This document shows positions 1 to 64,000 of a stretch of 64,000 nucleotides of DNA, one piece after another. Source of the stretch: Bacillus sp. 123MFChir2 (lineage in GTDB: Bacteria > Bacillota > Bacilli > Bacillales > Bacillaceae_G). Position numbers and translations under genes: made by a program. The stretch's first letter is position 1, and each line of letters begins with the position of its first letter. The stretch lies in the NCBI RefSeq assembly GCF_000383235.1, contig NZ_KB910925.1, forward strand, positions 62,001 to 126,000, in the 5' to 3' direction. The notes under the pieces are model-generated. The model was not told the origin of the DNA and did not search any database. It saw only the letters and a list, made by a program, of their open reading frames with translations.

Positions 1-173
<173 letters not shown>

Positions 174-183
174 TTATGCAAAT

Positions 184-238
184 AAAAAACTCCAAAAGCA
201 GCCTTCACCCAATACAAGTGAGAGACGTGCTTTTGGAG
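184..238 (-). terminator. Attenuator terminator of the xpt guanine riboswitch
   Basis: An 11-bp stem (CTCCAAAAGCA at 190-200 with its complement at 228-238) is followed on the minus strand by a T6 tract, 26 bases before the xpt start codon. It sits directly after the aptamer, as expected for transcription termination when guanine is bound. Confidence 0.92.
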
Positions 239-279
239 CCTCGCAAAAAAGAATGCAACTATAGCAATATATTCGTCCT

Positions 280-350
280 CACTCATAGTCGAAGCATTTA
301 CGGTACCTCGGTAGAAACTTGCAGGCCATATCCCTGCGATTATATGAGTG
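280..350 (-). promoter_or_regulatory. Purine (guanine-type) riboswitch aptamer
   Basis: Read on the minus strand the element starts CACTCATATAATCGC and ends CGACTATGAGTG, giving a P1 closed by CACTCAT/ATGAGTG, with the conserved ATATGG and TTTCTACC loop/junction blocks. The specificity position in the J3/1 segment (GACTAT) is a C, which in this family selects guanine or hypoxanthine rather than adenine. The expression platform is the hairpin at 184-238, so ligand binding should shut off xpt. Confidence 0.95.
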
Positions 351-377
351 TTGCTAACTTATTTATTTTATAGAAGG

Positions 378-406
378 ATTATAACGTACTTTTTTTACTT
401 TGAAAA
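378..406 (-). promoter_or_regulatory. Candidate sigma-A promoter of the xpt leader
   Basis: On the minus strand TTTTCA (406-401), a 17-base spacer and a perfect TATAAT (383-378) lie about 28 bases upstream of the riboswitch. The -35 box matches consensus at four of six positions. Confidence 0.6.
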
Positions 407-496
407 GCATCCTCTTTAAAAAACACGTACAAAAATCATTCCTCAATCAACTTCGTTCGATTTTTGTAATCCTTTTCATTTCATAATAATCATTTT

Positions 497-720
497 TTCA
501 ACATCTATGTCTAGCTCCAGCGGCTAGAACAGTCGGTGCTGTGCATAATACAACATGATTGCTACTTGCTTTCTCCTTTTGTTTTAAACCTTGCATGTGA
601 TAGGAGAAAAAGCACTGACCGCTTCTACTTATGGCCAGACGCTCTCGTCCATCTAAAAAGAAACGGGTTTTATGTCAGGTTTTTAATTTGGATTTATATT
701 CAACTATTTAATTTATGCAG
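497..720 (+). repeat. Composite dispersed repeat (family C fragment plus family A copy 1)
   Basis: This fills most of the gene-free stretch 407-722. Positions 497-530 carry the module TCTAGCTCCAGCGGCTAG, also found complete and inverted at 46793-46945. From about 540 to 705 it carries family A, recognised by a block like GACCGCTTCTA..TGGCCAGA followed by GCTCTCGTCCATCTAAAA and TTTTATGTCAGGTTTTTAAT. Further family A copies occur near 6600, 25400, 31200, 32400, 46650, 54430 and 59680. No coding signal is evident in any frame. Confidence 0.75.
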
Positions 721-722
721 AC

Positions 723-1187
723 TTACATCGAATACATCATTTTAAAAAACTCAAAGCGACTCCCATTTGTCTCTTGAACAAATGTACCAACTGCTTCAAA
801 TCCCGCTTTCTTATATACTTTAATCGCCCTTTTATTAAATGTCACGACTGATAGCGTCATATATTTAGGATGATACTTCTTTTTACTAAAGGCTAACCCA
901 GCCTTTACAAATTTTAATCCAAGACCATTTCCTGTTATATCAGGTCTCATCCCTAATCCAATATCAACAGTTTGATTATCTATTTTATGAAAACTAAAAA
1001 AACCCACGACCCTATCATTTTCCTGAACTACAAATGTATTGTCTCCTCTCATTTCATCGTTTAAAAACTCTTCTAAATCTTCCATGTCTGCTTCCATATC
1101 ATAAAAAGAATACTTCCCTTCATAATGCCAGTTATATGCGATTTCCCTCGCTTCTTCTTGTGTCATCACTTTAAAGATATACCCCAC
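723..1187 (-). CDS. GNAT-family N-acetyltransferase
   Basis: A 154-residue single-domain GNAT enzyme that would transfer an acetyl group from acetyl-CoA to an amine substrate that cannot be predicted. The acetyl-CoA pyrophosphate-binding motif A is visible as RPDITGNGLG around residues 82-91, followed by the typical VVTFNKRAIKVYKKAGF block near residues 114-130. The start is a GTG with AGGGGG seven bases upstream. It stands alone between the xpt leader region and a terminator after ypwA, and its stop codon falls just past a family A repeat copy. Confidence 0.82.
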   Translation of the reverse strand: MGYIFKVMTQEEAREIAYNWHYEGKYSFYDMEADMEDLEEFLNDEMRGDNTFVVQENDRVVGFFSFHKIDNQTVDIGLGMRPDITGNGLGLKFVKAGLAFSKKKYHPKYMTLSVVTFNKRAIKVYKKAGFEAVGTFVQETNGSRFEFFKMMYSM

Positions 1188-1207
1188 TGTTTATCCCCCT
1201 AATTTAC

Positions 1208-1238
1208 AAAAAGGAGCTGCAACGAAGCAGCTCCTTTT
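1208..1238 (-). terminator. Intrinsic terminator after the M32 carboxypeptidase gene
   Basis: A 12-bp stem (AAAAGGAGCTGC with its complement) with a six-base loop is followed on the minus strand by a short T tract, six bases beyond the ypwA stop codon. Confidence 0.8.
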
Positions 1239-1243
1239 CCTTT

Positions 1244-2761
1244 TTATAATTCATAAATCTCTTTATACTTCGCCTCTAAATAATCTGCTAAATAGTTCGC
1301 ATTTAATCCTTCACGCGTTACATCATGTAAAATTTCTAAAGGCTTTTTCGTTTTTCCATATTGGTGAATGTTTTTTGTTAACCATTCACGAATTGGTGTC
1401 ACGTTTCCTTCCTCTAGTAATGCATCGAAGTTCGGAATCTCTTCTAGCATCTTATGTTTAAATTGCGCTGCATACATATAGCCAAGTGCATAAGATGGGA
1501 AGTAGCCAAATGATCCATCTGACCAATGTACATCTTGCAGTACACCCTGTGCATCCGTTTCTGGACGTATACCTAAATAACTTTCCATTTTATCATTCCA
1601 TGCTGCCGGCAAGTCTTTCACTTCTAATGTCCCATCAAATAATTCTTTCTCCAGTTCATAACGAACCATGACATGAAGCGGATATGTAAGTTCATCTGCC
1701 TCGATACGTATAAAGGAAGGCTTTGATTCATTAATCGCATCATAGAATTCATTTACAGATACGTTTTCAAATTGTCCATCACTAAATTGTTTCAATACAT
1801 CATAATTTTTCTTCCAAAATGATTTATTACGTCCAATAAAGTTTTCAAAGAATAGTGATTGTGATTCGTGAATTCCCATTGATGTACCACTGCAAAGCGG
1901 TGTTCCTTCTAATTCTTCTGAAATATTTTGTTCATATACAGCATGTCCACATTCATGAATTGTTCCGAAAACTGCCATGCGGAAGTCATTCTCATCATAA
2001 CGAGTCGTAATGCGAACATCCCCTCTATTTAATGTAATTTCAAAAGGATGTATCGTTTCATCTAGACGACCGGCCTCGAAATTATAATTTAATTGTTTTA
2101 GTAACTCTAAAGTGAAATTCTTTTGTTGTTCTTTTGAAAAATGTTCAAATAAAGCATTTGTTTTTAATTCTTTATCGGACTTGGAAATTTCTTTTACAAG
2201 CGGAACAATACGCTCACGTAGTTGTCCAAATACATGATCTAACACTTCTACCGTAATACCTGGCTCATACATATCTAAAAGCGTATTATATTTATAAGTT
2301 TCATAACCCCAATATGTAATAAATTTCTTCTTATATTCAACAATTTTTTCTAAGTATGGTCGAAACATTTCAAAATCAGATTTTTCACGAGCTTCTCCCC
2401 AAATACTTTCCGATTTTGCTTGTAATTTGACAAACTCTTCATACTCGGCTTGTGGAATTTTTTTATTTCGATCATACTCTTTACGGCACTCTTCTACAAT
2501 TTTCTTCGTTGTTTCAGAAATTTTATTATCTACAATTAGCTGTTCTAATTCTTTTAAATATTTTCCCATCTCATCAGAAGTCGATAATGAAAATACCTCT
2601 GATGAAAGCATCCCAATTACTTCAGAACGCTGATCGACACCTCTCTTCGGTGCCCCTGTTCGTAAATCCCAAAATATTAGGCTTAATGCTTCCCCATAAT
2701 TTTCTATCTTTTTCACATATGCTAAAAATTCTTTTTCTACTTCATATGTAGCAATCGTCAT
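1244..2761 (-). CDS. ypwA: Carboxypeptidase Taq-type metallopeptidase (M32)
   Basis: A 505-residue cytosolic zinc metallocarboxypeptidase of family M32, close to the usual 500 residues. The metal site HECGH is visible near residue 269 (IHECGHAVYEQN), followed by the M32 segment HESQSLFFENFIGR and, later, the IRIEADELTYPLH block. It trims amino acids from peptide C-termini. The ATG is preceded by GGAGG nine bases away. It lies next to the DinG-like helicase, as ypwA lies near ypvA in B. subtilis. Monocistronic, with its own terminator. Confidence 0.93.
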   Translation of the reverse strand: MTIATYEVEKEFLAYVKKIENYGEALSLIFWDLRTGAPKRGVDQRSEVIGMLSSEVFSLSTSDEMGKYLKELEQLIVDNKISETTKKIVEECRKEYDRNKKIPQAEYEEFVKLQAKSESIWGEAREKSDFEMFRPYLEKIVEYKKKFITYWGYETYKYNTLLDMYEPGITVEVLDHVFGQLRERIVPLVKEISKSDKELKTNALFEHFSKEQQKNFTLELLKQLNYNFEAGRLDETIHPFEITLNRGDVRITTRYDENDFRMAVFGTIHECGHAVYEQNISEELEGTPLCSGTSMGIHESQSLFFENFIGRNKSFWKKNYDVLKQFSDGQFENVSVNEFYDAINESKPSFIRIEADELTYPLHVMVRYELEKELFDGTLEVKDLPAAWNDKMESYLGIRPETDAQGVLQDVHWSDGSFGYFPSYALGYMYAAQFKHKMLEEIPNFDALLEEGNVTPIREWLTKNIHQYGKTKKPLEILHDVTREGLNANYLADYLEAKYKEIYEL

Positions 2762-2831
2762 ATTATAAAAACCTCCTTTTTCTACCTCACCCTTATTTCG
2801 ACATAAACAAATAAATTCCTTTTCTAACAGA

Positions 2832-2860
2832 AAAAAAGCTTGGCAACCGCCAAGCTTTTT
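2832..2860 (-). terminator. Intrinsic terminator after ypvA-like gene
   Basis: The hairpin AAAGCTTGGC-loop-GCCAAGCTTT with a T7 tract on the minus strand lies about 27 bases past the helicase stop codon. Confidence 0.85.
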
Positions 2861-2886
2861 CCGGTTAGAAAGAGAAAGATGTCACT

Positions 2887-4824
2887 CTATAACACTGTAG
2901 CTTCTACTGGAAGTACTTTTTTCACAGCATCTACTACTTTTTCATTTTCATCTTCTGATAGGAATAACGAAATATACCCTTCATCTTCACTCGTACGAAT
3001 TAATCGACCAATTCCTTGACGAAGACGTAAAATCATATACGGTACATCAACATCCCAGAATGGCTCATTTACGTGCTTACGCTTCGCTTCAAATACAGGA
3101 TCATTTGGAGGGAATGGAAGCGACCAAATAATGACATGAGATAAGGATGAGCCTGGAATATCTAAACCTTCCCATAAATGAACCGCACAAAGCACCGTCT
3201 CCTCTTCATTTTGGAAACGAGAAACAAGCTGACTAATTTCTTGGTCTCCTTCATATAAGAACTGAACAGACATTTGCTCTTTATTCACATATTCTTTGAA
3301 TGCCGCAAGCTCTTGTGTTGTACGGAATAATACAAGCGTGCGTCCATTAGTTTTTTGAATGTTCTCAAGTGTATACTGACATTTTCGTTCCCATTCATTT
3401 TCCTTCGTATACGACGGTAAGTACACTTTCATTTGTTCTTCATAATCAAACGGTGAAGCAACTGAGAATGATAAATAATCTTTTACCCCTAAACTATTTG
3501 CAGTAAACGCAAATGAATTATTTTCTGATAATGTTGCAGATGAGAAGATATACGGAATTTTTTTGGAGAATACTTTTTCTTGCAATACTTCCTCTACAGC
3601 ACGAGGCATAATCACAAGCGTAAAGTCGCCATCGCTTTCTTCTCCCCACGTAATTACATTTTTCTCATGCATAAACAAACGTAACGAATGCTCTAATACA
3701 TCTAAATGCTCATCAACAATATTTAAATCATATGTGTTTACTGTGTACATTTCACTTTCAAAAACTAATGCGTCGCCGACTTCAGATATTTTTGTATATA
3801 AGCTTTTTGCTTCTTTTGTGATTTTTTCCGTTAATTGAATTTCTAAACGATCAGAACCGGCAACTTCTTTTTTACTTTCTTTTAGCGCTTCAAAAAACTG
3901 CTCTGTTTGCCAAATTGTTTCTTCTACTAAATGAGCAAACTCTTCACGAATATCATTTTGCAGTAATCGTGTTAAAAGTTGTTCCATCATTGTTTGTTTT
4001 AAACGATACGTAAGTGCTTTTTGCGCTGCATACTCCACAAGATGACCTTCATCAAAGACAACACAGCTACTTTCTGGTAACAATGGCATTTGTCCTTCAC
4101 GCTTACGTGCTTCATATGTCCAAATATGATCCATATAGAAATCTTGCGAACAAATAATTAAATCTGCTGCTTTACGATAATGTTCACGAGATAATGTTTG
4201 TCCGCAGCGATGACGGGACTCACATGTAAAACAATCTTGGAAATAATCCCACGATACTTTAGACCATTCTTTATCGTTTAATAACGGAAACTCTTTTCGA
4301 TCACCGTAATGAGTAAAATTTTGCATCGTTCCATGATCAAATACGAATTGCGGCAATTCATAATATAAATCTTCAATCACTTCTGGAGCTCGTCCACTCA
4401 TTACATCTTCAAGCTTACGTAAACATAAATAGTTATCCATTGATTTAGCTAGACGCACATCAACCGATAATCCTAATGCTTCTGATAATTTCGCAATGTC
4501 GCCTTCTTCTTTTACTAGCTGTTCAATTAATGTTTCGTCTGCACAAGCAATAACAGCTGGCTTTCCTGTATAGCGCGCATAACAAATAGCATATAGCAAG
4601 TATACAATCGTTTTTCCTGTCCCAACACCCGCTTCAGCAAACATTACTTTTTTCTCTTGAAACGCTCGTTCTAATTGAAACGCCATAAAAATTTGCTCAT
4701 CGCGCTCTTCAAATCCCTTTTCTGGTAAAACGTCGTAAAAAACGTCTCCAATCCATTCATTTAACTTGTCGAAAAAATTATCTTGTTTCCCCACTTCAAA
4801 TGGCAGCTTTTGCTTCGTAAACAT
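2887..4824 (-). CDS. ypvA: DinG/XPD-like ATP-dependent DNA helicase YpvA
   Basis: A 645-residue superfamily 2 helicase. From the chosen start: Walker A EAGVGTGKT at about 64-72, a cysteine set at about 134, 198, 201 and 207 (NYLCLRK, then CFTCESRHRC) that fits an XPD-type 4Fe-4S cluster, a DEGH box near 258, and C-terminal motifs including LWEGLDIPG and RLRQGIGRLIR. It has no exonuclease domain, unlike the DinG at 20028-22817. The start is the ATG of MFTKQK, which has GGAGG six bases upstream; an ATG seven codons earlier lacks a ribosome site. Likely role: 5'-3' unwinding in repair; the exact process is unknown. Confidence 0.9.
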   Translation of the reverse strand: MFTKQKLPFEVGKQDNFFDKLNEWIGDVFYDVLPEKGFEERDEQIFMAFQLERAFQEKKVMFAEAGVGTGKTIVYLLYAICYARYTGKPAVIACADETLIEQLVKEEGDIAKLSEALGLSVDVRLAKSMDNYLCLRKLEDVMSGRAPEVIEDLYYELPQFVFDHGTMQNFTHYGDRKEFPLLNDKEWSKVSWDYFQDCFTCESRHRCGQTLSREHYRKAADLIICSQDFYMDHIWTYEARKREGQMPLLPESSCVVFDEGHLVEYAAQKALTYRLKQTMMEQLLTRLLQNDIREEFAHLVEETIWQTEQFFEALKESKKEVAGSDRLEIQLTEKITKEAKSLYTKISEVGDALVFESEMYTVNTYDLNIVDEHLDVLEHSLRLFMHEKNVITWGEESDGDFTLVIMPRAVEEVLQEKVFSKKIPYIFSSATLSENNSFAFTANSLGVKDYLSFSVASPFDYEEQMKVYLPSYTKENEWERKCQYTLENIQKTNGRTLVLFRTTQELAAFKEYVNKEQMSVQFLYEGDQEISQLVSRFQNEEETVLCAVHLWEGLDIPGSSLSHVIIWSLPFPPNDPVFEAKRKHVNEPFWDVDVPYMILRLRQGIGRLIRTSEDEGYISLFLSEDENEKVVDAVKKVLPVEATVL

Positions 4825-4911
4825 GCTATTCCTCCAACTACTCAATTTCTATATAAAAAGACAGAGCAACTACTCATAAAAAGAGCAGTTGCTGTTTTCT
4901 TGTTGTTTCCA

Positions 4912-5063
4912 TAAAGTGAAACTTCCATCAGTGAACGTTTTTCTCACTGATGGTTAGCCCTCACCAATCGGGCTTTTACGGGCGGTTATCCCCCACCAAT
5001 CTTCTCTGCTTCTCTCTCAATCTTAAGGTGTGAGTATTACTGCCCACGAATATTGGGATAAAA
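4912..5063 (+). repeat. Dispersed repeat, family B copy 1
   Basis: This fills the gap between the helicase gene and the next small gene. It starts TAAAGTGAAACTTCCATCAGTG, contains the self-complementary TCAGTGA..TCACTGA hairpin, and ends in GGGATAAA. The same ends recur near 9808, 11236, 11356, 36438, 36551 and 50382. Just left of it, at 4865-4893, is a small hairpin (AGCAACT/AGTTGCT) of uncertain role. Coding potential is absent. Confidence 0.7.
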
Positions 5064-5072
5064 ATTGAGCGA

Positions 5073-5103
5073 AAAAAGTTTTCCTGAATGCAGGAAAACT
5101 TTT
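5073..5103 (-). terminator. Intrinsic terminator after the 61-residue gene
   Basis: The stem AAAGTTTTCCTG with its complement, a four-base loop and a T tract on the minus strand lies directly after the stop codon at 5104-5106. Confidence 0.8.
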
Positions 5104-5289
5104 CTACTCTATCAATGATTTTAAATATCGTTTATCAATTAAAGTTTCATGTGATAAAGCCGATAAATACTCTTCACGCGCTCTTGTTAACTCATAATCG
5201 GCTACGCCGTGAAGGTTTACTTCTTTTTCTAATTCATCATAAGTTCGATGAATAGCCTTTTGAATAATGGAAAATTGCAAACCATCCAT
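5104..5289 (-). CDS. Small conserved hypothetical protein next to ypsC
   Basis: A 61-residue soluble acidic protein starting MDGLQFSIIQKAIH; I do not recognise a characterised family. The start chosen has AAAGGAGG eight bases upstream, whereas a longer reading frame to 5325 lacks a ribosome site. It is predicted to be mostly helical, with no membrane segment and no cysteines. It lies 63 bases downstream of ypsC with its own terminator, so it is probably co-transcribed with ypsC. Function unknown. Confidence 0.7.
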   Translation of the reverse strand: MDGLQFSIIQKAIHRTYDELEKEVNLHGVADYELTRAREEYLSALSHETLIDKRYLKSLIE

Positions 5290-5352
5290 TAGCGCTTCCT
5301 CCTTTAGACTATCGCATAATAGCAAGTATATGCGTTCTAAAAGAGTTTTATA

Positions 5353-6489
5353 CTAATCGCGCGGCGGGCGTTTACCAAAATACTGGTAGTAATCAGTGCG
5401 AATAAATCCATTAAATAACTTTCGTTTCTTCGATGCATCTTTGCCATACCACTTCTCAAACTCAGGATGACTTGTTAATACATATAAAGACCAAGTATCT
5501 AGCGGGCGGAATGCCTGTCCCATCTCAGCATACATTTTTTCAACAAGAGGCTTTTCACTTAAACGTTCTCCGTATGGAGGATTCGTCACAACGTAACCAT
5601 ATTCCTCTTTTGACCCAAAATCTTTTACTTGCATTTGCTTGAATGTAATAAGATCACCAAGTCCTACTTCATCAGCGTTATCCTGAGCAACTTGTACCAT
5701 ACGATGATCAATATCTGATCCGATAATTTGCAGTGGTTGGTCGTAGTTTGCCAAATCCTCTACTTCTTCACGAGCAATACGCCAGTTTTCTTTACCAACC
5801 CAGTCCCATCCATCAGAAGCAAAGTCACGGTTAAAGCCTGGAGCAATATTTTGACCAATTAACGCTGCTTCCATTGGAATTGTACCTGAACCGCAAAATG
5901 GATCTACAAATGGACGATCCGGCTTCCAGTTTGTTAGCGTAATTAACGAAGCTGCCAGCGTTTCTTTTAACGGTGCATCTCCTTGTCCAACGCGGTATCC
6001 ACGCTTATGAAGTCCAACACCACTTGCATCAATTGTCAACGTTGCTACATCTTTTAATAGTGCAACCTCAATACGAAAAAGCGGACCATTTTCTTCAAAC
6101 CATGTTGTACGTCTATATGTACTTTTCAATTTTTCCACGACAGCTTTTTTTACGATACTTTGACAATCCGGCACACTAAACAATGTAGATTTGATTGATT
6201 TACCGATAACGGGGAATTCTCCGTTTTCTGGAATATAATCTCCCCAATTTAGTGCCTTTGTTTTTTCAAATAATTCATCAAATGTTGTTGCCTTAAATTC
6301 ACCAACTTTAATCTTCACACGATCCGCTGTGCGGAGCCATAAATTACTGCGACAAATCGCTTTTTCGTCCGCTTCAAACGTTACTTTTCCATTATCTACC
6401 TGGCATTCATAACCGAGATTGCGAACTTCCCTTGCAACAAGCGCTTCAATTCCCATTGCAGCAGTTGCAATTAAAGTAACTTTTCCCAT
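5353..6489 (-). CDS. ypsC: THUMP-domain 23S rRNA guanine-N2 methyltransferase YpsC (RlmL-type)
   Basis: A 378-residue SAM-dependent RNA methyltransferase. It has an N-terminal ferredoxin-like/THUMP region (about 1-160), then a Rossmann methyltransferase with FVDPFCGSGTIPMEAALIG as the SAM site, GSDIDHRMVQVAQ, and the catalytic NPPY in VTNPPYGERL. These features match the RlmL/YpsC group that methylates 23S rRNA guanine. The start at MGKVTL was chosen because GAGGAGA sits seven bases before it; upstream in-frame ATGs overlap that Shine-Dalgarno. Neighbour order ypsC-rnpB-gpsB-ypsA matches B. subtilis. Confidence 0.92.
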   Translation of the reverse strand: MGKVTLIATAAMGIEALVAREVRNLGYECQVDNGKVTFEADEKAICRSNLWLRTADRVKIKVGEFKATTFDELFEKTKALNWGDYIPENGEFPVIGKSIKSTLFSVPDCQSIVKKAVVEKLKSTYRRTTWFEENGPLFRIEVALLKDVATLTIDASGVGLHKRGYRVGQGDAPLKETLAASLITLTNWKPDRPFVDPFCGSGTIPMEAALIGQNIAPGFNRDFASDGWDWVGKENWRIAREEVEDLANYDQPLQIIGSDIDHRMVQVAQDNADEVGLGDLITFKQMQVKDFGSKEEYGYVVTNPPYGERLSEKPLVEKMYAEMGQAFRPLDTWSLYVLTSHPEFEKWYGKDASKKRKLFNGFIRTDYYQYFGKRPPRD

Positions 6490-6597
6490 CTTCATTCTCC
6501 TCATAATGTATAATTTAACACGGATCAGCAATACATTTTCCCTTGCTGATTCGTTAAATTCATGACATATTCATTTAATTCAATTTTAGTACATATT

Positions 6598-6790
6598 CAT
6601 TTCTGCATATAGATTGCTGCCATGAAGATAAAAATGAACCTACATCTTGCTACATTTTCTTTATTTTAAAAATTCGCGCGTGGTAGGAAAAGGCCCTGAC
6701 CGTTCCTATACATAGCCAGTCCCTCTCGACCATTAAAAAAATGCTTTTCTGTCGTTCTTTCATAGGGTGACTGAGTAGTTGCCAATTTTA
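6598..6790 (+). repeat. Dispersed repeat, family A copy 2, in the rnpB-ypsC gap
   Basis: The gene-free stretch 6490-6843 carries a family A copy: GGTAGGAAAAGGCCCTGACC, then CTATACATAGCCAG and CCCTCTCGACCATTAAAAAA, ending TTTCATAGGGTGACTGAGTAG. The terminal part matches, in inverted form, the left end of the copy at 54421 (CTACTCAGT..ATGAAAAA..GACAGAAAA). I see no gene or promoter here beyond the upstream region of ypsC. Confidence 0.7.
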
Positions 6791-6843
6791 TTAAGTTTAC
6801 AAAACTTTCTTTACCATTTTAACTCACATTCCAAAACTTCATA

Positions 6844-6876
6844 CAAATAAAAAGCCCTCCTCTTACGAAGGAGAGC
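6844..6876 (-). terminator. Terminator of RNase P RNA
   Basis: The hairpin AGCTCTCCT-TCGTAAG-AGGAGGGCT followed by TTTTTATTT on the minus strand lies about 16 bases past the 3' end of rnpB. Confidence 0.85.
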
Positions 6877-6892
6877 TGAACAAATTCATGAT

Positions 6893-7302
6893 TGGTTCAT
6901 AACGTTCTGTAAGCCATGTTCTGTACCTTTGTACTGCAAACGGCCCACGCCTCGTACTCCGGTGGCAATCATCTATCTACAGAGCAATTGCATCTGTCCT
7001 TTCCCATCGTTCATTTCCTTAGGAAAAGTTCCCCTACCAATATTTGGGTTTCTCGCTCGTGGGGTTTACCTCGTTCCACTCCCGTCATTTCTTCCGGGAC
7101 TTCGTCACTGTGGCACTTTAAAGGTAGTCAAACCATATCCAGATGGACTTAGGTTTTTTCCCTGCCGTTAATCCAGCTTTACGCCAAATTACCCTAGCTT
7201 ATGACTTCGCTAGGCACGAACACTACGACCATCTCAGGTCGTGCGAGCATGGACTTTCCTCTACAACAAAGCGTTGCAGCGATTACCCAAACGTTATGAC
7301 AT
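6893..7302 (-). ncRNA. rnpB: RNase P RNA, Bacillus type B
   Basis: On the minus strand the transcript contains the conserved 5' segment GGGTAATCGCTGC, then GAGGAAAGTCCATGCTCGCAC, then TAGTGTTCGTGCCTAGCGAAG, CACAGTGACGAAGTC, GGTAAACCCC.CGAGCGAGAAACCCAAA, GATGATTGCC, and the 3' segment AACATGGCTTACAGAACGTT. These are the core blocks of B. subtilis RNase P RNA in the same order, and the length of about 410 nt is typical. The ribozyme matures tRNA 5' ends together with RnpA. Ends are estimated from the terminal pairing AACGTT/AACGTT; a promoter fits the 5' end. Confidence 0.97.
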
Positions 7303-7307
7303 GAATT

Positions 7308-7336
7308 AGTATAGTGGAAACATAAATATTTTGCAA
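7308..7336 (-). promoter_or_regulatory. Candidate sigma-A promoter of rnpB
   Basis: TTGCAA, a 17-base spacer and TATACT on the minus strand would start transcription six or seven bases downstream, at about 7302, exactly where the RNase P RNA should begin. Confidence 0.7.
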
Positions 7337-7381
7337 TGTTTTTTATCCGGAAAATACTGCGAACTTATTTATTCTCTTCCA

Positions 7382-7723
7382 TTACTCGTATAATTTACTT
7401 CCAAATACAGCTTTCTCCAAATTCGAAAGACGTTTTAAAATGTCTGTATTTGTATTGTTATATACTGGTTGTGGAGTAGAAATTGGAGATGGTGTTGGTT
7501 GTACTTGTACACTCAACGCTTTTTGTTTTTGTTCTTCCAATTCTTGTTTTAAACGTGCATTCTGCTGCTTTAATTGCTCAACTTCCTTATGAAATGCCTC
7601 ATAGTCCTTAATAATTAAGTCTAAAAACTTATCAACTTCTTCTTGTTGATATCCTCGCATTCCCATTTTAAACTCTTTTTCTAAAATATCTTTTGCTGTT
7701 AACTTAATTTTATCAGAAATCAT
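7382..7723 (-). CDS. gpsB: Cell-division protein GpsB (DivIVA-like)
   Basis: A 113-residue coiled-coil protein that moves PBP1 and other wall enzymes between septum and side wall. The N-terminal DivIVA-type lipid/partner-binding domain is clear ([12 protein letters not shown], then [12 protein letters not shown]), followed by a coiled coil at about 30-68 rich in Glu, Lys and Gln, a Pro/Ser/Thr linker, and the conserved C-terminal helix [13 protein letters not shown]. Length is as expected for the family. It lies between rnpB and ypsA, its standard place; its partner PBP1 (PonA) is encoded at 13309-15858. Confidence 0.97.
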
Positions 7724-7793
7724 TCATTCCACCTCAAGTCTTTACCAAAACTTTCATTACTTAAATTTTTTCAGAAACAGCTCATTTTGTCAA

Positions 7794-8348
7794 TCATATA
7801 TCTTTATTCCACTGCTCTTCTTCTATTATATCTTGTAAATCAGAAAAAAGTATGAAATAACATGGATAATTTTGAGTTTCTGCTTTTTTTCTTCCTACTT
7901 CCACCATATATTTAGGGCTTCCTGGTTTTTCTTCATCATACATAGCAAGCAGAACATCACTTTTTTCAATTAAAAATTGATTCTTTAAACGGAATTGCTC
8001 CGGGCTTTCATATTTTCGCTTTGTTATGCTATCTACATGATCCGCTTGCGAAAGAATGAATTCATAATACTCCCTATTGTTTTCTTTCCAATTTTCTTCC
8101 TGTTCTAAAAAGGGGGTAAATACAGCTAACCTTAAGTTTGGATAATCTAATTGCAAATCAAATACTACTTCAGCTGTCCATAGCTCCACTCCTAATTGCC
8201 CACTAATAATTACCCATTCTAACCCTTCTTCCAACATAGAAAGTAGTCTTTTGCGCACCGCTTTTTTTATGTACTCTACACCAGGATGTTCATTTGAAAA
8301 AAGCCCCAGTTCAAATGGTTTATATCCTGTAACAGCTACAACTTTCAA
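7794..8348 (-). CDS. ypsA: SLOG-family protein YpsA
   Basis: A 184-residue cytosolic protein of the YpsA/DUF1273 branch of the SLOG nucleotide-binding superfamily. The N-terminal strand and loop [13 protein letters not shown], the glycine-containing [10 protein letters not shown] and the [16 protein letters not shown] region fit the family. YpsA has been linked to cell division and filamentation in Bacillus; its ligand is not established. The start is TTG, preceded by AAAAGGGG. It lies upstream of gpsB and reads in the same direction, which supports a division link. Confidence 0.9.
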
Positions 8349-8371
8349 TACAAAACGCCCCTTTTCGTCTC

Positions 8372-8400
8372 AAAAAAAGAACTAGCAAATTGCTAGTTCT
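8372..8400 (-). terminator. Intrinsic terminator after cotD
   Basis: The stem AGAACTAGCA with its complement and a T7 tract on the minus strand lies about 10 bases past the cotD stop codon. Confidence 0.85.
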
Positions 8401-8410
8401 AGCATAGCAC

Positions 8411-8881
8411 TTACTTTTTAAACATGCCACCTACATTTGGACCCATGTTAGCTGCTGGTGACACAGCTTGCGGGCTCACATTCGGTCCAAATGGTGATAC
8501 TTGACCACATGGGGCACATCCGCCGAATCCCCCAACTCCAGGACCAGGACCGCCAAATCCTCCAACTCCAGGACCAGGGCCGCCAAATCCTCCAACTCCA
8601 GGACCAGGACCGCCAAATCCTCCAACTCCAGGACCAGGGCCTCCGAATCCTCCAACAACTGTTGGTGGAGCAGGTTGGATAACATTCACGTTAGAATTTG
8701 TTTGTGGGAAATAATGCTGCGCCTGTACTACTTGGTGGTGAACGTGTTTCATATGCGTTGGATGAATATGAGGTACCACCGTTTTTGCAAATGTGTGTGT
8801 TTCACAACATTTTGTCGGATGTACAATTGGACATGTTGTTGTAGTTGGTAGTCCCCCAAAACAAGGATTACAATGATACAT
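8411..8881 (-). CDS. cotD: CotD-family inner spore coat protein with Gly-Pro repeats
   Basis: A 156-residue His/Cys-rich coat protein. The first 65 residues match the CotD pattern: HCNPCFGG, CPIVHPTKCCETHTF, KTVVPHIHPTH, then QAQHYFPQTNSNV. After this come tandem decapeptides of the GGFGGPGPGV type at about 77-120, absent from the shorter B. subtilis CotD as I recall it, and a tail FGPNVSPQ..NMGPNVGGMF. The ATG has GAGAGGAGA upstream, and a sigma-K-like promoter lies at 8924-8951. Expected in the mother cell late in sporulation. Confidence 0.9.
   Translation of the reverse strand: MYHCNPCFGGLPTTTTCPIVHPTKCCETHTFAKTVVPHIHPTHMKHVHHQVVQAQHYFPQTNSNVNVIQPAPPTVVGGFGGPGPGVGGFGGPGPGVGGFGGPGPGVGGFGGPGPGVGGFGGCAPCGQVSPFGPNVSPQAVSPAANMGPNVGGMFKK
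8521..8650 (-). repeat. 30-bp tandem repeat inside cotD
   Basis: Four tandem 30-bp units encode the GGFGGPGPGV decapeptides. Alternate units differ at a third position (GGAC versus GGGC on the plus strand), so 8521-8580 and 8581-8640 form a higher-order 60-bp duplication. This is a probable site of length variation by slippage. Confidence 0.9.
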
Positions 8882-8923
8882 AGTCTTTCTCTCCTCTCAC
8901 AAATTGAAAATGACCTTTCATTT

Positions 8924-8951
8924 TACAATATGTGAAAAGGGTAAAAGCCGT
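8924..8951 (-). promoter_or_regulatory. Candidate sigma-K promoter of cotD; rest of gap AT-rich
   Basis: On the minus strand AC (8951-8950), 17 bases, then CATATTGTA (8932-8924) fits the sigma-K pattern AC..CATANNNTA. It lies about 43 bases upstream of the cotD start, and cotD is sigma-K dependent in B. subtilis. In the rest of the 8952-9325 gap I see only AT-rich sequence and no convincing gene. Confidence 0.6.
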
Positions 8952-9325
8952 TTGTTACAAACACCTATTTCTATATCGGAAATTTGTCTATAAAAATTGT
9001 TTAAAGTTTGTGAAAATAAAAATTGTCAATGTAATCATGACAAAAAACAAAAGTAAAATGACTTTCTTCACATTCGTCCTCTCCATATACAATATTTTTA
9101 ATGCTACTGTCATTGTAAAATGGATAGGAGGTCCGAACAACTCTTTTTTATGATATTTCACATGCAAAATTTGGGTATTTATTAGTCCTTTTATATCAAA
9201 ATATTATAATTTATATATATATTTTTACACGTCTCTTCCTATATAAATTACCTAACAAAACTACCCGAATGATTTCAATTTCTTCAACTAACCTTTCATG
9301 GAAAAGCATCTATAAAAGATTAATT

Positions 9326-9706
9326 TCATTTGATAAAAAATCCACCTACTTGTTTGACAATACCGGTAATTTGATTCATTGCATTCATCATTTGACCTGC
9401 AGTACCCATCATTTTATTAATGTCATAATTTCCGTCAGTTGTTTTAAACTGTGACATAAAACTAGAAAATTGACCTGGCTGTTGCTTTGTGTAGTTTTGT
9501 TTATTCATCATTGGATATGGCGTATGTGGATAAAAAGAAGATTGAGTAGGTTGTTTCGGTGGATAAAACGTTGGCTGATTCATGTGTGGAAGTTGAAAAG
9601 GTTGAAAATAATTATTGTAATTCATATAGTAAGGCGTAAAAGGATACATATTATAACGTAAATATGGGTCTTGTTCACTCTGATACATGTTAGAATGTTG
9701 AAACAT
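9326..9706 (-). CDS. yppG: YppG-like spore coat protein
   Basis: A 126-residue Tyr/Asn/Gln/Pro-rich protein of low complexity: motifs such as PYLRYNMYPFTPYYMNYNNY and QPTFYPPKQPTQSSFYP in the first 75 residues, then a conserved hydrophilic tail SFMSQFKTTDGNYDINKMM..GQMMNAMNQ and GIVKQVGGFF. The tail and position between cotD and yppF match YppG, which is associated with the B. subtilis spore coat. The ATG follows GAGGGAGA. A sigma-K-like promoter (9741-9767) supports late mother-cell expression. Confidence 0.8.
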   Translation of the reverse strand: MFQHSNMYQSEQDPYLRYNMYPFTPYYMNYNNYFQPFQLPHMNQPTFYPPKQPTQSSFYPHTPYPMMNKQNYTKQQPGQFSSFMSQFKTTDGNYDINKMMGTAGQMMNAMNQITGIVKQVGGFFIK

Positions 9707-9740
9707 GAATTCTCCCTCCTCTAACGGTTTTCTATATAGT

Positions 9741-9767
9741 TAGAATATGAAATCAAAAAGAAAATGT
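9741..9767 (-). promoter_or_regulatory. Candidate sigma-K promoter of yppG
   Basis: On the minus strand AC (9767-9766), 16 bases, then CATATTCTA (9749-9741) matches AC..CATANNNTA, about 35 bases upstream of the yppG start codon. Confidence 0.6.
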
Positions 9768-9805
9768 GTAATTGTCCTGCAAGTTAAAAATTGGATAGGA
9801 AGTGG

Positions 9806-9922
9806 TTTATCCTGCGATTCTCGGCGAGCCGCTTCCGCTTTTCTAAAGGAAGATAGGTGGGGAGATGAAGAACTCCCCACCACCGATGGAAGTCTCACTT
9901 TATCTACCGATGAGAAAACTTC
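9806..9922 (-). repeat. Dispersed repeat, family B copy 2 (inverted)
   Basis: Within the gene-free stretch 9768-10125, this block reads on the minus strand GATAAAGTGAGACTTCCATC at its start and ends near GCAGGATAAAC, matching both ends of the copy at 4912-5063. It contains a GTGGGGAG/CTCCCCAC hairpin at about 9856-9884. The rest of the gap holds only the upstream region of yppF. Confidence 0.65.
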
Positions 9923-10125
9923 ACCATCCGGACATATATCACCAGTTACCTTCTAACTCTATTTCCTTTTACAAAAAATTCGAAACAAGATTCCTACTTT
10001 CTAAACTAGCGTGATACCGTAATACAAACCTTAATTTTGAAGAAATTTAAATTTTCGAAAAATAAAAAAGTAAGCGTTTGTATGCTACCATTAAATAGAA
10101 AAGATTCTTATGGGGAGGAATCAAC

Positions 10126-10335
10126 ATGATGTTAGGGGACTTAAAACAAGAATTTGTCGTAAAAAAGGGGTATGAACCTGAGGATTTAAATGAATTACTT
10201 GATTTCGCAAGACATTACTATCTACAAGGGAAAATTTGTTTATTAGAGTATAGAAGTGTAATACGTGAATTAGAAACAATAGGGGCTACAAAACCAACTT
10301 ACGAAACAGAAAAAGATATTATAACTGAAGCATAA
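10126..10335 (+). CDS. yppF: YppF-family small protein
   Basis: A 69-residue soluble acidic protein. The block KKGYEPEDLNELLDFARHYYLQGKI followed by YRSVIRELETIGA matches the YppF family, whose function is not known. The start codon follows GGGGAGGAA; a second in-frame ATG directly after it is an equal alternative. It is one of few plus-strand genes here and sits divergent from yppG and convergent with yppE, as in B. subtilis. Confidence 0.85.
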   Translation: MMLGDLKQEFVVKKGYEPEDLNELLDFARHYYLQGKICLLEYRSVIRELETIGATKPTYETEKDIITEA

Positions 10336-10337
10336 AA

Positions 10338-10363
10338 ATAAGAGGGGACTTTCCCCTCTTTTT
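10338..10363. terminator. Bidirectional terminator between yppF and yppE
   Basis: The hairpin AAGAGGGGA-CTT-TCCCCTCTT is flanked by A and T runs and so can serve both convergent genes. Confidence 0.85.
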
Positions 10364-10712
10364 ACTTACATTGTTCTAAAATATTTTGTAACGAATAATG
10401 AATTGCTTGATGCGTTTCAAAAAAGCGTTTTCCATTTATTTTCTTCGCAAAGCACTGCAAAGAATTATTTTGTAAATTTGTACATACTTGTTCAATTTGC
10501 TGTACATGTATATATTTAGGCTTTGTACGCTGCAACCAATCCAAAGCGAATTGTTTCCACTCTTCTAAGTTTTGATCCACTACAGATACAAACGGCTTTA
10601 TATCATGATAAAAGTCAAATTCACATTCTTCACTTTCTCTTTTTTTTATAATTGTTTCATTGTTATACTCAATTAGTTTTTTTGTTAATTCAATCAATGT
10701 TATATATTCCAC
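10362..10712 (-). CDS. yppE: YppE-family protein (DUF1798)
   Basis: A 116-residue soluble helical protein. The segments YDFYHDIKP-like (FDFYHDIKPFV), EEWKQFALDWLQRTKPKYIH, and FFETHQAIHYSLQNIL match YppE, a B. subtilis protein of unknown function with a solved four-helix structure. I chose the GTG three codons inside the longest frame, because the first GTG is part of the Shine-Dalgarno TAGGTGGG. It is separated by 13 bases from the upstream coding region and is probably co-transcribed with it. Confidence 0.85.
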   Translation of the reverse strand: MEYITLIELTKKLIEYNNETIIKKRESEECEFDFYHDIKPFVSVVDQNLEEWKQFALDWLQRTKPKYIHVQQIEQVCTNLQNNSLQCFAKKINGKRFFETHQAIHYSLQNILEQCK

Positions 10713-10725
10713 TATTCCCACCTAC

Positions 10726-10977
10726 TTATATACTAACGGCTACTATTTGAAACGTTTGTACCCAGTTACCTTTCTCTTCATGATTCAATAATTTCGTTTC
10801 CATATGCTTCATATGCATTTCCATTACCTCTACTTTATTGACTACAAATTCTCTTTTATCCTTAAGCGTATGATCAACCATCAGCGACACGTTCATTTCA
10901 AGCAAATCAAGAGTATTTAACATTTGATCCATCTTTTTCATTACATCTTCTTTCTGAACCATTTTCATCTTCAACAT
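10726..10977 (-). CDS. Small Met-rich hypothetical protein (YppD position)
   Basis: An 83-residue protein rich in Met and Lys (MKKMDQMLNTLDLLEMNVSL, VMEMHMKHMETK), predicted helical or coiled coil, without a membrane segment. The function is unknown. It lies immediately upstream of yppE, where yppD sits in B. subtilis, but I cannot confirm homology by eye. GAGGGAGG lies one base before the first ATG and ten before the ATG of codon 4, so the start is ambiguous. Confidence 0.65.
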   Translation of the reverse strand: MLKMKMVQKEDVMKKMDQMLNTLDLLEMNVSLMVDHTLKDKREFVVNKVEVMEMHMKHMETKLLNHEEKGNWVQTFQIVAVSI

Positions 10978-11130
10978 GCCTCCCTCTTTGCTTTTTCTTT
11001 GTCATGTTAATTCGCCAGCTCTATTTTTACTCCTGCATGCTTGACAAAACTAGTTGTAATTCGGCAAAGAAAGTGATTTTTTGTATGAAGTTTATGAAAG
11101 TGGCAACAATACGAAAGGGAGGTGTCGACA

Positions 11131-11238
11131 TTGGCTAAAAACAAAAATGAAAACAAGAAAAAACAACCACAAAGCAAGCAAAACAAACCAGAAACAGGAA
11201 ATCCGAAATTAGATGGACCAAATTTTCCTGCGACATAA
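11131..11238 (+). CDS. sspM: Minor small acid-soluble spore protein, SspM-like
   Basis: A 35-codon reading frame from a TTG: a Lys/Asn/Gln-rich N-terminus (AKNKNENKKKQPQSKQ) and the tail PKLDGPNFPAT. The tail resembles the GPNRPST end of B. subtilis SspM, and its place between yppE and recU also fits. GGGAGGTG lies six bases before the TTG. Such proteins are made in the forespore. The stop codon TAA coincides with the first bases of a family B repeat (TAAAGTGAAACTTC), so the present C-terminus may have been set by repeat insertion. The subfamily name is less certain than coding status. Confidence 0.72.
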   Translation: MAKNKNENKKKQPQSKQNKPETGNPKLDGPNFPAT

Positions 11239-11425
11239 AGTGAAACTTCTATCAGTGAGCGTTTTTCTCACTGATGGTTAGTTGAACCAATCGGGCTCTT
11301 ACGGATGGTTTGTTTCCCTTCCTGCCCAAACTTCTTACCAACCGTTTGAGCGGGGTAAAGTGAAACTTCTATCAGTGAGCGTTTTTCTCACTGATGGTTA
11401 GTTGAACCAATCGGGCTCTTACAGG
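11236..11425 (+). repeat. Family B repeat in a 120-bp tandem duplication
   Basis: TAAAGTGAAACTTCTATCAG and the following bases at 11236-11302 recur identically at 11356-11422, an exact 120-base offset. Each copy has the hairpin TCAGTGA..TCACTGA. The spacer between copies (11303-11355) diverges. The first copy overlaps the stop codon of the spore gene at 11131-11238. This fills most of the gap before yppC. Confidence 0.85.
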
Positions 11426-11431
11426 TAGTTT

Positions 11432-11465
11432 AAATCCCGCTTTCCACAAAGCGGGATTTTTTTAT
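11432..11465 (+). terminator. Strong hairpin terminator, usable on both strands
   Basis: AAATCCCGCTTT-loop-AAAGCGGGATTT followed by a T7 run on the plus strand; A-richness on the left also permits minus-strand use for yppC, which ends 68 bases away. Confidence 0.8.
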
Positions 11466-11532
11466 TATATCATAAATATGAAACGCCTTACTTTATTGAA
11501 ATACAAACATTCTGCGCTCTCAATACCCCATG

Positions 11533-12534
11533 CTAAAAGAGGTTATTTAATGAAGCAAAGAAATGCAATTGCTTCTGTTTTTGCAAAAACCAATCTGTCA
11601 TTTCAACCTCCCCTTTCGGCTCTTCAAATAAAAACAGCTCTTCTACGTCCACTCCTGGCTGAAACCAATCTCTCTCTGCCTTACGGTGATGGGAAACAAC
11701 AGAAAATACATCACGAAGCTGTGGCGTATCTTGTTCTTTAGATAAATTCAAATATTGTTCATAATCGAATCTGGATCCCGTGTGAACTGTTTGAGAAGAA
11801 AATGTATAAAATAACTCCTTATAAGTTGGATGGAACAACAACCATGCTAATTGTTTTCCTAATTCAATTCTCTTTGTTAATATTTCAAATTGATGGACAG
11901 AAAAACCATATAAATTCCCCGCTATTGTCGGAAATATTACCGCACTAAAATGAAATAACTCTTGAAATTTAAACATTAATGTTTGAAAAATATGCTTTTG
12001 ATAAAAAGGATGCTCAATTACAGGTTCTTGAATTGTGCATTGTTCATTAATAATAAGAGCTGTCATAAGTCTTTCTTCTTTTTTTTGCTCCCAAAAACGA
12101 GACCATTCCCCTTCCATAAATACTGATACGGAAAACATTTGTAATAAATGGAATAATGACTTTTTCATTCGTTTACTATATTCGTACAATAACAGCTGTG
12201 GATATGCATCTAAAAAAATTAGCCAATTTGCACGTTCATACGTATGAAATAGCTGTTTCCGTATCTCCTTAGATAAAACCTTTGGATAATATTTTCCTTC
12301 TAAATCTGTCATATTCCAGCCTGCATTTCGAGATACCATACTAGCTAAAAATGACCAACGAATTTCTTTATTACGCTCATAATATTCTTTGTAAGCATGT
12401 GTACGCGAAATGTTGTCAACATTCGCAAGTCTCGTTTGTTGCTGAATATAATTTACAACCTCTTTTTCTTCATTCGTATAAGAATATATCTTTCTTTTTT
12501 GTCTTATTTTTTCATATTCACTTTGTGTAAACAC
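11533..12534 (-). CDS. yppC: YppC family protein (DUF2515)
   Basis: A 333-residue soluble protein of the DUF2515 family, which is restricted to Bacillaceae and has no established function. Visible family features include NISRTHAYKEYYERNKEIRW near residue 42, SMVSRNAGWNMTDL near 66, and a C-terminal HHRKAERDWF block. The start is GTG with GGAGGTGA eight bases upstream. It is divergent from recU-ponA with a 103-base intergenic region, the conserved yppC-recU-ponA arrangement of Bacillus. Confidence 0.88.
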   Translation of the reverse strand: MFTQSEYEKIRQKRKIYSYTNEEKEVVNYIQQQTRLANVDNISRTHAYKEYYERNKEIRWSFLASMVSRNAGWNMTDLEGKYYPKVLSKEIRKQLFHTYERANWLIFLDAYPQLLLYEYSKRMKKSLFHLLQMFSVSVFMEGEWSRFWEQKKEERLMTALIINEQCTIQEPVIEHPFYQKHIFQTLMFKFQELFHFSAVIFPTIAGNLYGFSVHQFEILTKRIELGKQLAWLLFHPTYKELFYTFSSQTVHTGSRFDYEQYLNLSKEQDTPQLRDVFSVVSHHRKAERDWFQPGVDVEELFLFEEPKGEVEMTDWFLQKQKQLHFFASLNNLF

Positions 12535-12637
12535 AATGCTTTCACCTCCTATCTCTCCAAAAAAATAGCCTATTTTTTATTTTTTTTGATATAATCACCT
12601 TTGTAAGTAATTCTATGCAATTTGGAGTGGACAAATT

Positions 12638-13243
12638 ATGACCATTCGTTATCCAAACGGAAGAAAGTATACTCAGACTCAACCAACCCATTACCTATCA
12701 CCTATAAGAAAACACACTTATAGTAACAGGGGGATGTCCCTTGAAGAGGAGTTGAATGAAACAAATCAATACTATTTAACTCACAATATTGCTTGTGTGC
12801 ATAAAAAGCCGACACCTCTTCAAATCGTAAAGGTCGATTATCCAAAACGAAGCGCTGCCGTAATTAAAGAAGCGTACTTTAAGCAACCTTCTACAACTGA
12901 TTACAACGGTGTATACAAAGGCAAGTACATTGATTTCGAAGCGAAAGAAACGCGAAATAAAACGAGCTTTCCTTTGCAAAACTTCCATCTTCATCAAATC
13001 AATCATATGAAGGAAGTATTAGCTCATAACGGGATTGCATTTGTTATTATTAAATTTACTCTTTACGATCAATTTTATTTATTGGAAGCGAAACATATCA
13101 TTACATTTTGGAATCGACAAGAAGATGGTGGACGTAAATCCATTACAAAAGAAGAAATAGAAGAATGTGGGTACTTATTACAATGCGGATATCATCCCCG
13201 TATTGATTATATTCACACACTAGACACACTTTATTTTTCGTGA
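12638..13243 (+). CDS. recU: Holliday junction resolvase RecU
   Basis: A 201-residue homodimeric endonuclease that cuts Holliday junctions during recombination and chromosome segregation. The catalytic core is visible: [20 protein letters not shown] around residues 87-106 carries the Asp, Glu and Lys of the nuclease site, with [10 protein letters not shown] after it. The N-terminal [10 protein letters not shown] and [17 protein letters not shown] segments are typical RecU. A TATAAT lies at 12590-12595. It is followed after 65 bases by ponA, the standard recU-ponA operon. Confidence 0.97.
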
Positions 13244-13308
13244 TAGAGTCAACAATAAGGCTCATTTTTCGACTTTTGGGGAGAAAATGAAAGGTAGGAG
13301 AAAGTATA

Positions 13309-15858
13309 ATGTCAGAAAATTATCGTTCTCGTGAAGAACGAAAACAAGTAAAAAAACAGAAGCAAGAACATCCTAAAAAAAAGAAACCTAAGAAAAAAGG
13401 TTCTTTTCTACGTAAATTTCTAATTGCCTGCTTATTAATCGGCATTGTGACACTAGTAGCTGGGGTTTCCGCTTTCTTTGTTATGGTAAAAGATGCTCCA
13501 AAACTAGATAAAGCAAAGCTTGAAGTCCCATTATCAACAAAATTTTATGATAAAGATGGAAAATTCCTCTATGAATACGGCGCTGAGAAACGAACGAAGA
13601 TCACATATGATCAAATTCCAAAAGTAGTAGAAAATGCCTTTATAGCTACAGAAGATTCACGCTTTTATGAGCACAATGGGATTGATTTTAAGCGTACGAC
13701 GAAAGCCATCTTCGAAAACGTAACAAGCGGTTTTGGTTCTCAAGGCGGTAGTACCATTACACAGCAAGTTATTAAAAACTATTTCTTGACGATGCAAAAA
13801 ACAACGAAACGTAAAGTACAAGAATGGTATTTATCTTACAAACTAGAGCAGCAATATTCAAAACATGAAATTCTAGAAATGTACTTAAACAAAATTAACT
13901 TAGGTAACCGCTCATACGGAATTGCAACTGCTGCACAAAATTATTATGGCAAAGAATTAAAAGATTTAAAATTAAATGAAGCAGCGCTGCTTGCAGGATT
14001 ACCACAAGGTCCTAGTAAATTTGATCCTACAAAGCAAGAAAATGTGAAAGCTGCCACTGAACGACGCGACACAGTATTATACTTAATGAACAGACATGGC
14101 TATATTACAAAGCAAGAGATGGACGATGCCAAGAAAATTCCAGTAACAGACGGTCTTAAACCAGCTCAAGAAGCAACGCAAATGCCATATCCAGCATTTA
14201 TAGATGGTGCCGTAAAAGAACTTGAGGCAGCAGATAAAGATGTAAACATTGGTTCTGATGGTCTTAATATTTATCTAACATTAGATACAAAAGCTCAAGA
14301 CTATGCGGATAAAATGTTGAACACAGAAGAAATCATTAACTACCCGGATGAAAAATTCCAAGGTGCATTCGTATTTATGGATACGGAAACAGGTGAAGTT
14401 CGTGCACTCGGAAGCGGACGCGGTGAAAATAAAGCAACATTTAAAGGGCAAAACATGGCTATTGACATGCAGCGCCAAGTTGGTTCAACAATGAAACCAG
14501 TCTTTGACTACGGCCCTGCTATTGAACACAAACAATGGTCTACGTATCATCAAGTTGATGACTCAACGTACTATTATGAAACCGATCGAAAACGAGAGGT
14601 TCGAAATTTTGACAACGGTCATAAAGGTATAATGTCTATGCGTGAAGCATTAGCGCAATCACGAAACGTTCCAGCTGTAAAACTTGCGAATGAAGTCGGA
14701 CGAGATAAAGCACAAGCTTTCGCTGAAGGACTTGGCTTTACATTTCCAAAAGGCGCAGTAGAATCAACAGCAATTGGTAGTAATGATTCTTCTCCTCTAA
14801 CAGTTGCAGGAGCATACGCAGCTTACGGCAGTGGTGGTGTATATCATAAACCACATTTCGTTACAAAAGTTGTCTATCCTGATGGGAAAGAAGTAAACTT
14901 TACACCAAAAGGAAAACGAGTAATGAAAGATTCTACAGCATACATGGTTACTGATATGATGCGTAGTGTTGTAAAATCTAGTACTGGTACTGGTAAAGCG
15001 GCAAATATCCCTTCATTAGACGTTGCTGGTAAAACAGGAACAACAAACTATGATGCTAAACAATTACGTGATTATGATTTCCCTGCTTCGGCAAGTCCTG
15101 ATAGTTGGTTTGCAGGTTTTACACCACAATATACAATGGCTGTATGGACAGGATATAATAAACAAAGTGAAGGATATATTGACAAAAATACCTCATCTAT
15201 CGCACAGCGTATGTTTAAAGCGATGATGAGTGAATTTGGAAGCGATACAGCTCGCTTTGAAATGCCAAGTAGTGTAGAACGCATCGGTAGCGAACTTTAT
15301 GTTAAAGGTGCGAAAAAAGATGATGTTCCAAAAATCAGTGTAGATGGACCAACTGGAATCACTCCATCATATGATGCGGCATCACAGACTATATCATTAA
15401 GTTGGTCTGCTTCATCCGATTCAGACGTATCTTATTCACTAAGCTATAAAGGTAGTGACGGGTCTAGCGGCAGTCCAAAAATAAGTGGTACAAGCGCATC
15501 AATTAGCGGTGTCAAACCTGGTGTTACTTATACTATCTCTCTTGTTGCGAAAAAGACTGGTGGTGCTAGTGACCCAGTAACAATAACATATGTAGTACCT
15601 GGCGGCGATGATACGAAGAAAAAAGCTGAGGAAGACGCAGCTAAGAAAAAAGCTGAAGATGACGCTAAGAAAAAAGCTGAAGATGACGCTAAGAAAAAAG
15701 CTGAAGATGACGCAGCTAAGAAAAAAGCTGAAGATGACGCAGCTAAGAAAAAAGCTGAAGATGACGCTAAGAAAAAGGCTGAAGAAGATAAACAAAAGCC
15801 TAATAACGGAACTACCACACCAACCACACCAACAGAACCAAATAAACCGAATCAATAA
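13309..15858 (+). CDS. ponA: Class A penicillin-binding protein 1 (PBP1A/1B)
   Basis: An 849-residue bifunctional murein synthase. A basic cytoplasmic tail is followed by one membrane segment (about 35-59). The GT51 domain shows EDSRFYEHNGID with the catalytic Glu near 115 and GGSTITQQ. The transpeptidase has STMK (Ser 393), SRN (451-453) and KTGTTN (575-580). After it lie an Fn3-like segment (about 670-765) and a charged tail of KKKAEDDA-type repeats, where B. subtilis PBP1 has a different low-complexity end. It is the known partner of GpsB, encoded nearby. In operon with recU. Confidence 0.97.
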   Translation: MSENYRSREERKQVKKQKQEHPKKKKPKKKGSFLRKFLIACLLIGIVTLVAGVSAFFVMVKDAPKLDKAKLEVPLSTKFYDKDGKFLYEYGAEKRTKITYDQIPKVVENAFIATEDSRFYEHNGIDFKRTTKAIFENVTSGFGSQGGSTITQQVIKNYFLTMQKTTKRKVQEWYLSYKLEQQYSKHEILEMYLNKINLGNRSYGIATAAQNYYGKELKDLKLNEAALLAGLPQGPSKFDPTKQENVKAATERRDTVLYLMNRHGYITKQEMDDAKKIPVTDGLKPAQEATQMPYPAFIDGAVKELEAADKDVNIGSDGLNIYLTLDTKAQDYADKMLNTEEIINYPDEKFQGAFVFMDTETGEVRALGSGRGENKATFKGQNMAIDMQRQVGSTMKPVFDYGPAIEHKQWSTYHQVDDSTYYYETDRKREVRNFDNGHKGIMSMREALAQSRNVPAVKLANEVGRDKAQAFAEGLGFTFPKGAVESTAIGSNDSSPLTVAGAYAAYGSGGVYHKPHFVTKVVYPDGKEVNFTPKGKRVMKDSTAYMVTDMMRSVVKSSTGTGKAANIPSLDVAGKTGTTNYDAKQLRDYDFPASASPDSWFAGFTPQYTMAVWTGYNKQSEGYIDKNTSSIAQRMFKAMMSEFGSDTARFEMPSSVERIGSELYVKGAKKDDVPKISVDGPTGITPSYDAASQTISLSWSASSDSDVSYSLSYKGSDGSSGSPKISGTSASISGVKPGVTYTISLVAKKTGGASDPVTITYVVPGGDDTKKKAEEDAAKKKAEDDAKKKAEDDAKKKAEDDAAKKKAEDDAAKKKAEDDAKKKAEEDKQKPNNGTTTPTTPTEPNKPNQ
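15614..15795 (+). repeat. Tandem repeat encoding the Lys/Ala/Asp tail of PBP1
   Basis: Units of 24 or 27 bases based on GCTAAGAAAAAAGCTGAAGA encode KKKAEDDA or KKKAEDDAA about seven times. Near-identical DNA copies imply recent expansion by slippage or recombination. Confidence 0.9.
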
Positions 15859-15872
15859 TTACGATAGTGAAA

Positions 15873-15910
15873 AAAGAAGCCATCTTCCTAACAGGAAGAT
15901 GGCTTCTTTT
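15873..15910. terminator. Bidirectional terminator between ponA and ypoC
   Basis: AGAAGCCATCTTCC-TAACA-GGAAGATGGCTTCT with flanking A and T runs serves both convergent genes. On the minus strand it overlaps the last codons of ypoC (stop at 15888), so the hairpin is partly coding. Confidence 0.9.
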
Positions 15911-16403
15911 GCATAATCAGGGCTTTTACATATAACTTTTCCACTTCTTCATACAGCTGTATAAGCTGAATAAAAGAATGATAATGATCTGGCTTATTCA
16001 TAATGAATGAATAACGTTCCAAAAAGTTAACTGGCTTTTTCTCTAGCCTTTCAATTTGTTCGCTCATATTTTGTAAACTTGTAACAGGTATCCCGTTCAT
16101 CCAATGTAAAATAGATAAAAGATGTCCTGCAAACCGCACCATCGGATCTTTCGCTTCTTTTTTGTTTCGATTTCGAAATAACATAGAAATCTCTTCTTTT
16201 TTCTCTTTCCATAAGCCTAATACAGTAGGAATGCTCATCTCTATCTCATTCCATGGCTTATACCCTTGCTCAATATCGAAGAAAAAACACGTCTCCTCTA
16301 AAAGCTCTCCAAATGATTTCTCTGCATTGTATTCGATGACAATCTCGCCTTCAAAGAAAGGAGAGCACCGAAAGTCATTCGGTATTTCAAGTACTTGCTT
16401 CAT
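15888..16403 (-). CDS. ypoC: YpoC family protein
   Basis: A 171-residue soluble protein of the YpoC family, found with nth and dnaD in Bacillus; molecular function unknown. Family-like segments are PWNEIEMSIPTVLGLWKEKK in the centre and LLSILHWMNGIPV. Its ATG overlaps the nth stop codon (ATGA), indicating translational coupling, so a link to replication or repair is possible but unproven. The stop codon lies inside the shared ponA/ypoC terminator hairpin. Confidence 0.85.
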   Translation of the reverse strand: MKQVLEIPNDFRCSPFFEGEIVIEYNAEKSFGELLEETCFFFDIEQGYKPWNEIEMSIPTVLGLWKEKKEEISMLFRNRNKKEAKDPMVRFAGHLLSILHWMNGIPVTSLQNMSEQIERLEKKPVNFLERYSFIMNKPDHYHSFIQLIQLYEEVEKLYVKALIMQKKPSSC

Positions 16404-17056
16404 TTCTTTTCCTTCTCCTTCATGCGCTTCTTTCCTTCACGGCATATCTCTAATAGCTGACATTCTTTACACTGCGGACGCTGCGCCTTACAGTGATAAC
16501 GCCCAAAGAATATCATGCGATGATGTGTTACTCCCCACTCTTCTATCGGTACTTTCTTCATTAACGTCTTTTCTACTTCTAATACAGAATCTTTCCATTT
16601 ACATAAGGCAAGTCGTTTACTAACGCGCTCTACGTGCGTGTCAACTGCAATTGCTGGAATACCAAATGCAACAGAGACAACAACGTTTGCTGTTTTTCGC
16701 CCTACACCTGGCAAATTCGTTAATTCATCCCGGTCTTGCGGCACTTCTCTATCATATTCATCAATAAGCATACGACATAGCTTTTGAATATTTTTCGCCT
16801 TATTTCTGTACAAACCAATAGAACGAATATCTTGCTGCAATTCTTCTAAAGACACCTTTAAATAATCTTCTGGTGTTTTATATTTCTGAAATAAACTTTT
16901 TGTTACTTTATTGACAAGAACATCTGTGCACTGTGCAGACAATGCAACCGCAATAACAAGTTCAAATGCGTTGTCATGATTCAGCTCACAATGTGCTTCG
17001 GGATACATCTCTCCCATTACATCGAGACAGTGTCTAATTTGTGTTTTGTTTAGCAT
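16400..17056 (-). CDS. nth: Endonuclease III (base-excision repair glycosylase/AP lyase)
   Basis: A 218-residue enzyme that removes oxidised pyrimidines and nicks AP sites. The helix-hairpin-helix is LPGVGRKTANVV (catalytic Lys in GRKTA), followed by the catalytic Asp in VDTHVER. The C-terminus has the 4Fe-4S cysteine pattern C-x6-C-x2-C-x5-C in CKAQRPQCKECQLLEIC. The ATG follows AGGAGG. It lies between dnaD (16 bases upstream) and ypoC (4-base overlap), the conserved dnaD-nth-ypoC operon. Confidence 0.97.
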   Translation of the reverse strand: MLNKTQIRHCLDVMGEMYPEAHCELNHDNAFELVIAVALSAQCTDVLVNKVTKSLFQKYKTPEDYLKVSLEELQQDIRSIGLYRNKAKNIQKLCRMLIDEYDREVPQDRDELTNLPGVGRKTANVVVSVAFGIPAIAVDTHVERVSKRLALCKWKDSVLEVEKTLMKKVPIEEWGVTHHRMIFFGRYHCKAQRPQCKECQLLEICREGKKRMKEKEKK

Positions 17057-17071
17057 TATTTCCTCCTACCA

Positions 17072-17779
17072 TTACTGCTCTAACCAGTTATAAAATGGTA
17101 CTTTTCCAGTATACTTCGTTTCCTGGCGTGTTACTTGCTGATTCCGCTGTTGACCTTCTCTAAATTTCCGGCCTTGATTTTGTGCTTGATCCACCGTTTT
17201 AATTCCGTTCTTCTTCCAGTCAAATAAAATACGATCAATATAACGGAAATTTAATTTCCCGCTCATAACAGCTTCACGAAGAGCCGTTTGAATTAAAAGT
17301 GGATCGTGATGATCTTGATCTTGCCACATCGCTAACGTCTCACATTCAAATGGAGATAAAGGTCTGCCAAATTCATGCTCAAATACTGTATATAAATTTA
17401 TTTGTAATTGCTTTTGTTCTCGCTCTTCCTCTTCAATGTTTTCACTCATTAAAAAATGTAATATTTTTTCCCAAAGAGGCTGTAATGAGTAACTTTCACA
17501 AATCATTGCCGCGGGTTTACGGCCTCCTTCTAAAGCTAAAAAACCTTTTTGAATTAACGTCTGAATAATCTCCATACACTTTGTTTGTGTAATCGTCATC
17601 CGCTCTGCAATTTCTCCTGGTGTCGGGAAAGAGTTTCCTGATTCTAAAAATGTGTGTACATGCAGCAGTACCATAAACTCAATTTCATTTAAACCAAGTT
17701 TTTTGTAATGCATCATTAATAATTTTGGAATCGCAATACTACCTTGTTCAAACCACTCTAACATGATTTTCTTCTTCAT
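17072..17779 (-). CDS. dnaD: Replication-initiation protein DnaD
   Basis: A 235-residue primosome protein that acts with DnaA, DnaB and DnaI to load the replicative helicase. The N-terminal winged helix (to about residue 100, with FPTPGEIAERMTITQTKCME) is followed by the DnaD/DnaB2 domain containing FGRPLSPFECETLAMWQDQ, SGKLNFRYIDRILFDWKKNG, and the C-terminal VPFYNWLEQ. I chose the ATG two codons inside a TTG, because GAGGTG is seven bases before it. First gene of the dnaD-nth-ypoC operon. Confidence 0.96.
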   Translation of the reverse strand: MKKKIMLEWFEQGSIAIPKLLMMHYKKLGLNEIEFMVLLHVHTFLESGNSFPTPGEIAERMTITQTKCMEIIQTLIQKGFLALEGGRKPAAMICESYSLQPLWEKILHFLMSENIEEEEREQKQLQINLYTVFEHEFGRPLSPFECETLAMWQDQDHHDPLLIQTALREAVMSGKLNFRYIDRILFDWKKNGIKTVDQAQNQGRKFREGQQRNQQVTRQETKYTGKVPFYNWLEQ

Positions 17780-17841
17780 ACTCAAACACCTCGCTTTCTA
17801 GTATAACACACCTTTTCATTTTTCTTTTTGGCACAATTCGG

Positions 17842-17871
17842 CAAAAAAACCTCCCTTTCATATAGGGAGGT
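17842..17871 (-). terminator. Intrinsic terminator after aspB
   Basis: ACCTCCCT-loop-AGGGAGGT followed by T7 on the minus strand lies between aspB and dnaD, so dnaD probably has its own promoter. Confidence 0.85.
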
Positions 17872-17926
17872 ATCATTTGAAACGTCTAATACACAGTTTG
17901 TAGAAGTAAGAATGAAAGAACTTTAC

Positions 17927-19114
17927 TTAGCGTTCCATTTTGTTCTTCATAAATCTATGAATACGTTCTAACGCTTTCTCTAACTGTTCAAGTGAAGTCG
18001 CATACGATAAACGAACATTGTTCGGTGCTCCAAATCCTGTTCCTGGAACAAGGGCAACCTTTTCTTCTTCTAATAATGCTTTTGCCCATTCATCAACCGT
18101 TTCATAACCAGCTAATGCGACTGCTTCTTTTACATTTGGAAACAAATAGAACGCTCCTTGCGGTTTAATACAAGAGAACCCAGGAATTTGAATTAACTTA
18201 TCGTATACGATATTTAGTCGCTCTTCAAATGCTCTGCGCATGATTTCTACAGGCTGTTGATCTCCAGCATAAGCAGCAATCGTTCCGTACTGTGCAATTG
18301 AAGTAGGGTTTGACGTACTGTGACTCGCTAAGTTTGTCATCGCCTTAATGAGCTCTTTATTACCTGCTGCATAGCCAATGCGCCATCCTGTCATCGAATA
18401 CGATTTTGATACACCATTAATAATAAGCGTTTGTTCTTGTAATTCGTGAGAAAGTTCAGCAATTGATGTATACTCTGCCCCGCCATAAATTAATTTCTCA
18501 TAAATTTCATCAGAAACGATTAAAATGTCATGCTCTAAACATACTTGCCCAAGCTGCTGCAGCTCTTCTTTACTATAAATCATCCCTGTTGGATTACTAG
18601 GTGAGTTAATAATGACAGCTTTCGTTTTCTCTGTAATGACTTGATGTAATTGCTCCGCTGTAATTTTGTAATGATTTTCTTCCAAACCATCTACATATAC
18701 TGGCTCTCCGCCTGCAAGCTTCACTTGTTCTGGATAGCTTACCCAATACGGAGTTGGAATGATAACTTCGTCACCTTCATCAAGTAATACTTGAAACAAT
18801 GTATATAGAGCGTGCTTTGCACCGTTACATACAATAATTTGTGATGGCTCATAAGATAAACCTTGATCACGCTCAAATTTTTTCATAATTTCTTGTTTTA
18901 GCGCAGCTAATCCACCTGTTGGTGTATATTTTGTATGACCTTCTAGCATTGCTTTATATGCAGCCTCTATAATATGCTCTGGTGTATTAAAATCAGGCTC
19001 TCCTGCTCCTAGGCCAATCACATCATGTCCTTCTGCTTTTAACGCTTGTGCCTTTGCTGTAATTTCTAACGTTGAAGATGGTGTTAGAGCAGCTACTCGC
19101 TTCGCTAATTTCAT
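17927..19114 (-). CDS. aspB: Aspartate aminotransferase AspB
   Basis: A 395-residue PLP-dependent class I aminotransferase interconverting aspartate and oxaloacetate with glutamate. Visible motifs are GLGAGEPDFNTP near residue 35, NPTG in NSPSNPTGM, SDEIYEKL, the PLP-lysine motif GVSKSYSMTGWRIGYA, and NVRLSYA with the carboxylate-binding Arg. Sequence is very close to B. subtilis AspB throughout. The start MKLAKRV was chosen since GGGGG lies eight bases before it. It is the last gene of ypmA-ypmB-aspB. Confidence 0.96.
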   Translation of the reverse strand: MKLAKRVAALTPSSTLEITAKAQALKAEGHDVIGLGAGEPDFNTPEHIIEAAYKAMLEGHTKYTPTGGLAALKQEIMKKFERDQGLSYEPSQIIVCNGAKHALYTLFQVLLDEGDEVIIPTPYWVSYPEQVKLAGGEPVYVDGLEENHYKITAEQLHQVITEKTKAVIINSPSNPTGMIYSKEELQQLGQVCLEHDILIVSDEIYEKLIYGGAEYTSIAELSHELQEQTLIINGVSKSYSMTGWRIGYAAGNKELIKAMTNLASHSTSNPTSIAQYGTIAAYAGDQQPVEIMRRAFEERLNIVYDKLIQIPGFSCIKPQGAFYLFPNVKEAVALAGYETVDEWAKALLEEEKVALVPGTGFGAPNNVRLSYATSLEQLEKALERIHRFMKNKMER

Positions 19115-19132
19115 CCTAAGTTCCCCCTGCAC

Positions 19133-19609
19133 TTATTTTTCAATACTATATCGTTTCAAAAACTTACCATCTTGAAAAGCAAGATAATAATAAGTATAAC
19201 GATTTTCATCATCAATATATGTAACTTCCCATAATGGAACATTGTTTTCAGCGCCTAATTTTGCCTTCACAAATTGTTTTGGTTCTCGTTCTTTCGCAAC
19301 AATTTGCAATGCTTGCTTTTCAGAGATACCTTCGCTCGCCTTTTGCACCAAAATATCTCCTTTTTTCTCAGGCACCCAAACGATATATTGTTCTCCTTTT
19401 TCATTCACACCTTGTACAACTTCATATGGAGTTTGTCCGTTATAATAATCGACTTTTGTTACGTTTGTGAGTTTTGCTTTTTCCTTTGCAATCTCAACTG
19501 TTTTCGATTCTTTTGGGACTTTTTTTTCCAGAGTTGTATTATAAATGTGGCCCCCGTATAAAACAACTGCAACGATTACAATAAAAATTGTCAAGATCCA
19601 CTTTTTCAT
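19133..19609 (-). CDS. ypmB: YpmB family protein, membrane-anchored PepSY-type
   Basis: A 158-residue protein with an N-terminal signal anchor (MKKWILTIFIVIVAVVLYGG) and an extracytoplasmic part containing PYEVVQGVNEKGEQYIVWVP and two PepSY-like segments (EKQALQIVAKE, LWEVTYIDDENRYTYYYL). Length and order match B. subtilis YpmB, whose role is unknown. The start at MKKW is seven bases past the ypmA stop; a longer frame overlaps ypmA and lacks a ribosome site. Co-transcribed with ypmA and aspB. Confidence 0.88.
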   Translation of the reverse strand: MKKWILTIFIVIVAVVLYGGHIYNTTLEKKVPKESKTVEIAKEKAKLTNVTKVDYYNGQTPYEVVQGVNEKGEQYIVWVPEKKGDILVQKASEGISEKQALQIVAKEREPKQFVKAKLGAENNVPLWEVTYIDDENRYTYYYLAFQDGKFLKRYSIEK

Positions 19610-19616
19610 TGTATCA

Positions 19617-19787
19617 CTACGTTCTGTAAATCGTAAAAATTGCTGTCTCTTTTTCATTTTCATCTAATGCTAATCCGAACATCAGATCTTTTTCTTTTAA
19701 TGTGCGATTTAAACTATCAACAACCTTATATAAATCAGACGTGTATGCCAGACGCGTCGTTGATAATACTTCAATTTTCTTCTCCAT
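19617..19787 (-). CDS. ypmA: YpmA family small protein (DUF4264)
   Basis: A 56-residue protein starting MEKKIEVLSTTRLAY and containing VDSLNRTLKEKDLMFGLA, which matches the small YpmA family of unknown function. The ATG has GGAGGAG six bases upstream. First gene of ypmA-ypmB-aspB. No membrane segment or cysteines. Confidence 0.88.
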   Translation of the reverse strand: MEKKIEVLSTTRLAYTSDLYKVVDSLNRTLKEKDLMFGLALDENEKETAIFTIYRT

Positions 19788-19988
19788 GAAAACTCCTCCG
19801 TTACACAAAATTTCTAATTATAAAAGAACGCATTGGGGTTACAATAAGGGTACATTCTTTCTACCCCCTGCTTCATCACCCATCTATTATAGCAGGACAT
19901 GTTCTTCAAAAAAAGGTTTGAAGACGAAAACCAATGTATTTCTATATTTTATGTAAGAAAAAATAAAAATTCCTCCTACCCACATGTT

Positions 19989-20016
19989 ACGCCTGAAGCA
20001 AATGTGCTTCAGGCGT
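19989..20016 (+). other. Perfect hairpin after dinG with the T tract on the plus strand
   Basis: ACGCCTGAAGCA-AATG-TGCTTCAGGCGT is a 12-bp perfect stem 12 bases beyond the dinG stop codon. The T-rich tail follows on the plus strand (and overlaps the end of dinG), not on the minus strand that dinG uses. It may still end or stabilise the dinG mRNA. Confidence 0.6.
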
Positions 20017-20027
20017 TAACTTTTATT

Positions 20028-22817
20028 TTATTTTATTTTTTTTATTAAATCGTCTAATGGTCCTTCATATAGTGGGACACTTGGAAGCGATTGAAGAAAT
20101 CTTCTTCCGTAAAAAGATGTAGTAAGACGACGATCTAACACAAACACTGTTCCTGTATCCGCCGTTGTACGAATAAGACGTCCAAATCCTTGTTTAAAAC
20201 GAAGGATTGCTTGCGGCAGAGCAAGCTGTGTAAATGGGTCTTCTCCCTTTTCTTTTAATCGTTCACCTTTCGCTTGCATCATCGGCTGATGCGGTGATGT
20301 GAATGGAAGACGCACAATAACAAGACAACTTAACGCTTCTCCTGGTATGTCAATCCCTTCCCAAAAACTGCTCGTTCCTAATAAAATGGCCTTTTCAAAC
20401 TCTTGAAACTTTCGAATCATTCTAGTGCGACTACGGTTATGAACACTTTGTGTTAATAACAGAAATTCTTCTAACTCATCTTCCTTCTTTAATACCCCAT
20501 ATACTTCTTTTAACATTTCGTATGATGTAAATAAAATAAGCATTCGACCATTGGTAGCTTTCGCAATTTTTCTAATATGCTTAGAAACCGCTCTTACATA
20601 CTCTTTTTCACTGACATGTTTAATATGCGGAACATCTGTTGAAACCATTAACTTTACTTTCTCTTCATAAAGAAATGGCGATGGAATGGTTACTGTATTT
20701 GGTGTAAAGTCCTCTAAACCAAGCTCCTCTTCTATATAATCAAACGTATCATTTACTGTTAAAGTGGCTGAGGTGAAAATTACACTTCGTTTACGTGCCA
20801 AAAATTGATCAGCAAATAAATCACTAATATGAACTGGCTGCGCGTATAAAATCGTTGAATGGATGGTTCCTTTCGTTTCAGTCTCCATCCATGTCACATG
20901 ACTCGTCTCTTCTAAAATAAGCATCCGTAAAGATTGGGTCATTTTAGAAAGAACTTCAGTAAGATGCACAAACTCTCCCGTAACCACATGCAGTTCCCAT
21001 TCACTTTGCTTTTGCAATATTTCACATTGTTTTTCTAATAGTGTAAGGGCTTGCCCTAACTGGTGGACGAAACGATCCGTTAATTCCACAATACTACGCC
21101 AAAGCTTACCTCTTTCGTTCTTGACATCATAACGATAAATAAGCGGTATATTTCCAACTACGTGCTCCTGCTTTGTTTTTTGAAATATAAACGTGCGTAG
21201 CATTTGAAATAATTCATCTGCATCAAATTTTATTTCCTTCAGCATATAGCTAATCGTTTGAAAAGTAGAACGTGTAGCAATTTGTGATTGCTTCATCATA
21301 TCATACACTTTATTAAGCACATTAGATGTTTCTAGCGTACCAAACCGAGATAATACAAGTTGAAAATACATACAAGAAAATTGCTCTCCTAGCGCTCTAC
21401 TTGCCGTTTCTTCAAGATGGTGAGCTTCATCAAAAATAATATGTTCACATGAAGCAAGCAATGGTTCCCCACTTACAAAATCTTGAAATAATAAAGTGTG
21501 ATTTGTAACTACAACATCTGCAAATAATGCTTTGTTTTTTGCACGTTGATAAAAGCAGCGACTAAACCAAGTGCTTTTCATCCTACTCGGACTATGAGTA
21601 TCACTGCAAATTCGCTCCCACAATAGCTTCCCGCCAGCTGGAATATTCAACTCATCACGATCTCCTGATTCTGTATCAAGAAGCCATACTAAAATTTTCG
21701 CTTTCGTTAATGCATTATCATAATTGTTTTCAATTTCTCCCAATGCATGCTCAAATTTATGTAAACACAAATAATGTTTTCTCCCTTTTAACATTGCTAC
21801 TTCAAACGGGAATGGAAGTATTGCTTTCAGCAGTGGGATTTCTTTTGCTAAAATTTGTTGCTGCAGCTGCACAGTTTGTGTGCTAATAACGACCGGTTGT
21901 TCTTTTTCTTTCGCATAAAAAATGCTAGGGAGTAAATATGCTAATGTTTTCCCTGTACCTGTCCCCGCTTCAATTAAGGAAAAACGGGAATCTCGAAGCG
22001 CTTCGTAAACTTCATTTATCATCATTTGCTGCCCTTCTCTTTCTTCAAAAGACGGCATTACTTCCTTTAAACGCTGCATCGTTTCTGTTAAAAAAGAAGA
22101 AAAATCAGTAGGAGAACCCTCTTCAATCTGCAATGTATAATTACGTTTACCTAAAGCAATATTTCGGTAAATATCATATTCTTTCTCATCATCTGTTCCA
22201 TGCATCATTTTGTTTAAAATACATGTAGACATAATCTCTCCAATATTACTTTGAAACATATCACTTAACTCATATAGTGATTGCAATGTAACAAGAGGCA
22301 AACTTTCCATTCTAGAAAGTAATTGCAAAAATATCTCTGCTGTCACCATTGCATCACTATCAGCACGATGGGGCTGATCATGGTCAAAACCATATCTTTT
22401 AGCTAAATCACGTAATTTATAACTATCAGCTGTCGGCAATAAAATATGCGCCAATTCAACTGTATCAATTTTCGAACATGGTACTTCTGAGAATCCAGCT
22501 TGCCGTAATTCTTCTTTCAAAAAATTCCAATCAAAATGAACGTTATGCGCAACGAAGTACGCACCTTGTAATAGTTCAATAATCATCGGCGCCACATCTC
22601 GGAATAACGGAGCTTGTTTCACAAGTGTTTCATCAATCCCCGTCAATTCAGTAATAAATGGTGGAATGTCCCGTTCGGGGTTTACAAAAGAAGAGAAAAT
22701 TTCAAGGATTTCTCCATCCTCTACAACAACTGCTGCAATTTGAGTAATTTTATCTTTCCCATCTTTCCAGGCATTCCCTGTCGTTTCTATATCGACTACG
22801 ACGTAACGCTTACTCAT
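20028..22817 (-). CDS. dinG: DinG: 3'-5' exonuclease fused to a DinG-type helicase
   Basis: A 929-residue fusion. The DEDDh exonuclease (about 1-170) shows VVDIETTG (D9, E11), AHNVHFDWNFL and HRADSDA. The helicase has Walker A EAGTGTGKT at about 283-291, DEAHHLEE from 463, and EGIDIPGEALS plus RFKQGFGRLIRT at the end. Only three cysteines (351, 404, 421) are near the usual Fe-S position, so a complete cluster is doubtful; the S. aureus homologue is known to lack one. It lies upstream of the ypmA-ypmB-aspB operon and downstream of panD. Role in DNA repair inferred. Confidence 0.94.
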   Translation of the reverse strand: MSKRYVVVDIETTGNAWKDGKDKITQIAAVVVEDGEILEIFSSFVNPERDIPPFITELTGIDETLVKQAPLFRDVAPMIIELLQGAYFVAHNVHFDWNFLKEELRQAGFSEVPCSKIDTVELAHILLPTADSYKLRDLAKRYGFDHDQPHRADSDAMVTAEIFLQLLSRMESLPLVTLQSLYELSDMFQSNIGEIMSTCILNKMMHGTDDEKEYDIYRNIALGKRNYTLQIEEGSPTDFSSFLTETMQRLKEVMPSFEEREGQQMMINEVYEALRDSRFSLIEAGTGTGKTLAYLLPSIFYAKEKEQPVVISTQTVQLQQQILAKEIPLLKAILPFPFEVAMLKGRKHYLCLHKFEHALGEIENNYDNALTKAKILVWLLDTESGDRDELNIPAGGKLLWERICSDTHSPSRMKSTWFSRCFYQRAKNKALFADVVVTNHTLLFQDFVSGEPLLASCEHIIFDEAHHLEETASRALGEQFSCMYFQLVLSRFGTLETSNVLNKVYDMMKQSQIATRSTFQTISYMLKEIKFDADELFQMLRTFIFQKTKQEHVVGNIPLIYRYDVKNERGKLWRSIVELTDRFVHQLGQALTLLEKQCEILQKQSEWELHVVTGEFVHLTEVLSKMTQSLRMLILEETSHVTWMETETKGTIHSTILYAQPVHISDLFADQFLARKRSVIFTSATLTVNDTFDYIEEELGLEDFTPNTVTIPSPFLYEEKVKLMVSTDVPHIKHVSEKEYVRAVSKHIRKIAKATNGRMLILFTSYEMLKEVYGVLKKEDELEEFLLLTQSVHNRSRTRMIRKFQEFEKAILLGTSSFWEGIDIPGEALSCLVIVRLPFTSPHQPMMQAKGERLKEKGEDPFTQLALPQAILRFKQGFGRLIRTTADTGTVFVLDRRLTTSFYGRRFLQSLPSVPLYEGPLDDLIKKIK

Positions 22818-22932
22818 CTATGACACCTCAATTTCTAACCTTTGCACAACAAAAATTTCTATAGTGTTACTATACCACGTTTTCCTTCATCTTAATGAAT
22901 AGATACAAAAAATGAAATAATTTTACTTTATC

Positions 22933-22974
22933 ATAAGAAAAGCTATCCCTTTTTTCAGAGATAGCTTTTCTTAT
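22933..22974 (-). terminator. Terminator of the pan operon
   Basis: A 15-bp perfect stem, ATAAGAAAAGCTATC with its complement, lies right after the panD stop codon. The stem itself carries the T-rich 3' side. Confidence 0.8.
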
Positions 22975-22977
22975 CCA

Positions 22978-23361
22978 TTATAAAATTGTGCCTGCTTTTT
23001 CCGCTCCAAGCATTTCCACAATTTGATTATTATCATCTAATACAGCAATTTTTGGAATATGTGTTAATACTTTCTCTTCTGAAACGAGTCCGTAACAAAT
23101 AATAATAACTTTATCTCCTGGTTGAACAAGGCGGGCAGCTGCTCCATTTAAACAAATGACCCCTGTACCGCGTTCTCCTTTTATAACATATGTTTCTAAA
23201 CGTGCACCATTATTATTGTTCACAATTTGTACTTTCTCATTTTCCACAATACCGACTGCATCCATTAAATCTTCATCAATTGTTATACTTCCTACATAAT
23301 TTAAATTTGCTTCTGTTACTGTACCACGATGTAACTTCGCTCTCATCATTGTGCGAAACAT
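22978..23361 (-). CDS. panD: Aspartate 1-decarboxylase (pyruvoyl enzyme)
   Basis: A 127-residue proenzyme that makes beta-alanine from aspartate for pantothenate synthesis. The self-cleavage site YVGS (Gly24-Ser25 region, in [13 protein letters not shown]) is intact, giving the pyruvoyl group. [12 protein letters not shown] and [16 protein letters not shown] are family signatures. Length is typical. AAGGGGGAG precedes the ATG. Last gene of panB-panC-panD, 12 bases after panC. Confidence 0.98.
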
Positions 23362-23373
23362 AGTTGCTCCCCC

Positions 23374-24222
23374 TTATTGAACCGTAAGTGTAATATTATC
23401 AATTAGTCGTGCATTTTCAAACTTCACAGCAATTGCAAGAATGATTTGGCCGTTTATTTGTTCAACTTGCGTTAAGTGTGGATATGCATATAAATTAGCA
23501 TAGTCGACAACACCATTTGTGTTCGTTTCAATATATTCTTTAATAAAGTTCGTAATCTTTTCTGGACTACGTTCGCCTTTAACAATTTGCTCTTTTGCCA
23601 TACATAAACTTTTATATAAATGCGGTGCTTCTTGGCGTTCTCTTTCAGATAAGTAAACGTTACGGGAACTGCGTGCTAATCCGTCCTCTTCCCTTACAAT
23701 ATCAACTGGTACAATTGTAACAGGGAAATTATAATCACTAACAAATCCCTCTATAACCGCTACTTGTTGTGCATCTTTCATTCCAAAATACGCACGATTT
23801 GGCATTGTAATATTGAAAAGTTTCATCAGTACCGTTACAACACCTTCAAAATGACCAGGTCGCTGCTTTCCGCATAAAACATTCGTGCGCTTTATCACGT
23901 CAATATTCGTTGTTCGCTCTCCTGGATACATTTCTTCGACACTTGGATAAAATAAATAATCCACTTCTACTTCACGCGCTAGACGCTCATCACGCTCAAT
24001 ATCACGTGGATAACGGTCTAAATCTTCATTCGGCCCAAATTGCAATGGATTTACAAATATACTTAACATGACAATATCATTTTCTTTTTTCGCTTGTCTC
24101 AGTAACGTCAAATGACCTTCATGCAAATACCCCATCGTTGGAACGAAGCCAACCTTTTTTCCGCTTGCACGAAGCTCACTCGCAATTTGCTGCATCTCTT
24201 GCACTGTTGTAATAATATTCAT
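23374..24222 (-). CDS. panC: Pantothenate synthetase
   Basis: A 282-residue ATP-dependent ligase joining pantoate and beta-alanine. The HIGH-like site is [11 protein letters not shown], followed by [20 protein letters not shown] and the KMSKS-like region near SSRNVYLS. The start MNIITTV was chosen because its ATG overlaps the last base of the panB stop (TAATG), with GGAGG inside panB eight bases before it. A longer frame into panB has no support. Translationally coupled to panB. Confidence 0.97.
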
Positions 24223-25058
24223 TACTGTTTTCCTCCGTATAACGCTAAGCATTCTTCTTCTTTCATCGTAAATGAATGTACTTTCTCTGGAAATTGTCTT
24301 AGCTTCACTTCATGAACATATTGTCCAATTCCTCTTACAATTTCTTCTTGTACAGACGTATATTGCTTCACAAATTTCGGAACACGATCTACACCATACG
24401 TAATCAGATCGTGATAGACAAGAACTTGACCATCTGTTTGGTTCCCAGCGCCAATACCAATAGTCGGAATCAATAATTGATTTGTTACAAGTTCCGCCAA
24501 TTGCATTGGTACACACTCTAATACAAGTGCAATTGCTCCTGCCTCTTGGCACTTTTTCGCATCTTCAAGCAATTGTCTCGCACTTTCTGCATCTTTCCCT
24601 TGCACTTTGTAGCCACCTAACACACCAACAGATTGCGGAGTCAACCCTAAATGAGCTACAACTGGAACACCTGCGTTCGTCAGGAAACGTATGATTGATA
24701 CAACTTCATCTGCTCCTTCAACTTTTACAGCATGCGCACCGCTTTCTTGAATAATGCGGCGTGCGTTATGCATCGTTTCTTGTATTGAAACGTGATAAGA
24801 CATAAATGGCATATCCGTTACAACGAATGTATTTTTCGCACCACGGCGCACTGCTTTTGTATGATGAATCATATCATCAACTGTTACAGGAATTGTTGAA
24901 TCATAGCCGAGGACAACCATTCCAAGCGAGTCTCCAACTAAAATCATATCAACTTCTGCTTCTTCAGCAAACTTTGCGGATGGATAATCATACGCAGTTA
25001 CCATCGCAATCGGCTCATTTTGTTCTTTCATTTTCAAAAAATCCGTCACAGTTTTCAC
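24222..25058 (-). CDS. panB: Ketopantoate hydroxymethyltransferase
   Basis: A 278-residue cytosolic enzyme that converts alpha-ketoisovalerate to ketopantoate with methylene-tetrahydrofolate. Motifs: [46 protein letters not shown]. The start is a GTG with GAGGAG six bases upstream, giving [11 protein letters not shown] as in other Bacillus PanB; the frame upstream of this GTG runs into the leader terminator. By memory it is only about 85 per cent identical to the B. anthracis protein, suggesting a divergent species. Confidence 0.97.
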
Positions 25059-25111
25059 GAATTTCTCCTCCTTTATCTGGAGAGAGGAGATGGCCGGATG
25101 AAAAAACATAT

Positions 25112-25279
25112 AAAAAAACCCTTCTGACCGTAAAAAGGCAGAAGGGTAGTATCATTCGGCAATATTCATCCCTCTGTCCCAGTCCTATTTTGGATCAAGG
25201 CAGAACCACATGTTTATTTTGATTTTTCCACATAGCGGTGCAGTTCCAATTGATACTGCCCATATTCGCCCTTATTATA
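25112..25279 (-). promoter_or_regulatory. panB leader with attenuator; candidate pan-type RNA
   Basis: A TATAAT at 25279-25274 (minus) is followed by about 130 leader bases and then a terminator at 25146-25112 (CCCTTCTG stem, T7) that ends about 53 bases before the panB start. The leader contains GCAG..CTGC and other short pairings. Bacillus panB operons are known to carry the conserved pan RNA motif in this position, so a metabolite-controlled leader is plausible. I cannot align it to the consensus from memory; the motif identity is inference, the attenuator is visible. Confidence 0.55.
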
Positions 25280-25341
25280 ACAAATAGCAAAACATAATTG
25301 CTATACTTTTCTAAAAAAGAAAATCATTTTCCATATACAAA

Positions 25342-25368
25342 AGCCCTTCGCTTTTTTAGCAAAGGGCT
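25342..25368 (-). terminator. Possible terminator downstream of birA
   Basis: AGCCCTTCGC-loop-GCAAAGGGCT (one mismatch) followed by a short T run on the minus strand. It lies 115 bases past birA, beyond the repeat at 25400-25490, and just upstream of the panB promoter. Confidence 0.55.
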
Positions 25369-25399
25369 ATATATTAATACGATTCCATTAAGAAATGAG

Positions 25400-25492
25400 A
25401 CTTTGTTTTAGCCTGTGACAGAATAGGGCCCTAACCGCTTCTATGCGCGGCCAGACACCCTCGTCCTCCCCTTAATCCAGTTTCACTTTACT
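25400..25492 (-). repeat. Dispersed repeat joining birA 3' end (families B and A)
   Basis: On the minus strand TAAAGTGAAACTGG (family B-like start) leads directly into a family A core: GGACGAGGGTGTCTGGCC..GCATAGAAGCGGTTAGGGCCC. The birA stop codon TGA is inside the TAAAGTGAAACT motif. Confidence 0.7.
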
Positions 25493-26463
25493 TCAATATC
25501 AGCGGAATGAATATGATGTACAACCCCGTCATGATCTTCAAGTATAAGGACACCATCAACTGTAATTCCTTTTGCAATTCCCGTGATTGTATTTGTCATC
25601 GTCCGCGCTGTAATTTCTTTTCCAATACTCACAGCGTAACTTTCCCAAAGAAGCTTAATCACTGAAAAACCGCGTTCTAAATATTCTTTATATAGCTTTT
25701 CCATCTGCAAGAAAATTTGCTGCATCAGCTCAGCTCGTACAATTGCTTTTCCTGACTCAATTGCTAAAGAAGTAGCTATGTGCTGGATATCCTCAGCAAA
25801 ATGTTCTTGCTTTTGATTCACATTAATGCCAATTCCAATAATAACAGCATTAATTTTATCAGGATCTGCTTGCATTTCTGTTAAAATGCCAACTACTTTC
25901 TTCCCATTAATTAAAATATCATTCGGCCATTTAATGCCAACGGAAAGATTTGTGCATTTTTCAATGGCCTGCGCTACGCTAACAGCAGCTAGCAATGTTA
26001 ATTGCGGTGCTTGATGAATCGGAATTGCCGGGCGCAAAATAATGCTCATCCATACTCCTGTCCCTTTTGGCGAGTACCACTTTCTGCTTAATCGGCCACG
26101 ACCAGCTGTTTGCTCTTCAGCAACAACAACGGCTCCTTCAGCCGCTCCTTCATAAGCAAGACGAGCTGCAATTTGCTGTGTAGATGTTACCGATTCTTCA
26201 AAGTATACCGTTCGGCCTAAAAACTCTGTTTGTAAACCAAGCTGAATTTCATTTGCCGTTACTTTATCTGGTTTACTTGCAATGCGATAACCTAAGCGTC
26301 GTACAGCCTCTAGTTCATATCCTTCTTCTCTAAGGACCTCCATATGTTTCCACACAGCTGTTCTTGAGCATCCAAGCTTCTCACTAATCGTTTGTCCCGA
26401 TAGAAATTCGCCTTTAGCTTCAGAAAAGATTTGCAATAACTGTTTTCTTATAGCAGATTGCAT
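25483..26463 (-). CDS. birA: Biotin protein ligase / biotin operon repressor BirA
   Basis: A 326-residue bifunctional protein. The N-terminal winged helix (about 1-65) contains LGCSRTAVWKHMEVL. The ligase domain has the biotinyl-AMP loop AGRGRLSRKWYS and KWPNDILINGKKVVGIL, and a C-terminal SH3-like part. It attaches biotin to carboxylases and represses bio genes. The start MQSAIRK has AAGGAG ten bases before it and overlaps the end of cca. The final codons and TGA stop coincide with a repeat motif, TAAAGTGAAACT. Confidence 0.97.
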   Translation of the reverse strand: MQSAIRKQLLQIFSEAKGEFLSGQTISEKLGCSRTAVWKHMEVLREEGYELEAVRRLGYRIASKPDKVTANEIQLGLQTEFLGRTVYFEESVTSTQQIAARLAYEGAAEGAVVVAEEQTAGRGRLSRKWYSPKGTGVWMSIILRPAIPIHQAPQLTLLAAVSVAQAIEKCTNLSVGIKWPNDILINGKKVVGILTEMQADPDKINAVIIGIGINVNQKQEHFAEDIQHIATSLAIESGKAIVRAELMQQIFLQMEKLYKEYLERGFSVIKLLWESYAVSIGKEITARTMTNTITGIAKGITVDGVLILEDHDGVVHHIHSADIEVK

Positions 26464-27641
26464 GTATGCAGCCACTCCTTTATACACTCTTTCTCATTTT
26501 TTAATCGTCCGTATACGACTTCTTCTTCAATTTTTTGCAATGCATTTGCAACCCATGGTCCTGCCTGTTCCTTTGACCACGATAATAAATCGTTACCACT
26601 AACTCGCAACTCTTGACGATTAAAAATTGGTAAATCATCATATATCTTCTCTACATGACTGGCATTCGAAATTAAATATGTATTCATAATTCCTTCATAT
26701 ACACGCTCTGCCATAACAGCAATGTCTTTCCCCGCTTTATATAATAAAAGCGCATCCCACTCTTGTTTTTCTCGTGCTTTTACATATAATAAAACGGATA
26801 CAATCTCTTTTATTTTTTTATTCGAGAATTTCCATTGTCGTAAAAAAACAGATGGATGCTCTTCTCTCATACAATATAAAAAGAACGCCCACGACTCAAT
26901 ATCGCTTTTGAAAAAGTCCCAATCAAACTCTGCTGCTTTTGCAATATACTCCCCGCACATTTGTAAATAAGGTAAATGCTCATATAATTTCGTTTCTACC
27001 AATAACTGAAGTGCTTTTGCACAATGTGTACCAACAAGTAACTTTTCAAACTCAACTACAATTCTTTCAATTGCGATATGTTCTAGTAAATGTCCATATT
27101 CTATAATGGCTTGTTTCGTTCCTTCTTCTAAGGTAAAACCTAGTGTACTAACAAAGCGAATACCGCGCATCATTCGAAGGGCATCCTCTTGAAAGCGGTC
27201 GACTGGGTTTCCAACAGTTGCAATTTCCTTCTTAACAATTGCTTCTTGTCCGCCAAATAAATCAACTATTTCTCCCGTTTCTTTCATCGCAATTGCATTT
27301 ATTGTAAAATCCCGGCGTTGCAAATCTTCATCCAACGAGCGAACAAATTGTACGCTCGTCGGACGCCGAAAATCTTCATAGTCACCTTCTGTTCGAAACG
27401 TTGTTACTTCATATGGAATATCTTCATGTAAAACAATAACCGTTCCGTGTTCAATTCCAACAGGAACGTGCCGCGGAAATAGACGCATTACATCTTTTGG
27501 CAAAGCAGATGTCGCAATATCCATATCTCCAATTGTTCTACCAATGATATAATCGCGCACGCTCCCACCTACAAAATATGCTTCAAAGCCGTTCTCTGTT
27601 AACGTCTTAATAACTGAAGCCGCTCGTTTAAATCGTTCCAT
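26448..27641 (-). CDS. cca: CCA-adding tRNA nucleotidyltransferase
   Basis: A 397-residue class II CCA enzyme. The catalytic head shows [11 protein letters not shown] and DMDIATSA (metal-binding DxD), with [27 protein letters not shown]-like [14 protein letters not shown], and [16 protein letters not shown]. The helical body and tail follow. It restores the 3' CCA of tRNAs. The start MERFKRAA was chosen since AAGGG lies nine bases upstream; its beginning overlaps bshA and its end overlaps birA, implying tight coupling. Confidence 0.97.
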
Positions 27642-28773
27642 GTTTGTCATCCCTTAGTATGTCATAATAAATTGTTTCATATTGTGAAACTATCTCTTCT
27701 GAGCTAAATTGTTCGTTCACTACTTGCATAGAACGCTGCGCCATTTTACTATGTAATGCATCGTCTTGAAGAAGTAATAGTGCTTGTTGTGCGACACCTT
27801 CTGCATCTCCTACTTCACATATGTATCCCGTTTCTCCATGCTGAATGACTTCAGGGATTCCCCCAGTACGTGTACCAATACAAGGGACACCGCACGCCAT
27901 TGCTTCCAGTAATACGAGTCCAAAACTCTCTTTTTCAGACAACAGCAGCATTAGTTCGCTCATTGCCAGGAGTTCTGCTACATTATCTTGTTTTCCTAGA
28001 AATAAGACCCTGTCCTCAATTCCTAAATGCTTCACAAGCTGAACAATCGTACAAAACTCAGGACCATCACCAACAAGTAATAATTTCGCCTTTACTTGTT
28101 TTACAATGAGCGCAAATGATTTTACGACATCATGAACACGCTTTACCTTACGAAAGTTCGAAATATGAATTAATACTTTTTCGTCTTCTTGTATACCATA
28201 TTCTTTTCGTAACTGTGACATATCTCGCTGAAAATACACACGCTCGTCAATAAAATTATAAACTGTTTGAATTTCTTTTTGTGTTCTTATTAAATCATAC
28301 GTTTCTTCAATAAGTGAATGTGATACAGCCGTCACAACATCCGATTGTTCAATGCCAAAACGAATTAAATTATTGAGAGAAGGATCAGATCCTAATATGG
28401 TAATGTCTGTTCCATGCAATGTCGTGACAATTTTAACGTTCTCTCCAATCATTTGCTTCGCCAAATATGCACAAATCGCATGTGGAATTGCGTAATGTAC
28501 ATGCAATATATCTAACTTTTCTCTCTGCGCTACTTCTGCCATTTTACTCGCTAACGCTAAGTCATACGGAGGGTATTGAAAAACAGAATATTGATTCACT
28601 GTCACTTCATGAAAATAAATATTCGGATACACTTTATTTAAACGAAATGGCAATCCTGATGTAATAAAATGAATTTCATGTCCGCGCTCCGCTAATAATT
28701 TCCCTAATTCCGTCCCAACCACGCCAGAACCGCCAACAGAAGGATAACAAGTAATCCCTATTTTTAATTTCAT
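27628..28773 (-). CDS. bshA: BshA: GlcNAc:L-malate glycosyltransferase (bacillithiol step 1)
   Basis: A 381-residue GT4-family enzyme that joins UDP-GlcNAc to L-malate. The N-terminal half has [18 protein letters not shown] and [18 protein letters not shown]; the C-terminal nucleotide-sugar site has [20 protein letters not shown] with the catalytic Glu region. Its ATG overlaps the bshB1 stop (ATGA). The adjacent bshB1 confirms the pathway. Bacillithiol is the main low-molecular-weight thiol of Bacillus. Confidence 0.97.
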
Positions 28774-29474
28774 TTTTCTCCCCCTATTAAATCTTCATCT
28801 AATAGAATTGATTTTTTGCTCATAAACCCTTCTGCATACTTCACGCCAACTTCTTTTCCAAACATTTTCTCCCGTGCTACAACTGTCTCTACATATCCTT
28901 CCGTCAACGGAGTAATCACACCGTCTGGTCCTTTTGTAAACTGACTTTCATACGCTTCTAGCGCAGCAATCTTATTAGAAATATAAGAACTGATATCAAT
29001 ACAAAAATCCGGTTTATGAAAACCATTAATCATGTAGAAATAAAGTGATTGTATCCGATGTGCAGGAAATTCCGGCATATATTTACGAATTCCTGCTGAA
29101 AATATAGCTTCTTCTACAAGTTTTGCACAGTTTGCATGATCTGGATGCCGATCTTCATAAAATGGTACGAAGACAAGCTGCGGTTTATATGTACGGACGA
29201 TCTTTACAATCTCTTGAATATACTCTTCCTTCATATAAAGACCTCGGTCTGGTATCGCTAAGTTCAAACGTTCCTGTACACCAAGTGTGCGAGCTGCTTT
29301 CATCGCTTCCTGTTTTCTCAGTTCCACCGTTCCATTGGAAGAAAGATTTGCCTCTGTTAAATCACAAATCCCTACTTTATATCCTTGTTTCGTATATTTT
29401 GCAATTGTACCCGCCATACCGATTTCAACATCATCGGCATGGGCGCCGAAAGCTAAAATATGTAATCCGCTCAT
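28770..29474 (-). CDS. bshB1: BshB1: GlcNAc-malate deacetylase (bacillithiol step 2)
   Basis: A 234-residue zinc deacetylase of the LmbE/PIG-L family. The metal and catalytic motif AHADDVEIG is at residues 11-19, with a second histidine site in [13 protein letters not shown]. It deacetylates GlcNAc-malate to GlcN-malate. Start ATG after a GAGGGGAATAAC site. It lies directly after mgsA and overlaps bshA by four bases, the standard Bacillus order. Confidence 0.97.
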
Positions 29475-29475
29475 G

Positions 29476-29880
29476 TTATTCCCCTCGTTTTCGTAGCTTT
29501 CGATAATCTAAATCACCGCGCTCTAATGCATGCATTAAAAGCTCCGCACTTGCCATATTCGTTGCAAGTGGAATGGAATACACATCACATAAACGAAGAA
29601 GTGCATTCACATCAGGTTCATGTGGCTGTGATGTCAACGGATCACGGAAGAAGATCACCATGTCTAAATCATTTTTTGCAATCATTGCACCAATTTCTTG
29701 ATCTCCACCAAGCGGACCAGATTGATATCTTGTCACAGACATACCTGTTGCCTCCATAATTCGAAGACCTGTCGTTCCTGTTGCAAACAACATATGCTTT
29801 TCTAAAATAGGCTGGTATGCATACGCAAACGAGACCATATCATTTTTCTTTTTATCATGGGCAATTAAGGCAATCTTCAT
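29476..29880 (-). CDS. mgsA: Methylglyoxal synthase
   Basis: A 134-residue enzyme converting dihydroxyacetone phosphate to methylglyoxal and phosphate. Motifs: [36 protein letters not shown] with the catalytic Asp region, and [15 protein letters not shown]. The second of two ATGs was chosen because AAGGGG is about nine bases before it. Its neighbour bshB1 makes bacillithiol, the thiol used to detoxify methylglyoxal, so the pairing is functionally sensible. Confidence 0.97.
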
Positions 29881-29894
29881 CTTCATTTTCCCCT

Positions 29895-30695
29895 TTAGTC
29901 AATAATATTTTCTAAGCCATATACAAGATGATCTAAATTCATCACTGTTTCAATAGAAAGTTTTACTCCTGACATAAATGATGCACGGTTAAAGGAATCG
30001 TGACGAATTGTTAACATTTGTCCATCTCCGCCAAATAGTACTTCTTGATGTGCAATTAATCCTGGTAAACGTACACTATGAATATGAATGCCATCGACAT
30101 TTGCACCGCGTGCACCTTCTAATTGTTCCGTTTCATCCGGATGCCCTTGTTGTTTTGATTCACGATTTTGACGAATTAAATCCGCCGTTTTCACAGCTGT
30201 ACCAGACGGAGCATCTAACTTTTGATCGTGATGTAATTCAATAATTTCAACATCTTGAAAATACTTCGCTGCCAGTTGTGAAAACTTCATCATTAAAACT
30301 GCGCCAACCGCAAAGTTTGGTGCAATGATTGTACCAACTTGTTTTTCTTTTGCTGTTTCTGTTAATTGTTGCAATTCTTCTTCTGTAAAACCTGTTGTTC
30401 CGATTACTGAACGAATCCCTCGCTCTACCGCAAGTGTTACATGTTTTTTCCCGATTTCTGGTGTTGTTAAATCTAGTAAAACATCTGCTTCTACTTCATC
30501 TAAACAAGTATGTAAATCTGCATAAATTGGAGCATCTATGTTAGGTAATCCAGCAATGTCAGAAACTTTCTTTCCACCATGTTTATAATCAACAGCAGCA
30601 ACTAAATTGAAATGCGGTGTTCTTTCCATAAGAAGTACAGCCTCTTGACCCATACGCCCTCTCGGTCCTGCAATAATCACTTTAATTTCTTTCAT
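29895..30695 (-). CDS. dapB: 4-hydroxy-tetrahydrodipicolinate reductase
   Basis: A 266-residue NAD(P)H enzyme of lysine and dipicolinate synthesis, the latter needed for spores. The nucleotide-binding loop [11 protein letters not shown], the catalytic segment [17 protein letters not shown] and the C-terminal [16 protein letters not shown] are visible. Its ATG overlaps the ypjD stop codon (TAATG). Start and length agree with Bacillus DapB. Confidence 0.97.
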
Positions 30696-31036
30696 TATTC
30701 TGTCTCTCCCTCATCTTTACGTGTCCAGCGATCTTTATCACGCGTATTAAATTTTTCCATAACTATATTATGAGCCGTTTCTAAATCAATGTTTAAGCTA
30801 TTTGCCATACAGATCATCACAAATAACACATCGCCAAGCTCTTCTTCAATCGTGCGCTCTTTTTCTGTGCTTTTCTTTGGTTTTTCACCATAATAATGAT
30901 TAATTTCCCTCGCAAGCTCTCCCATCTCTTCTGTCAAACGAGCTAGCATCGCAAGCGGACTAAAGTATCCTTCTTTAAATTGACCAATATATGCATCTAC
31001 TTCCTTTTGCATATCTTTCATCGTTTTTTGTTCCAT
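30695..31036 (-). CDS. ypjD: MazG-like nucleotide pyrophosphohydrolase YpjD
   Basis: A 113-residue all-alpha NTP pyrophosphohydrolase-type protein. The metal-binding EExxE and ExxD motifs are visible as [12 protein letters not shown] and [17 protein letters not shown]. The start MEQKTMKD was chosen since GAGGTGA lies six bases upstream; a longer frame to 31093 has no site. First gene of the long ypjD-dapB-mgsA-bshB1-bshA-cca-birA operon. The natural nucleotide substrate is unknown. Confidence 0.92.
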
Positions 31037-31179
31037 GTTATTCACCTCAAATCCTTCAATTATCATGTTAGCCAATTCATAGCGATTTGACAAATGTTAT
31101 CGCTTATTTATCACGTTTTTGAGGATACAAATTTCCTTATGATTTTAAAAAGAACAACCTCCTCTTTCTCCATGCTCAA

Positions 31180-31395
31180 TATATATAAATCCAAATTGGA
31201 TTTTGGGCACACAAGTCGCCGCCATGCTAAGCAAAAAGTAACCTGCTACTTTCTTCCTCTCTTTGTTTAAACATCGCATGTGGCAGAAATAGGAACTGAC
31301 CGCATCTACCCATGGTCAGATGCTCTCGTCCATCTAAAAGAAAAGGATTTTATGTCAGGTCTTCAATTTGTATTTATATATATGAAGTTTCCTTG
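31180..31395 (+). repeat. Dispersed repeat, family A copy 4
   Basis: In the gene-free stretch 31037-31470, this block has the family A order: GCCGCCATGCTAAGCAAAA, TTTGTTTAAACATCGCATG, GACCGCATCTACCCATGGTC, TGCTCTCGTCCATCTAAAA, TTTTATGTCAGGTCTTCAAT, ending in TTTATATATA. The rest of the gap must hold the divergent promoters of ypjD and the YitT-type gene. Confidence 0.8.
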
Positions 31396-31470
31396 CCAAT
31401 TTTTCTATATATTACGTATACTATCCATAAGAACAAGCTAAGATTATCACTACATACTAGGGGGATTTGT

Positions 31471-32352
31471 ATGAAACTAAATTTAAAAATCCAAAACATT
31501 CTTTTCATTCTAGTTGGTTCCGCTATTTTCTCATTTGGCATCGTTAATATTAATATTGAAAACCATCTAGCAGAAGGCGGTTTTACTGGAATTACATTGC
31601 TGCTTTACTTTCTATTTTCACTGGATCCTTCCTATACAAACTTACTCTTAAATATACCAATCTTTTTTATCGGTTGGAAAATGCTTGGTCGTACGACATT
31701 TTTTTATACATTAATTGGAACATTTAGTGTTTCATTATTTCTTTGGGTGTTTCAGCGTTATGATGTGTTTAATTTACATTTAAACTTACAAAACGATATG
31801 ACACTTGCCGCTTTGTTTGCTGGTTTATTTATCGGAGTTGGATTAGGAATAATTTTCAAGTATGGCGGCACAACTGGCGGTGTTGATATTATTGCACGAT
31901 TAGCTCATAAATATATCGGCTGGAGTATGGGAAAAACGATGTTTATGTTTGATGCTGTTGTCATTATCTTATCAATCCTCACATATTTATCATACCGACA
32001 AGGAATGTATACATTAGTTGCTGTCTTTATCGGGGCAAAAGTTATTGATTTTATGCAAGAAGGGGCCTACGCTGCAAAAGGAGCAACAATTATATCTGAG
32101 AAAAATGATGAAATTGCCGAAAAAATTTTATCAGAGATGGACCGCGGAGCAACTTTCTTAAAAGGAATCGGCACATACACAAAAACGGAACGACACGTTT
32201 TATATTGCGTGGTTGCAAAAAATGAAATTGTAAAACTGAAAAGCATTATTACATCTGTTGATCCTCACGCTTTCGTTGCTGTCAGTGATGTGCATGATGT
32301 TGTTGGGGAAGGATTTACGCTTGATGAGAACAAAAATCCGTTACACAATTAA
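31471..32352 (+). CDS. ypjC: YitT-family membrane protein (YpjC)
   Basis: A 293-residue integral membrane protein: five to six membrane segments in the first 200 residues (for example ILFILVGSAIFSFGIV, LLLYFLFSL, FIGVGLGIIFKYGG) with the YitT motif GGTTGGVDIIARL, then a cytoplasmic DUF2179 domain (MDRGATFLKGIGTYTKTE, LKSIITSVDPHAFVAVSDV). Transport substrate unknown. The start has AGGGGGA five bases before it; an apparent extension to 31312 runs through a repeat and is not credible. Confidence 0.9.
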   Translation: MKLNLKIQNILFILVGSAIFSFGIVNINIENHLAEGGFTGITLLLYFLFSLDPSYTNLLLNIPIFFIGWKMLGRTTFFYTLIGTFSVSLFLWVFQRYDVFNLHLNLQNDMTLAALFAGLFIGVGLGIIFKYGGTTGGVDIIARLAHKYIGWSMGKTMFMFDAVVIILSILTYLSYRQGMYTLVAVFIGAKVIDFMQEGAYAAKGATIISEKNDEIAEKILSEMDRGATFLKGIGTYTKTERHVLYCVVAKNEIVKLKSIITSVDPHAFVAVSDVHDVVGEGFTLDENKNPLHN

Positions 32353-32389
32353 CTATACGAGTCATTAAAAAACACATAAAAAAACTTTC

Positions 32390-32537
32390 TTTTTTATGGT
32401 GGACGAGAGTCTCTGGCCGCCCATAGAAGCGGTCAGGACTTTTTTTGGCCGCATGCGACGTTTCAAACAAAGCGAGAAAGCAAGTAGCGGGCTTGTTGTA
32501 TTTACATAGCAGCGACTTAGATGCTAAAACATTTAAT
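32390..32537 (-). repeat. Dispersed repeat, family A copy 5 (inverted)
   Basis: GGACGAGAGTCTCTGGCCGC then CATAGAAGCGGTCAGGACTT and GCATGCGACGTTTCAAACAAAG, ending CATAGCAGCGACTTAGATGC, is the inverse of the copy at 31180-31395. The two copies bracket ypjC in opposite orientations. The right end abuts the stop codon of the downstream UDG gene. Confidence 0.8.
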
Positions 32538-33169
32538 TAAATATGCTCCCTCAATTTTTCTAAATCCTCATAAATCAATTCCAATAAACTGCGATTATAA
32601 AAAATTGAAGCCGGATGGAATGTGGGGAAAATTGTATAAGCTTTCTCTGTCCAAGTATAGGTTGTGCTATTAGGATTTCCTAGTCGGCGAACAGGTTGCG
32701 TACACAATTGGCCATGCATCTCTGACACCTTTTTGTCGGAACCAACTAAACGTTTGAGGGCAATGTTTCCTAGTGTAACAATAATAGGCACTTGAATATG
32801 CTCAATTTCGTAATCTAAAATGGGAGCGTGAGCAAGTATTTCCTGCTGATTTGGCGTACGGTTGTATTTCCGCTTTACGATTTCTCCGTTCCGTTCTCGT
32901 TTCTCGCCCCATTTATACGGTCGACTACGCACTACACTCGTAATGTATACTTCTTCTCTCGTTATACTAATTCGCTTTAGAAAATCCATAAGTTGCTTAC
33001 CAGCTCTTCCGCTAAAAGGTATCCCGTTATGAATTTCTGTTTCCCCTGGCGCTTCTCCTACTAGCATCATTTTTGGATGTTGTGGCCCTTGTCCATATAC
33101 AAAACCTTCAACAGGATAGGGAGACATTCGCTCTCTCACTTGCTCCACTAATTGCTCTGGATATTTCAT
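32537..33169 (-). CDS. Uracil-DNA glycosylase superfamily protein (family 4/5-like, no Fe-S cysteines)
   Basis: A 210-residue protein with UDG motif A-like VGEAPGETEIHNGIPFSGRAGK near residue 38 and the C-terminal FHPAS motif (FPTFHPASIFYN). ITSVVRSRPYK and PIIVTLGNIALKRL also fit. Known family 4 enzymes have four cysteines for a 4Fe-4S cluster; only one Cys (in GQLCTQP) is seen, so it may belong to a cluster-less branch. The start MKYPEQL has AAGGGGTG six bases before it. Uracil removal activity is inferred. Confidence 0.85.
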   Translation of the reverse strand: MKYPEQLVEQVRERMSPYPVEGFVYGQGPQHPKMMLVGEAPGETEIHNGIPFSGRAGKQLMDFLKRISITREEVYITSVVRSRPYKWGEKRERNGEIVKRKYNRTPNQQEILAHAPILDYEIEHIQVPIIVTLGNIALKRLVGSDKKVSEMHGQLCTQPVRRLGNPNSTTYTWTEKAYTIFPTFHPASIFYNRSLLELIYEDLEKLREHI

Positions 33170-33310
33170 GTTTATCACCCCTTGCATATTTTACTTTGAT
33201 TGAAACCCTATTCTTCTTACACCAATTTAAAATAGACAAATTTCTTCTCCCTTTACATTACATATTTATAGTAGCATCTCTTATTATTATCATAAAAACA
33301 AAAATACAAA

Positions 33311-33341
33311 AGAAAAAAGACTATCAAAATCGATAGTCTTT
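33311..33341 (-). terminator. Terminator after the YugP-type gene
   Basis: AAAGACTATC-loop-GATAGTCTTT followed by a T6 run on the minus strand; the stem includes part of the stop codon of the gene ending at 33340. Confidence 0.8.
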
Positions 33342-34023
33342 AATCATCATTACGTTGCATTCCTGTATATATTAATACAAGACGAAGCAATTCAAATACT
33401 GCTACGGCCGCTGCTGCGACATACGTAAGTGCTGCTGCATTTAATACTTTACGAGCTTGTCCATATTCATCCGTTGATACAATACCAAGTGTTTCAATTT
33501 GCTTCATTGCCCGTTTTGATGCATCAAATTCAACCGGTAATGTAATAAGTTGGAATAACACACCTGCTGCCATCAGGATAATTCCTAAGAACAATAAGTT
33601 TGCCATATGCGCAAACATACCAATCATAATGAAAACCCATGACATGTTTGAACCAAAATTTGCAACAGGAACAAAAGAATGACGGAAACGCATAAAGTTA
33701 TAATCTTTTGCATCTTGAATTGCATGCCCAACTTCATGTGCAGCTACTGCTGTCCCTGCTACAGAATGACCATAATAGTTATCTGTTGATAAACGAACTG
33801 TTTTCGATCTTGGGTCATAATGGTCAGATAAATGTCCTGGTGTTTCTTCTACCGCTACATTGTACAAACCATTCTCATCTAAAATCTTACGAGCCACTTC
33901 TGCTCCTGTCATACCAGAAGTTGAATACACTTGTGAGTATTTACTATATGCGCTGCGTACTCTAGACTGTGCATACATCGGTATGATCATGATGATAGCA
34001 AAGTAAATTAAGTAGAAACCCAT
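33340..34023 (-). CDS. YugP-type membrane zinc metallopeptidase
   Basis: A 227-residue membrane protein with an HEVGHAIQDAKDY zinc motif near residue 97 and hydrophobic segments at the N-terminus (FYLIYFAIIMIIPMY), centre (WVFIMIGMFAHMANLLFLGIILMAAGVLF) and C-terminus (LTYVAAAAVAVFELL). This architecture matches the YugP neutral zinc metallopeptidase family; substrates are unknown. Of two adjacent ATGs the second has better spacing from GGGAGG. Separated from the UDG gene by a terminator, so monocistronic. Confidence 0.9.
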   Translation of the reverse strand: MGFYLIYFAIIMIIPMYAQSRVRSAYSKYSQVYSTSGMTGAEVARKILDENGLYNVAVEETPGHLSDHYDPRSKTVRLSTDNYYGHSVAGTAVAAHEVGHAIQDAKDYNFMRFRHSFVPVANFGSNMSWVFIMIGMFAHMANLLFLGIILMAAGVLFQLITLPVEFDASKRAMKQIETLGIVSTDEYGQARKVLNAAALTYVAAAAVAVFELLRLVLIYTGMQRNDD

Positions 34024-34144
34024 CATGAACCTCCCATACATTTTTGTTATATAGTAATAACCATTCTATTTTCTTCACATAATATTGTCAACAAAGAAAC
34101 CTTACAACATCGTTTCTATCTTTCACCTCATTTGAAAAACAACC

Positions 34145-34927
34145 TTATCTATTTTTGGAATGCAACGTACTTTTTTGTTTCTCTTTTTCTCCTTTATATT
34201 TTCTCCAGCCAACATACGTTAATGTAAAAATAATAATTCCACCAGTTACAATCATAAACCATATGAGTGAAGAATCGACTTCATCCTTTTTCGCTGTATG
34301 AAAAATTTTTTTCAAATCATCTTTTATAATTTTCACTTGTGTTTGTCCGCTCTTATTTTGGATCATCATATAACGAAATTCATCTAAATACGACAAATGC
34401 GAATTCACACGTTGCAACTCTTCTTCTGGCAAATCAATCATTAAACTTGGATAAATAATATCAAATTCATGCAAAAATACGTTTAATACTTGTTGAAAAC
34501 GATTATGTTCTTCCTTTTGCAGTGCATTTTCAACTTTTCCAAATGCACTCATTACATTTTCTTCTCTTTCCATCCAAAGCGGCTGATATTTCGACACTTC
34601 TGCATCTAACACAAGACGAAGTGCAAGCACATCATCTATTTTTATTTGTTTATGAATCCCTTGTCTTTCTAATGATTGCATTGCTTTATCATAAGCAAGG
34701 GAAATCACCCGAATATGTTCAGGTACTATTTTCTTTTTTTGATCATCGGTTAAAAATTGCTGAGAAAAGTGCGTTAATAGTTGCGTCGCTTTGTCATACT
34801 CTTCTTGTTTTACAAATTGGAGCGAGTCATCTAACAACCCAGTTAGCTCATTCCAGGTAGCTGCATATATCCGAATAGGAAACAATATAAACATAAACGC
34901 TATAATTCCAGCTAATACTTTTTTCAT
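34145..34927 (-). CDS. ypjB: Sporulation protein YpjB
   Basis: A 260-residue protein with a signal sequence (MKKVLAGIIAFMFILFPIRI), a helical extracytoplasmic domain (about 25-215, including WNELTGLLDDSLQFVKQEEYDKA) and a C-terminal membrane segment (SLIWFMIVTGGIIIFTLTYVGW). This matches YpjB, a sporulation-linked protein of unknown mechanism. The start at MKKVL has GGGGGGACAAG upstream. It lies in a membrane-protein cluster with the lit-like gene and ypjA, all minus strand. Confidence 0.88.
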   Translation of the reverse strand: MKKVLAGIIAFMFILFPIRIYAATWNELTGLLDDSLQFVKQEEYDKATQLLTHFSQQFLTDDQKKKIVPEHIRVISLAYDKAMQSLERQGIHKQIKIDDVLALRLVLDAEVSKYQPLWMEREENVMSAFGKVENALQKEEHNRFQQVLNVFLHEFDIIYPSLMIDLPEEELQRVNSHLSYLDEFRYMMIQNKSGQTQVKIIKDDLKKIFHTAKKDEVDSSLIWFMIVTGGIIIFTLTYVGWRKYKGEKEKQKSTLHSKNR

Positions 34928-35012
34928 TCTTGTCCCCCCTATAGCTTCTAGTACAATATATGAACTAGTGGACAAGAATAGACCTTGAACCGCTCCCAAT
35001 TAAAGTGAACGT

Positions 35013-35711
35013 TTACTTTTCCGTTGTGGCGTTGCGAATTCCTGTATACACTCCTCTCTTTTTCATAAAAAAACGATATAAACTATAACAACAAGCACTC
35101 CCAAATAAAATTAGTAATAAAATGATACATGCTGCATGCATAAAGAATTGTTCTGGCAACATACGAATAATTGGATCAGTCTCTGGATCAAACAACCAAT
35201 AATCGTTTTGAAAAAGAAGTTCATGAAAAAATACAAAACTCTTTTCAAAATTGATTGAAATTGGGAGTATGAGTACGATCGGGAAGACAATTGTATGAAT
35301 CGCTGCATAGAACAAAAACTTTTCCTTTTGTTTTCGTATTAGATAAACTCCCCCAATACAAGATATACAAATACCCATATACATAGCATATTGAATTGCA
35401 ACAAGAATATTTTTCACATCAACAAAATGAATTCTTCCCTTCTCAGACATTTCTAAAGTTGGAAAATGTAATGGTTTATTATAAAAAGGAGAAAAATAAG
35501 CAATAAGCGCATCATAATTTTGAATAATTGCTTCTTTTGTCATACTTGCCATTTGCGGTATATTTAACATGTCAATCTCTACGTAATAAATCCCTTTCCC
35601 ATATACAACACACATAACTGCGATTGAGAAGATACTAAAAGCAATACAAAAAGGCACAATACATAATAAGACCCCATTCCAAATTTTCGAATATACGCTA
35701 TGTGAATTCAT
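35013..35711 (-). CDS. lit: DUF1461/TIGR01906 membrane protein, Lit-type lipoprotein transacylase
   Basis: A 232-residue membrane protein with about four segments (11-38, 102-124, 133-152, 192-212). The large first loop has NYDALIAYFSPFYNKPL and MSEKGRIHFVDVK; the C-terminal half has FFHELLFQNDYWLFDPETD and PIIRMLPEQFF. These match the DUF1461 family that includes Lit, which moves an acyl chain from the diacylglyceryl moiety to the lipoprotein N-terminus, making lyso-lipoproteins; Lit is known in Enterococcus and B. cereus. It lies between ypjA and ypjB, where I recall no extra gene in B. subtilis. Activity inferred from family. Confidence 0.8.
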   Translation of the reverse strand: MNSHSVYSKIWNGVLLCIVPFCIAFSIFSIAVMCVVYGKGIYYVEIDMLNIPQMASMTKEAIIQNYDALIAYFSPFYNKPLHFPTLEMSEKGRIHFVDVKNILVAIQYAMYMGICISCIGGVYLIRKQKEKFLFYAAIHTIVFPIVLILPISINFEKSFVFFHELLFQNDYWLFDPETDPIIRMLPEQFFMHAACIILLLILFGSACCYSLYRFFMKKRGVYTGIRNATTEK

Positions 35712-35771
35712 CCCTTTGCCCCATTCCCTATTTTTTATTTAATCTAGACTTACACTGTCCGAAGTTTCATT

Positions 35772-36362
35772 TTATAAAGAAAGCGTTAATCTTTTCTCCC
35801 TTAGACAAAAATAATATGTAGTAGCCAAAACAACGATACTAAGCCAAAATGTAAAATAGCCAATTTGGCGGTCATACATATACATAACACTATATTTTGG
35901 CATTTGTCCCCACACATAATCAATAATATCATTATGCAATGTCCAAATAACTGCAATGATAAAATGCCAATATTTCATCCGATAAAATGGTGCGTATAAA
36001 AGCCCTTGTACAGCCATTGCCATGTGAAAAACAATAAGTGTATATCCTTCTATTCCAATATATCCCGTTACAATAAGAGTTAATACATTTACGAAAACAG
36101 CCCAAATCCCGTATTTGACTAATGTGACAACTGCTAACGCTTCCATTAAACCCCAATTTTTCTTTTGTATAAACGCAATTAATACAAAAACAAAAAACAA
36201 ACTTGCTGTTGGACTATCTGGAACAAACAGCAAAAAAATAGCTGGTGTTTCTTTTAATTGATTCCCATACCAAATATACCCATAAATTGTTCCTAAAATA
36301 TTAATAATGAACAAAATCCATAGAAAGGAACGTTGTCTTAATAATAAATATGTATATGCCAA
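35772..36362 (-). CDS. ypjA: YpjA membrane protein (DUF1405)
   Basis: A 196-residue polytopic protein with six predicted membrane segments starting with FLWILFIINILGTIYGYIW; motifs YGNQLKETP, LLFVPDSPTASLFF and WTLHNDIIDYVWG fit the DUF1405/YpjA family of unknown function. The start is TTG with GAGGTAG upstream. It is followed by the lit-like gene (60 bases) and ypjB, probably one transcript. Confidence 0.9.
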   Translation of the reverse strand: MAYTYLLLRQRSFLWILFIINILGTIYGYIWYGNQLKETPAIFLLFVPDSPTASLFFVFVLIAFIQKKNWGLMEALAVVTLVKYGIWAVFVNVLTLIVTGYIGIEGYTLIVFHMAMAVQGLLYAPFYRMKYWHFIIAVIWTLHNDIIDYVWGQMPKYSVMYMYDRQIGYFTFWLSIVVLATTYYFCLREKRLTLSL

Positions 36363-36437
36363 AATAGAACTACCTCACCTTTCCAAAATAAACATCACTG
36401 TGATGCATGAACCGTAGCACGAATGCATTTGATTACA

Positions 36438-36602
36438 CCCCATTGCTTTTGGCGGGGAATTAGCCCACACTGATAAAAGTTTTACTTTATTATAGCAAAT
36501 TCCCTGCCTAAAATAGAAAAACTGACTACAAAGTTGTAGTCAGCTTTCATTGATCCCGCTATTCGCGGGCAGTATGCCCCCACTGATGGAAGTTTCACCT
36601 TA
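36438..36602 (-). repeat. Two family B repeat parts between ypjA and qcrC, with a terminator between
   Basis: On the minus strand a copy starts at the qcrC stop codon: TAAGGTGAAACTTCCATCAG then GGGGGCATACTGCCCGCGAA and TAGCGGGATC (36602-36551). A more diverged piece lies at 36494-36438 (TAAAGTAAAACTTTTATCAG, then GGGCTAATTCCCCGCC). Between them is the qcr terminator. The gap holds no gene. Confidence 0.7.
36516..36543 (-). terminator. Terminator of the qcr operon
   Basis: CTGACTACAA-AG-TTGTAGTCAG in plus-strand reading, with a T5 tract on the minus strand, 57 bases after the qcrC stop codon. Confidence 0.8.
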
Positions 36603-37367
36603 TTTTTTATTGTATTTCTCGATAAATTCCGATAATTTCTTTAACTCTTCATCCGTTCCTTTAAAAATACCTTTTGGCATTGCACCCTTTCCATCTTTTG
36701 CAATTTTTGCAATTTCTTCTGGTTTTAATGTTAAATTTTGCAATGCTGGTGCAGCTGCTCCCCCTTGCAAGTTTTCACCGTGACATGTTAAACATGTATT
36801 TTTTTGCATAACCTTATAACCGTCATCATTTTTATCAACTTGTACAGTTTTTACAATTGCTCCTTGCTTTTTCGCTGCTGCCCAGTCATGCGTAGCAACA
36901 GATTCCCACGTTAGGAAAACGATAGATGCTAACGCTAACAACATAAATCCTGTTGCAACTGGACGTTTAAATGGCCCGCGTTCTGGCCCCCGATCAAGAA
37001 ATGGAGCAAGTAATAATGCGCCAAATGCGATGCCTGGCATAATAAATGCACCAATAATCGTATATGGACCAGATGCATAAGAATACTTTAACAATTGATA
37101 CAGAAATAAGAAATACCAGTCTGGAAGTGGTATATATCCTGTATCTGTAGGATCTGCAATTCTTTCTAATGGCGATGGATGCGCTACGGTCAAACAAAGA
37201 TAGCCAATTAAAAAGACGGCACCAACCATCCACTCTTTTAATAAAAAGTTTGGCCAAAATGCTTCTGTTTTCCCTGGATATTCTGAATAATCTTTCGGAA
37301 TATTCGGTTTTCTAACAGCAGGTACTCGCGAATCTCCGACAAACTTCATCCCTTTGCCGCGATGCAT
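36600..37367 (-). CDS. qcrC: Menaquinol:cytochrome c reductase, cytochrome c/b subunit
   Basis: A 255-residue fusion: an N-terminal subunit-IV-like part with about three membrane segments (WMVGAVFLIGYLCLTVAH, YTIIGAFIMPGIAFGALLLAP, GFMLLALASIVFLTW) and PLPDWYFLFLYQLLKY, then a cytochrome c domain with the haem motif CLTCHGENLQGG and a later axial-Met region GAMPKG. It passes electrons from menaquinol to cytochrome c in the membrane. Its TAA is the first triplet of a family B repeat. Third gene of qcrABC. Confidence 0.97.
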   Translation of the reverse strand: MHRGKGMKFVGDSRVPAVRKPNIPKDYSEYPGKTEAFWPNFLLKEWMVGAVFLIGYLCLTVAHPSPLERIADPTDTGYIPLPDWYFLFLYQLLKYSYASGPYTIIGAFIMPGIAFGALLLAPFLDRGPERGPFKRPVATGFMLLALASIVFLTWESVATHDWAAAKKQGAIVKTVQVDKNDDGYKVMQKNTCLTCHGENLQGGAAAPALQNLTLKPEEIAKIAKDGKGAMPKGIFKGTDEELKKLSEFIEKYNKK

Positions 37368-37412
37368 AGTCTCCCTCCTTTAATTAAGTTCTCACTTTTA
37401 AATCTAATAATC

Positions 37413-38087
37413 TTATAGTGGACCAGAAATACCTTGTTTGCGAATCATGATGAAGTGAACTGCCATCAATCCGAGAAGTGCAGCTGGCAAGAAGAATACG
37501 TGAATAGCAAAGAAGCGAGTTAATGTTTGGGCACCGACAATTTCGGAGTGGCCGGCAAGCAACGTTTTTACATAAGGGCCAATAAGTGGTGTTTGTTCTG
37601 CAATTTGAATCCCTACTTTTGTTGCAAATAATGCCTTCATATCCCATGGTAATAAATATCCTGTAAAACCTAATCCTAACATAACAAAGAAAATAAGAAC
37701 GCCGACAATCCAGTTTAATTCACGAGGCTTTTTATAAGCACCTTGAAAGAAAACTCGAAGTGTATGTAAAAACATCATCACGATAACGAGACTTGCTCCC
37801 CAGTGATGCATACCGCGAACAATTTGTCCATATGCCACTTCATTTTGTAAGTAATAGACAGATTCCCACGCATTTTTTATATCTGGTACATAATACATTG
37901 TTAAAAACATTCCTGATAAAATTTGAATAACAGTTACAAAAAATGTAAGCCCTCCAAAACAGTAAACAAAGGCAGAAAAGTGATGAGCTGGGTTCACATG
38001 TTCCGGCACTTCATGGTCTGCAATATCGCGCCACAGAGGCGTAATATCAAGCCGTTCATCTACCCAATCATAAATTTTATTTAACAT
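37413..38087 (-). CDS. qcrB: Menaquinol:cytochrome c reductase, cytochrome b6 subunit
   Basis: A 224-residue polytopic cytochrome b with four membrane helices and two haem-ligating His pairs: HHFSAFVYCFGGLTF and MHHWGASLVIVMMFLHTLRV, with a third segment around FFAIHVFFLPAALLGLMAVH. GFTGYLLPWD is the quinol-site-linked signature. Starts directly after qcrA (adjacent stop and start), so translationally coupled. Confidence 0.97.
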   Translation of the reverse strand: MLNKIYDWVDERLDITPLWRDIADHEVPEHVNPAHHFSAFVYCFGGLTFFVTVIQILSGMFLTMYYVPDIKNAWESVYYLQNEVAYGQIVRGMHHWGASLVIVMMFLHTLRVFFQGAYKKPRELNWIVGVLIFFVMLGLGFTGYLLPWDMKALFATKVGIQIAEQTPLIGPYVKTLLAGHSEIVGAQTLTRFFAIHVFFLPAALLGLMAVHFIMIRKQGISGPL

Positions 38088-38600
38088 CTACTTCGTCCCC
38101 CCTTGTGGCTTCGCTTTACCTAAATAAAGCGTTCCATCTTTCACCTTTGCTTGATACACATCAAGCGGCGCAAGCGGTGGTGTTCCCTTTATGTTCTTCC
38201 CATCTTTCGTATAACGCCCCCCATGACATGGGCAATAAAATTGATTTGGATGTGCCTTGTCCGAGTTCCAGTTCACTGTACATCCTAAATGCTTACAAAT
38301 TGGAGAGAATGCCACAATGTCTCCGCTTTCATCCTTGTGTACCCACGCTGACTTTGGTTCTTCAGATTTATACCAACCGTCAACTTGTTTCACTTTAAAA
38401 TCGAAGCGTTTCGGTTCAGTCGTAATATCTTTCACTTGCGCGACCGCAACCATCTCCCCCCCTGCTTCTTTCCTTAGAACTGGGTCAAGCGCAAAACGCG
38501 TCATTGGCATTAAAATCCCTGCCGCCATAAATCCTCCTACACCTGTAAGAGTGTAGTTTAAAAACTGTCTTCTTGACACCCTATGTTCTCTCTCACTCAC
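38088..38600 (-). CDS. qcrA: Menaquinol:cytochrome c reductase, Rieske iron-sulphur subunit
   Basis: A 170-residue Rieske protein. An N-terminal twin-arginine-like segment (VSRRQFLNYTLTG) precedes one membrane anchor; the 2Fe-2S motifs are CKHLGCTVNW and CPCHGGRY. The start is GTG with GAGGGGGG upstream. A good sigma-A-like promoter lies at 38675-38703. First gene of qcrABC. Confidence 0.97.
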   Translation of the reverse strand: MSEREHRVSRRQFLNYTLTGVGGFMAAGILMPMTRFALDPVLRKEAGGEMVAVAQVKDITTEPKRFDFKVKQVDGWYKSEEPKSAWVHKDESGDIVAFSPICKHLGCTVNWNSDKAHPNQFYCPCHGGRYTKDGKNIKGTPPLAPLDVYQAKVKDGTLYLGKAKPQGGTK

Positions 38601-38674
38601 GAAAATTTCCCCCCTCTATCAGAAATTGTCCCCCGTGAAAAATTGAAATAAAAGATAAAGACTAGGACACTATC

Positions 38675-38703
38675 ATGATATAATACCCTACTACATTGGT
38701 CAA
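38675..38703 (-). promoter_or_regulatory. Candidate sigma-A promoter of qcrABC
   Basis: TTGACC (38703-38698), 17 bases, TATCAT (38680-38675) on the minus strand, about 75 bases before the qcrA start codon. Confidence 0.55.
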
Positions 38704-38740
38704 TATCATACTAATCCCAATTATTAAAACCTTCTATTAA

Positions 38741-39199
38741 TTATTTATTTTCCCATTTTTCAGTCAATATTTCCATAATATTTTTTATTTGTGCATAAAT
38801 TATTTCTCTTTTCGCTTGATCACTAAGCTGGTCTAACGGGAGTGCTGGTAAACAAAATAATTGTTCTGGTAACTCGTATTCAATTTCCTTCCAAGAAAAA
38901 TCACTCGTAAGTAGCGCAATATGCCGCAAGCCGTGCTCTTTTAAATAGTTTGTCCAATCACATAGACGTTGGCGCTCGCTTACATGGGCACCTTCTACAT
39001 ACGTAAATGATGGTAATAAGAATACCCTACCTTTATACTCCCTCTCTAGTTCTCTAGTTAAAGTAGAAATAAATTCTCCTTCTCCAGCAGCTGTCTTCAT
39101 CCCTTTTTCAAACGAAACTGAAAGAAGTGGTATAATTCCTGTATCAATGTATTCTCTTGTTTTTTCATACTGTTCTACATCTGCTACAGCCCATTTCAC
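38741..39199 (-). CDS. ypiF: YpiF family protein (DUF2487)
   Basis: A 152-residue soluble protein of the YpiF/DUF2487 family; function unknown. Start MKWAVADVEQYEKTREYID, core GRVFLLPSFTYVEG and LLTSDFSWKEIEYELPEQLF are typical. The start is a GTG after AAGGGGGAT. Located between qcrA and ypiB as in B. subtilis. The 140-base gap to qcrA contains the qcr promoter. Confidence 0.88.
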   Translation of the reverse strand: MKWAVADVEQYEKTREYIDTGIIPLLSVSFEKGMKTAAGEGEFISTLTRELEREYKGRVFLLPSFTYVEGAHVSERQRLCDWTNYLKEHGLRHIALLTSDFSWKEIEYELPEQLFCLPALPLDQLSDQAKREIIYAQIKNIMEILTEKWENK

Positions 39200-39341
39200 A
39201 ATTAATATCCCCCTTTTTCTCTTACTTCTCTTCTAACAAACAATATGACTCCCTCATGCTACTTGTCTATAGAAACTTAATTGCTCTAAATGATTATCAA
39301 AAAAGTCTACTTTATTTCTATTAAATCATACAGATAAAGGT

Positions 39342-39377
39342 AAAAAAAGAAAAACCACCTTTAAAAGATGGCTTTCC
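39342..39377 (-). terminator. Terminator after ypiB
   Basis: AAGCCATCTTTT..AAAGGTGGTTTTT on the minus strand (two G-U pairs) followed by a T7 run. The rest of 39200-39423 shows no gene. Confidence 0.7.
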
Positions 39378-39423
39378 TTTAAAATAATCTAAAAATTAAT
39401 AATATTCCTTCTCGTAAAGAAAT

Positions 39424-39960
39424 TTATAATCGTTTTAACTCGTCTGTTAACTTGCGGAATGCTTCTTCATCTTGAGTATCAAGTGCTTCATCAATTAATT
39501 TTAAAAGTCGTTCTTTCCGAAATGAATATACACTTTCCTCTAAAAATCGCTCTGCCAATAGACGATCTTTTTCATTTACCTCGATATTCTTCGGTAAGTA
39601 CGGATTCTCTTCTAACACAGCGACATAGTTTGCATTTTGAAAAGATGACTTAAAGTTAAGCTGAATATAAATATCTTCATCTCTGTTTAAACGAATATCA
39701 TGAAAGGATTTTTCTGCGTCAGTCGTCATCACATTTTGTTTATAAAAATGAAACGGTAAATCTTTCACACAATTTGCGGACATTACCAGACCACGTGGAC
39801 AATATTTCGCATGCTCTACAAAATGCACCTTATCCATTAATTGATCATGACTCATTAAATAATTTAAAATCCAAACACATTCTCGCTGTTTCAGTTGATA
39901 ATTATTCAAAAACCATTTTACGAAATCTTTCTTTTCGTTCACAGAAACAGGGGTATTCAT
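39424..39960 (-). CDS. ypiB: YpiB family protein (UPF0302)
   Basis: A 178-residue soluble protein of the UPF0302/YpiB family. Recognisable segments: [52 protein letters not shown] and the C-terminal [16 protein letters not shown]. In Bacillus it has been reported to affect stability of the LPS assembly/QcrA branch, but I cannot judge that here; treat function as unknown. ATG after GAGGG. Located downstream of ypiA, same strand. Confidence 0.88.
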
Positions 39961-40032
39961 CGCGCTTAATCCCTCCTCTGCCCTTCTCTTTTCTTTTTAC
40001 ATTCAAGAAGCAGCATTCAGTTTCCTTCCAAC

Positions 40033-41295
40033 TTAAGAAAAATCTTCTAAATTATATAATAATTCTTCAATATGAATTTGCGTTGGATCTAGTTGTAATA
40101 AACGTGTAAATACTTCTTTCGCCTCTTTTCGCAACCCTTCTTCTAACAGGAAGTAGCCGTATTCCTCTAAGAAGTCTGGATGATTCTTAAAAGAAGTATA
40201 TGCACTTTGGTAATGTTTTAATGCATCTGAATACAATTCTAATTGTTTTTTCGCATAAGCAATATCCCAAAGTAATTGCGTATCTGTCTCTCCATTATCA
40301 ATGGCTTTTTCTACAACAGCAATCATCTCTTCATATCTTTCTTCTTCTTTTAAGATGTATGAATATTTCAATATGGCCCCTAAATGTGCAGGATCTATCT
40401 CTAATGCTTTCTTTAGCGCAACTTCTGCTTCATCTTTTCTACCTAGTTTCGCTGCGATGTTAGCAAACTCTACATAAAATGGTACCGATAATTCGTCAAT
40501 TTTCATTCCATCTTGGAGCGTTTCATAACTTTCTTGAAACATTCCTTCTTTTTCATAGCATTTTGCTAAATACATGTATAAAGATGCATATTCTGGATCC
40601 AGCTCTTTTAATTCTTCCCACGCACTAATTGCTCTTTGATACTGTTCTCCTTGATAGAGCGTAAACGCAAATCCAAATAAAGAATGTATATCCTTCTGCT
40701 CTTCTAAACCTTCCTCATAATAAGAAATCGCTTCTGCCCATTGTCCAAGTGCACTTAAATTTTCAGCTAAGCGAAGCGCAACAACAACACCACCCATTAA
40801 TTTATGCTCTGGAAGTAATGATTCATAATATGGAATTGCTTTACTATCTTCACCTTTACTGCTATATAATTCTCCAAGTCCAAAAGTAACTACTGGCTCA
40901 TCCGGCATGATCGCTTTCGCTTTTAGTAATTTTTGTTCTGCCACTTCGTCAAAACCTTGCATTTGATATAAATCAGATGCAAGTAATAGAGATTGCACAT
41001 ATAATTCATCATTCTCTGGAATATCGTGAAGTACTTCAATGGCTTCATCTTCTTTATCTAAATCAATATATAACTCTGCTAAAAATAGCGTGAACTCACT
41101 TTCTTCCGGATATAACAAATGTAAATCTTCTGCTATTTCTAACGCCTGATCTACAAACCCTAACGTATAGTAATAACGAGCAATATCGTACTTTTCCTCA
41201 TCCGTACTTTTCTTTACTTGTTCTGCTAATAATTGTAACCCTTTCTCTATTTCTCCGTTTTCAATATATGTAACAGCTTGTTCAAACTTTTGCAT
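40033..41295 (-). CDS. ypiA: TPR-repeat protein YpiA
   Basis: A 420-residue cytosolic protein made of about ten tetratricopeptide repeats (for example VDQALEIAEDLHLLYPEE, KDEAEVALKKALEIDPAHLG, YQRAISAWEELKELDPEYAS). It is highly acidic. The order ypiA-ypiB-ypiF-qcrABC is that of B. subtilis, so the call is YpiA, a scaffold-type protein of unknown partner. The start MQKFEQAV has AAGGAG seven bases upstream. Confidence 0.92.
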   Translation of the reverse strand: MQKFEQAVTYIENGEIEKGLQLLAEQVKKSTDEEKYDIARYYYTLGFVDQALEIAEDLHLLYPEESEFTLFLAELYIDLDKEDEAIEVLHDIPENDELYVQSLLLASDLYQMQGFDEVAEQKLLKAKAIMPDEPVVTFGLGELYSSKGEDSKAIPYYESLLPEHKLMGGVVVALRLAENLSALGQWAEAISYYEEGLEEQKDIHSLFGFAFTLYQGEQYQRAISAWEELKELDPEYASLYMYLAKCYEKEGMFQESYETLQDGMKIDELSVPFYVEFANIAAKLGRKDEAEVALKKALEIDPAHLGAILKYSYILKEEERYEEMIAVVEKAIDNGETDTQLLWDIAYAKKQLELYSDALKHYQSAYTSFKNHPDFLEEYGYFLLEEGLRKEAKEVFTRLLQLDPTQIHIEELLYNLEDFS

Positions 41296-41373
41296 AGCTC
41301 GCTCCTTTATATAAATACTTATGTAAATTCCATAATAAACAACTGCTTCTGCGTAATCAACTGTCATGATGAA

Positions 41374-41409
41374 GAAAAGAACCTTCTCAAAAAGGAAAAG
41401 ATTCTTTTA
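41374..41409 (-). terminator. Terminator overlapping the end of aroA
   Basis: AAAAGAATCTTTTCC..GAGAAGGTTCTTTT on the minus strand forms an imperfect stem that includes the aroA stop codon. Confidence 0.65.
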
Positions 41410-42690
41410 GCTTTGTAGTATGTGTAACTGTTGAAAGAAATTTGGATATGATACAGCTACCGCTTCACTATTTTCAATAATAACTTCTCCATCTGCTATG
41501 CACGATGCAATTCCTAACATCATACCAATACGATGGTCCCCATAACTATTTACCACATTTCCGTGTAATTGCATTTTGCCACGGACAATCATACCATCTT
41601 CTGTCGCTTCAATATCTGCTCCTAATTTTTTCAATTCATTCACAACTGTATCAATGCGATTCGTTTCTTTTACTTTTAATTCTTCTGCATCCTTAATTAC
41701 AGTTATCCCTTCAGCTTGCGTTGCTAACAATGCTATAATTGGAATTTCATCAATGAGTCTTGGGATGAGCGTTCCACCAATCTCTATCCCTCTTAGCTGT
41801 GAAGTTTCAACTGTAATATCACCGCATGGTTCAAACTCCTCATTTCGGATATTATCTATTGATAAATTTGCCCCCATTTGGGATAGTACATCAAGAATCC
41901 CTGTTCTTGTGGGATTTAACCCTACATTTTTCAGTACAATTTTACTATTTAATACAATTGTACCTGCCGCTAAGAAAAAGGCAGCTGAAGAAATATCTCC
42001 TGGCACCTCAATATTCGTGCTAGAGAGCTTTTGTCCACCTTGTAATGATACAGTTAATTTGTCAACAGTAACATCGCAACCAAACGCACGTAACATACGC
42101 TCTGTATGATCACGAGATTGTAGTGGTTCTGTCACAGTCGTCACGCCTTCCCCTTGTAATCCCGCAAGAAGAACAGCTGATTTCACCTGCGCGCTTGCTA
42201 CAGGAGAAGAATAGTGTATACCCTTTATCCCCCCGCCTCGAATCGACAGCGGTGTAAACTGTCCATCTTCTCTTCCATCAATTTTAACACCCATTTGCCG
42301 AAGGGGGACTGTAACACGTTTCATCGGACGTTTTCCAATTGAAGCATCTCCAATAACTGTACAATGAAACGGTACATTTGCGAGTATACCAAGCATTAAC
42401 CGAATCGTCGTTCCTGAATTTCCAACATCTAATACTTCCTGTGGTTCTACTAATCCTTTTAATCCTTTTCCATATACAGTGACATCGGTACCATTTTGCT
42501 CAATCGTAATGCCTAACTTTTGAAAACAAGCAATCGTACTTAAGCAATCTTCACCTTGAAGAAAATTTGTAATCTTCGTAACTCCTTCTGCAATCGCTCC
42601 AAACATGACAGCACGATGCGAAATGGACTTATCTCCAGGAATAAAAATCGTTCCGTTTAATCCATTCTTAAGCTTTGTTAATCGTTTCAC
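41407..42690 (-). CDS. aroA: 5-enolpyruvylshikimate-3-phosphate synthase
   Basis: A 427-residue shikimate-pathway enzyme (called aroE in B. subtilis). Motifs: [42 protein letters not shown], and the C-terminal [11 protein letters not shown] and [15 protein letters not shown]. The start is GTG with GAGGTG six bases before it ([10 protein letters not shown]). It is separated from hisC by 116 bases with a hairpin. In B. subtilis tyrA lies between hisC and this gene; here it does not. Confidence 0.96.
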
Positions 42691-42769
42691 TTCGAACACC
42701 TCGTTACTATTCACCTATGTATCCTCTCTTTATTGTACTTCTTTCTTTCTTCTTTTCGCAAATAAGATG

Positions 42770-42808
42770 AAAGAAACGGCTCCTATTCATAGAGCCGTTT
42801 CTTTTTTT
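42770..42808. terminator. Hairpin between hisC and aroA
   Basis: A 13-bp stem, AAAGAAACGGCTC with its complement, directly after the hisC stop codon. The T run is strongest on the plus strand, but the 3' side also reads TTTCTTTCATC on the minus strand, so it can act as terminator or processing signal before aroA. Confidence 0.7.
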
Positions 42809-43919
42809 ATGAATATGTCTCTTCTTTTCTCACATTTTTTTCTATGAGTTCAGTAAGCACTGCAATAATTTCGGCATTCTCTTCTTTCGTTCCAACTGTA
42901 ATACGAATACCATTTGGTAGACCAAGCGGGCCACCAGAACGAACGATGTATCCTTTTTGCAATAATCTTTCAAATACCTCATCACCTGGAAGACCAAGAT
43001 CTAAAAAGATAAAATTCGTCTGTGATGGATAATAAAATACTTGATGCTTCTCACAAAAATCGTAATATTGCTGCAATCCCTCATTATTCACTTTCACACA
43101 CTCTTGTAAAAACGCTTCATCTTCAATTGCAGCTTGCGCAACTATTTGTGCAATTGATGACGTATTAAATGGTAATCTAGCAATTTCTAATGAACGTATT
43201 AACTGTTCATTTCCTACTGCATAACCAATGCGGAATGACGCTAATCCGTATGCTTTTGAAAATGTGCGCAATACCATCAAATTTTCATATTTATCTAGAA
43301 ATGGTAATGTTTGCGGATAATCTTTTGCTCCAGCATACTCATAGTATGCTTCATCCATAATAACAAGTGTTGTTTTTGGAACTGCCTCTAAGAATGAAAG
43401 TAATTGTTTTTCTGCTACATACGTTCCGGTTGGATTATTGGGGTTACAAATCCATACAATTCGTGTGTGCTCATCAACTTGTGCAAGCATTGCCTCTAAA
43501 TCGTGCGTACCTTCTTTTAAAGGGACTTCACGTACTTTCGCTTTTTCAATTACGGCATGATGACGATACTGTGAAAAGGTCGGCTTTGCCATGATAACAT
43601 TTGTTCCTTCTTGTAAAAGAGCACGGCTAATCATTTGAATGACTTCATCCAAACCACTACCAAATATAATTTGTTCTCCTTTCACACGAAGATTAACTGC
43701 CAATGTTTCACGAAGAGCATACGCCCCGCCGTCCGGATAGAGCGCATATTGCCCAGCTAACGATGCCAACGCTTCATCTACACGTTGTGAACATCCAAAT
43801 GGATTTTCATTTGACGCTAGTTTCACAATTTTAGATAGTCCATATTGTCTCTTTACTTCTTCAATATTTCTTCCTGGCACATACGCTTTAAGCGACAATA
43901 ATTGCTCTTTTACTTTCAT
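42807..43919 (-). CDS. hisC: Histidinol-phosphate / aromatic aminotransferase
   Basis: A 370-residue PLP enzyme. Motifs: KLASNENPFGCS, WICNPNNPTGTYV, IMDEAYYEYAG, and the PLP lysine in RTFSKAYGLASFRIGYAVG. In Bacillus HisC placed in the aro operon serves both histidine synthesis and the last transamination of Tyr/Phe synthesis. ATG after GGGGGAATTTGA. It follows aroH by 20 bases, in operon with aroF-aroB-aroH. Confidence 0.95.
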   Translation of the reverse strand: MKVKEQLLSLKAYVPGRNIEEVKRQYGLSKIVKLASNENPFGCSQRVDEALASLAGQYALYPDGGAYALRETLAVNLRVKGEQIIFGSGLDEVIQMISRALLQEGTNVIMAKPTFSQYRHHAVIEKAKVREVPLKEGTHDLEAMLAQVDEHTRIVWICNPNNPTGTYVAEKQLLSFLEAVPKTTLVIMDEAYYEYAGAKDYPQTLPFLDKYENLMVLRTFSKAYGLASFRIGYAVGNEQLIRSLEIARLPFNTSSIAQIVAQAAIEDEAFLQECVKVNNEGLQQYYDFCEKHQVFYYPSQTNFIFLDLGLPGDEVFERLLQKGYIVRSGGPLGLPNGIRITVGTKEENAEIIAVLTELIEKNVRKEETYS

Positions 43920-43939
43920 TCAAATTCCCCCTGTCATTT

Positions 43940-44296
43940 TTATAAATCGGGCCTTAGTCGTACCGCTTTCTCTAAATAGACATGTTGAATTTCATGCTGG
44001 TGTTTATTTGTCATAACCGTCATCATAACACGAATACATTTCTCAAGAGCATCTGGTACTTCTATTTCTTGCATGCACATAACCGGTACATATGCCCAGC
44101 CTTCCATACGTCTTAATGCCGCCGCTGGGAAACATGCATTTATATCTGCTGTTGTTGAAATCAGTACAGATACAATCTCAACAGGAGAAACTCTATTATC
44201 GCTTGCCATTTTTTTCACTAAACGCTCTGTCGCAATCAATATTTGTTCTGTTTCATTACAATTGACTGTAGTTGCGCCGCGAATCGCGCGAATCAA
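43940..44296 (-). CDS. aroH: Chorismate mutase, AroH type
   Basis: A 118-residue monofunctional chorismate mutase (chorismate to prephenate) with the AroH fold: MIRAIRGATTVNCNE start, catalytic Arg7-like in RAIRGA, SVLISTTADINACFPAAALR and a conserved C-terminal YLEKAVRLRPDL. The start is TTG, overlapping the aroB stop as TTGA. Confidence 0.96.
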   Translation of the reverse strand: MIRAIRGATTVNCNETEQILIATERLVKKMASDNRVSPVEIVSVLISTTADINACFPAAALRRMEGWAYVPVMCMQEIEVPDALEKCIRVMMTVMTNKHQHEIQHVYLEKAVRLRPDL

Positions 44297-45384
44297 ATAG
44301 ACTCCCCCTCTCTTTGAAATGACTCTAAAGCTGTGCGGACGGTTTCATCTGAAATAGATACGACATCCACTACCCCAATCTCCTGCATAACAACCATACG
44401 AATTGTTCCGCCGTTCGCTTTTTTATCTTGTTTCATTACTTGAATAAGACGGTTCACATCAAGTCTATTCGGCATAATTGGATAGCCATATGCCGTAAAC
44501 CAACGTTTGATTTCCTTATACTGAAGATCTTTTTCATATATTTGTTCACTTAAAAAAATAGCAAATAACATACCAATTGCAACGCCATCACCATGTGTTA
44601 TGTTTCCATATCCCATCTCTTTTTCAAGTGCATGTCCAAGTGTATGCCCAAAATTTAAGTGAGCACGAATACCTTTTTCAGTTTCATCCTCTGCAACAAT
44701 TTTTGCCTTTACTGGAATCGCTCGTTGCAGTGTATAAATTAATTTATCATCTCTTAAATCAGTCAGCTGCTTCACTTCTTTACGAAGCCAATGATATAAT
44801 TCTACATCTCCAATAAGTGAATGTTTAATGACCTCCGCAAAACCAGAGCGCCATTCTTCTTCTGACAGCGAATTTAGAAACGGAGTATGATAAATCACGG
44901 CTTCTGGTTGATGAAATGCGCCAATCATATTTTTCCCAAGCGGATGATTAATTGCCACTTTCCCTCCAACAGCACTATCATGCGCAAGTAAAGTAGTTGG
45001 TATTTGGACAAATCGAATCCCTCTCATAAACGTCGCTGCAACAAATCCCGCTAAATCTCCAATCATTCCACCGCCAAGTGCAAGAATGAGCGAATAACGA
45101 TCCAAACCATTTTCAAGCGCAAACGTTTGAGCAGCATAATAATTTTCAAACGATTTTTCTTTCTCACCACTTGGAACTACGAACGAAAATACGTCTTGTT
45201 TTACATGCAAAGTATTAATTACTTCGTTTAAATGAAATGATGCTACCGTTTCATCAGAAATGAGTAAAATATTTGAAATAGCTGGCTTCATATTTTCTAT
45301 AAGCGTTGCTAGTTGTGATAGTGCCTCATTTCCGACATACACATCGTATTGTTTAGAACTTGTTTGAATCTGTATTGTCTCCAT
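44293..45384 (-). CDS. aroB: 3-dehydroquinate synthase
   Basis: A 363-residue NAD- and metal-dependent enzyme. Motifs: VPSGEKEKSFENYY, ALGGGMIGDLAGFVAATF, PTTLLAHDSAVGGKVAINH, and HLNFGHTLGHALEKE with metal-binding His. Its ATG overlaps the chorismate synthase stop (TAATG) and its end overlaps aroH, so the block is translationally coupled. Confidence 0.97.
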   Translation of the reverse strand: METIQIQTSSKQYDVYVGNEALSQLATLIENMKPAISNILLISDETVASFHLNEVINTLHVKQDVFSFVVPSGEKEKSFENYYAAQTFALENGLDRYSLILALGGGMIGDLAGFVAATFMRGIRFVQIPTTLLAHDSAVGGKVAINHPLGKNMIGAFHQPEAVIYHTPFLNSLSEEEWRSGFAEVIKHSLIGDVELYHWLRKEVKQLTDLRDDKLIYTLQRAIPVKAKIVAEDETEKGIRAHLNFGHTLGHALEKEMGYGNITHGDGVAIGMLFAIFLSEQIYEKDLQYKEIKRWFTAYGYPIMPNRLDVNRLIQVMKQDKKANGGTIRMVVMQEIGVVDVVSISDETVRTALESFQREGESI

Positions 45385-46556
45385 TAAAACTCCCTCGCAT
45401 AGTCGTTATGTTTCTTAATATTTTCACGAATTAAATCGATGCGATCCGTTCCAAATTGTTCAATAACAGCTGCAGCAAGCTCCCAAGCTACAACAGCTTC
45501 TGCTACAACACTTGCTGCTGGCACGGCACAACTATCAGAGCGCTCAATACCTGCTTGAAACACTTCTTTCGTATCAATATCTATACTTTGCAGCGGTTTA
45601 TATAGAGTTGGAATTGGTTTCATAACCCCGCGAACAATAACTGGCATTCCAGTCGTCATACCGCCTTCTAACCCACCGGCGTTATTTGTACGTCTTGTAT
45701 ACCCATGGTCCTTGTCCCATAAAATCTCGTCATGGACAAGGCTTCCAGGTTTATGTGCCGCTTCAAAACCAATTCCAATCTCCACTCCTTTGAATGCATT
45801 AATACTCATGATCGCCGCTGCAAGTTTCGCATCCAATTTACGATCGTAATGCACATAACTTCCAACACCAATCGGCATCCCTTCGACAACAACTTCAACG
45901 ATTCCTCCAATAGAATCTCCGTTTGTTTTCGCATTATCGATTGCCTGTATCATTTTCTTTCCTGCTTCTTCATCTAAACATCGAACAGAAGATGCCTCTG
46001 TAATTGTTTGTAGCTCTTCAATAGAGGAATACGACTGTTTTTCTGCTTTTACTCCACCAATTTCAATAACATGTCCCGCTATTTTTATCCCCAATTCTTC
46101 TAAAATACGCTTTGCAACAGCTCCAGCAGCAACTCGAACCGTCGTTTCCCTAGCAGAAGAACGTTCTAATACATTTCTCATATCACGATGGCCATATTTA
46201 ATTGCCCCGTTTAGATCTGCATGTCCTGGACGAGGGCGTGTAATTTGCCGTTTTACTTCTTTTGGTTCTTCATCTGTTAACGGCTCTGCCCCCATAATTT
46301 TTGTCCAATGTGTAAAATCACGATTTTCGACAACAAGCGTAATGGGTGCACCAATTGTATATCCATGACGAACACCGCTTAAAATTTGAACTTGATCTTT
46401 TTCAATTTGCATGCGGCGTCCACGACCGTAGCCTTTTTGTCTTCTTTCTAACTCCGTATTAATATCATCTGCTACTAAAGATAAACCTGCCGGAATCCCC
46501 TCTAATATTGTCGTTAGTTGTGGTCCGTGAGATTCACCAGCTGTTATATATCTCAT
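45384..46556 (-). CDS. aroF: Chorismate synthase
   Basis: A 390-residue FMN enzyme making chorismate from EPSP (aroF in B. subtilis, aroC elsewhere). Motifs: [65 protein letters not shown] and, late, [15 protein letters not shown]. First gene of the aroF-aroB-aroH-hisC operon. AAGGAGAG precedes the ATG. Confidence 0.97.
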
Positions 46557-46639
46557 CGGTTACTCTCCTTTACTTCAGTATTTATGTAACACTATATCAT
46601 AACCTTTATTGTTTCGTAACTATATAAGTACGAATTGAA

Positions 46640-46945
46640 GAAACGACCTAAAAACCCTCTTTCTTCTTAGGGAAGACAAGAGCATCTGGCCTTGCATAGA
46701 AGCGGTCAGGACCTTTTCCTGCCACATGCGAGGTTTAAAACAAAGACAGAAAGCACGTAGCGGTCATTGGATTCTGCATAGCAGTGGCTTATAAAGAAAA
46801 GCGGAAGCGGCTTGCTCAGAACAAGAGGGGGATGGAGCTTCTGACATAGAGGCGCTTTTTGCCTCGGCGGAAGACGCGAAGCCACCGATTGTTCTAGCCG
46901 CTGGAGCTGGATTATAAAGAAAAGCAGAGCTAGACAAAGATGTTG
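46640..46945 (-). repeat. Composite dispersed repeat: family A copy plus complete family C module
   Basis: The gene-free stretch 46557-47054 contains, at 46640-46792, an inverted family A copy (GGGAAGACAAGAGCATCTGG, GCATAGAAGCGGTCAGGACC, GCCACATGCGAGGTTTAAAA) and, at 46793-46945, a family C module that reads on the minus strand TGTCTAGCTCTGC..CCAGCTCCAGCGGCTAGAACAATCGGTGGCTTC and ends GCTTCCGCTTTTC. B. subtilis has cheR in this gap; none is here. The right end holds the ndk terminator. Confidence 0.75.
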
Positions 46946-46963
46946 AAACATCAAAATGAAACA

Positions 46964-47007
46964 AAAAAGCGCAAGAAGGAATATAACCATCCTTTCTTGC
47001 GCCTTTT
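46964..47007 (-). terminator. Terminator after ndk
   Basis: GGCGCAAGAAAGGA..TCCTTCTTGCGCTTTTTT on the minus strand, about 50 bases past ndk. The left arm adjoins the repeat block. Confidence 0.85.
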
Positions 47008-47054
47008 CCATTATATCTACTATTTTAAAGCGGTTACAAATTATTTAAAAATAA

Positions 47055-47501
47055 TTAGTAAATCCACTCATTCATTACTCTAGAATACTCAACTAGCTCT
47101 TCTTTTCTAAAGAAAATACCAATTTCACGTTCTGCACTTTCAAGAGAATCTGAACCGTGAATAATATTTTTCCCAACAGTTAGTCCAAAGTCCCCGCGAA
47201 TTGTACCAGGTGCAGCTTCACTTGGTTTTGTTTTTCCCATCATATTACGAGCTGTTTCAACAACGCCTTCACCTTGCCATACCATTGCAAAAACAGGTCC
47301 AGATGTAATAAAATCTACTAATTCGCCGAAGAATGGCTTTTCTTTATGCTCACCGTAGTGCTCTCCAGCAATCTCTGGTGTGATTTGCATTAGCTTAGCT
47401 CCGACTAATTGAAAGCCCTTTCTTTCGAATCTAGCAACAATCTCCCCAATGATTGCACGTTGTACACCATCTGGTTTTACCATTAAAAACGTTTTTTCCA
47501 T
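47055..47501 (-). CDS. ndk: Nucleoside diphosphate kinase
   Basis: A 148-residue phosphotransferase that equalises NTP pools. [22 protein letters not shown] start and the active-site His in [16 protein letters not shown] are visible. The start at MEKTFLM has GGAGAGA upstream; five extra codons in a longer frame are not supported. It follows hepT by 122 bases, the B. subtilis order hepS-menG-hepT-ndk. Confidence 0.97.
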
Positions 47502-47623
47502 AATAAATCTCTCCACTTCTCATTATGTATATGATTGTATATCCCCAAACACATAGTATCACCCTTATCAGAATTGTGCAATAGTTTTGAAATGGAGAGA
47601 TTATTATTTTTCTCAAAAAACAT

Positions 47624-48586
47624 TTAAAATTTACGTTTCCCAATATATTTTGCAACATTTTGCAAAGCTAGTTTGGCCTGTCCACGAGGCAACGGCTTAA
47701 TCACTTCTAGTGCTTTATGTAAATATCTCTCGCTAAATGCAAAAGCTTGATCAATTGCATCACTATTTTTGACCGCTTCAATAAGTCTCTTCATTTCATC
47801 TGAAGACATATTTTCGTTAACTTGAACAATTCTCTCACGAAGTGCTTGATCTTCCATTGCGTATAAAACAGGAAGTGTAATATTACCTTGTAATAAATCT
47901 CCCCCTGCTGGTTTTCCAAGCTTTTCTTCTGTTGATACAAAATCTAAAATATCATCAATAATTTGATATGACATACCTACAAAGTATCCATACCAAAATA
48001 ACCGATTTACAGTATCCCTACAAGACCCAGACGCAAGAGCACCTAATTGACAGCTAGCTGCAATTAACAATGCTGTTTTCCGCTTTATACGACGTAAATA
48101 TGTTCGTAAATTTTGCCCAAAATCATACTTATCTTTAATTTGCTCAATTTCACCTTTACACACTTCAAGAATTGTATTTGATAATGCTTTATGTACTTCT
48201 GGATTTTCTAAATTTGTAATGCATTCCAGAGACTTTGCAAATAGATAATCACCTGTATACATTGCAATGCGATCACCCCAATTGGCATTTACAGTCGCGC
48301 TTCCTCTTCTTAAAAGAGCGGCATCAATTACATCATCATGCACAAGAGAAGCCATATGGATAAGCTCTAATGCAACCGCAACATGCTTAATCACATCCAG
48401 CTTATAATCGCCAAATTTCCCTGCAAGCAGAACGAAAACAGGTCGGATTCGTTTTCCACCGGCCTCAATTAGTTGCAACGCTGCTTCTTCCAGCAATTGT
48501 TGCTCAGAAGCAACAACTATTTTTAGTTCTTTCTCAATTTTATTAATATCCGATCGTAAAAAAGAATACATAAGTTGTAACTTCAT
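47624..48586 (-). CDS. hepT: Heptaprenyl diphosphate synthase, catalytic component II
   Basis: A 320-residue prenyltransferase forming the C35 side chain of menaquinone-7 together with HepS. Both Asp-rich motifs are present: LVHDDVIDAALLRRG (first) and YQIIDDILDF (second), plus GGKRIRPVF. The start at MKLQLMYSFL has AAGGTGAACG before it. It lies 166 bases after menG. Confidence 0.96.
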   Translation of the reverse strand: MKLQLMYSFLRSDINKIEKELKIVVASEQQLLEEAALQLIEAGGKRIRPVFVLLAGKFGDYKLDVIKHVAVALELIHMASLVHDDVIDAALLRRGSATVNANWGDRIAMYTGDYLFAKSLECITNLENPEVHKALSNTILEVCKGEIEQIKDKYDFGQNLRTYLRRIKRKTALLIAASCQLGALASGSCRDTVNRLFWYGYFVGMSYQIIDDILDFVSTEEKLGKPAGGDLLQGNITLPVLYAMEDQALRERIVQVNENMSSDEMKRLIEAVKNSDAIDQAFAFSERYLHKALEVIKPLPRGQAKLALQNVAKYIGKRKF

Positions 48587-48752
48587 ATCGTTCACCTTAA
48601 CCTAAAACTTCTTTTCTATTTTATCCCGCTCTAATCAATAATAAAACTTCCATCTTAAAATTATCAGAAAATAAAAAAGGGGGGTGGGAGAAAATTCCAA
48701 TACGCTCCCGATTGCTAAAGGCTTTCCATCATCAAAAAATACATTTTCTTAT

Positions 48753-49460
48753 TTACTTCGGTTTATATCCTAAATGCATTGCTGCTACTCCAAAAGTAAA
48801 CGGCTTTACTTGTACTTTTTCTAATCCAGCTTCCTCAAACATACGAGCCAATTCTTTCATCCCTGGAAATGTACTTGCAGATTCTTGTAGCCATGAATAT
48901 TCTTTGTAACTTTTCGCAAATAACTTTCCAAATAACGGCATGATAAATTTAAAATATAATAAGTAGCCTTGGCGAATTCCAATCATTGTCGGTTGAGATG
49001 TTTCTAAACAAATAACCTTTCCACCTGGTTTTACAACACGCGTCATTTCCTTTAAAACCTGCATATAATCTGGTACGTTCCGGAGCCCAAATCCAATTGT
49101 GACATAATCAAACATATTATCCTCAAATGGCAATTCCATCGCATTACCATGAAGTAATTCTACTTGATTTAATTGTAAGGCAGCCACTTTCTCTTTTCCA
49201 ACAGAAAGCATATTTTTACTAAAATCTAATCCATATACCTTCCCGCTAGAACCGACTGCATCAGCAAGCCCAATCGTCCAGTCAGCCGTTCCACAACATA
49301 CATCAAGCGCTATGCTGCCCGGTTGAACATCCATAATTCGCATTGTTTCTTTGCGCCATGCTTTATGTCTTTGAAAACTAATAACCGAATTCATTACATC
49401 GTATTTATTATATATCTTCTCAAATACGTCATGTACTCTTTCTTCTTTTGATTGTTGCAT
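48753..49460 (-). CDS. menG: Demethylmenaquinone methyltransferase
   Basis: A 235-residue SAM-dependent methyltransferase of the UbiE/MenG family for the last step of menaquinone synthesis. Motifs: [16 protein letters not shown] (SAM site), [35 protein letters not shown], and [15 protein letters not shown]. Start [16 protein letters not shown] is characteristic. It lies 35 bases downstream of hepS. Confidence 0.97.
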
Positions 49461-49495
49461 GCTTTACCCTTCTTCCAACTGTAAATTCAAATTGT

Positions 49496-50239
49496 TCAAG
49501 TGGCCTCTTTCAATGTGGAAAGAAATGTTTCAATTCCTGTATTATTTTGCACCAAAGTATTGACCTGACTTCGTATTTTTCTTATCAATTCGTTATATAC
49601 GGTTTCTACTTTTATTTCACCATCATGAGACAAAATTTTTTGAAATGCAGCAAATACAGGTGACGATTCTTTCTTTATGTATATTTGATACTCAGTTTGC
49701 AAACGATCTATTGTTAACATGTTAGTTATTGCAGACTTTACATGCGGCACTTGAAAATGGTCACATGTTTTCTGTAAAAGAGCCGATTCAATCATTCCGA
49801 CACTTTTTAACATTTCTTCAAGCGTTTCATATGTTTGCTGATATAGCATAATTTTTTGCTCATTGATTTCTTTAATCCCGTCTGCTAAGGCACGAATCAA
49901 TGTGATATCATGATTCATTGAAAGTAAATAATAATATAACCCGCTGTAATAATCACCTGCTAATACCGTTAATTGGCGCCGCTTATGAAATTCATCGGTC
50001 TCTTCTTTATTTGATACTTTCTCATGCGTGTCCAAAGCGATTTGTACAAGCATAATTGTAACTGCATAATGTTCAATTTGTTCTTTATGTAAGTTTGCAC
50101 TTTTTAAAATGGAATATAAGAACGCTATTTTTTTTTCATCAACAACTGGTTCTTCAATATATTTTATAAAATAAGGATGGCGTAGTTTTTTATATAGCTG
50201 CTCCTTTATATCCGCAAACCCTCCGTAAATTTCACCCAC
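49496..50239 (-). CDS. hepS: Heptaprenyl diphosphate synthase, component I
   Basis: A 247-residue non-catalytic partner of HepT. Conserved segments: KKLRHPYFIKYIEEPVVDE, TIMLVQIALDTHEKVSN, RQLTVLAGDYYSGLYYYLLS and ALADGIKEINEQKIMLY. The start is a GTG (VGEIYGGF), where alignment to B. subtilis HepS places Met1 and AAGGGTGA lies five bases upstream; a GTG three codons earlier falls in that site. In B. subtilis mtrB (TRAP) precedes hepS; here the gap to folE has no such gene. Confidence 0.93.
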   Translation of the reverse strand: MGEIYGGFADIKEQLYKKLRHPYFIKYIEEPVVDEKKIAFLYSILKSANLHKEQIEHYAVTIMLVQIALDTHEKVSNKEETDEFHKRRQLTVLAGDYYSGLYYYLLSMNHDITLIRALADGIKEINEQKIMLYQQTYETLEEMLKSVGMIESALLQKTCDHFQVPHVKSAITNMLTIDRLQTEYQIYIKKESSPVFAAFQKILSHDGEIKVETVYNELIRKIRSQVNTLVQNNTGIETFLSTLKEAT

Positions 50240-50381
50240 AAAAATCACCCTTGTTTTCTAATTCATAAAACCTATTATAACACATTCATTCATTTTTCTA
50301 TAAATAAAACTTGACGCAACAAACCAAAGTAAAAAAAGCGATCTTTATTTCATCTCATCTTAAACATTAAATCGTTATAAA

Positions 50382-50464
50382 ATAAGATGAAACTTCCATC
50401 TACCTTCTTTGATTCTTCCTCAATCCTCAGAGGGGGGTCTTACTGTCCATGAATAGCGGGATAA
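50382..50464 (+). repeat. Dispersed repeat, family B copy in the hepS-folE gap
   Basis: AATAAGATGAAACTTCCATC at the start and GAATAGCGGGATAAAA at the end match family B ends; the internal part is TACCTTCTTTGATTCTTCCT. It takes most of 50240-50493. No TRAP (mtrB) reading frame is present there. Confidence 0.65.
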
Positions 50465-50490
50465 AAAAAGAAAAGCAGTTTCCTGCTTTC
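50462..50490 (-). terminator. Terminator after folE
   Basis: GGAAAGCAG-GAAA-CTGCTTTTC followed by T7 on the minus strand, directly after the folE stop codon. Confidence 0.85.
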
Positions 50491-50493
50491 CTA

Positions 50494-51063
50494 TTAATTC
50501 GTCTTAATAAAAGATAAAATTTCCGCACGTGCTGCTACGTCTGCTTCTAACGTACCTCGCACTGCAGTTGTTACAGTTTTTGCACCAGGCTTTTTCACAC
50601 CGCGCATTGTCATACACATGTGCTCTGCTTCTATAACAACCATCACACCATGCGGCTCTAATACTTCCATAATAGAATCTGCTACTGTTGATGTAATGCG
50701 TTCTTGTAATTGCGGCCTGCGTGCAACTGTATCTACTGTACGTGCCAATTTACTTAGTCCAGTTACTTTTCCACCACGTGGAATATATGCAACGTGAGCA
50801 ACGCCATAAAACGGAACGAGATGATGCTCACACATAGAAAAGAACGGAATATCCTTTACCAATACAAGTTCTTCATGGTCTTCACCAAACACTTTATGTA
50901 AATGTTCTTTCGGATCTTCATGCATACCAGAAAATACTTCTGCATACATCTTCGCAACACGTTTTGGTGTATCTAATACGCCTTCACGATTTGGATCGTC
51001 CCCAATTGCTTCTAAAATAAGGCGTACTGCATGTTCTATTTGCTCTAAGTTTACATTTGCCAT
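50494..51063 (-). CDS. folE: GTP cyclohydrolase I
   Basis: A 189-residue zinc enzyme for the first step of folate synthesis (mtrA in B. subtilis). Motifs: [35 protein letters not shown] with the metal-binding Cys and His, [19 protein letters not shown], and [18 protein letters not shown] with GGAGGG upstream. It lies between the HU gene and hepS as in B. subtilis, but without mtrB. Confidence 0.97.
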
Positions 51064-51133
51064 CCGCTAGCCCTCCCGAATAAAACCTAAAAATACTACG
51101 AACACATTCTAGCATATATATGTTTTTAAATGC

Positions 51134-51168
51134 AAAAAGAAGAGTTTCCAATAAGGAAACTCTTCTTC
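51134..51168 (-). terminator. Terminator after the HU gene
   Basis: AAGAAGAGTTTCC with its complement, loop TTATT, then T5 on the minus strand. Confidence 0.9.
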
Positions 51169-51186
51169 CCCGTAAATATGTAAGGA

Positions 51187-51459
51187 TTATTTAACCGCAT
51201 CTTTTAGCGCTTTACCAGGTTTGAATGCAGGTACTTTGCTTGCCGCGATTTCAATTTCCTCACCAGTTTGTGGGTTGCGTCCTTTACGAGCCGCACGCTC
51301 ACGAACTTCGAAGTTACCAAATCCGATAAGTTGTACTTTATCACCTTGCTTTAAAGCTTCTAAGATGGAATCAAAAACAGCGTCAACTGCTTTTGTTGCG
51401 TCCTTTTTAGAAAGGGAACTTGCTTCTGCAACAGCATTGATTAAATCTGTCTTGTTCAT
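51187..51459 (-). CDS. hbs: HU-type nucleoid protein
   Basis: A 90-residue DNA-bending protein. [21 protein letters not shown] start, [20 protein letters not shown] and [12 protein letters not shown], with the C-terminal [14 protein letters not shown], are textbook HU. The start has GGAGGAGGTGA before it. The 287-base gap upstream (to spoIVA's end at 51747) carries TATAAT-like sequences on the minus strand; several hbs promoters would be in keeping with B. subtilis. Confidence 0.98.
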
Positions 51460-51711
51460 GCCATTCACCTCCTCCCAAAGATACGACTGTATAATGATCA
51501 TAAAATGAGTCTTACCTTCATTTGTAGGCAATTTTTACAAATTCTATACTACAAAGATGTAGATAAATCATTATCTAGGCCTATATTATACGATTCTCCT
51601 TTATAATTCAATATTTTTAAAGAAAATGTTGCCACGAAAGTGCAAAAAACTAATGAAGCTTGACAATAGACTATAAAATATTAGATAATGACATTTTATT
51701 TTTCTATAAAA

Positions 51712-51743
51712 AATTAAAAAAGACCCCAAAATAAGGAGTCTTT
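51712..51743 (-). terminator. Terminator after spoIVA
   Basis: AAAGACTCC-loop-GGGGTCTTT (one G-U pair) with T6 on the minus strand, just past the spoIVA stop codon. Confidence 0.8.
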
Positions 51744-51746
51744 CGA

Positions 51747-53225
51747 TTATAAAATAATTGCTATTAAGCCACCTGATCCTTCATTTATAATTCGTTCTAA
51801 CGTTTCTTTTAACTTATAGCGAGCATTTTCTGGCATTAATGATAATTTCGCCTGAATTCCTTCTCGAACGATAGAGCTAAGTGAACGCCCAAAAATATCA
51901 GAATTCCAAATAGAAAGCGGATCATCTTCAAAATCTTGCATTAAATAGCGAACAAGCTCTTCACTTTGCTTTTCAGTTCCAATAATCGGTTCAAATGTTG
52001 ATTCCACATCGACTTTAATCATATGAATTGACGGGGCAACAGCTTTCAATTTCACACCAAATCGTGATCCATGTCGAATAATTTCCGGTTCATCTAAGCT
52101 CATATCTGCTAGGGCTGGTGCTGCAACACCGTATCCTGTTTGTTTTACCATTTTCAGCGCATCCGCAACTTGATCATATTCGATTTTCGCATGAGCGAAG
52201 TCGAGCATTAGTTTTAACAAATGATCTCGACCTCGAATTTCAACCCCTACCACTTCTTTTAAAATTTGATCGTACAATTCATCTGGTGCATATAAATCAA
52301 TCTCTGCAACACCTTGCCCCATATCAATCCCTGCCAAACTTGCACGATCAATAAATTCATATTGACTAAATTGCCATACAACGCGATCGACATCACGAAG
52401 GCGCTTAATATCTTTCACCGTTTCTTGAACAGCCTCTTGATAACTTTGACGAAGCCAATGGTTGTCATGTAACACCATTACCCAGCTTGGAAGGTTTACA
52501 TTTACCTCAAGAACTGGAAATTCATATAACGCTTCACGTAATACATTATATACATCGCCTTCTCTTAGTCCTTCTACACTCATTGCCAACACTGGGATAT
52601 CATATTCTTCTACTAAACTTTGACGAAGTTGTTCTGTGTCAGGATGATACGGCTGTACTGTATTAATGATCATAATAAACGGTTTTCCTACTTCTTTTAA
52701 TTCATTTACAACCCGTCCTTCCGCTTCAATATAATCGCGGCGCGGAATTTCTCCGATTGTTCCATCAGTTGTGATAACTACCCCAATTGTAGAATGCTCT
52801 TGAATTACTTTGCGCGTTCCAATTTCCGCCGCTTCATGAAACGGGATTGGTTCTTCATACCACGGTGTATTTATCATGCGTGGCCCATTTTCATCTTCAT
52901 ACCCTTTCGCTCCTGGGACAGTATAGCCCACACAATCTACTAAGCGAATATTTACATCAAGCCCTTCATCAACATGGATAGAAACCGCTTGGTTTGGAAC
53001 AAACTTTGGTTCTGTCGTCATAATTGTACGCCCTGCTGCGCTTTGCGGCAGTTCATCCTGTGCGCGTTGGCGATCTGAATCATTTTCAATATTTGGAATG
53101 ACAACTAGCTCCATAAATTTCTTAATAAAAGTAGATTTCCCTGTTCGGACAGCCCCTACAACCCCGAGATAAATATCACCGCCTGTGCGCTCAGCAATAT
53201 CTTTAAAAATATCAATCTTTTCCAA
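51747..53225 (-). CDS. spoIVA: Stage IV sporulation protein A (coat morphogenetic ATPase)
   Basis: A 492-residue ATPase that polymerises on the forespore surface to form the coat basement layer. P-loop GAVRTGKSTFIKKF near residue 24, VDCVGYTVPGAKG (Walker B region), and the C-terminal SIVREGIQAKLSLMPENARYKL. Length equals B. subtilis SpoIVA. The start is TTG with GGGAGGG upstream. A sigma-E-like promoter is present at 53287-53319. Confidence 0.98.
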   Translation of the reverse strand: MEKIDIFKDIAERTGGDIYLGVVGAVRTGKSTFIKKFMELVVIPNIENDSDRQRAQDELPQSAAGRTIMTTEPKFVPNQAVSIHVDEGLDVNIRLVDCVGYTVPGAKGYEDENGPRMINTPWYEEPIPFHEAAEIGTRKVIQEHSTIGVVITTDGTIGEIPRRDYIEAEGRVVNELKEVGKPFIMIINTVQPYHPDTEQLRQSLVEEYDIPVLAMSVEGLREGDVYNVLREALYEFPVLEVNVNLPSWVMVLHDNHWLRQSYQEAVQETVKDIKRLRDVDRVVWQFSQYEFIDRASLAGIDMGQGVAEIDLYAPDELYDQILKEVVGVEIRGRDHLLKLMLDFAHAKIEYDQVADALKMVKQTGYGVAAPALADMSLDEPEIIRHGSRFGVKLKAVAPSIHMIKVDVESTFEPIIGTEKQSEELVRYLMQDFEDDPLSIWNSDIFGRSLSSIVREGIQAKLSLMPENARYKLKETLERIINEGSGGLIAIIL

Positions 53226-53286
53226 GTGATTCCCTCCCTCAAAATTTTTGGGAATAAATCATGATTATTCTTGTAGTTTGGACAAT

Positions 53287-53319
53287 ACAGTATATGATTT
53301 TGTCCCAATTTCATATGAC
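53287..53319 (-). promoter_or_regulatory. Candidate sigma-E promoter of spoIVA
   Basis: GTCATATGA (53319-53311), about 15 bases, then CATATACTGT (53296-53287) on the minus strand resembles the sigma-E pattern (ATA-containing -35, CATA-containing -10). spoIVA is sigma-E dependent in B. subtilis. Confidence 0.6.
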
Positions 53320-53365
53320 TATTTAAAAAAACCTTTTATTAGCGATGCAAATATTTCAAGAAGTA

Positions 53366-53406
53366 AAAAAACCTTCTTCTAGAACTTATTCGCTAAAAGA
53401 AAGGTT
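53366..53406 (-). terminator. Terminator after yphF
   Basis: AACCTTTCTTTTAG..CTAGAAGAAGGTT, imperfect stem, then T7 on the minus strand; about 10 bases past the yphF stop codon. Confidence 0.75.
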
Positions 53407-53415
53407 CATGACTTA

Positions 53416-54126
53416 TCACTTAAAAAAAATTGGTTCTTTATCCTTCACTGTATATGGCAAAGAATACGCCGGTACAAATGGAGTATGCTTTACAAGTAAC
53501 TGACGAATATCGTCTCCTTCTTTTACTTCATTACCATATTTTTGTAACATGTCGTATAAGTCAATGCGATAATCAATATATACCTCACCTTTCTCGTCAA
53601 CAACAAAAGGTAAGTTTTTACCAGAATAAGGGCTTTCCACTTGAAGAATTTCTTTATAGCCCATTTTATTATAATCAAGCTCATACACACCATCTGTAAT
53701 TACTTTTTTAAATGGTGGGTATCGATGTTCATCACGATAGATTTGTAATTTCAACTTTAAATCTTGAACCCGCTCCGCTGTTCGTACATCAATTAATTTT
53801 ACAGTTGGATTTGTTTCTACATCAACTAATACATACTGATAAATGCCGCCGCTTTCAAAAGCATTTCCAGGAGGTTCTTGCATCAGTCTAGGGGTAATCT
53901 TTTGAAAATCAATTGGATATTTTTGATAGATTGGTGTAATCATATCACGTGTTTTAATAGGCAATATATGATCATTTTGTTCTCTATATGTATTAACTGC
54001 TGTTTGTACCGCTTGTAACTGGTCTTCATATGGTACGACGTGTTGTTGCACCTTTTCTTTCGGATATAGACAACCAGATAGAATAATAGTGCAACATATT
54101 GCGAAAATCAGTAGTATTTTCTTCAT
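53416..54126 (-). CDS. yphF: Lipoprotein YphF
   Basis: A 236-residue lipoprotein: signal peptide MKKILLIFAICCTIIL and lipobox LSGC with the modified Cys near residue 18. The mature part starts YPKEKVQQHVVPYEDQL and contains AVQTAVNTYREQNDHILPI. Order spoIVA-yphF-yphE matches B. subtilis. Function unknown; it would be a substrate of Lgt/Lsp and possibly of the Lit homologue. Confidence 0.88.
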   Translation of the reverse strand: MKKILLIFAICCTIILSGCLYPKEKVQQHVVPYEDQLQAVQTAVNTYREQNDHILPIKTRDMITPIYQKYPIDFQKITPRLMQEPPGNAFESGGIYQYVLVDVETNPTVKLIDVRTAERVQDLKLKLQIYRDEHRYPPFKKVITDGVYELDYNKMGYKEILQVESPYSGKNLPFVVDEKGEVYIDYRIDLYDMLQKYGNEVKEGDDIRQLLVKHTPFVPAYSLPYTVKDKEPIFFK

Positions 54127-54147
54127 TAGAAATCCGTCCTTTAGTTT

Positions 54148-54351
54148 CTATTGTTCGATTGGTCCGCTAAATACGACAAGAAAAATAATAAATCCTGATA
54201 CAACCATACATGCATACGCAAACAAAGCTGTAAACCCTTTCAAAAATGTATTCTTTATTTTATGACGACTTAGCAAAATGAAAGCAACAGAAATAAACAT
54301 GAGAGCCATTGCTCCCAAAGAAAACCACATCTTTATAAGACCAGCAGACAT
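54148..54351 (-). CDS. yphE: YphE family small membrane protein (DUF2768)
   Basis: A 67-residue protein with two membrane segments (WFSLGAMALMFISVAFILL and FTALFAYACMVVSGFIIFLVVF). Matches YphE/DUF2768 in length and place. ATG after GAGGGGGATAT. It precedes yphF by 21 bases, probably one transcript. Function unknown. Confidence 0.85.
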   Translation of the reverse strand: MSAGLIKMWFSLGAMALMFISVAFILLSRHKIKNTFLKGFTALFAYACMVVSGFIIFLVVFSGPIEQ

Positions 54352-54420
54352 ATATCCCCCTCCTAATGTATTTTCCTATTATTTTAACAAATTATAACAT
54401 TTAAACAAATGAAAATATTC

Positions 54421-54660
54421 TGTAGCTACTCAGTTACTTTATGAAAAACCGACAGAAAAACATTTTTTAAACGGGCGAGAGGGACTAGCCATGCATAGAA
54501 GCGGGTAGTGCCTTTTCCTGCCACGTGCAAGGTTTGAAAACAAAAGTAGACAATAAGTACATGCTCCTGCCCTGTTTGCATGACAGCAGTCTATATGCAA
54601 AAAAACGAATTTGAATCATACCCTTTTCTAAAAGGTATAGCTGAGTAGTTACAATAAATA
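54421..54660 (-). repeat. Dispersed repeat, family A copy 7 with inverted ends
   Basis: The element spans TGTAGCTACTCAGTTAC at the left and AGCTGAGTAGTTACA at the right, an imperfect inverted repeat, enclosing the family A core (GGGCGAGAGGGACTAGCCATG, CATAGAAGCGGGTAGTGCC, GCCACGTGCAAGGTTTGAAA). It is the only copy where both ends are clear and so may define the complete unit (about 240 bp). It fills most of 54352-54829, which has no convincing gene. Confidence 0.75.
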
Positions 54661-54711
54661 TATATACTCTCAAAATGCTCAGCGGTACGTATTCACTTAT
54701 ATTGAAACGAA

Positions 54712-54748
54712 TAAAAACCGAAGCAAACGGGACTTCTTCGCTTCGGTT
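54712..54748 (-). terminator. Terminator after the spoVIF-like gene
   Basis: AACCGAAGC..GCTTCGGTT then TTTATT on the minus strand, 82 bases past the stop codon at 54830. Confidence 0.8.
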
Positions 54749-54829
54749 GACCAAACGCTCCCACAAACAGCTCATATTCATACCTTCATAGTATCGTATG
54801 CAATGCATATAACAATGGTTTCTCATACT

Positions 54830-55081
54830 TTATTTTTTAAACATTTTACTCAATGAACTAAAGTCAGTTGGCATATTATTATTAATAATCGCATTTATAA
54901 TTTGCTCTTCTTTTTCTTTTGATACATCTCTTCCCGCCATTGTTGCAACCTGATGAATTAACTGACGTAACACTTTTTCATCACGTAAATTTGAATTTTG
55001 AACCGAAGAGGCTAATTTAAAAATATCTTCTTTATTTACTTTGGATTCCTTTTCAATATTGTTGAATAAATTATTATCCAC
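54830..55081 (-). CDS. Stage VI sporulation protein F-like
   Basis: An 83-residue soluble helical protein: MDNNLFNNIEKESKVNKEDI, LASSVQNSNLRDEKVLRQLI and SKEKEEQIINAIINNN fit the SpoVIF family of Bacillus, linked to coat assembly. The start is a GTG with GAGGGTGA upstream; extra N-terminal codons in a longer frame have no site. It lies upstream of yphE and downstream of gpsA, an additional gene relative to the B. subtilis order as I recall it. Confidence 0.8.
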   Translation of the reverse strand: MDNNLFNNIEKESKVNKEDIFKLASSVQNSNLRDEKVLRQLIHQVATMAGRDVSKEKEEQIINAIINNNMPTDFSSLSKMFKK

Positions 55082-55152
55082 TTTGTTCACCCTCTCATGT
55101 AATCTACACTCCATCGTATGCAGAAAATAAAGAATGGTGAAAAAACCCAAAA

Positions 55153-55194
55153 GAAAAAGCTGTACAAATGTCTTTTTACATTTGTACAGCTTTT
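55153..55194. terminator. Strong terminator after gpsA
   Basis: A perfect 18-bp stem, AAAAAGCTGTACAAATGT with its complement and a six-base loop, directly after the gpsA stop codon; T-rich flanks exist on both strands. Confidence 0.9.
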
Positions 55195-55195
55195 T

Positions 55196-56218
55196 TTACA
55201 GCAAGTCTGGAATCGCTTCTACTTCGTGTTTACGCACACGTCCCATCAACATTCCAACAGCATCTTTTACATTTTTTCCATTAAATAACACATCATATAA
55301 AACAGTTGTAATCGGCATTTCGACATCCATTTTCTTAGCCATCTCATATGCTGCTTTCGTTGTCCGTACGCCTTCAACAACCATTCCCATATTGTCTAAT
55401 ACTTCTTGTAACGAGCAACCTTTACCAAGCATGTTACCAGCACGCCAATTTCGACTATGAACGCTCGTACATGTTACAATTAGGTCACCCATACCTGTCA
55501 GGCCAGCAAACGTTAATGGGTTCCCACCCATTTTACGTCCTAAACGAGCAATTTCTGTTAATCCTCGCGTCATAAGGGCTGCCTTCGCATTATCTCCTAA
55601 GCCAATTCCATCAGTAATACCCGCCGCAAGGGCAATGATATTTTTTAGAGCTCCGCCAAGTTCAACTCCAATAATATCTGGGTTTGTATATACACGGAAA
55701 TAGCTATTCATAAATAAGTCCTGAACCTCTTCAGCTGCTTCCATACGCTTTGCAGCTGATGTAACTGTTGTAGCTTGGCGCAATCCAACTTCTTCTGCAT
55801 GACTCGGCCCTGATAAAACAACCACATCGCGAATGAGATGTGCCGGAATTTCTTCTTCAATCACTTCCGAAATACGCTTTGAAGTTCCTGGTTCAATCCC
55901 TTTACTCGCGTGAATCCATGTAATTGGCTGCGAAACAAATGTTTTCATATTTTGCAATACTTCTCGATATGCCTTTGTAGGTACAACGAGAAGTACTGTA
56001 TCAACCCCTACTAATGCCTCTTCTAAAGAAGAGTAAGCAACGATGCTGGCTGGCAGTGTAATCCCCGGAAGATAACGACTATTCTCATGCTTTTCATTCA
56101 TTTCATCCATAAGTTCTGGTCGATTCCCCCAAAGACGTACATCATGGCCGTTGTCAGCTAATACCATTGCTAACGCCGTTCCCCAGCTACCTGCTCCTAC
56201 TACTGTGATTTTTTTCAT
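55196..56218 (-). CDS. gpsA: Glycerol-3-phosphate dehydrogenase [NAD(P)+]
   Basis: A 340-residue enzyme making sn-glycerol-3-phosphate for phospholipids. Motifs: VVGAGSWGTALAMVLADNGH, VVLSGPSHAEEV, GVELGGALKNIIALAAGITDG with the catalytic Lys, and MGDLIVTCTS. Length is typical. It lies 18 bases downstream of der, in operon. Confidence 0.97.
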   Translation of the reverse strand: MKKITVVGAGSWGTALAMVLADNGHDVRLWGNRPELMDEMNEKHENSRYLPGITLPASIVAYSSLEEALVGVDTVLLVVPTKAYREVLQNMKTFVSQPITWIHASKGIEPGTSKRISEVIEEEIPAHLIRDVVVLSGPSHAEEVGLRQATTVTSAAKRMEAAEEVQDLFMNSYFRVYTNPDIIGVELGGALKNIIALAAGITDGIGLGDNAKAALMTRGLTEIARLGRKMGGNPLTFAGLTGMGDLIVTCTSVHSRNWRAGNMLGKGCSLQEVLDNMGMVVEGVRTTKAAYEMAKKMDVEMPITTVLYDVLFNGKNVKDAVGMLMGRVRKHEVEAIPDLL

Positions 56219-56236
56219 AAAATCACATCCTCTCCA

Positions 56237-57547
56237 TTAGTCTCGTGCTCTTGCAATAACTTTAATTGGTGTTCCTACGAAACCAAACGCATCGCGCAGA
56301 CGATTTTTCAAGAAGCGCTCATATGAGAAGTGCAGTAACTCTGGATCATTTACGAACACAACAAATGTCGGTGGTTTCACCGCGACTTGTGTTGCATAGA
56401 AAATTTTCAAACGTTGTCCATTATGCGTTGGTGTTGGATTCATTGCAACAGCATCCATAATTACATCGTTTAATACATTTGTTTGTACACGAATACTATG
56501 ACTTGCATTTACCTCATTAATAACAGGAAGTAGTGTGTGTGTACGTTTTCTCGTTTTGGCAGATAAGAATACGATTGGTGCGTAATCTAAAAATTGGAAA
56601 TGAGCACGAATATTCTCTTCGAATTCCTTCATCGTTTTCTCATCTTTTTCAACTGCGTCCCATTTATTTACAACAATAATAACAGCACGACCTGAATCAT
56701 GGGCATATCCAGCAATTTTTTTATCTTGTTCAATGATTCCTTCTTCACCATCTAAAACAACTAAAACAACATCAGAGCGTTCAATTGCTCGAAGTGCTCG
56801 AAGTACACTATACTTTTCTGTACTTTCATATACTTTTCCTTTTTTGCGCATTCCTGCGGTATCAATGATAACGTAATCTTGTCCATCTTTACTGTACGGT
56901 GTATCAACTGCATCACGTGTAGTACCCGCTACATTACTAACGATTACACGTTCTTGACCAAGCAATGCATTTACCATTGATGATTTCCCAACGTTCGGGC
57001 GACCAATTAAACAGAATTTAATCGTTTCATCATCGTATGGTTCTTCTTCAATTTGCGGGAAATGTTTTGCTGCTTCGTCTAATAAGTCCCCTAAACCTAA
57101 ACCGTGCGTTCCAGATATAGGAAACGGCTCTCCAAATCCTAATGCATAAAAATCGTAAATATCGCTGCGCATCTCTGGATTATCTACCTTATTCACAGCT
57201 AATACAACTGGCTTTTTAGAACGATACAAAATCTTTGCAACTTCTTCATCCGCAGCTGTCACACCGTCGCGACCATTTGTCATAAAAATGATAACATCGG
57301 CTTCATCAATCGCAACTTCTGCTTGTTGACGAATTTGTGTCAAGAATGGCTCGTCTCCAATATCAATTCCACCTGTATCAATAATGTTAAACTCATGATT
57401 TAACCATTCTCCTGCGCTATATATACGATCTCTTGTTACACCAGGAATATCTTCAACAATTGACACTCTTTCTCCAACAATTCTATTGAAAATAGTAGAT
57501 TTCCCCACATTTGGGCGTCCTACTATTGCCACTACCGGTTTTGGCAT
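56237..57547 (-). CDS. der: Ribosome-assembly GTPase Der (EngA)
   Basis: A 436-residue protein with two GTPase domains: [17 protein letters not shown] (9-16 P-loop), NKVD; and [26 protein letters not shown]; then a KH-like C-terminal domain. It assists 50S maturation. Same length as B. subtilis EngA. Followed by gpsA. Confidence 0.98.
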
Positions 57548-57584
57548 ATACTTTCATCCCTTCTATTTGCTTCTGTTATTATGT

Positions 57585-57614
57585 AAAAAACCCTTCTTTG
57601 TGCAAGAAGGGATT
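57585..57614 (-). terminator. Terminator between the YIEGIA pair and der
   Basis: CCCTTCTT-loop-AAGAAGGG followed by T6 on the minus strand, 54 bases past the small gene's stop codon; der therefore likely has its own promoter. Confidence 0.8.
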
Positions 57615-57667
57615 TGCATTCCAGAATATTTCTCTTCGTATCAAAACACCTCATATTATAACACATT

Positions 57668-57856
57668 TTAAGAATGTTTCACAATAATATATAAGTTCTC
57701 TTGCAAACGGTGGGCAATTCCATCTAAAATCGCTTCTAAATTACTAGCAACAAATTCCATTTCATCTACTGTCTCACATACAAATAACGGCGCCCCGCCA
57801 GCGAACTTTTCCGGAATTGTTGTAATAACAGCAAGAATACATTTTTCTAATATCAC
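57668..57856 (-). CDS. Small protein coupled to the YIEGIA membrane protein
   Basis: A 62-residue protein (ILEKCILAVITTIPEKFAGGA, VCETVDEMEFVASNLEAI). The start is a GTG overlapping the stop of the YIEGIA gene (GTGA), implying equimolar coupled synthesis. I recall database names describing such proteins as a capping subunit for YIEGIA proteins; from the sequence alone only the coupling is visible. Function otherwise unknown. Confidence 0.8.
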   Translation of the reverse strand: MILEKCILAVITTIPEKFAGGAPLFVCETVDEMEFVASNLEAILDGIAHRLQENLYIIVKHS

Positions 57857-58746
57857 CCTTTATCTCCCCTTCCATTTGGGGCCTCAGAAGACATATGAAT
57901 CGCACTTTCTAATGTTGGAACATTTCCAATGACCTGAATCGCTTTATTTACATCCTGATCTTGCGGCAAAACAAATATACCTATTCTTCCATCATTTAAA
58001 TCACGTTTCGCAAGCGGTACAAGTGCAGGTGTTCCAGAATCTCGATATACACCAAGCGCAACAGATACATCATGCAAAATCGCCTGTCTTTGACCAAGGT
58101 TTGCTAATGTTACCCGAGCATCAATTGATTTTGGTTTTAAAATAAATCCCATACCATACTTCATAATTTCTTTTTGCCTTACTGGTAAACCGATATTCAT
58201 AATATAAATATTATCAACATAAAGGCCTGCTCCTTCAAAATGCAACGAGGCATGCTCAACTTCAACAAGGTCACGTAGCCGTTTACCAGACATCAACTTT
58301 TTCGCGAAAAAGAAACTTATGATTCCAGCTAAAATACCGGCATACCACGATTTAAATCCTAAATAAGCGAAAGTAGCTATGAAAGAAGTTAACATTGCTA
58401 AATAATTACGACTCTCAAACACAATTGCAATTCCCTCAATATATGTATTGCCCCTAGGAACAAGTTCATACCCATCTAATTGCTGCAATGTATTACGCTC
58501 CATATTCCGCACATCACGAAACTGCGATGCAGCTAATGTCAGAAATGTAATAGCAGAGAAATCCTTTTTCAAAATAGCTGGAATTGCTACCGCCCCAAGA
58601 GCAGCCGCAATAATTCCCATTGCAATATGAATAATCTTTCCATGTAAACGAGTTGGATACTGCCTTGTATCCGTTTGAAGCATTAAAATTCGTGTGACAG
58701 TTCCAACGGTTACTCCAAGCAACATAGCTGATGTATACGAATTCAT
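57853..58746 (-). CDS. yphB: YIEGIA-family membrane protein
   Basis: A 297-residue protein with several membrane segments in the N-terminal half (SAMLLGVTVGTVTRILML, IAMGIIAAALGAVAIPAIL, YLAMLTSFIATFAYLGF, GILAGIISFFFA) and the eponymous YIEGIA motif near residue 102 (GNTYIEGIAIVFESR). A soluble C-terminal half (190-297) follows. Conserved in spore formers and placed where yphB lies in B. subtilis. Spore-related function is inference; some relatives are thought to be proteases. Confidence 0.85.
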   Translation of the reverse strand: MNSYTSAMLLGVTVGTVTRILMLQTDTRQYPTRLHGKIIHIAMGIIAAALGAVAIPAILKKDFSAITFLTLAASQFRDVRNMERNTLQQLDGYELVPRGNTYIEGIAIVFESRNYLAMLTSFIATFAYLGFKSWYAGILAGIISFFFAKKLMSGKRLRDLVEVEHASLHFEGAGLYVDNIYIMNIGLPVRQKEIMKYGMGFILKPKSIDARVTLANLGQRQAILHDVSVALGVYRDSGTPALVPLAKRDLNDGRIGIFVLPQDQDVNKAIQVIGNVPTLESAIHMSSEAPNGRGDKG

Positions 58747-58749
58747 AAA

Positions 58750-59349
58750 TTAACCTTGTCCCTCCTTCACTTGCTTTTGCTTAAATTGTTCTGTGTATGC
58801 CATTATTTTTCCAATTCCGTATAAAAGACTACAGAACATCGTGGACACAGCAATCATATTAAAAAATTGTAAATCCCCTAATTGATAAGGAAAATTGAAT
58901 GTCTTTAAAATAAAAGCTACAAACAACTCACCTTGCAACGCCCCTACATATAATCCCCATATACGTAATAGACGGTCCCTATGTAATAAAACAGATGTAT
59001 AAACAAGAATACTACTTAACATCCAGGTACGATCTACAACAATCCAAATCGGGTCATAGAGTTCGATTAAAGAAAAGCTTGCATATAGCATCGCGATTAT
59101 AAGTGCACATAGTAAAGTATAGACCTTTTTCCATACTGAATATGTCGCAATTCCAATAAATGAGATTCCCGCTAACAAAAGGGCGTTTACCGATATTGTA
59201 ATAGAAGTAAATGAAATTACTGCTTGCGAACAAATAATAAATAATAAAATGACCGCACTAAGCTTAAGTCTAACTGTATCTTTTCTCCAAAAAAACGTCG
59301 TAACAATCCAGCTCACCCATGCTAAAAAATAAAAATAACCACCTTCCAA
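58750..59349 (-). CDS. yphA: YphA family membrane protein
   Basis: A 199-residue polytopic protein with six or so membrane segments (YFYFLAWVSWIVTTFFW, LSAVILLFIICSQAVI and others). The start is TTG with AGGAGGTG five bases upstream, giving exactly the length I recall for B. subtilis YphA; an apparent ATG eight codons earlier overlaps that site. It is followed after three bases by the YIEGIA gene. Function unknown. Confidence 0.82.
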   Translation of the reverse strand: MEGGYFYFLAWVSWIVTTFFWRKDTVRLKLSAVILLFIICSQAVISFTSITISVNALLLAGISFIGIATYSVWKKVYTLLCALIIAMLYASFSLIELYDPIWIVVDRTWMLSSILVYTSVLLHRDRLLRIWGLYVGALQGELFVAFILKTFNFPYQLGDLQFFNMIAVSTMFCSLLYGIGKIMAYTEQFKQKQVKEGQG

Positions 59350-59465
59350 GTGAACACCTCCTATTATTTCCATTATGGGAATTGTTTATGAAAAATAATC
59401 ATCTTTTATCGCTGCATATTTTTAAAAATAACAGCAACACTTTGTACTAAGGAGGTGGAAACACC

Positions 59466-59600
59466 ATGGGTAAAGATCGTCAAGAAAAGAAATTGAAACA
59501 ATCAAGGCGCGTAGAATCCGACCGCAGCCAATCATTACAATATCCTGGTGCAACAGGACTCGATACACCGGAGCAAGCACGAAAACAAAATCAGCATTAA
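59466..59600 (+). CDS. ypzI: YpzI family small protein
   Basis: A 44-residue basic hydrophilic protein (MGKDRQEKKLKQSRRVESDR, then QYPGATGLDTPEQARKQNQ) matching YpzI of B. subtilis, which lies in the same place next to yphA. AAGGAGGTG lies eight bases before the ATG, a near-perfect site. Followed by a terminator. Function unknown. Confidence 0.88.
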   Translation: MGKDRQEKKLKQSRRVESDRSQSLQYPGATGLDTPEQARKQNQH

Positions 59601-59604
59601 AACA

Positions 59605-59643
59605 AAGAAACAGCCAACATATCATTGGCTGTTTCCTTGTTTT
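59605..59643 (+). terminator. Terminator after ypzI
   Basis: AAACAGCCAA-CATATCA-TTGGCTGTTT followed by CCTTGTTTT on the plus strand, within eight bases of the stop codon. Confidence 0.85.
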
Positions 59644-59679
59644 CACATATTAATAACTATATGAATCCATTTTAATTTT

Positions 59680-59845
59680 CCGACATATAGATTGCTGCTA
59701 TGCAGAAAAAAAGGAGCTTCCACTCGCTTTCTGACTTTGTTTAAACAGTAAAAGGTGACCGCTTCTATGCATGGCCAGATGCTCTTGCCCACCTAAAAAA
59801 AGATGGTTTTATGTCAGGTTTTTAATTTGAATTTATATAGTTTAT
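59680..59845 (+). repeat. Dispersed repeat, family A copy 8, running into the LAL gene end
   Basis: CGACATATAGATTGCTGCTA, then GACCGCTTCTATGCATGGCC, AGATGCTCTTGCCCACCTAA and TTTTATGTCAGGTTTTTAAT. The terminal TTTTTAATTTGAATTTATATA, shared with the copies near 700 and 31380, contains the stop codon and last codons of the minus-strand regulator gene. Confidence 0.8.
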
Positions 59846-62401
59846 AATTCCTTGTTCTGTGGCTTTCTTTATTACTTCAACACGGTTAGACACATGAAGC
59901 TTTGAATAAATGTTAATAATGTGCGTCTTAACTGTCGAAATAGATATGCACAATTGTTCACCAATCTTCTTATTTGATGCCCCAGTCGCTAGAACTTTCA
60001 ATACCTCTAATTCTCTATTACTTAACAGAACATTCTCTTTATCATGATCCCCTAACTGTAATAACGTGTATAAGAACTCCCTCTCTCTTTCATTTAAATC
60101 TTGCAACCGTTCTTCTTTTAATAACATCAACAATGTTTGAATTTGTTTATCTATTCTTAAGTAAGGTAATAAAATATGATTTTCATAACTATAATGTACC
60201 GCTTCTCGTAATAAATTTAAAAGCTCCCGCCTATGCTTTTTCATTTCATTTCCTAAGATAAGAACTTTTAATAATAATGCTTCAATTAATAGTACTTTCA
60301 TTTTATGTTTTCTTGTAAATTCCGCAACTTCATCAAGTAACTGTAATGATTCTTGTATATGTCCTTTCTGCAATAAAATCTGAGCATATAACAATTTATC
60401 TTCAGTTCGTAGTTTCTTTTTTTCTTTCTTTTGTATGTACATCAAAACAAACTGATCTAATTGCTGTACATATTCTCCATCAACATGAATCGCATATTTT
60501 AGTAATGAGGATATAAACAGCTCATTTTGATACGCATCAAATGTTTGTAACTTTCGAATTGTTTCGTTCGCTTGCTGTTTATCACCTTTCAGAAATTGAA
60601 GTTCCATTAAATTATATAAATAAGGTTTTTCTAATGCAACTTCGTCACCTTGTACATGTTGTAATGCTTTTTCAGCCTTATCTAGTTGTAAACGTTTTAA
60701 ATAAATACCCGTAATTCCAATATGACAAGTTACTGTGAGAGCTGATAAAAATGGATGTTGTTCAACCACCCGAAAAAGCTGATTATATAACCTCTCACAC
60801 TCTTTTAAATCTCCTAAATCCTCTTTAATCTGGCATAAAGAACTTAAAATACCTATTTGGACATATAGATTTTTCATTCTCTTCTCAAGTATAGACGCTT
60901 TATCAAGCACATATAGTGCATCCTTGATTCGCTCCTGGAACCACAGAAAAAATGATAATTCTACATAAATAATCGCCTTAGTTACATCACTTATATCCAT
61001 GTCTTCAATTTCACTTATAAATAAAACATCTAATTGTAAATTCCCTTCCTCAATTAAAGCCTTACAAAATTCGAATACCTTCCAAGGATGATGACCACTT
61101 CCCCCTTCGTACACGGTATTTAATATTTCTTTGCACTGCTCAAACTCCATATTACAATAATGGTAAAAAATGAGTTGAAACGCCATCTCTTTATTTTGCA
61201 CAATACACGGTAACGGAATATGTCGTAAATAGGTCCATCCTTGCGGGTTTTGTCCGTGTATTTCAATTTTCCTTAACGCAGCCTCATAATATTGCATCTC
61301 TAACAATTGTTTTATACATTCCTCAAAATCACCGCATCGTTCGTATACTTCTGCAGCTCGTAAACGTAACTTCTTTTGTTTCTCCATTTCTAGCTGCTCA
61401 AAAGAATGTTGTAAAAACTGTTGAAAAATAGCGTGATAGCGATATATTCCACGCTCTTCATCAAGATTAATTATAAATAAATGTTTTTGAAATAGACGTG
61501 TAATGATTTCTTTTGTACCCTGTTTTTCCAATAACTTATTACAAATTTCCTCATTAAAATAACTTAAAATAGATGTTTTTACGAGAAAATCTTTTTCTTC
61601 TTCTTCCAAAGCATCTAAAATCTCTTTTGATAAATAGGTAATCATATATTTATTCAGCACTTTCATATGCTGCATACAATCATTGTTATGATAAGATCGT
61701 GCAAGCGCAAGTAACTGAAGACCACCAATCCAACCTTCTGCCACCATGTTCATATCATGAATTACCTCATATTTTAGATCCATCTTCAATGTATGTTTAA
61801 TAAACTGAAAACCTTCGTCTGCTGATAACTTTAGTTCTTCTTCTCCAATTTCTAATAATCTTCCTGAAATGAGAAAATCACCTACATAAAGTTTAGGTTC
61901 TTCTCTCGTTAATAAGACAATGCGAACATTTTCTGAGGAATGCTTTAAAAAATATTCCATTGTCTTATTAACATCAACATCCGTTATATAGTGAAAGTCA
62001 TCAATAATAATCGCAATATCATCTTTTGTACTTAATAGGTTAATCAAAGCTACAATAATACGTTTCATATCATCTTTATGCATAATCATCTGAAATAAAG
62101 AAATAATGTCTTCTATTTCTTCAATATATACACGCATACTTTCTAACACATAGTACCAAAAAGAAAATACATTATTATTCTCTTTATCTAGAGTAATCCA
62201 GGAAATCGCAAACTCCGAGTTTTCTTTGACAAAAGAAGAGCATATAGTCGTTTTTCCACTACCAGCCGATCCTTTCACAACTACAAGTTTATAATCGCAC
62301 AATGTTTCTAATTTTTTTAATGATTTTTCTCTACGTACATAATTTTTCCTTGGCGTTGGAGTCATTAATTTTGTAGAAATGATTTGAACTTCTCTCTTCA
62401 T
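59822..62401 (-). CDS. MalT/LAL-type LuxR transcriptional regulator
   Basis: An 859-residue STAND-ATPase regulator. It has Walker A GSAGSGKT at 44-51, Walker B AIIIDDFHYI at 130-139, a winged-helix region to about 330, TPR-like helical repeats (about 340-770) and a C-terminal LuxR HTH (about 796-859: LSNRELEVLKVLATGASNKK, then STVKTHIINIYSKLHV). Such LAL proteins activate transcription on sensing an inducer. The C-terminal six codons lie within repeat sequence. ABC-2 permease genes lie directly upstream on the same strand. Inducer and targets are unknown; control of the adjacent transporter is inferred. Confidence 0.9.
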   Translation of the reverse strand: MKREVQIISTKLMTPTPRKNYVRREKSLKKLETLCDYKLVVVKGSAGSGKTTICSSFVKENSEFAISWITLDKENNNVFSFWYYVLESMRVYIEEIEDIISLFQMIMHKDDMKRIIVALINLLSTKDDIAIIIDDFHYITDVDVNKTMEYFLKHSSENVRIVLLTREEPKLYVGDFLISGRLLEIGEEELKLSADEGFQFIKHTLKMDLKYEVIHDMNMVAEGWIGGLQLLALARSYHNNDCMQHMKVLNKYMITYLSKEILDALEEEEKDFLVKTSILSYFNEEICNKLLEKQGTKEIITRLFQKHLFIINLDEERGIYRYHAIFQQFLQHSFEQLEMEKQKKLRLRAAEVYERCGDFEECIKQLLEMQYYEAALRKIEIHGQNPQGWTYLRHIPLPCIVQNKEMAFQLIFYHYCNMEFEQCKEILNTVYEGGSGHHPWKVFEFCKALIEEGNLQLDVLFISEIEDMDISDVTKAIIYVELSFFLWFQERIKDALYVLDKASILEKRMKNLYVQIGILSSLCQIKEDLGDLKECERLYNQLFRVVEQHPFLSALTVTCHIGITGIYLKRLQLDKAEKALQHVQGDEVALEKPYLYNLMELQFLKGDKQQANETIRKLQTFDAYQNELFISSLLKYAIHVDGEYVQQLDQFVLMYIQKKEKKKLRTEDKLLYAQILLQKGHIQESLQLLDEVAEFTRKHKMKVLLIEALLLKVLILGNEMKKHRRELLNLLREAVHYSYENHILLPYLRIDKQIQTLLMLLKEERLQDLNEREREFLYTLLQLGDHDKENVLLSNRELEVLKVLATGASNKKIGEQLCISISTVKTHIINIYSKLHVSNRVEVIKKATEQGIINYINSN

Positions 62402-62465
62402 TTCATCACCTTATTATTTTCTTTATGCATTTTATTTCCATTTTATATGGTTAACATAGAAAATA

Positions 62466-63452
62466 TCAATATCGACCTTCCTGTACTCTTTTTTCACAAA
62501 TGATGATACTAAGCATAAAGAATAACAAGATAGTAAAACTTATATACGTAATTGCGCCTCCATACTGTGCTAGATTATAGCCATTTTCAACACCATCGAT
62601 AAACGAAAGATATTGTTTTTGCGGTAAGATTCGTACAAACCAATCTACTATCCCATTCTTGTCTTTTAAAACAAAGAAAGCCCCCGATAAAATAGTAGTA
62701 AAAACAATAATGGAAGAAGATAACATCATTGTATTATCCGTAGTTTCTATAATCGTACTCATAAATAAAGAAAAGGATGTCGCAATCATAACAAGGATAG
62801 CCAATAGATAACTATATTCTAAAAAACTGAATCCTATATCCATCTGAAACATTACCTTTTCAACTATTAAGATGAGAAAGGTTGGAGCATATACGATAAG
62901 AAAGGTAAACAAATACTGCGCAAATAAATAGTTACTAATACGTATAGGAGACGATACAATACGAGTAAAGGTACGATTTTCCTTATCTTCTGTAAAAAAA
63001 CTCATAAACATAATACTCTCTAATAACACAAACATACACAGATACCCTAAAATATTTGTACCTACCTTTCTCACTTTGTCTTGATGAAACGAACCTATAC
63101 TTTTTTGTTGAAACGCCATCTCGACTTTTTCTTTAAAATCATCTTCTTTAAGTGTCTTTACTTCTATTTGTCCGTTTTCTTTCGGAATAACTGCTGCATC
63201 ATATTTTTTCATTACAAATTCGGACATACTTGGAATTTGATTCGTATTTTTAATGTTAAATCCCTCTATTTTTATATGACCCTTTCCTTCTTTTGTTACA
63301 TATGCAATGTTCCCCTTCATTTCAAACTTGGAAGTAAAAAATATAGCAAGTGATATAGAAATAAACGTAAGAAGAATCGTTAACAGTATATAATTCTTTT
63401 TACTAATAGCTCGCCGGATATTATGACGAAAAACAATTAAAATCTCGTTCAT
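62466..63452 (-). CDS. ABC-2 family transporter permease (second of a pair)
   Basis: A 328-residue permease with an N-terminal membrane segment (NYILLTILLTFISISLAIFF), an extracytoplasmic domain (about 44-130) and five C-terminal segments (LGYLCMFVLLESIMFMSFF onwards), with TRIVSSPIRISNYLFAQYLF as the coupling region. The shape is that of NatB/YhaP-like exporters. Its ATG overlaps the stop codon of the preceding permease gene (ATGA). Likely exports a peptide, drug or lipid; substrate unknown. Confidence 0.87.
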   Translation of the reverse strand: MNEILIVFRHNIRRAISKKNYILLTILLTFISISLAIFFTSKFEMKGNIAYVTKEGKGHIKIEGFNIKNTNQIPSMSEFVMKKYDAAVIPKENGQIEVKTLKEDDFKEKVEMAFQQKSIGSFHQDKVRKVGTNILGYLCMFVLLESIMFMSFFTEDKENRTFTRIVSSPIRISNYLFAQYLFTFLIVYAPTFLILIVEKVMFQMDIGFSFLEYSYLLAILVMIATSFSLFMSTIIETTDNTMMLSSSIIVFTTILSGAFFVLKDKNGIVDWFVRILPQKQYLSFIDGVENGYNLAQYGGAITYISFTILLFFMLSIIICEKRVQEGRY

Positions 63453-64000
63453 ACATAATCCTCCACCTTAAATAGAAATTTACAGCCAACTAACCCAAAA
63501 CAAGTTAACAAAATTAACACACTGCCCGTTGTAAGGAAAAGGCTAAAATCTTGATCATATATGATCTTCATCACACATTCTACAACCCACTTTACCGGTG
63601 AAATATATGATATTGTCCGAACCGTATCTCCTAATCCATCAAGAGAAAAGAAAACCCCTCCTGAAATTGCAAAAGCGTTATTTAACAAACTTAATATTTT
63701 ATTCGTTACTTCCTCACTTTTAAACATACAGCAAAATAACACGCCGATAACCGCTGATAAAAAATTAAATAACAACACGATTATAATGACATAAGCAACA
63801 TTCTTTCCTCCAAACGTTACACGCAAGCCTATATGAGCCCCATACATAACAAATAGATAGCAAACAGTTGTAAAAGTAAATGTAGCCAATATTTTCGACA
63901 AATACAGATAAGAAACACGAATTGGACTATACATAACTCGTAAATTACTATTTTTTAACCTTTTCTCCATAAAACTATTAGAAGCTGTCATTGATACATT
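63449..64000 (-). CDS. ABC-2 family transporter permease, C-terminal part (cut by window edge)
   Basis: The frame stays open to position 64000, so the apparent start at 63991 is internal; at least 183 residues are present. FMEKRLKNSNLRVMYSPIRV is the cytoplasmic coupling helix, followed by five membrane segments (LATFTFTTVCYLFVMYGAHIG and others) and SPVKWVVECVMKIIYDQD. Same fold as the neighbouring permease, suggesting a heterodimeric exporter. An ATPase gene is expected just beyond the window. Confidence 0.87.
   Translation of the reverse strand, partial: NVSMTASNSFMEKRLKNSNLRVMYSPIRVSYLYLSKILATFTFTTVCYLFVMYGAHIGLRVTFGGKNVAYVIIIVLLFNFLSAVIGVLFCCMFKSEEVTNKILSLLNNAFAISGGVFFSLDGLGDTVRTISYISPVKWVVECVMKIIYDQDFSLFLTTGSVLILLTCFGLVGCKFLFKVEDYV

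Follow-up and report, generated by a model that had tools for sequence, protein, structure and literature searches.

Several genes of Bacillus sp. 123MFChir2 share their stop codons with small repeats of two families, A and B. We propose, with a probability of about 0.75, that this sharing reflects the content of the target site together with the survival of harmless insertions, and that no active function in the 3'-UTR is needed to explain it. A preliminary description had reported that several genes end in repeat sequence, and the stops of the SspM-like gene, qcrC, birA and the LAL regulator are indeed placed in family B or family A sequence.

Family B and the genes that end in it

The window is the whole stretch of DNA analysed, 64,000 nucleotides (contig NZ_KB910925.1, positions 62,001 to 126,000); its chromosome is Ectobacillus-like and carries the two families, both small and mobile. 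Family B is a hairpin-rich repeat of about 155 bp, starting with GTGAAACTTC and bearing ATAAA on both flanks; full-length copies measure about 150-165 bp and shorter deletion forms exist too. Shuffling predicts 0.15 occurrences of GTGAAACTTC in the window, where there are 4; TAAAGTGAAACT is found at 4912, 11236 and 11356 (+) and at 25479-25490 (-), and TAAGGTGAAACTTC at 36589-36602 (-). The covariance model R1, built with the 4911..5066 copy, scores that copy at 128.5 bits (+; E 1e-36; full length, left end ATAAA). It also recovers a tandem pair at 11235..11354 (+; 91.8 bits, match 11235-11364) and 11355..11461 (+; 43.3 bits, match 11365-11461; left end GTAAAGTGAAACTTC), a diverged copy directly 3' of the menG stop at 48615..48752 (-; 36.6 bits, E 8.5e-9, match 48615-48766) and a copy with an internal deletion at 50382..50466 (+; 25.1 bits, E 3e-5, match 50333-50470). 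Since R1 gives only 13.1 bits (E 0.11) to the short derivative at 36545..36603 (-; ATAAG...ATCAA), which lies between the qcrC stop and a terminator-like hairpin, this element was assigned to family B by its common left end and right hairpin. A 12-base match to the left end at 25479..25490 (-), which includes the birA TGA, is a possible remnant.

The family is present in E. panaciterrae, E. funiculus, E. antri and others, and in one Pseudalkalibacillus plasmid. One viral contig carries GTGAAACTTCCATCAGTGGG; the phage sequences searched for the repeats gave no match. An Rfam scan of the window left the repeats without a match at gathering score, and a single family B copy produced chance-level matches only. 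No autonomous partner was recognised in the DNA searched; five more short left ends came to light in that search and stand outside the copy counts.

The TAA (11236-11238) of the SspM-like ORF (11122..11238, +; 38 aa, named so in the preliminary description) forms bases 2-4 of ATAAA. This ORF has no match in Pfam or NCBIfam, and no relative was recognised at the two loci read in E. funiculus. The TAA of QcrC, a cytochrome b/c subunit (36600..37367, -), lies within AATAAGGTGAAACTTC, that is, in the left ATAAG of the family B copy. The last residue of the SspM-like protein is identical in four repeat-free relatives and that of QcrC in four repeat-free Ectobacillus relatives, so family B did not reset these C-termini. 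As a further case, menG (demethylmenaquinone methyltransferase; 48753..49460, -) ends in TAA at 48753-48755, followed directly by ATAAG of the diverged copy. For birA (25483..26487, -) the gene ends GTA AAG TGA, with the TGA inside TAAAGTGAAACT as had been claimed; the repeat there amounts to the 12-base match, the remainder of the copy being missing, and a family A fragment comes next (25401..25474, -; R2 model 22.1 bits, E 6e-6). The protein ends in SADIEVK* against SADIEI* in three of four close relatives, and its ends differ among nine repeat-free relatives too, which places the apparent shift, one residue, within the variation among relatives.

Filled and empty sites

The clearest view of an insertion comes from locus L359 of G009, a second genome of the family, where the filled site reads TTATTTT-ATAAA-[element]-ATAAA-TAATT. 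The empty site reads TTATTTT-ATAAA-TTATT in G006 and G007 and TTATCTT-ATAAA-TTTTT in G010; in G006 and G007 the matches to the two flanks have exactly 5 bp in common, and the in-frame TAA is present in G009 and in all three empty relatives. The comparison shows an exact duplication of ATAAA, within which the TAA was already the stop of the gene before insertion. Duplication is seen at this single locus, set against three empty relatives, and the selective survival of copies is what we infer. Locus L342 gives a second comparison: in the filled site ATAAA stands to the left of the element and ATAAT to its right, and 8/8 empty relatives read carry ATAAT, ATAAG or TTAAT; the left pentamer may therefore arrive with the element at this locus.

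Position of copies relative to gene ends

Copy statistics refer to E. panaciterrae and G009 rather than to the genome of the window, with 150 candidates per genome scored out of 1,127-1,882 (for G009, out of 1,926). Genes were called with a simple purpose-made caller, blind to genes broken by insertion, which placed no family B copy inside a called gene (0/61 in E. panaciterrae, 0/75 in G009). The suggested preference for gene 3' ends was borne out when distances to stops were compared with null sites in these two genomes. For family B, a facing stop is no more than 20 nt away in 14/61 copies of E. panaciterrae (5.6-6.9% of null sites; binomial P 5e-6 to 6e-5) and 21/73 of G009 (8.3-10.5%; P 3e-7 to 1e-5), and for family A in 13/116 (4.9-6.9%; P 0.005 to 0.06, depending on the null chosen). 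Family A further lies within 50 nt of a stop in 32/116 copies against 13-15% of null sites, about twice the chance frequency near stops, and is depleted near starts (8/116 within 50 nt against 16-19%).

The excess of family B contains a spike at a single register. The left ATAAA is found in 30/61 copies of E. panaciterrae and 59/75 of G009, and many of the listed copies also have a right ATAAA. In 5 copies of the former genome and 11 of the latter the TAA of the left pentamer (once TAG) is the stop of the upstream gene. This corresponds to a gene-end offset of -4 in 5/43 copies (43 kept of 61, with 18 composite, tandem or duplicate copies dropped) and 11/75; every other codirectional offset within 40 nt holds at most 2 copies. 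Among copies with a left ATAAA, 4/30 and 10/59 carry the stop where 1.0 and 2.5 are expected (pooled P 1e-5). In the two genomes the stop register is filled 2.4 to 4 times as often as predicted from intergenic ATAAA sites.

Family A

Family A is a non-coding MITE of about 195 bp with TATATAA terminal inverted repeats; in E. panaciterrae its ends are TATATAAATGC and TATATAAGTCC, in inverted orientation. The R2 model was built with the copies at 31184..31384 (-; 139 bits), which is full length with both terminal repeats, 59660..59842 (-; 120.5 bits) and 505..702 (-; 112.9 bits), and it also finds copies at 6590..6761 (-; 61.3 bits), 46618..46789 (+; 82.4 bits), 54442..54616 (+; 63.5 bits) and 32364..32539 (+; 70.6 bits), the last between the convergent genes of a YitT family protein and UDG. 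Flanks and ends of several copies fit a TA duplication; one copy does not, and no empty site was found. A search of about 1.0 Mb for an autonomous partner yielded 10 ends outside the listed copies and no larger element was recognised, and one copy compared with Rfam gave no match. The GNAT stop (723) had been described as abutting a copy; it is near and not abutting, because 20 nt separate it from the 505..702 copy. The UDG stop (32537-32539), for which the same was said, is in contact with family A and in fact falls on the final bases of the match; no long match to the UDG gene was found in the relatives searched.

The LAL-type (LuxR C-terminal) regulator of 859 aa (59822..62401, -) ends in TAT ATA AAT TCA AAT TAA, which is the terminal repeat of the 59660..59842 copy and encodes the last five residues and stop, YINSN*. 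Two distant plasmid homologues, used because four Ectobacillus genomes gave matches of HTH size only, end earlier. From these two it is likely that family A reset the C-terminus of the regulator.

Discussion

On the proposed explanation family B would target the pentamer ATAAA, and insertion would leave ATAAA at each end. Where a reading frame had ended in A-TAA-A, it would be unbroken afterwards, its stop now inside the left pentamer. Since TAA is part of ATAAA and insertion at a stop spares the protein, surviving copies would accumulate at the stop register; with TAA already in the landing site, most genes retain their original ending and only a small number seem to acquire a new tail. Family A would survive best downstream of genes, and its terminal repeat, having an in-frame TAA, could stand in for a lost stop, as two distant homologues suggest for LAL.

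A stronger version, in which the target choice of family B is a stop-codon safe harbour (insertion at ATAAA, capture of the upstream TAA and an unchanged protein, beyond what the motif predicts in at least one genome), is in our judgement rather doubtful. Somewhat less probable still is an insertion machinery drawn actively to stop codons or translated 3' ends, for instance through action on transcribed DNA, with these as the safe harbour of family B. It would account for the register in G009, which keeps an almost threefold enrichment when the comparison is limited to sites no further than 150 nt from an upstream gene end (11/24 against 67/405, P 8e-4), and for the presence of copies in divergent regions of that genome at the null frequency (27% against 26%). 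The same comparison in E. panaciterrae leaves no excess, however (5/25 against 81/503, P 0.38), and 40 copies have no consensus beyond ATAAA in their AT-rich flanks. The comparison of sites near gene ends, the pentamers at L342 and the gene ends placed elsewhere inside family B copies (see below) weigh against the proposed explanation. Survival selection is not uniform either, since family B is depleted in divergent regions of E. panaciterrae (15% against 29%) and not of G009.

That the repeats are 3'-UTR modules under selection, ending or stabilising mRNAs, is improbable in spite of the strong hairpins predicted in four family B copies (-40 to -82 kcal/mol) and of the B. cereus repeats bcr1-bcr3, described as often lying in UTRs or between operon genes (PMC3446304). 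Copies without a gene 3' end on their left make up 28/61 and 42/73, and qcrC retains its own terminator-like hairpin, common to relatives, behind the inserted copy. RNAalifold on a free alignment found almost no consensus (-0.8 kcal/mol), and no T-run lies beside the strong hairpins of family B. A hand-drawn structure has 18 double-change cells against 9.2 in shuffles (3/500 shuffles as high); because a shift of the partners by two columns reaches 18 as well, we count this covariation as weak. Nothing that was tested supports a terminator role. Least probable of all is that the elements matter by resetting C-termini. This had been suggested, and it likely happened at LAL; birA gains K plus a new stop, and of eight further gene ends placed within family B copies, at depths of 70, 70 and 72 bases (E. 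panaciterrae) and of 1, 1, 2, 9 and 26 bases (G009), five lie 9 to 72 bases deep. Against it, comparison with repeat-free orthologues left QcrC and the SspM-like protein unchanged, the birA ends vary without any repeat, and a gene 3' end falls inside only 1/124 family A copies of E. panaciterrae, and there by one base.

The repeat bcr1 is reportedly specific to the B. cereus group, as the title of one study has it. As family B is present in Ectobacillus and a Pseudalkalibacillus plasmid, outside that group, we did not file it as bcr1, which it resembles by description: both are MITE-like with stem-loops, predicted in family B as hairpins in single folds. We know of no B. cereus genome among those searched, and plasmid searches with the repeats gave no B. 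cereus match; BshB in G007 and in G009 has diverged from the B. cereus protein of PDB 2ixd. Published lengths of bcr1, 147 and 167 bp (PMC2267715), are similar to those of full-length family B, and the TTTAT motif tied to mobility in bcr1 and further group A repeats of the B. cereus group (PMC6542083) corresponds to ATAAA, the complementary pentamer found at each end of family B. Stop codons supplied by repeats are already published for REPs, whose GTAG-tagged termini often give a TAG stop to flanking ORFs (PMC3733652), the same kind of sharing as in family B. Those REPs are described as palindromes of 20-40 bp tagged GTAG or CGTC, whereas family B has about 155 bp, begins with ATAAAGTG, uses ATAAA and TAA, and duplicates 5 bp of its target. 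In Streptococcus pneumoniae, SPRITE repeats are enriched near gene 3' ends, for which their authors point to insertion tolerance or co-option as terminators; they resemble terminators with a U-rich tract (PMC3049150), which family B lacks. Family A is like NEMIS, ERIC and RUP, bacterial MITEs with TA ends (MITE fusion to ORFs is known; PMC2229807), in being small and non-coding with TATATAA inverted ends, and unlike them in the missing Rfam match of the one copy compared and in the lack of an autonomous partner in the DNA searched. A literature search, mostly outside full texts, found no publication on these repeats in Ectobacillus.

A landing site that contains a stop codon makes insertion cost little and so offers a concrete, testable reason for repeats at gene ends. 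Annotators should not take sequence shared across a stop codon as a sure sign of a functional 3' element. The findings also suggest that repeats like bcr1, which are described as confined to the B. cereus group, have relatives or analogues elsewhere in the Bacillaceae.

Gene ends in the window and in relatives

The window is part of the chromosome of an Ectobacillus-like species, since its BirA shares 78% identity with the BirA proteins of Ectobacillus funiculus, E. panaciterrae and Bacillus sp. 165. Four relatives were reached via individual loci, namely E. funiculus (G001), E. panaciterrae (G002), Bacillus sp. 165 (G003) and E. antri (G004), and further genomes, including G009, were added through genus and family searches.

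The preliminary description held that dispersed repeats supply the stop codons of several genes, and this stands: the stops of the SspM-like ORF, QcrC and birA (window positions 11236, 36602 and 25483-25493) lie inside repeat sequence, and that of the LAL regulator lies within an end of family A, a MITE with TATATAA ends. The further proposal that the repeats reset C-termini is not supported for two of these proteins. None of the 19 relatives has family B, the hairpin-rich mobile repeat, directly after the qcrC stop, and QcrC ends in YNKK in the window as in the four Ectobacillus relatives (G001, G002, G004 and G005), the other 15 having different terminal residues. A terminator-like hairpin follows qcrC in these four; the window has the same hairpin behind the element, so that family B separates the stop from the terminator-like hairpin belonging to the gene itself. 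The SspM-like protein likewise ends in PAT in the window and in G002-G005, the gene not being recognised in G001. The window's BirA has the C-terminus SADIEVK*; of four close relatives, three have SADIEI* and Bacillus sp. 165 has SADIEIR*, and five more distant relatives end in IQL, IQF, IEIG and ELSTRK (twice). Since these ends differ among themselves, the BirA end is variable anyway. For the LAL regulator, whose terminal YINSN* is encoded by TATATAAATTCAAATTAA, the four Ectobacillus genomes gave HTH-sized matches only; where the window protein finishes GIINYINSN*, plasmid-borne homologues from Paenibacillus polymyxa (38% identity) and Enterococcus raffinosus (29%) finish GLLY* and HII*, respectively. 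Elsewhere in the window, a PBP1A-like gene (13309-15858) terminates in tandem AAGAAAAAAGCTGAAGATGAC repeats (15592-15788).

Distribution and structure of family B

Family B, about 155 bp long with ATAAA on both flanks, reads ATAAAGTGAAACTTCCATCAGTGGGGG ... TGCGTGATAAA in E. panaciterrae. At E 0.01 its covariance model gave at least 64 matches in G002, 3 in G001, 12 in G003 and 2 in G004; in each genome 150 of 1,127 to 1,882 candidates were scored. With the threshold at E 1e-5, 7 of the family's 19 genomes have matches, G009 being highest with at least 76 (150 of 1,926 candidates scored). After removal of opposite-strand matches at the same places (3 and 1), 61 copies in G002, two of them from near-identical contig ends, and 75 in G009 were used. 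The window holds six copies, some short or diverged, of which the one at qcrC scores only 13.1 bits; GTGAAACTTC occurs there four times against 0.15 expected.

In tandem arrays (locus L157, 11124-11601; L161, 15838-16083; window 11235-11461) neighbouring copies have one RTAAR pentamer in common, as if one copy had inserted at another's end. A variant (ATAAGATGAAACTTCATC...) lies within a larger repeated context at L162, L178, L179, L182, L185, L190, L194, L195, L219, L220 and L221, with AGAACC or GCTGCCACC upstream and AGGCAAAAAGCGCC or a close sequence downstream, which seems co-amplified with it. On the Klebsiella grimontii plasmid pNY3A (L451, record 221561-221624), about 64 bases align with the left part of family B at 83-87% identity; this gammaproteobacterial match may reflect transfer or an assembly mix-up.

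Across 46 copies, 88.8% of cells pair in a hand-drawn hairpin structure, which shows 18 double changes versus 9.2 in shuffles; since slid versions reach 10 to 18, the covariation is weak. RNAalifold alone gave almost no consensus structure for the family, single-copy folds of four copies range from -40 to -82 kcal/mol, and no T-run follows the hairpins.

Probable insertion at ATAAA and the stop register

At locus L359 the filled site in G009 reads TTATTTT-ATAAA-GTGAAACTTC ... GCGGG-ATAAA-TAATT, and the empty sites read TTATTTT-ATAAA-TTATT in G006 and G007 and TTATCTT-ATAAA-TTTTT in G010; ten genomes were searched, with partial matches only in the remaining seven. In G006 and G007 the matches to the two flanks share exactly 5 bp, and ATAAA is thus duplicated at the insertion. 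An ABC transporter gene terminates at the TAA within it in filled and empty states alike. At L342, matched in eight of ten genomes, the left and right pentamers of the filled site are ATAAA and ATAAT, and the empty sites read ATAAT (six), ATAAG (one) and TTAAT (one); its left pentamer may come from either the target or the element. Forty copies with clean ends gave no consensus beyond ATAAA, the flanks being merely AT-rich.

Genes in G002 and G009 were predicted with a simple caller based on codon usage. By these calls, a codirectional gene lying upstream stops at the TAA (once TAG) of the left pentamer in 5 of 61 and 11 of 75 copies. Gene-end offsets spike at this register (5/43 in G002, where 18 composite, tandem or duplicate copies were dropped, and 11/75 in G009), every other codirectional offset within 40 nt counting at most 2. 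Among allowed ATAAA sites 3.4% (G002) and 4.3% (G009) are stops, and the copies with a left ATAAA carry a stop in 4 of 30 and 10 of 59 cases versus 1.0 and 2.5 expected (pooled P 1e-5). Restricting the comparison to sites within 150 nt of the upstream gene end leaves the excess in G009 (11/24 versus 67/405, P 8e-4) and none in G002 (5/25 versus 81/503, P 0.38). Eight more gene ends lie inside copies, 70, 70 and 72 bases in for G002 and 1, 1, 2, 9 and 26 for G009, measured from the side where the gene enters. One stop-register copy (L321, 5511-5667) has ATAGA for ATAAA, and a PhoU-domain gene thus ends with TAG in the pentamer.

An excess of repeats near stops, implied by the suggested preference for gene 3' ends, is supported by distance for both families. 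For family B, 14 of 61 copies in G002 and 21 of 73 in G009 have a facing stop no more than 20 nt away; the null sites give 5.6-6.9% and 8.3-10.5%. Family A, whose E. panaciterrae copies measure about 195 bp and carry TATATAAATGC and TATATAAGTCC as inverted ends, gave at least 153 matches in G002 and at least 47 in G004 (150 candidates scored per genome); 149 G002 matches were used, 124 of these in fetched stretches and 116 away from stretch ends. Thirteen of the 116 lie within 20 nt of a facing stop (null 4.9-6.9%), and 32 within 50 nt (null 13-15%). A start comes as close as 50 nt in 8 copies, versus 16-19% in the null; a gene 3' end falls inside 1 of the 124 copies, by one base.

Discussion

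The general phenomenon is already known, since GTAG REPs are reported to supply stop codons often (PMC3733652), bcr repeats are tied to TTTAT (PMC6542083) and bcr1-bcr3 are frequently located in UTRs or between operon genes (PMC3446304). Among the papers that the literature search listed, neither the two families nor the exact ATAAA register turned up.

A third repeat family (CTAGCTCCAGCGGCTAGAAC ... AGAAAAGCGGAAGCGGCTTG) occurs in the window at 510-538, 9818-9844 and 46795-46911 and adjoins two family A copies. In E. panaciterrae two genes have related sequence at their 3' ends: it abuts the stop codon of a YitT-like gene and lies a few bases beyond the SspM-like one, consistent with gene ends being places where insertions are tolerated. 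Taken together, the data are most simply explained by insertion at ATAAA combined with tolerance at gene ends.
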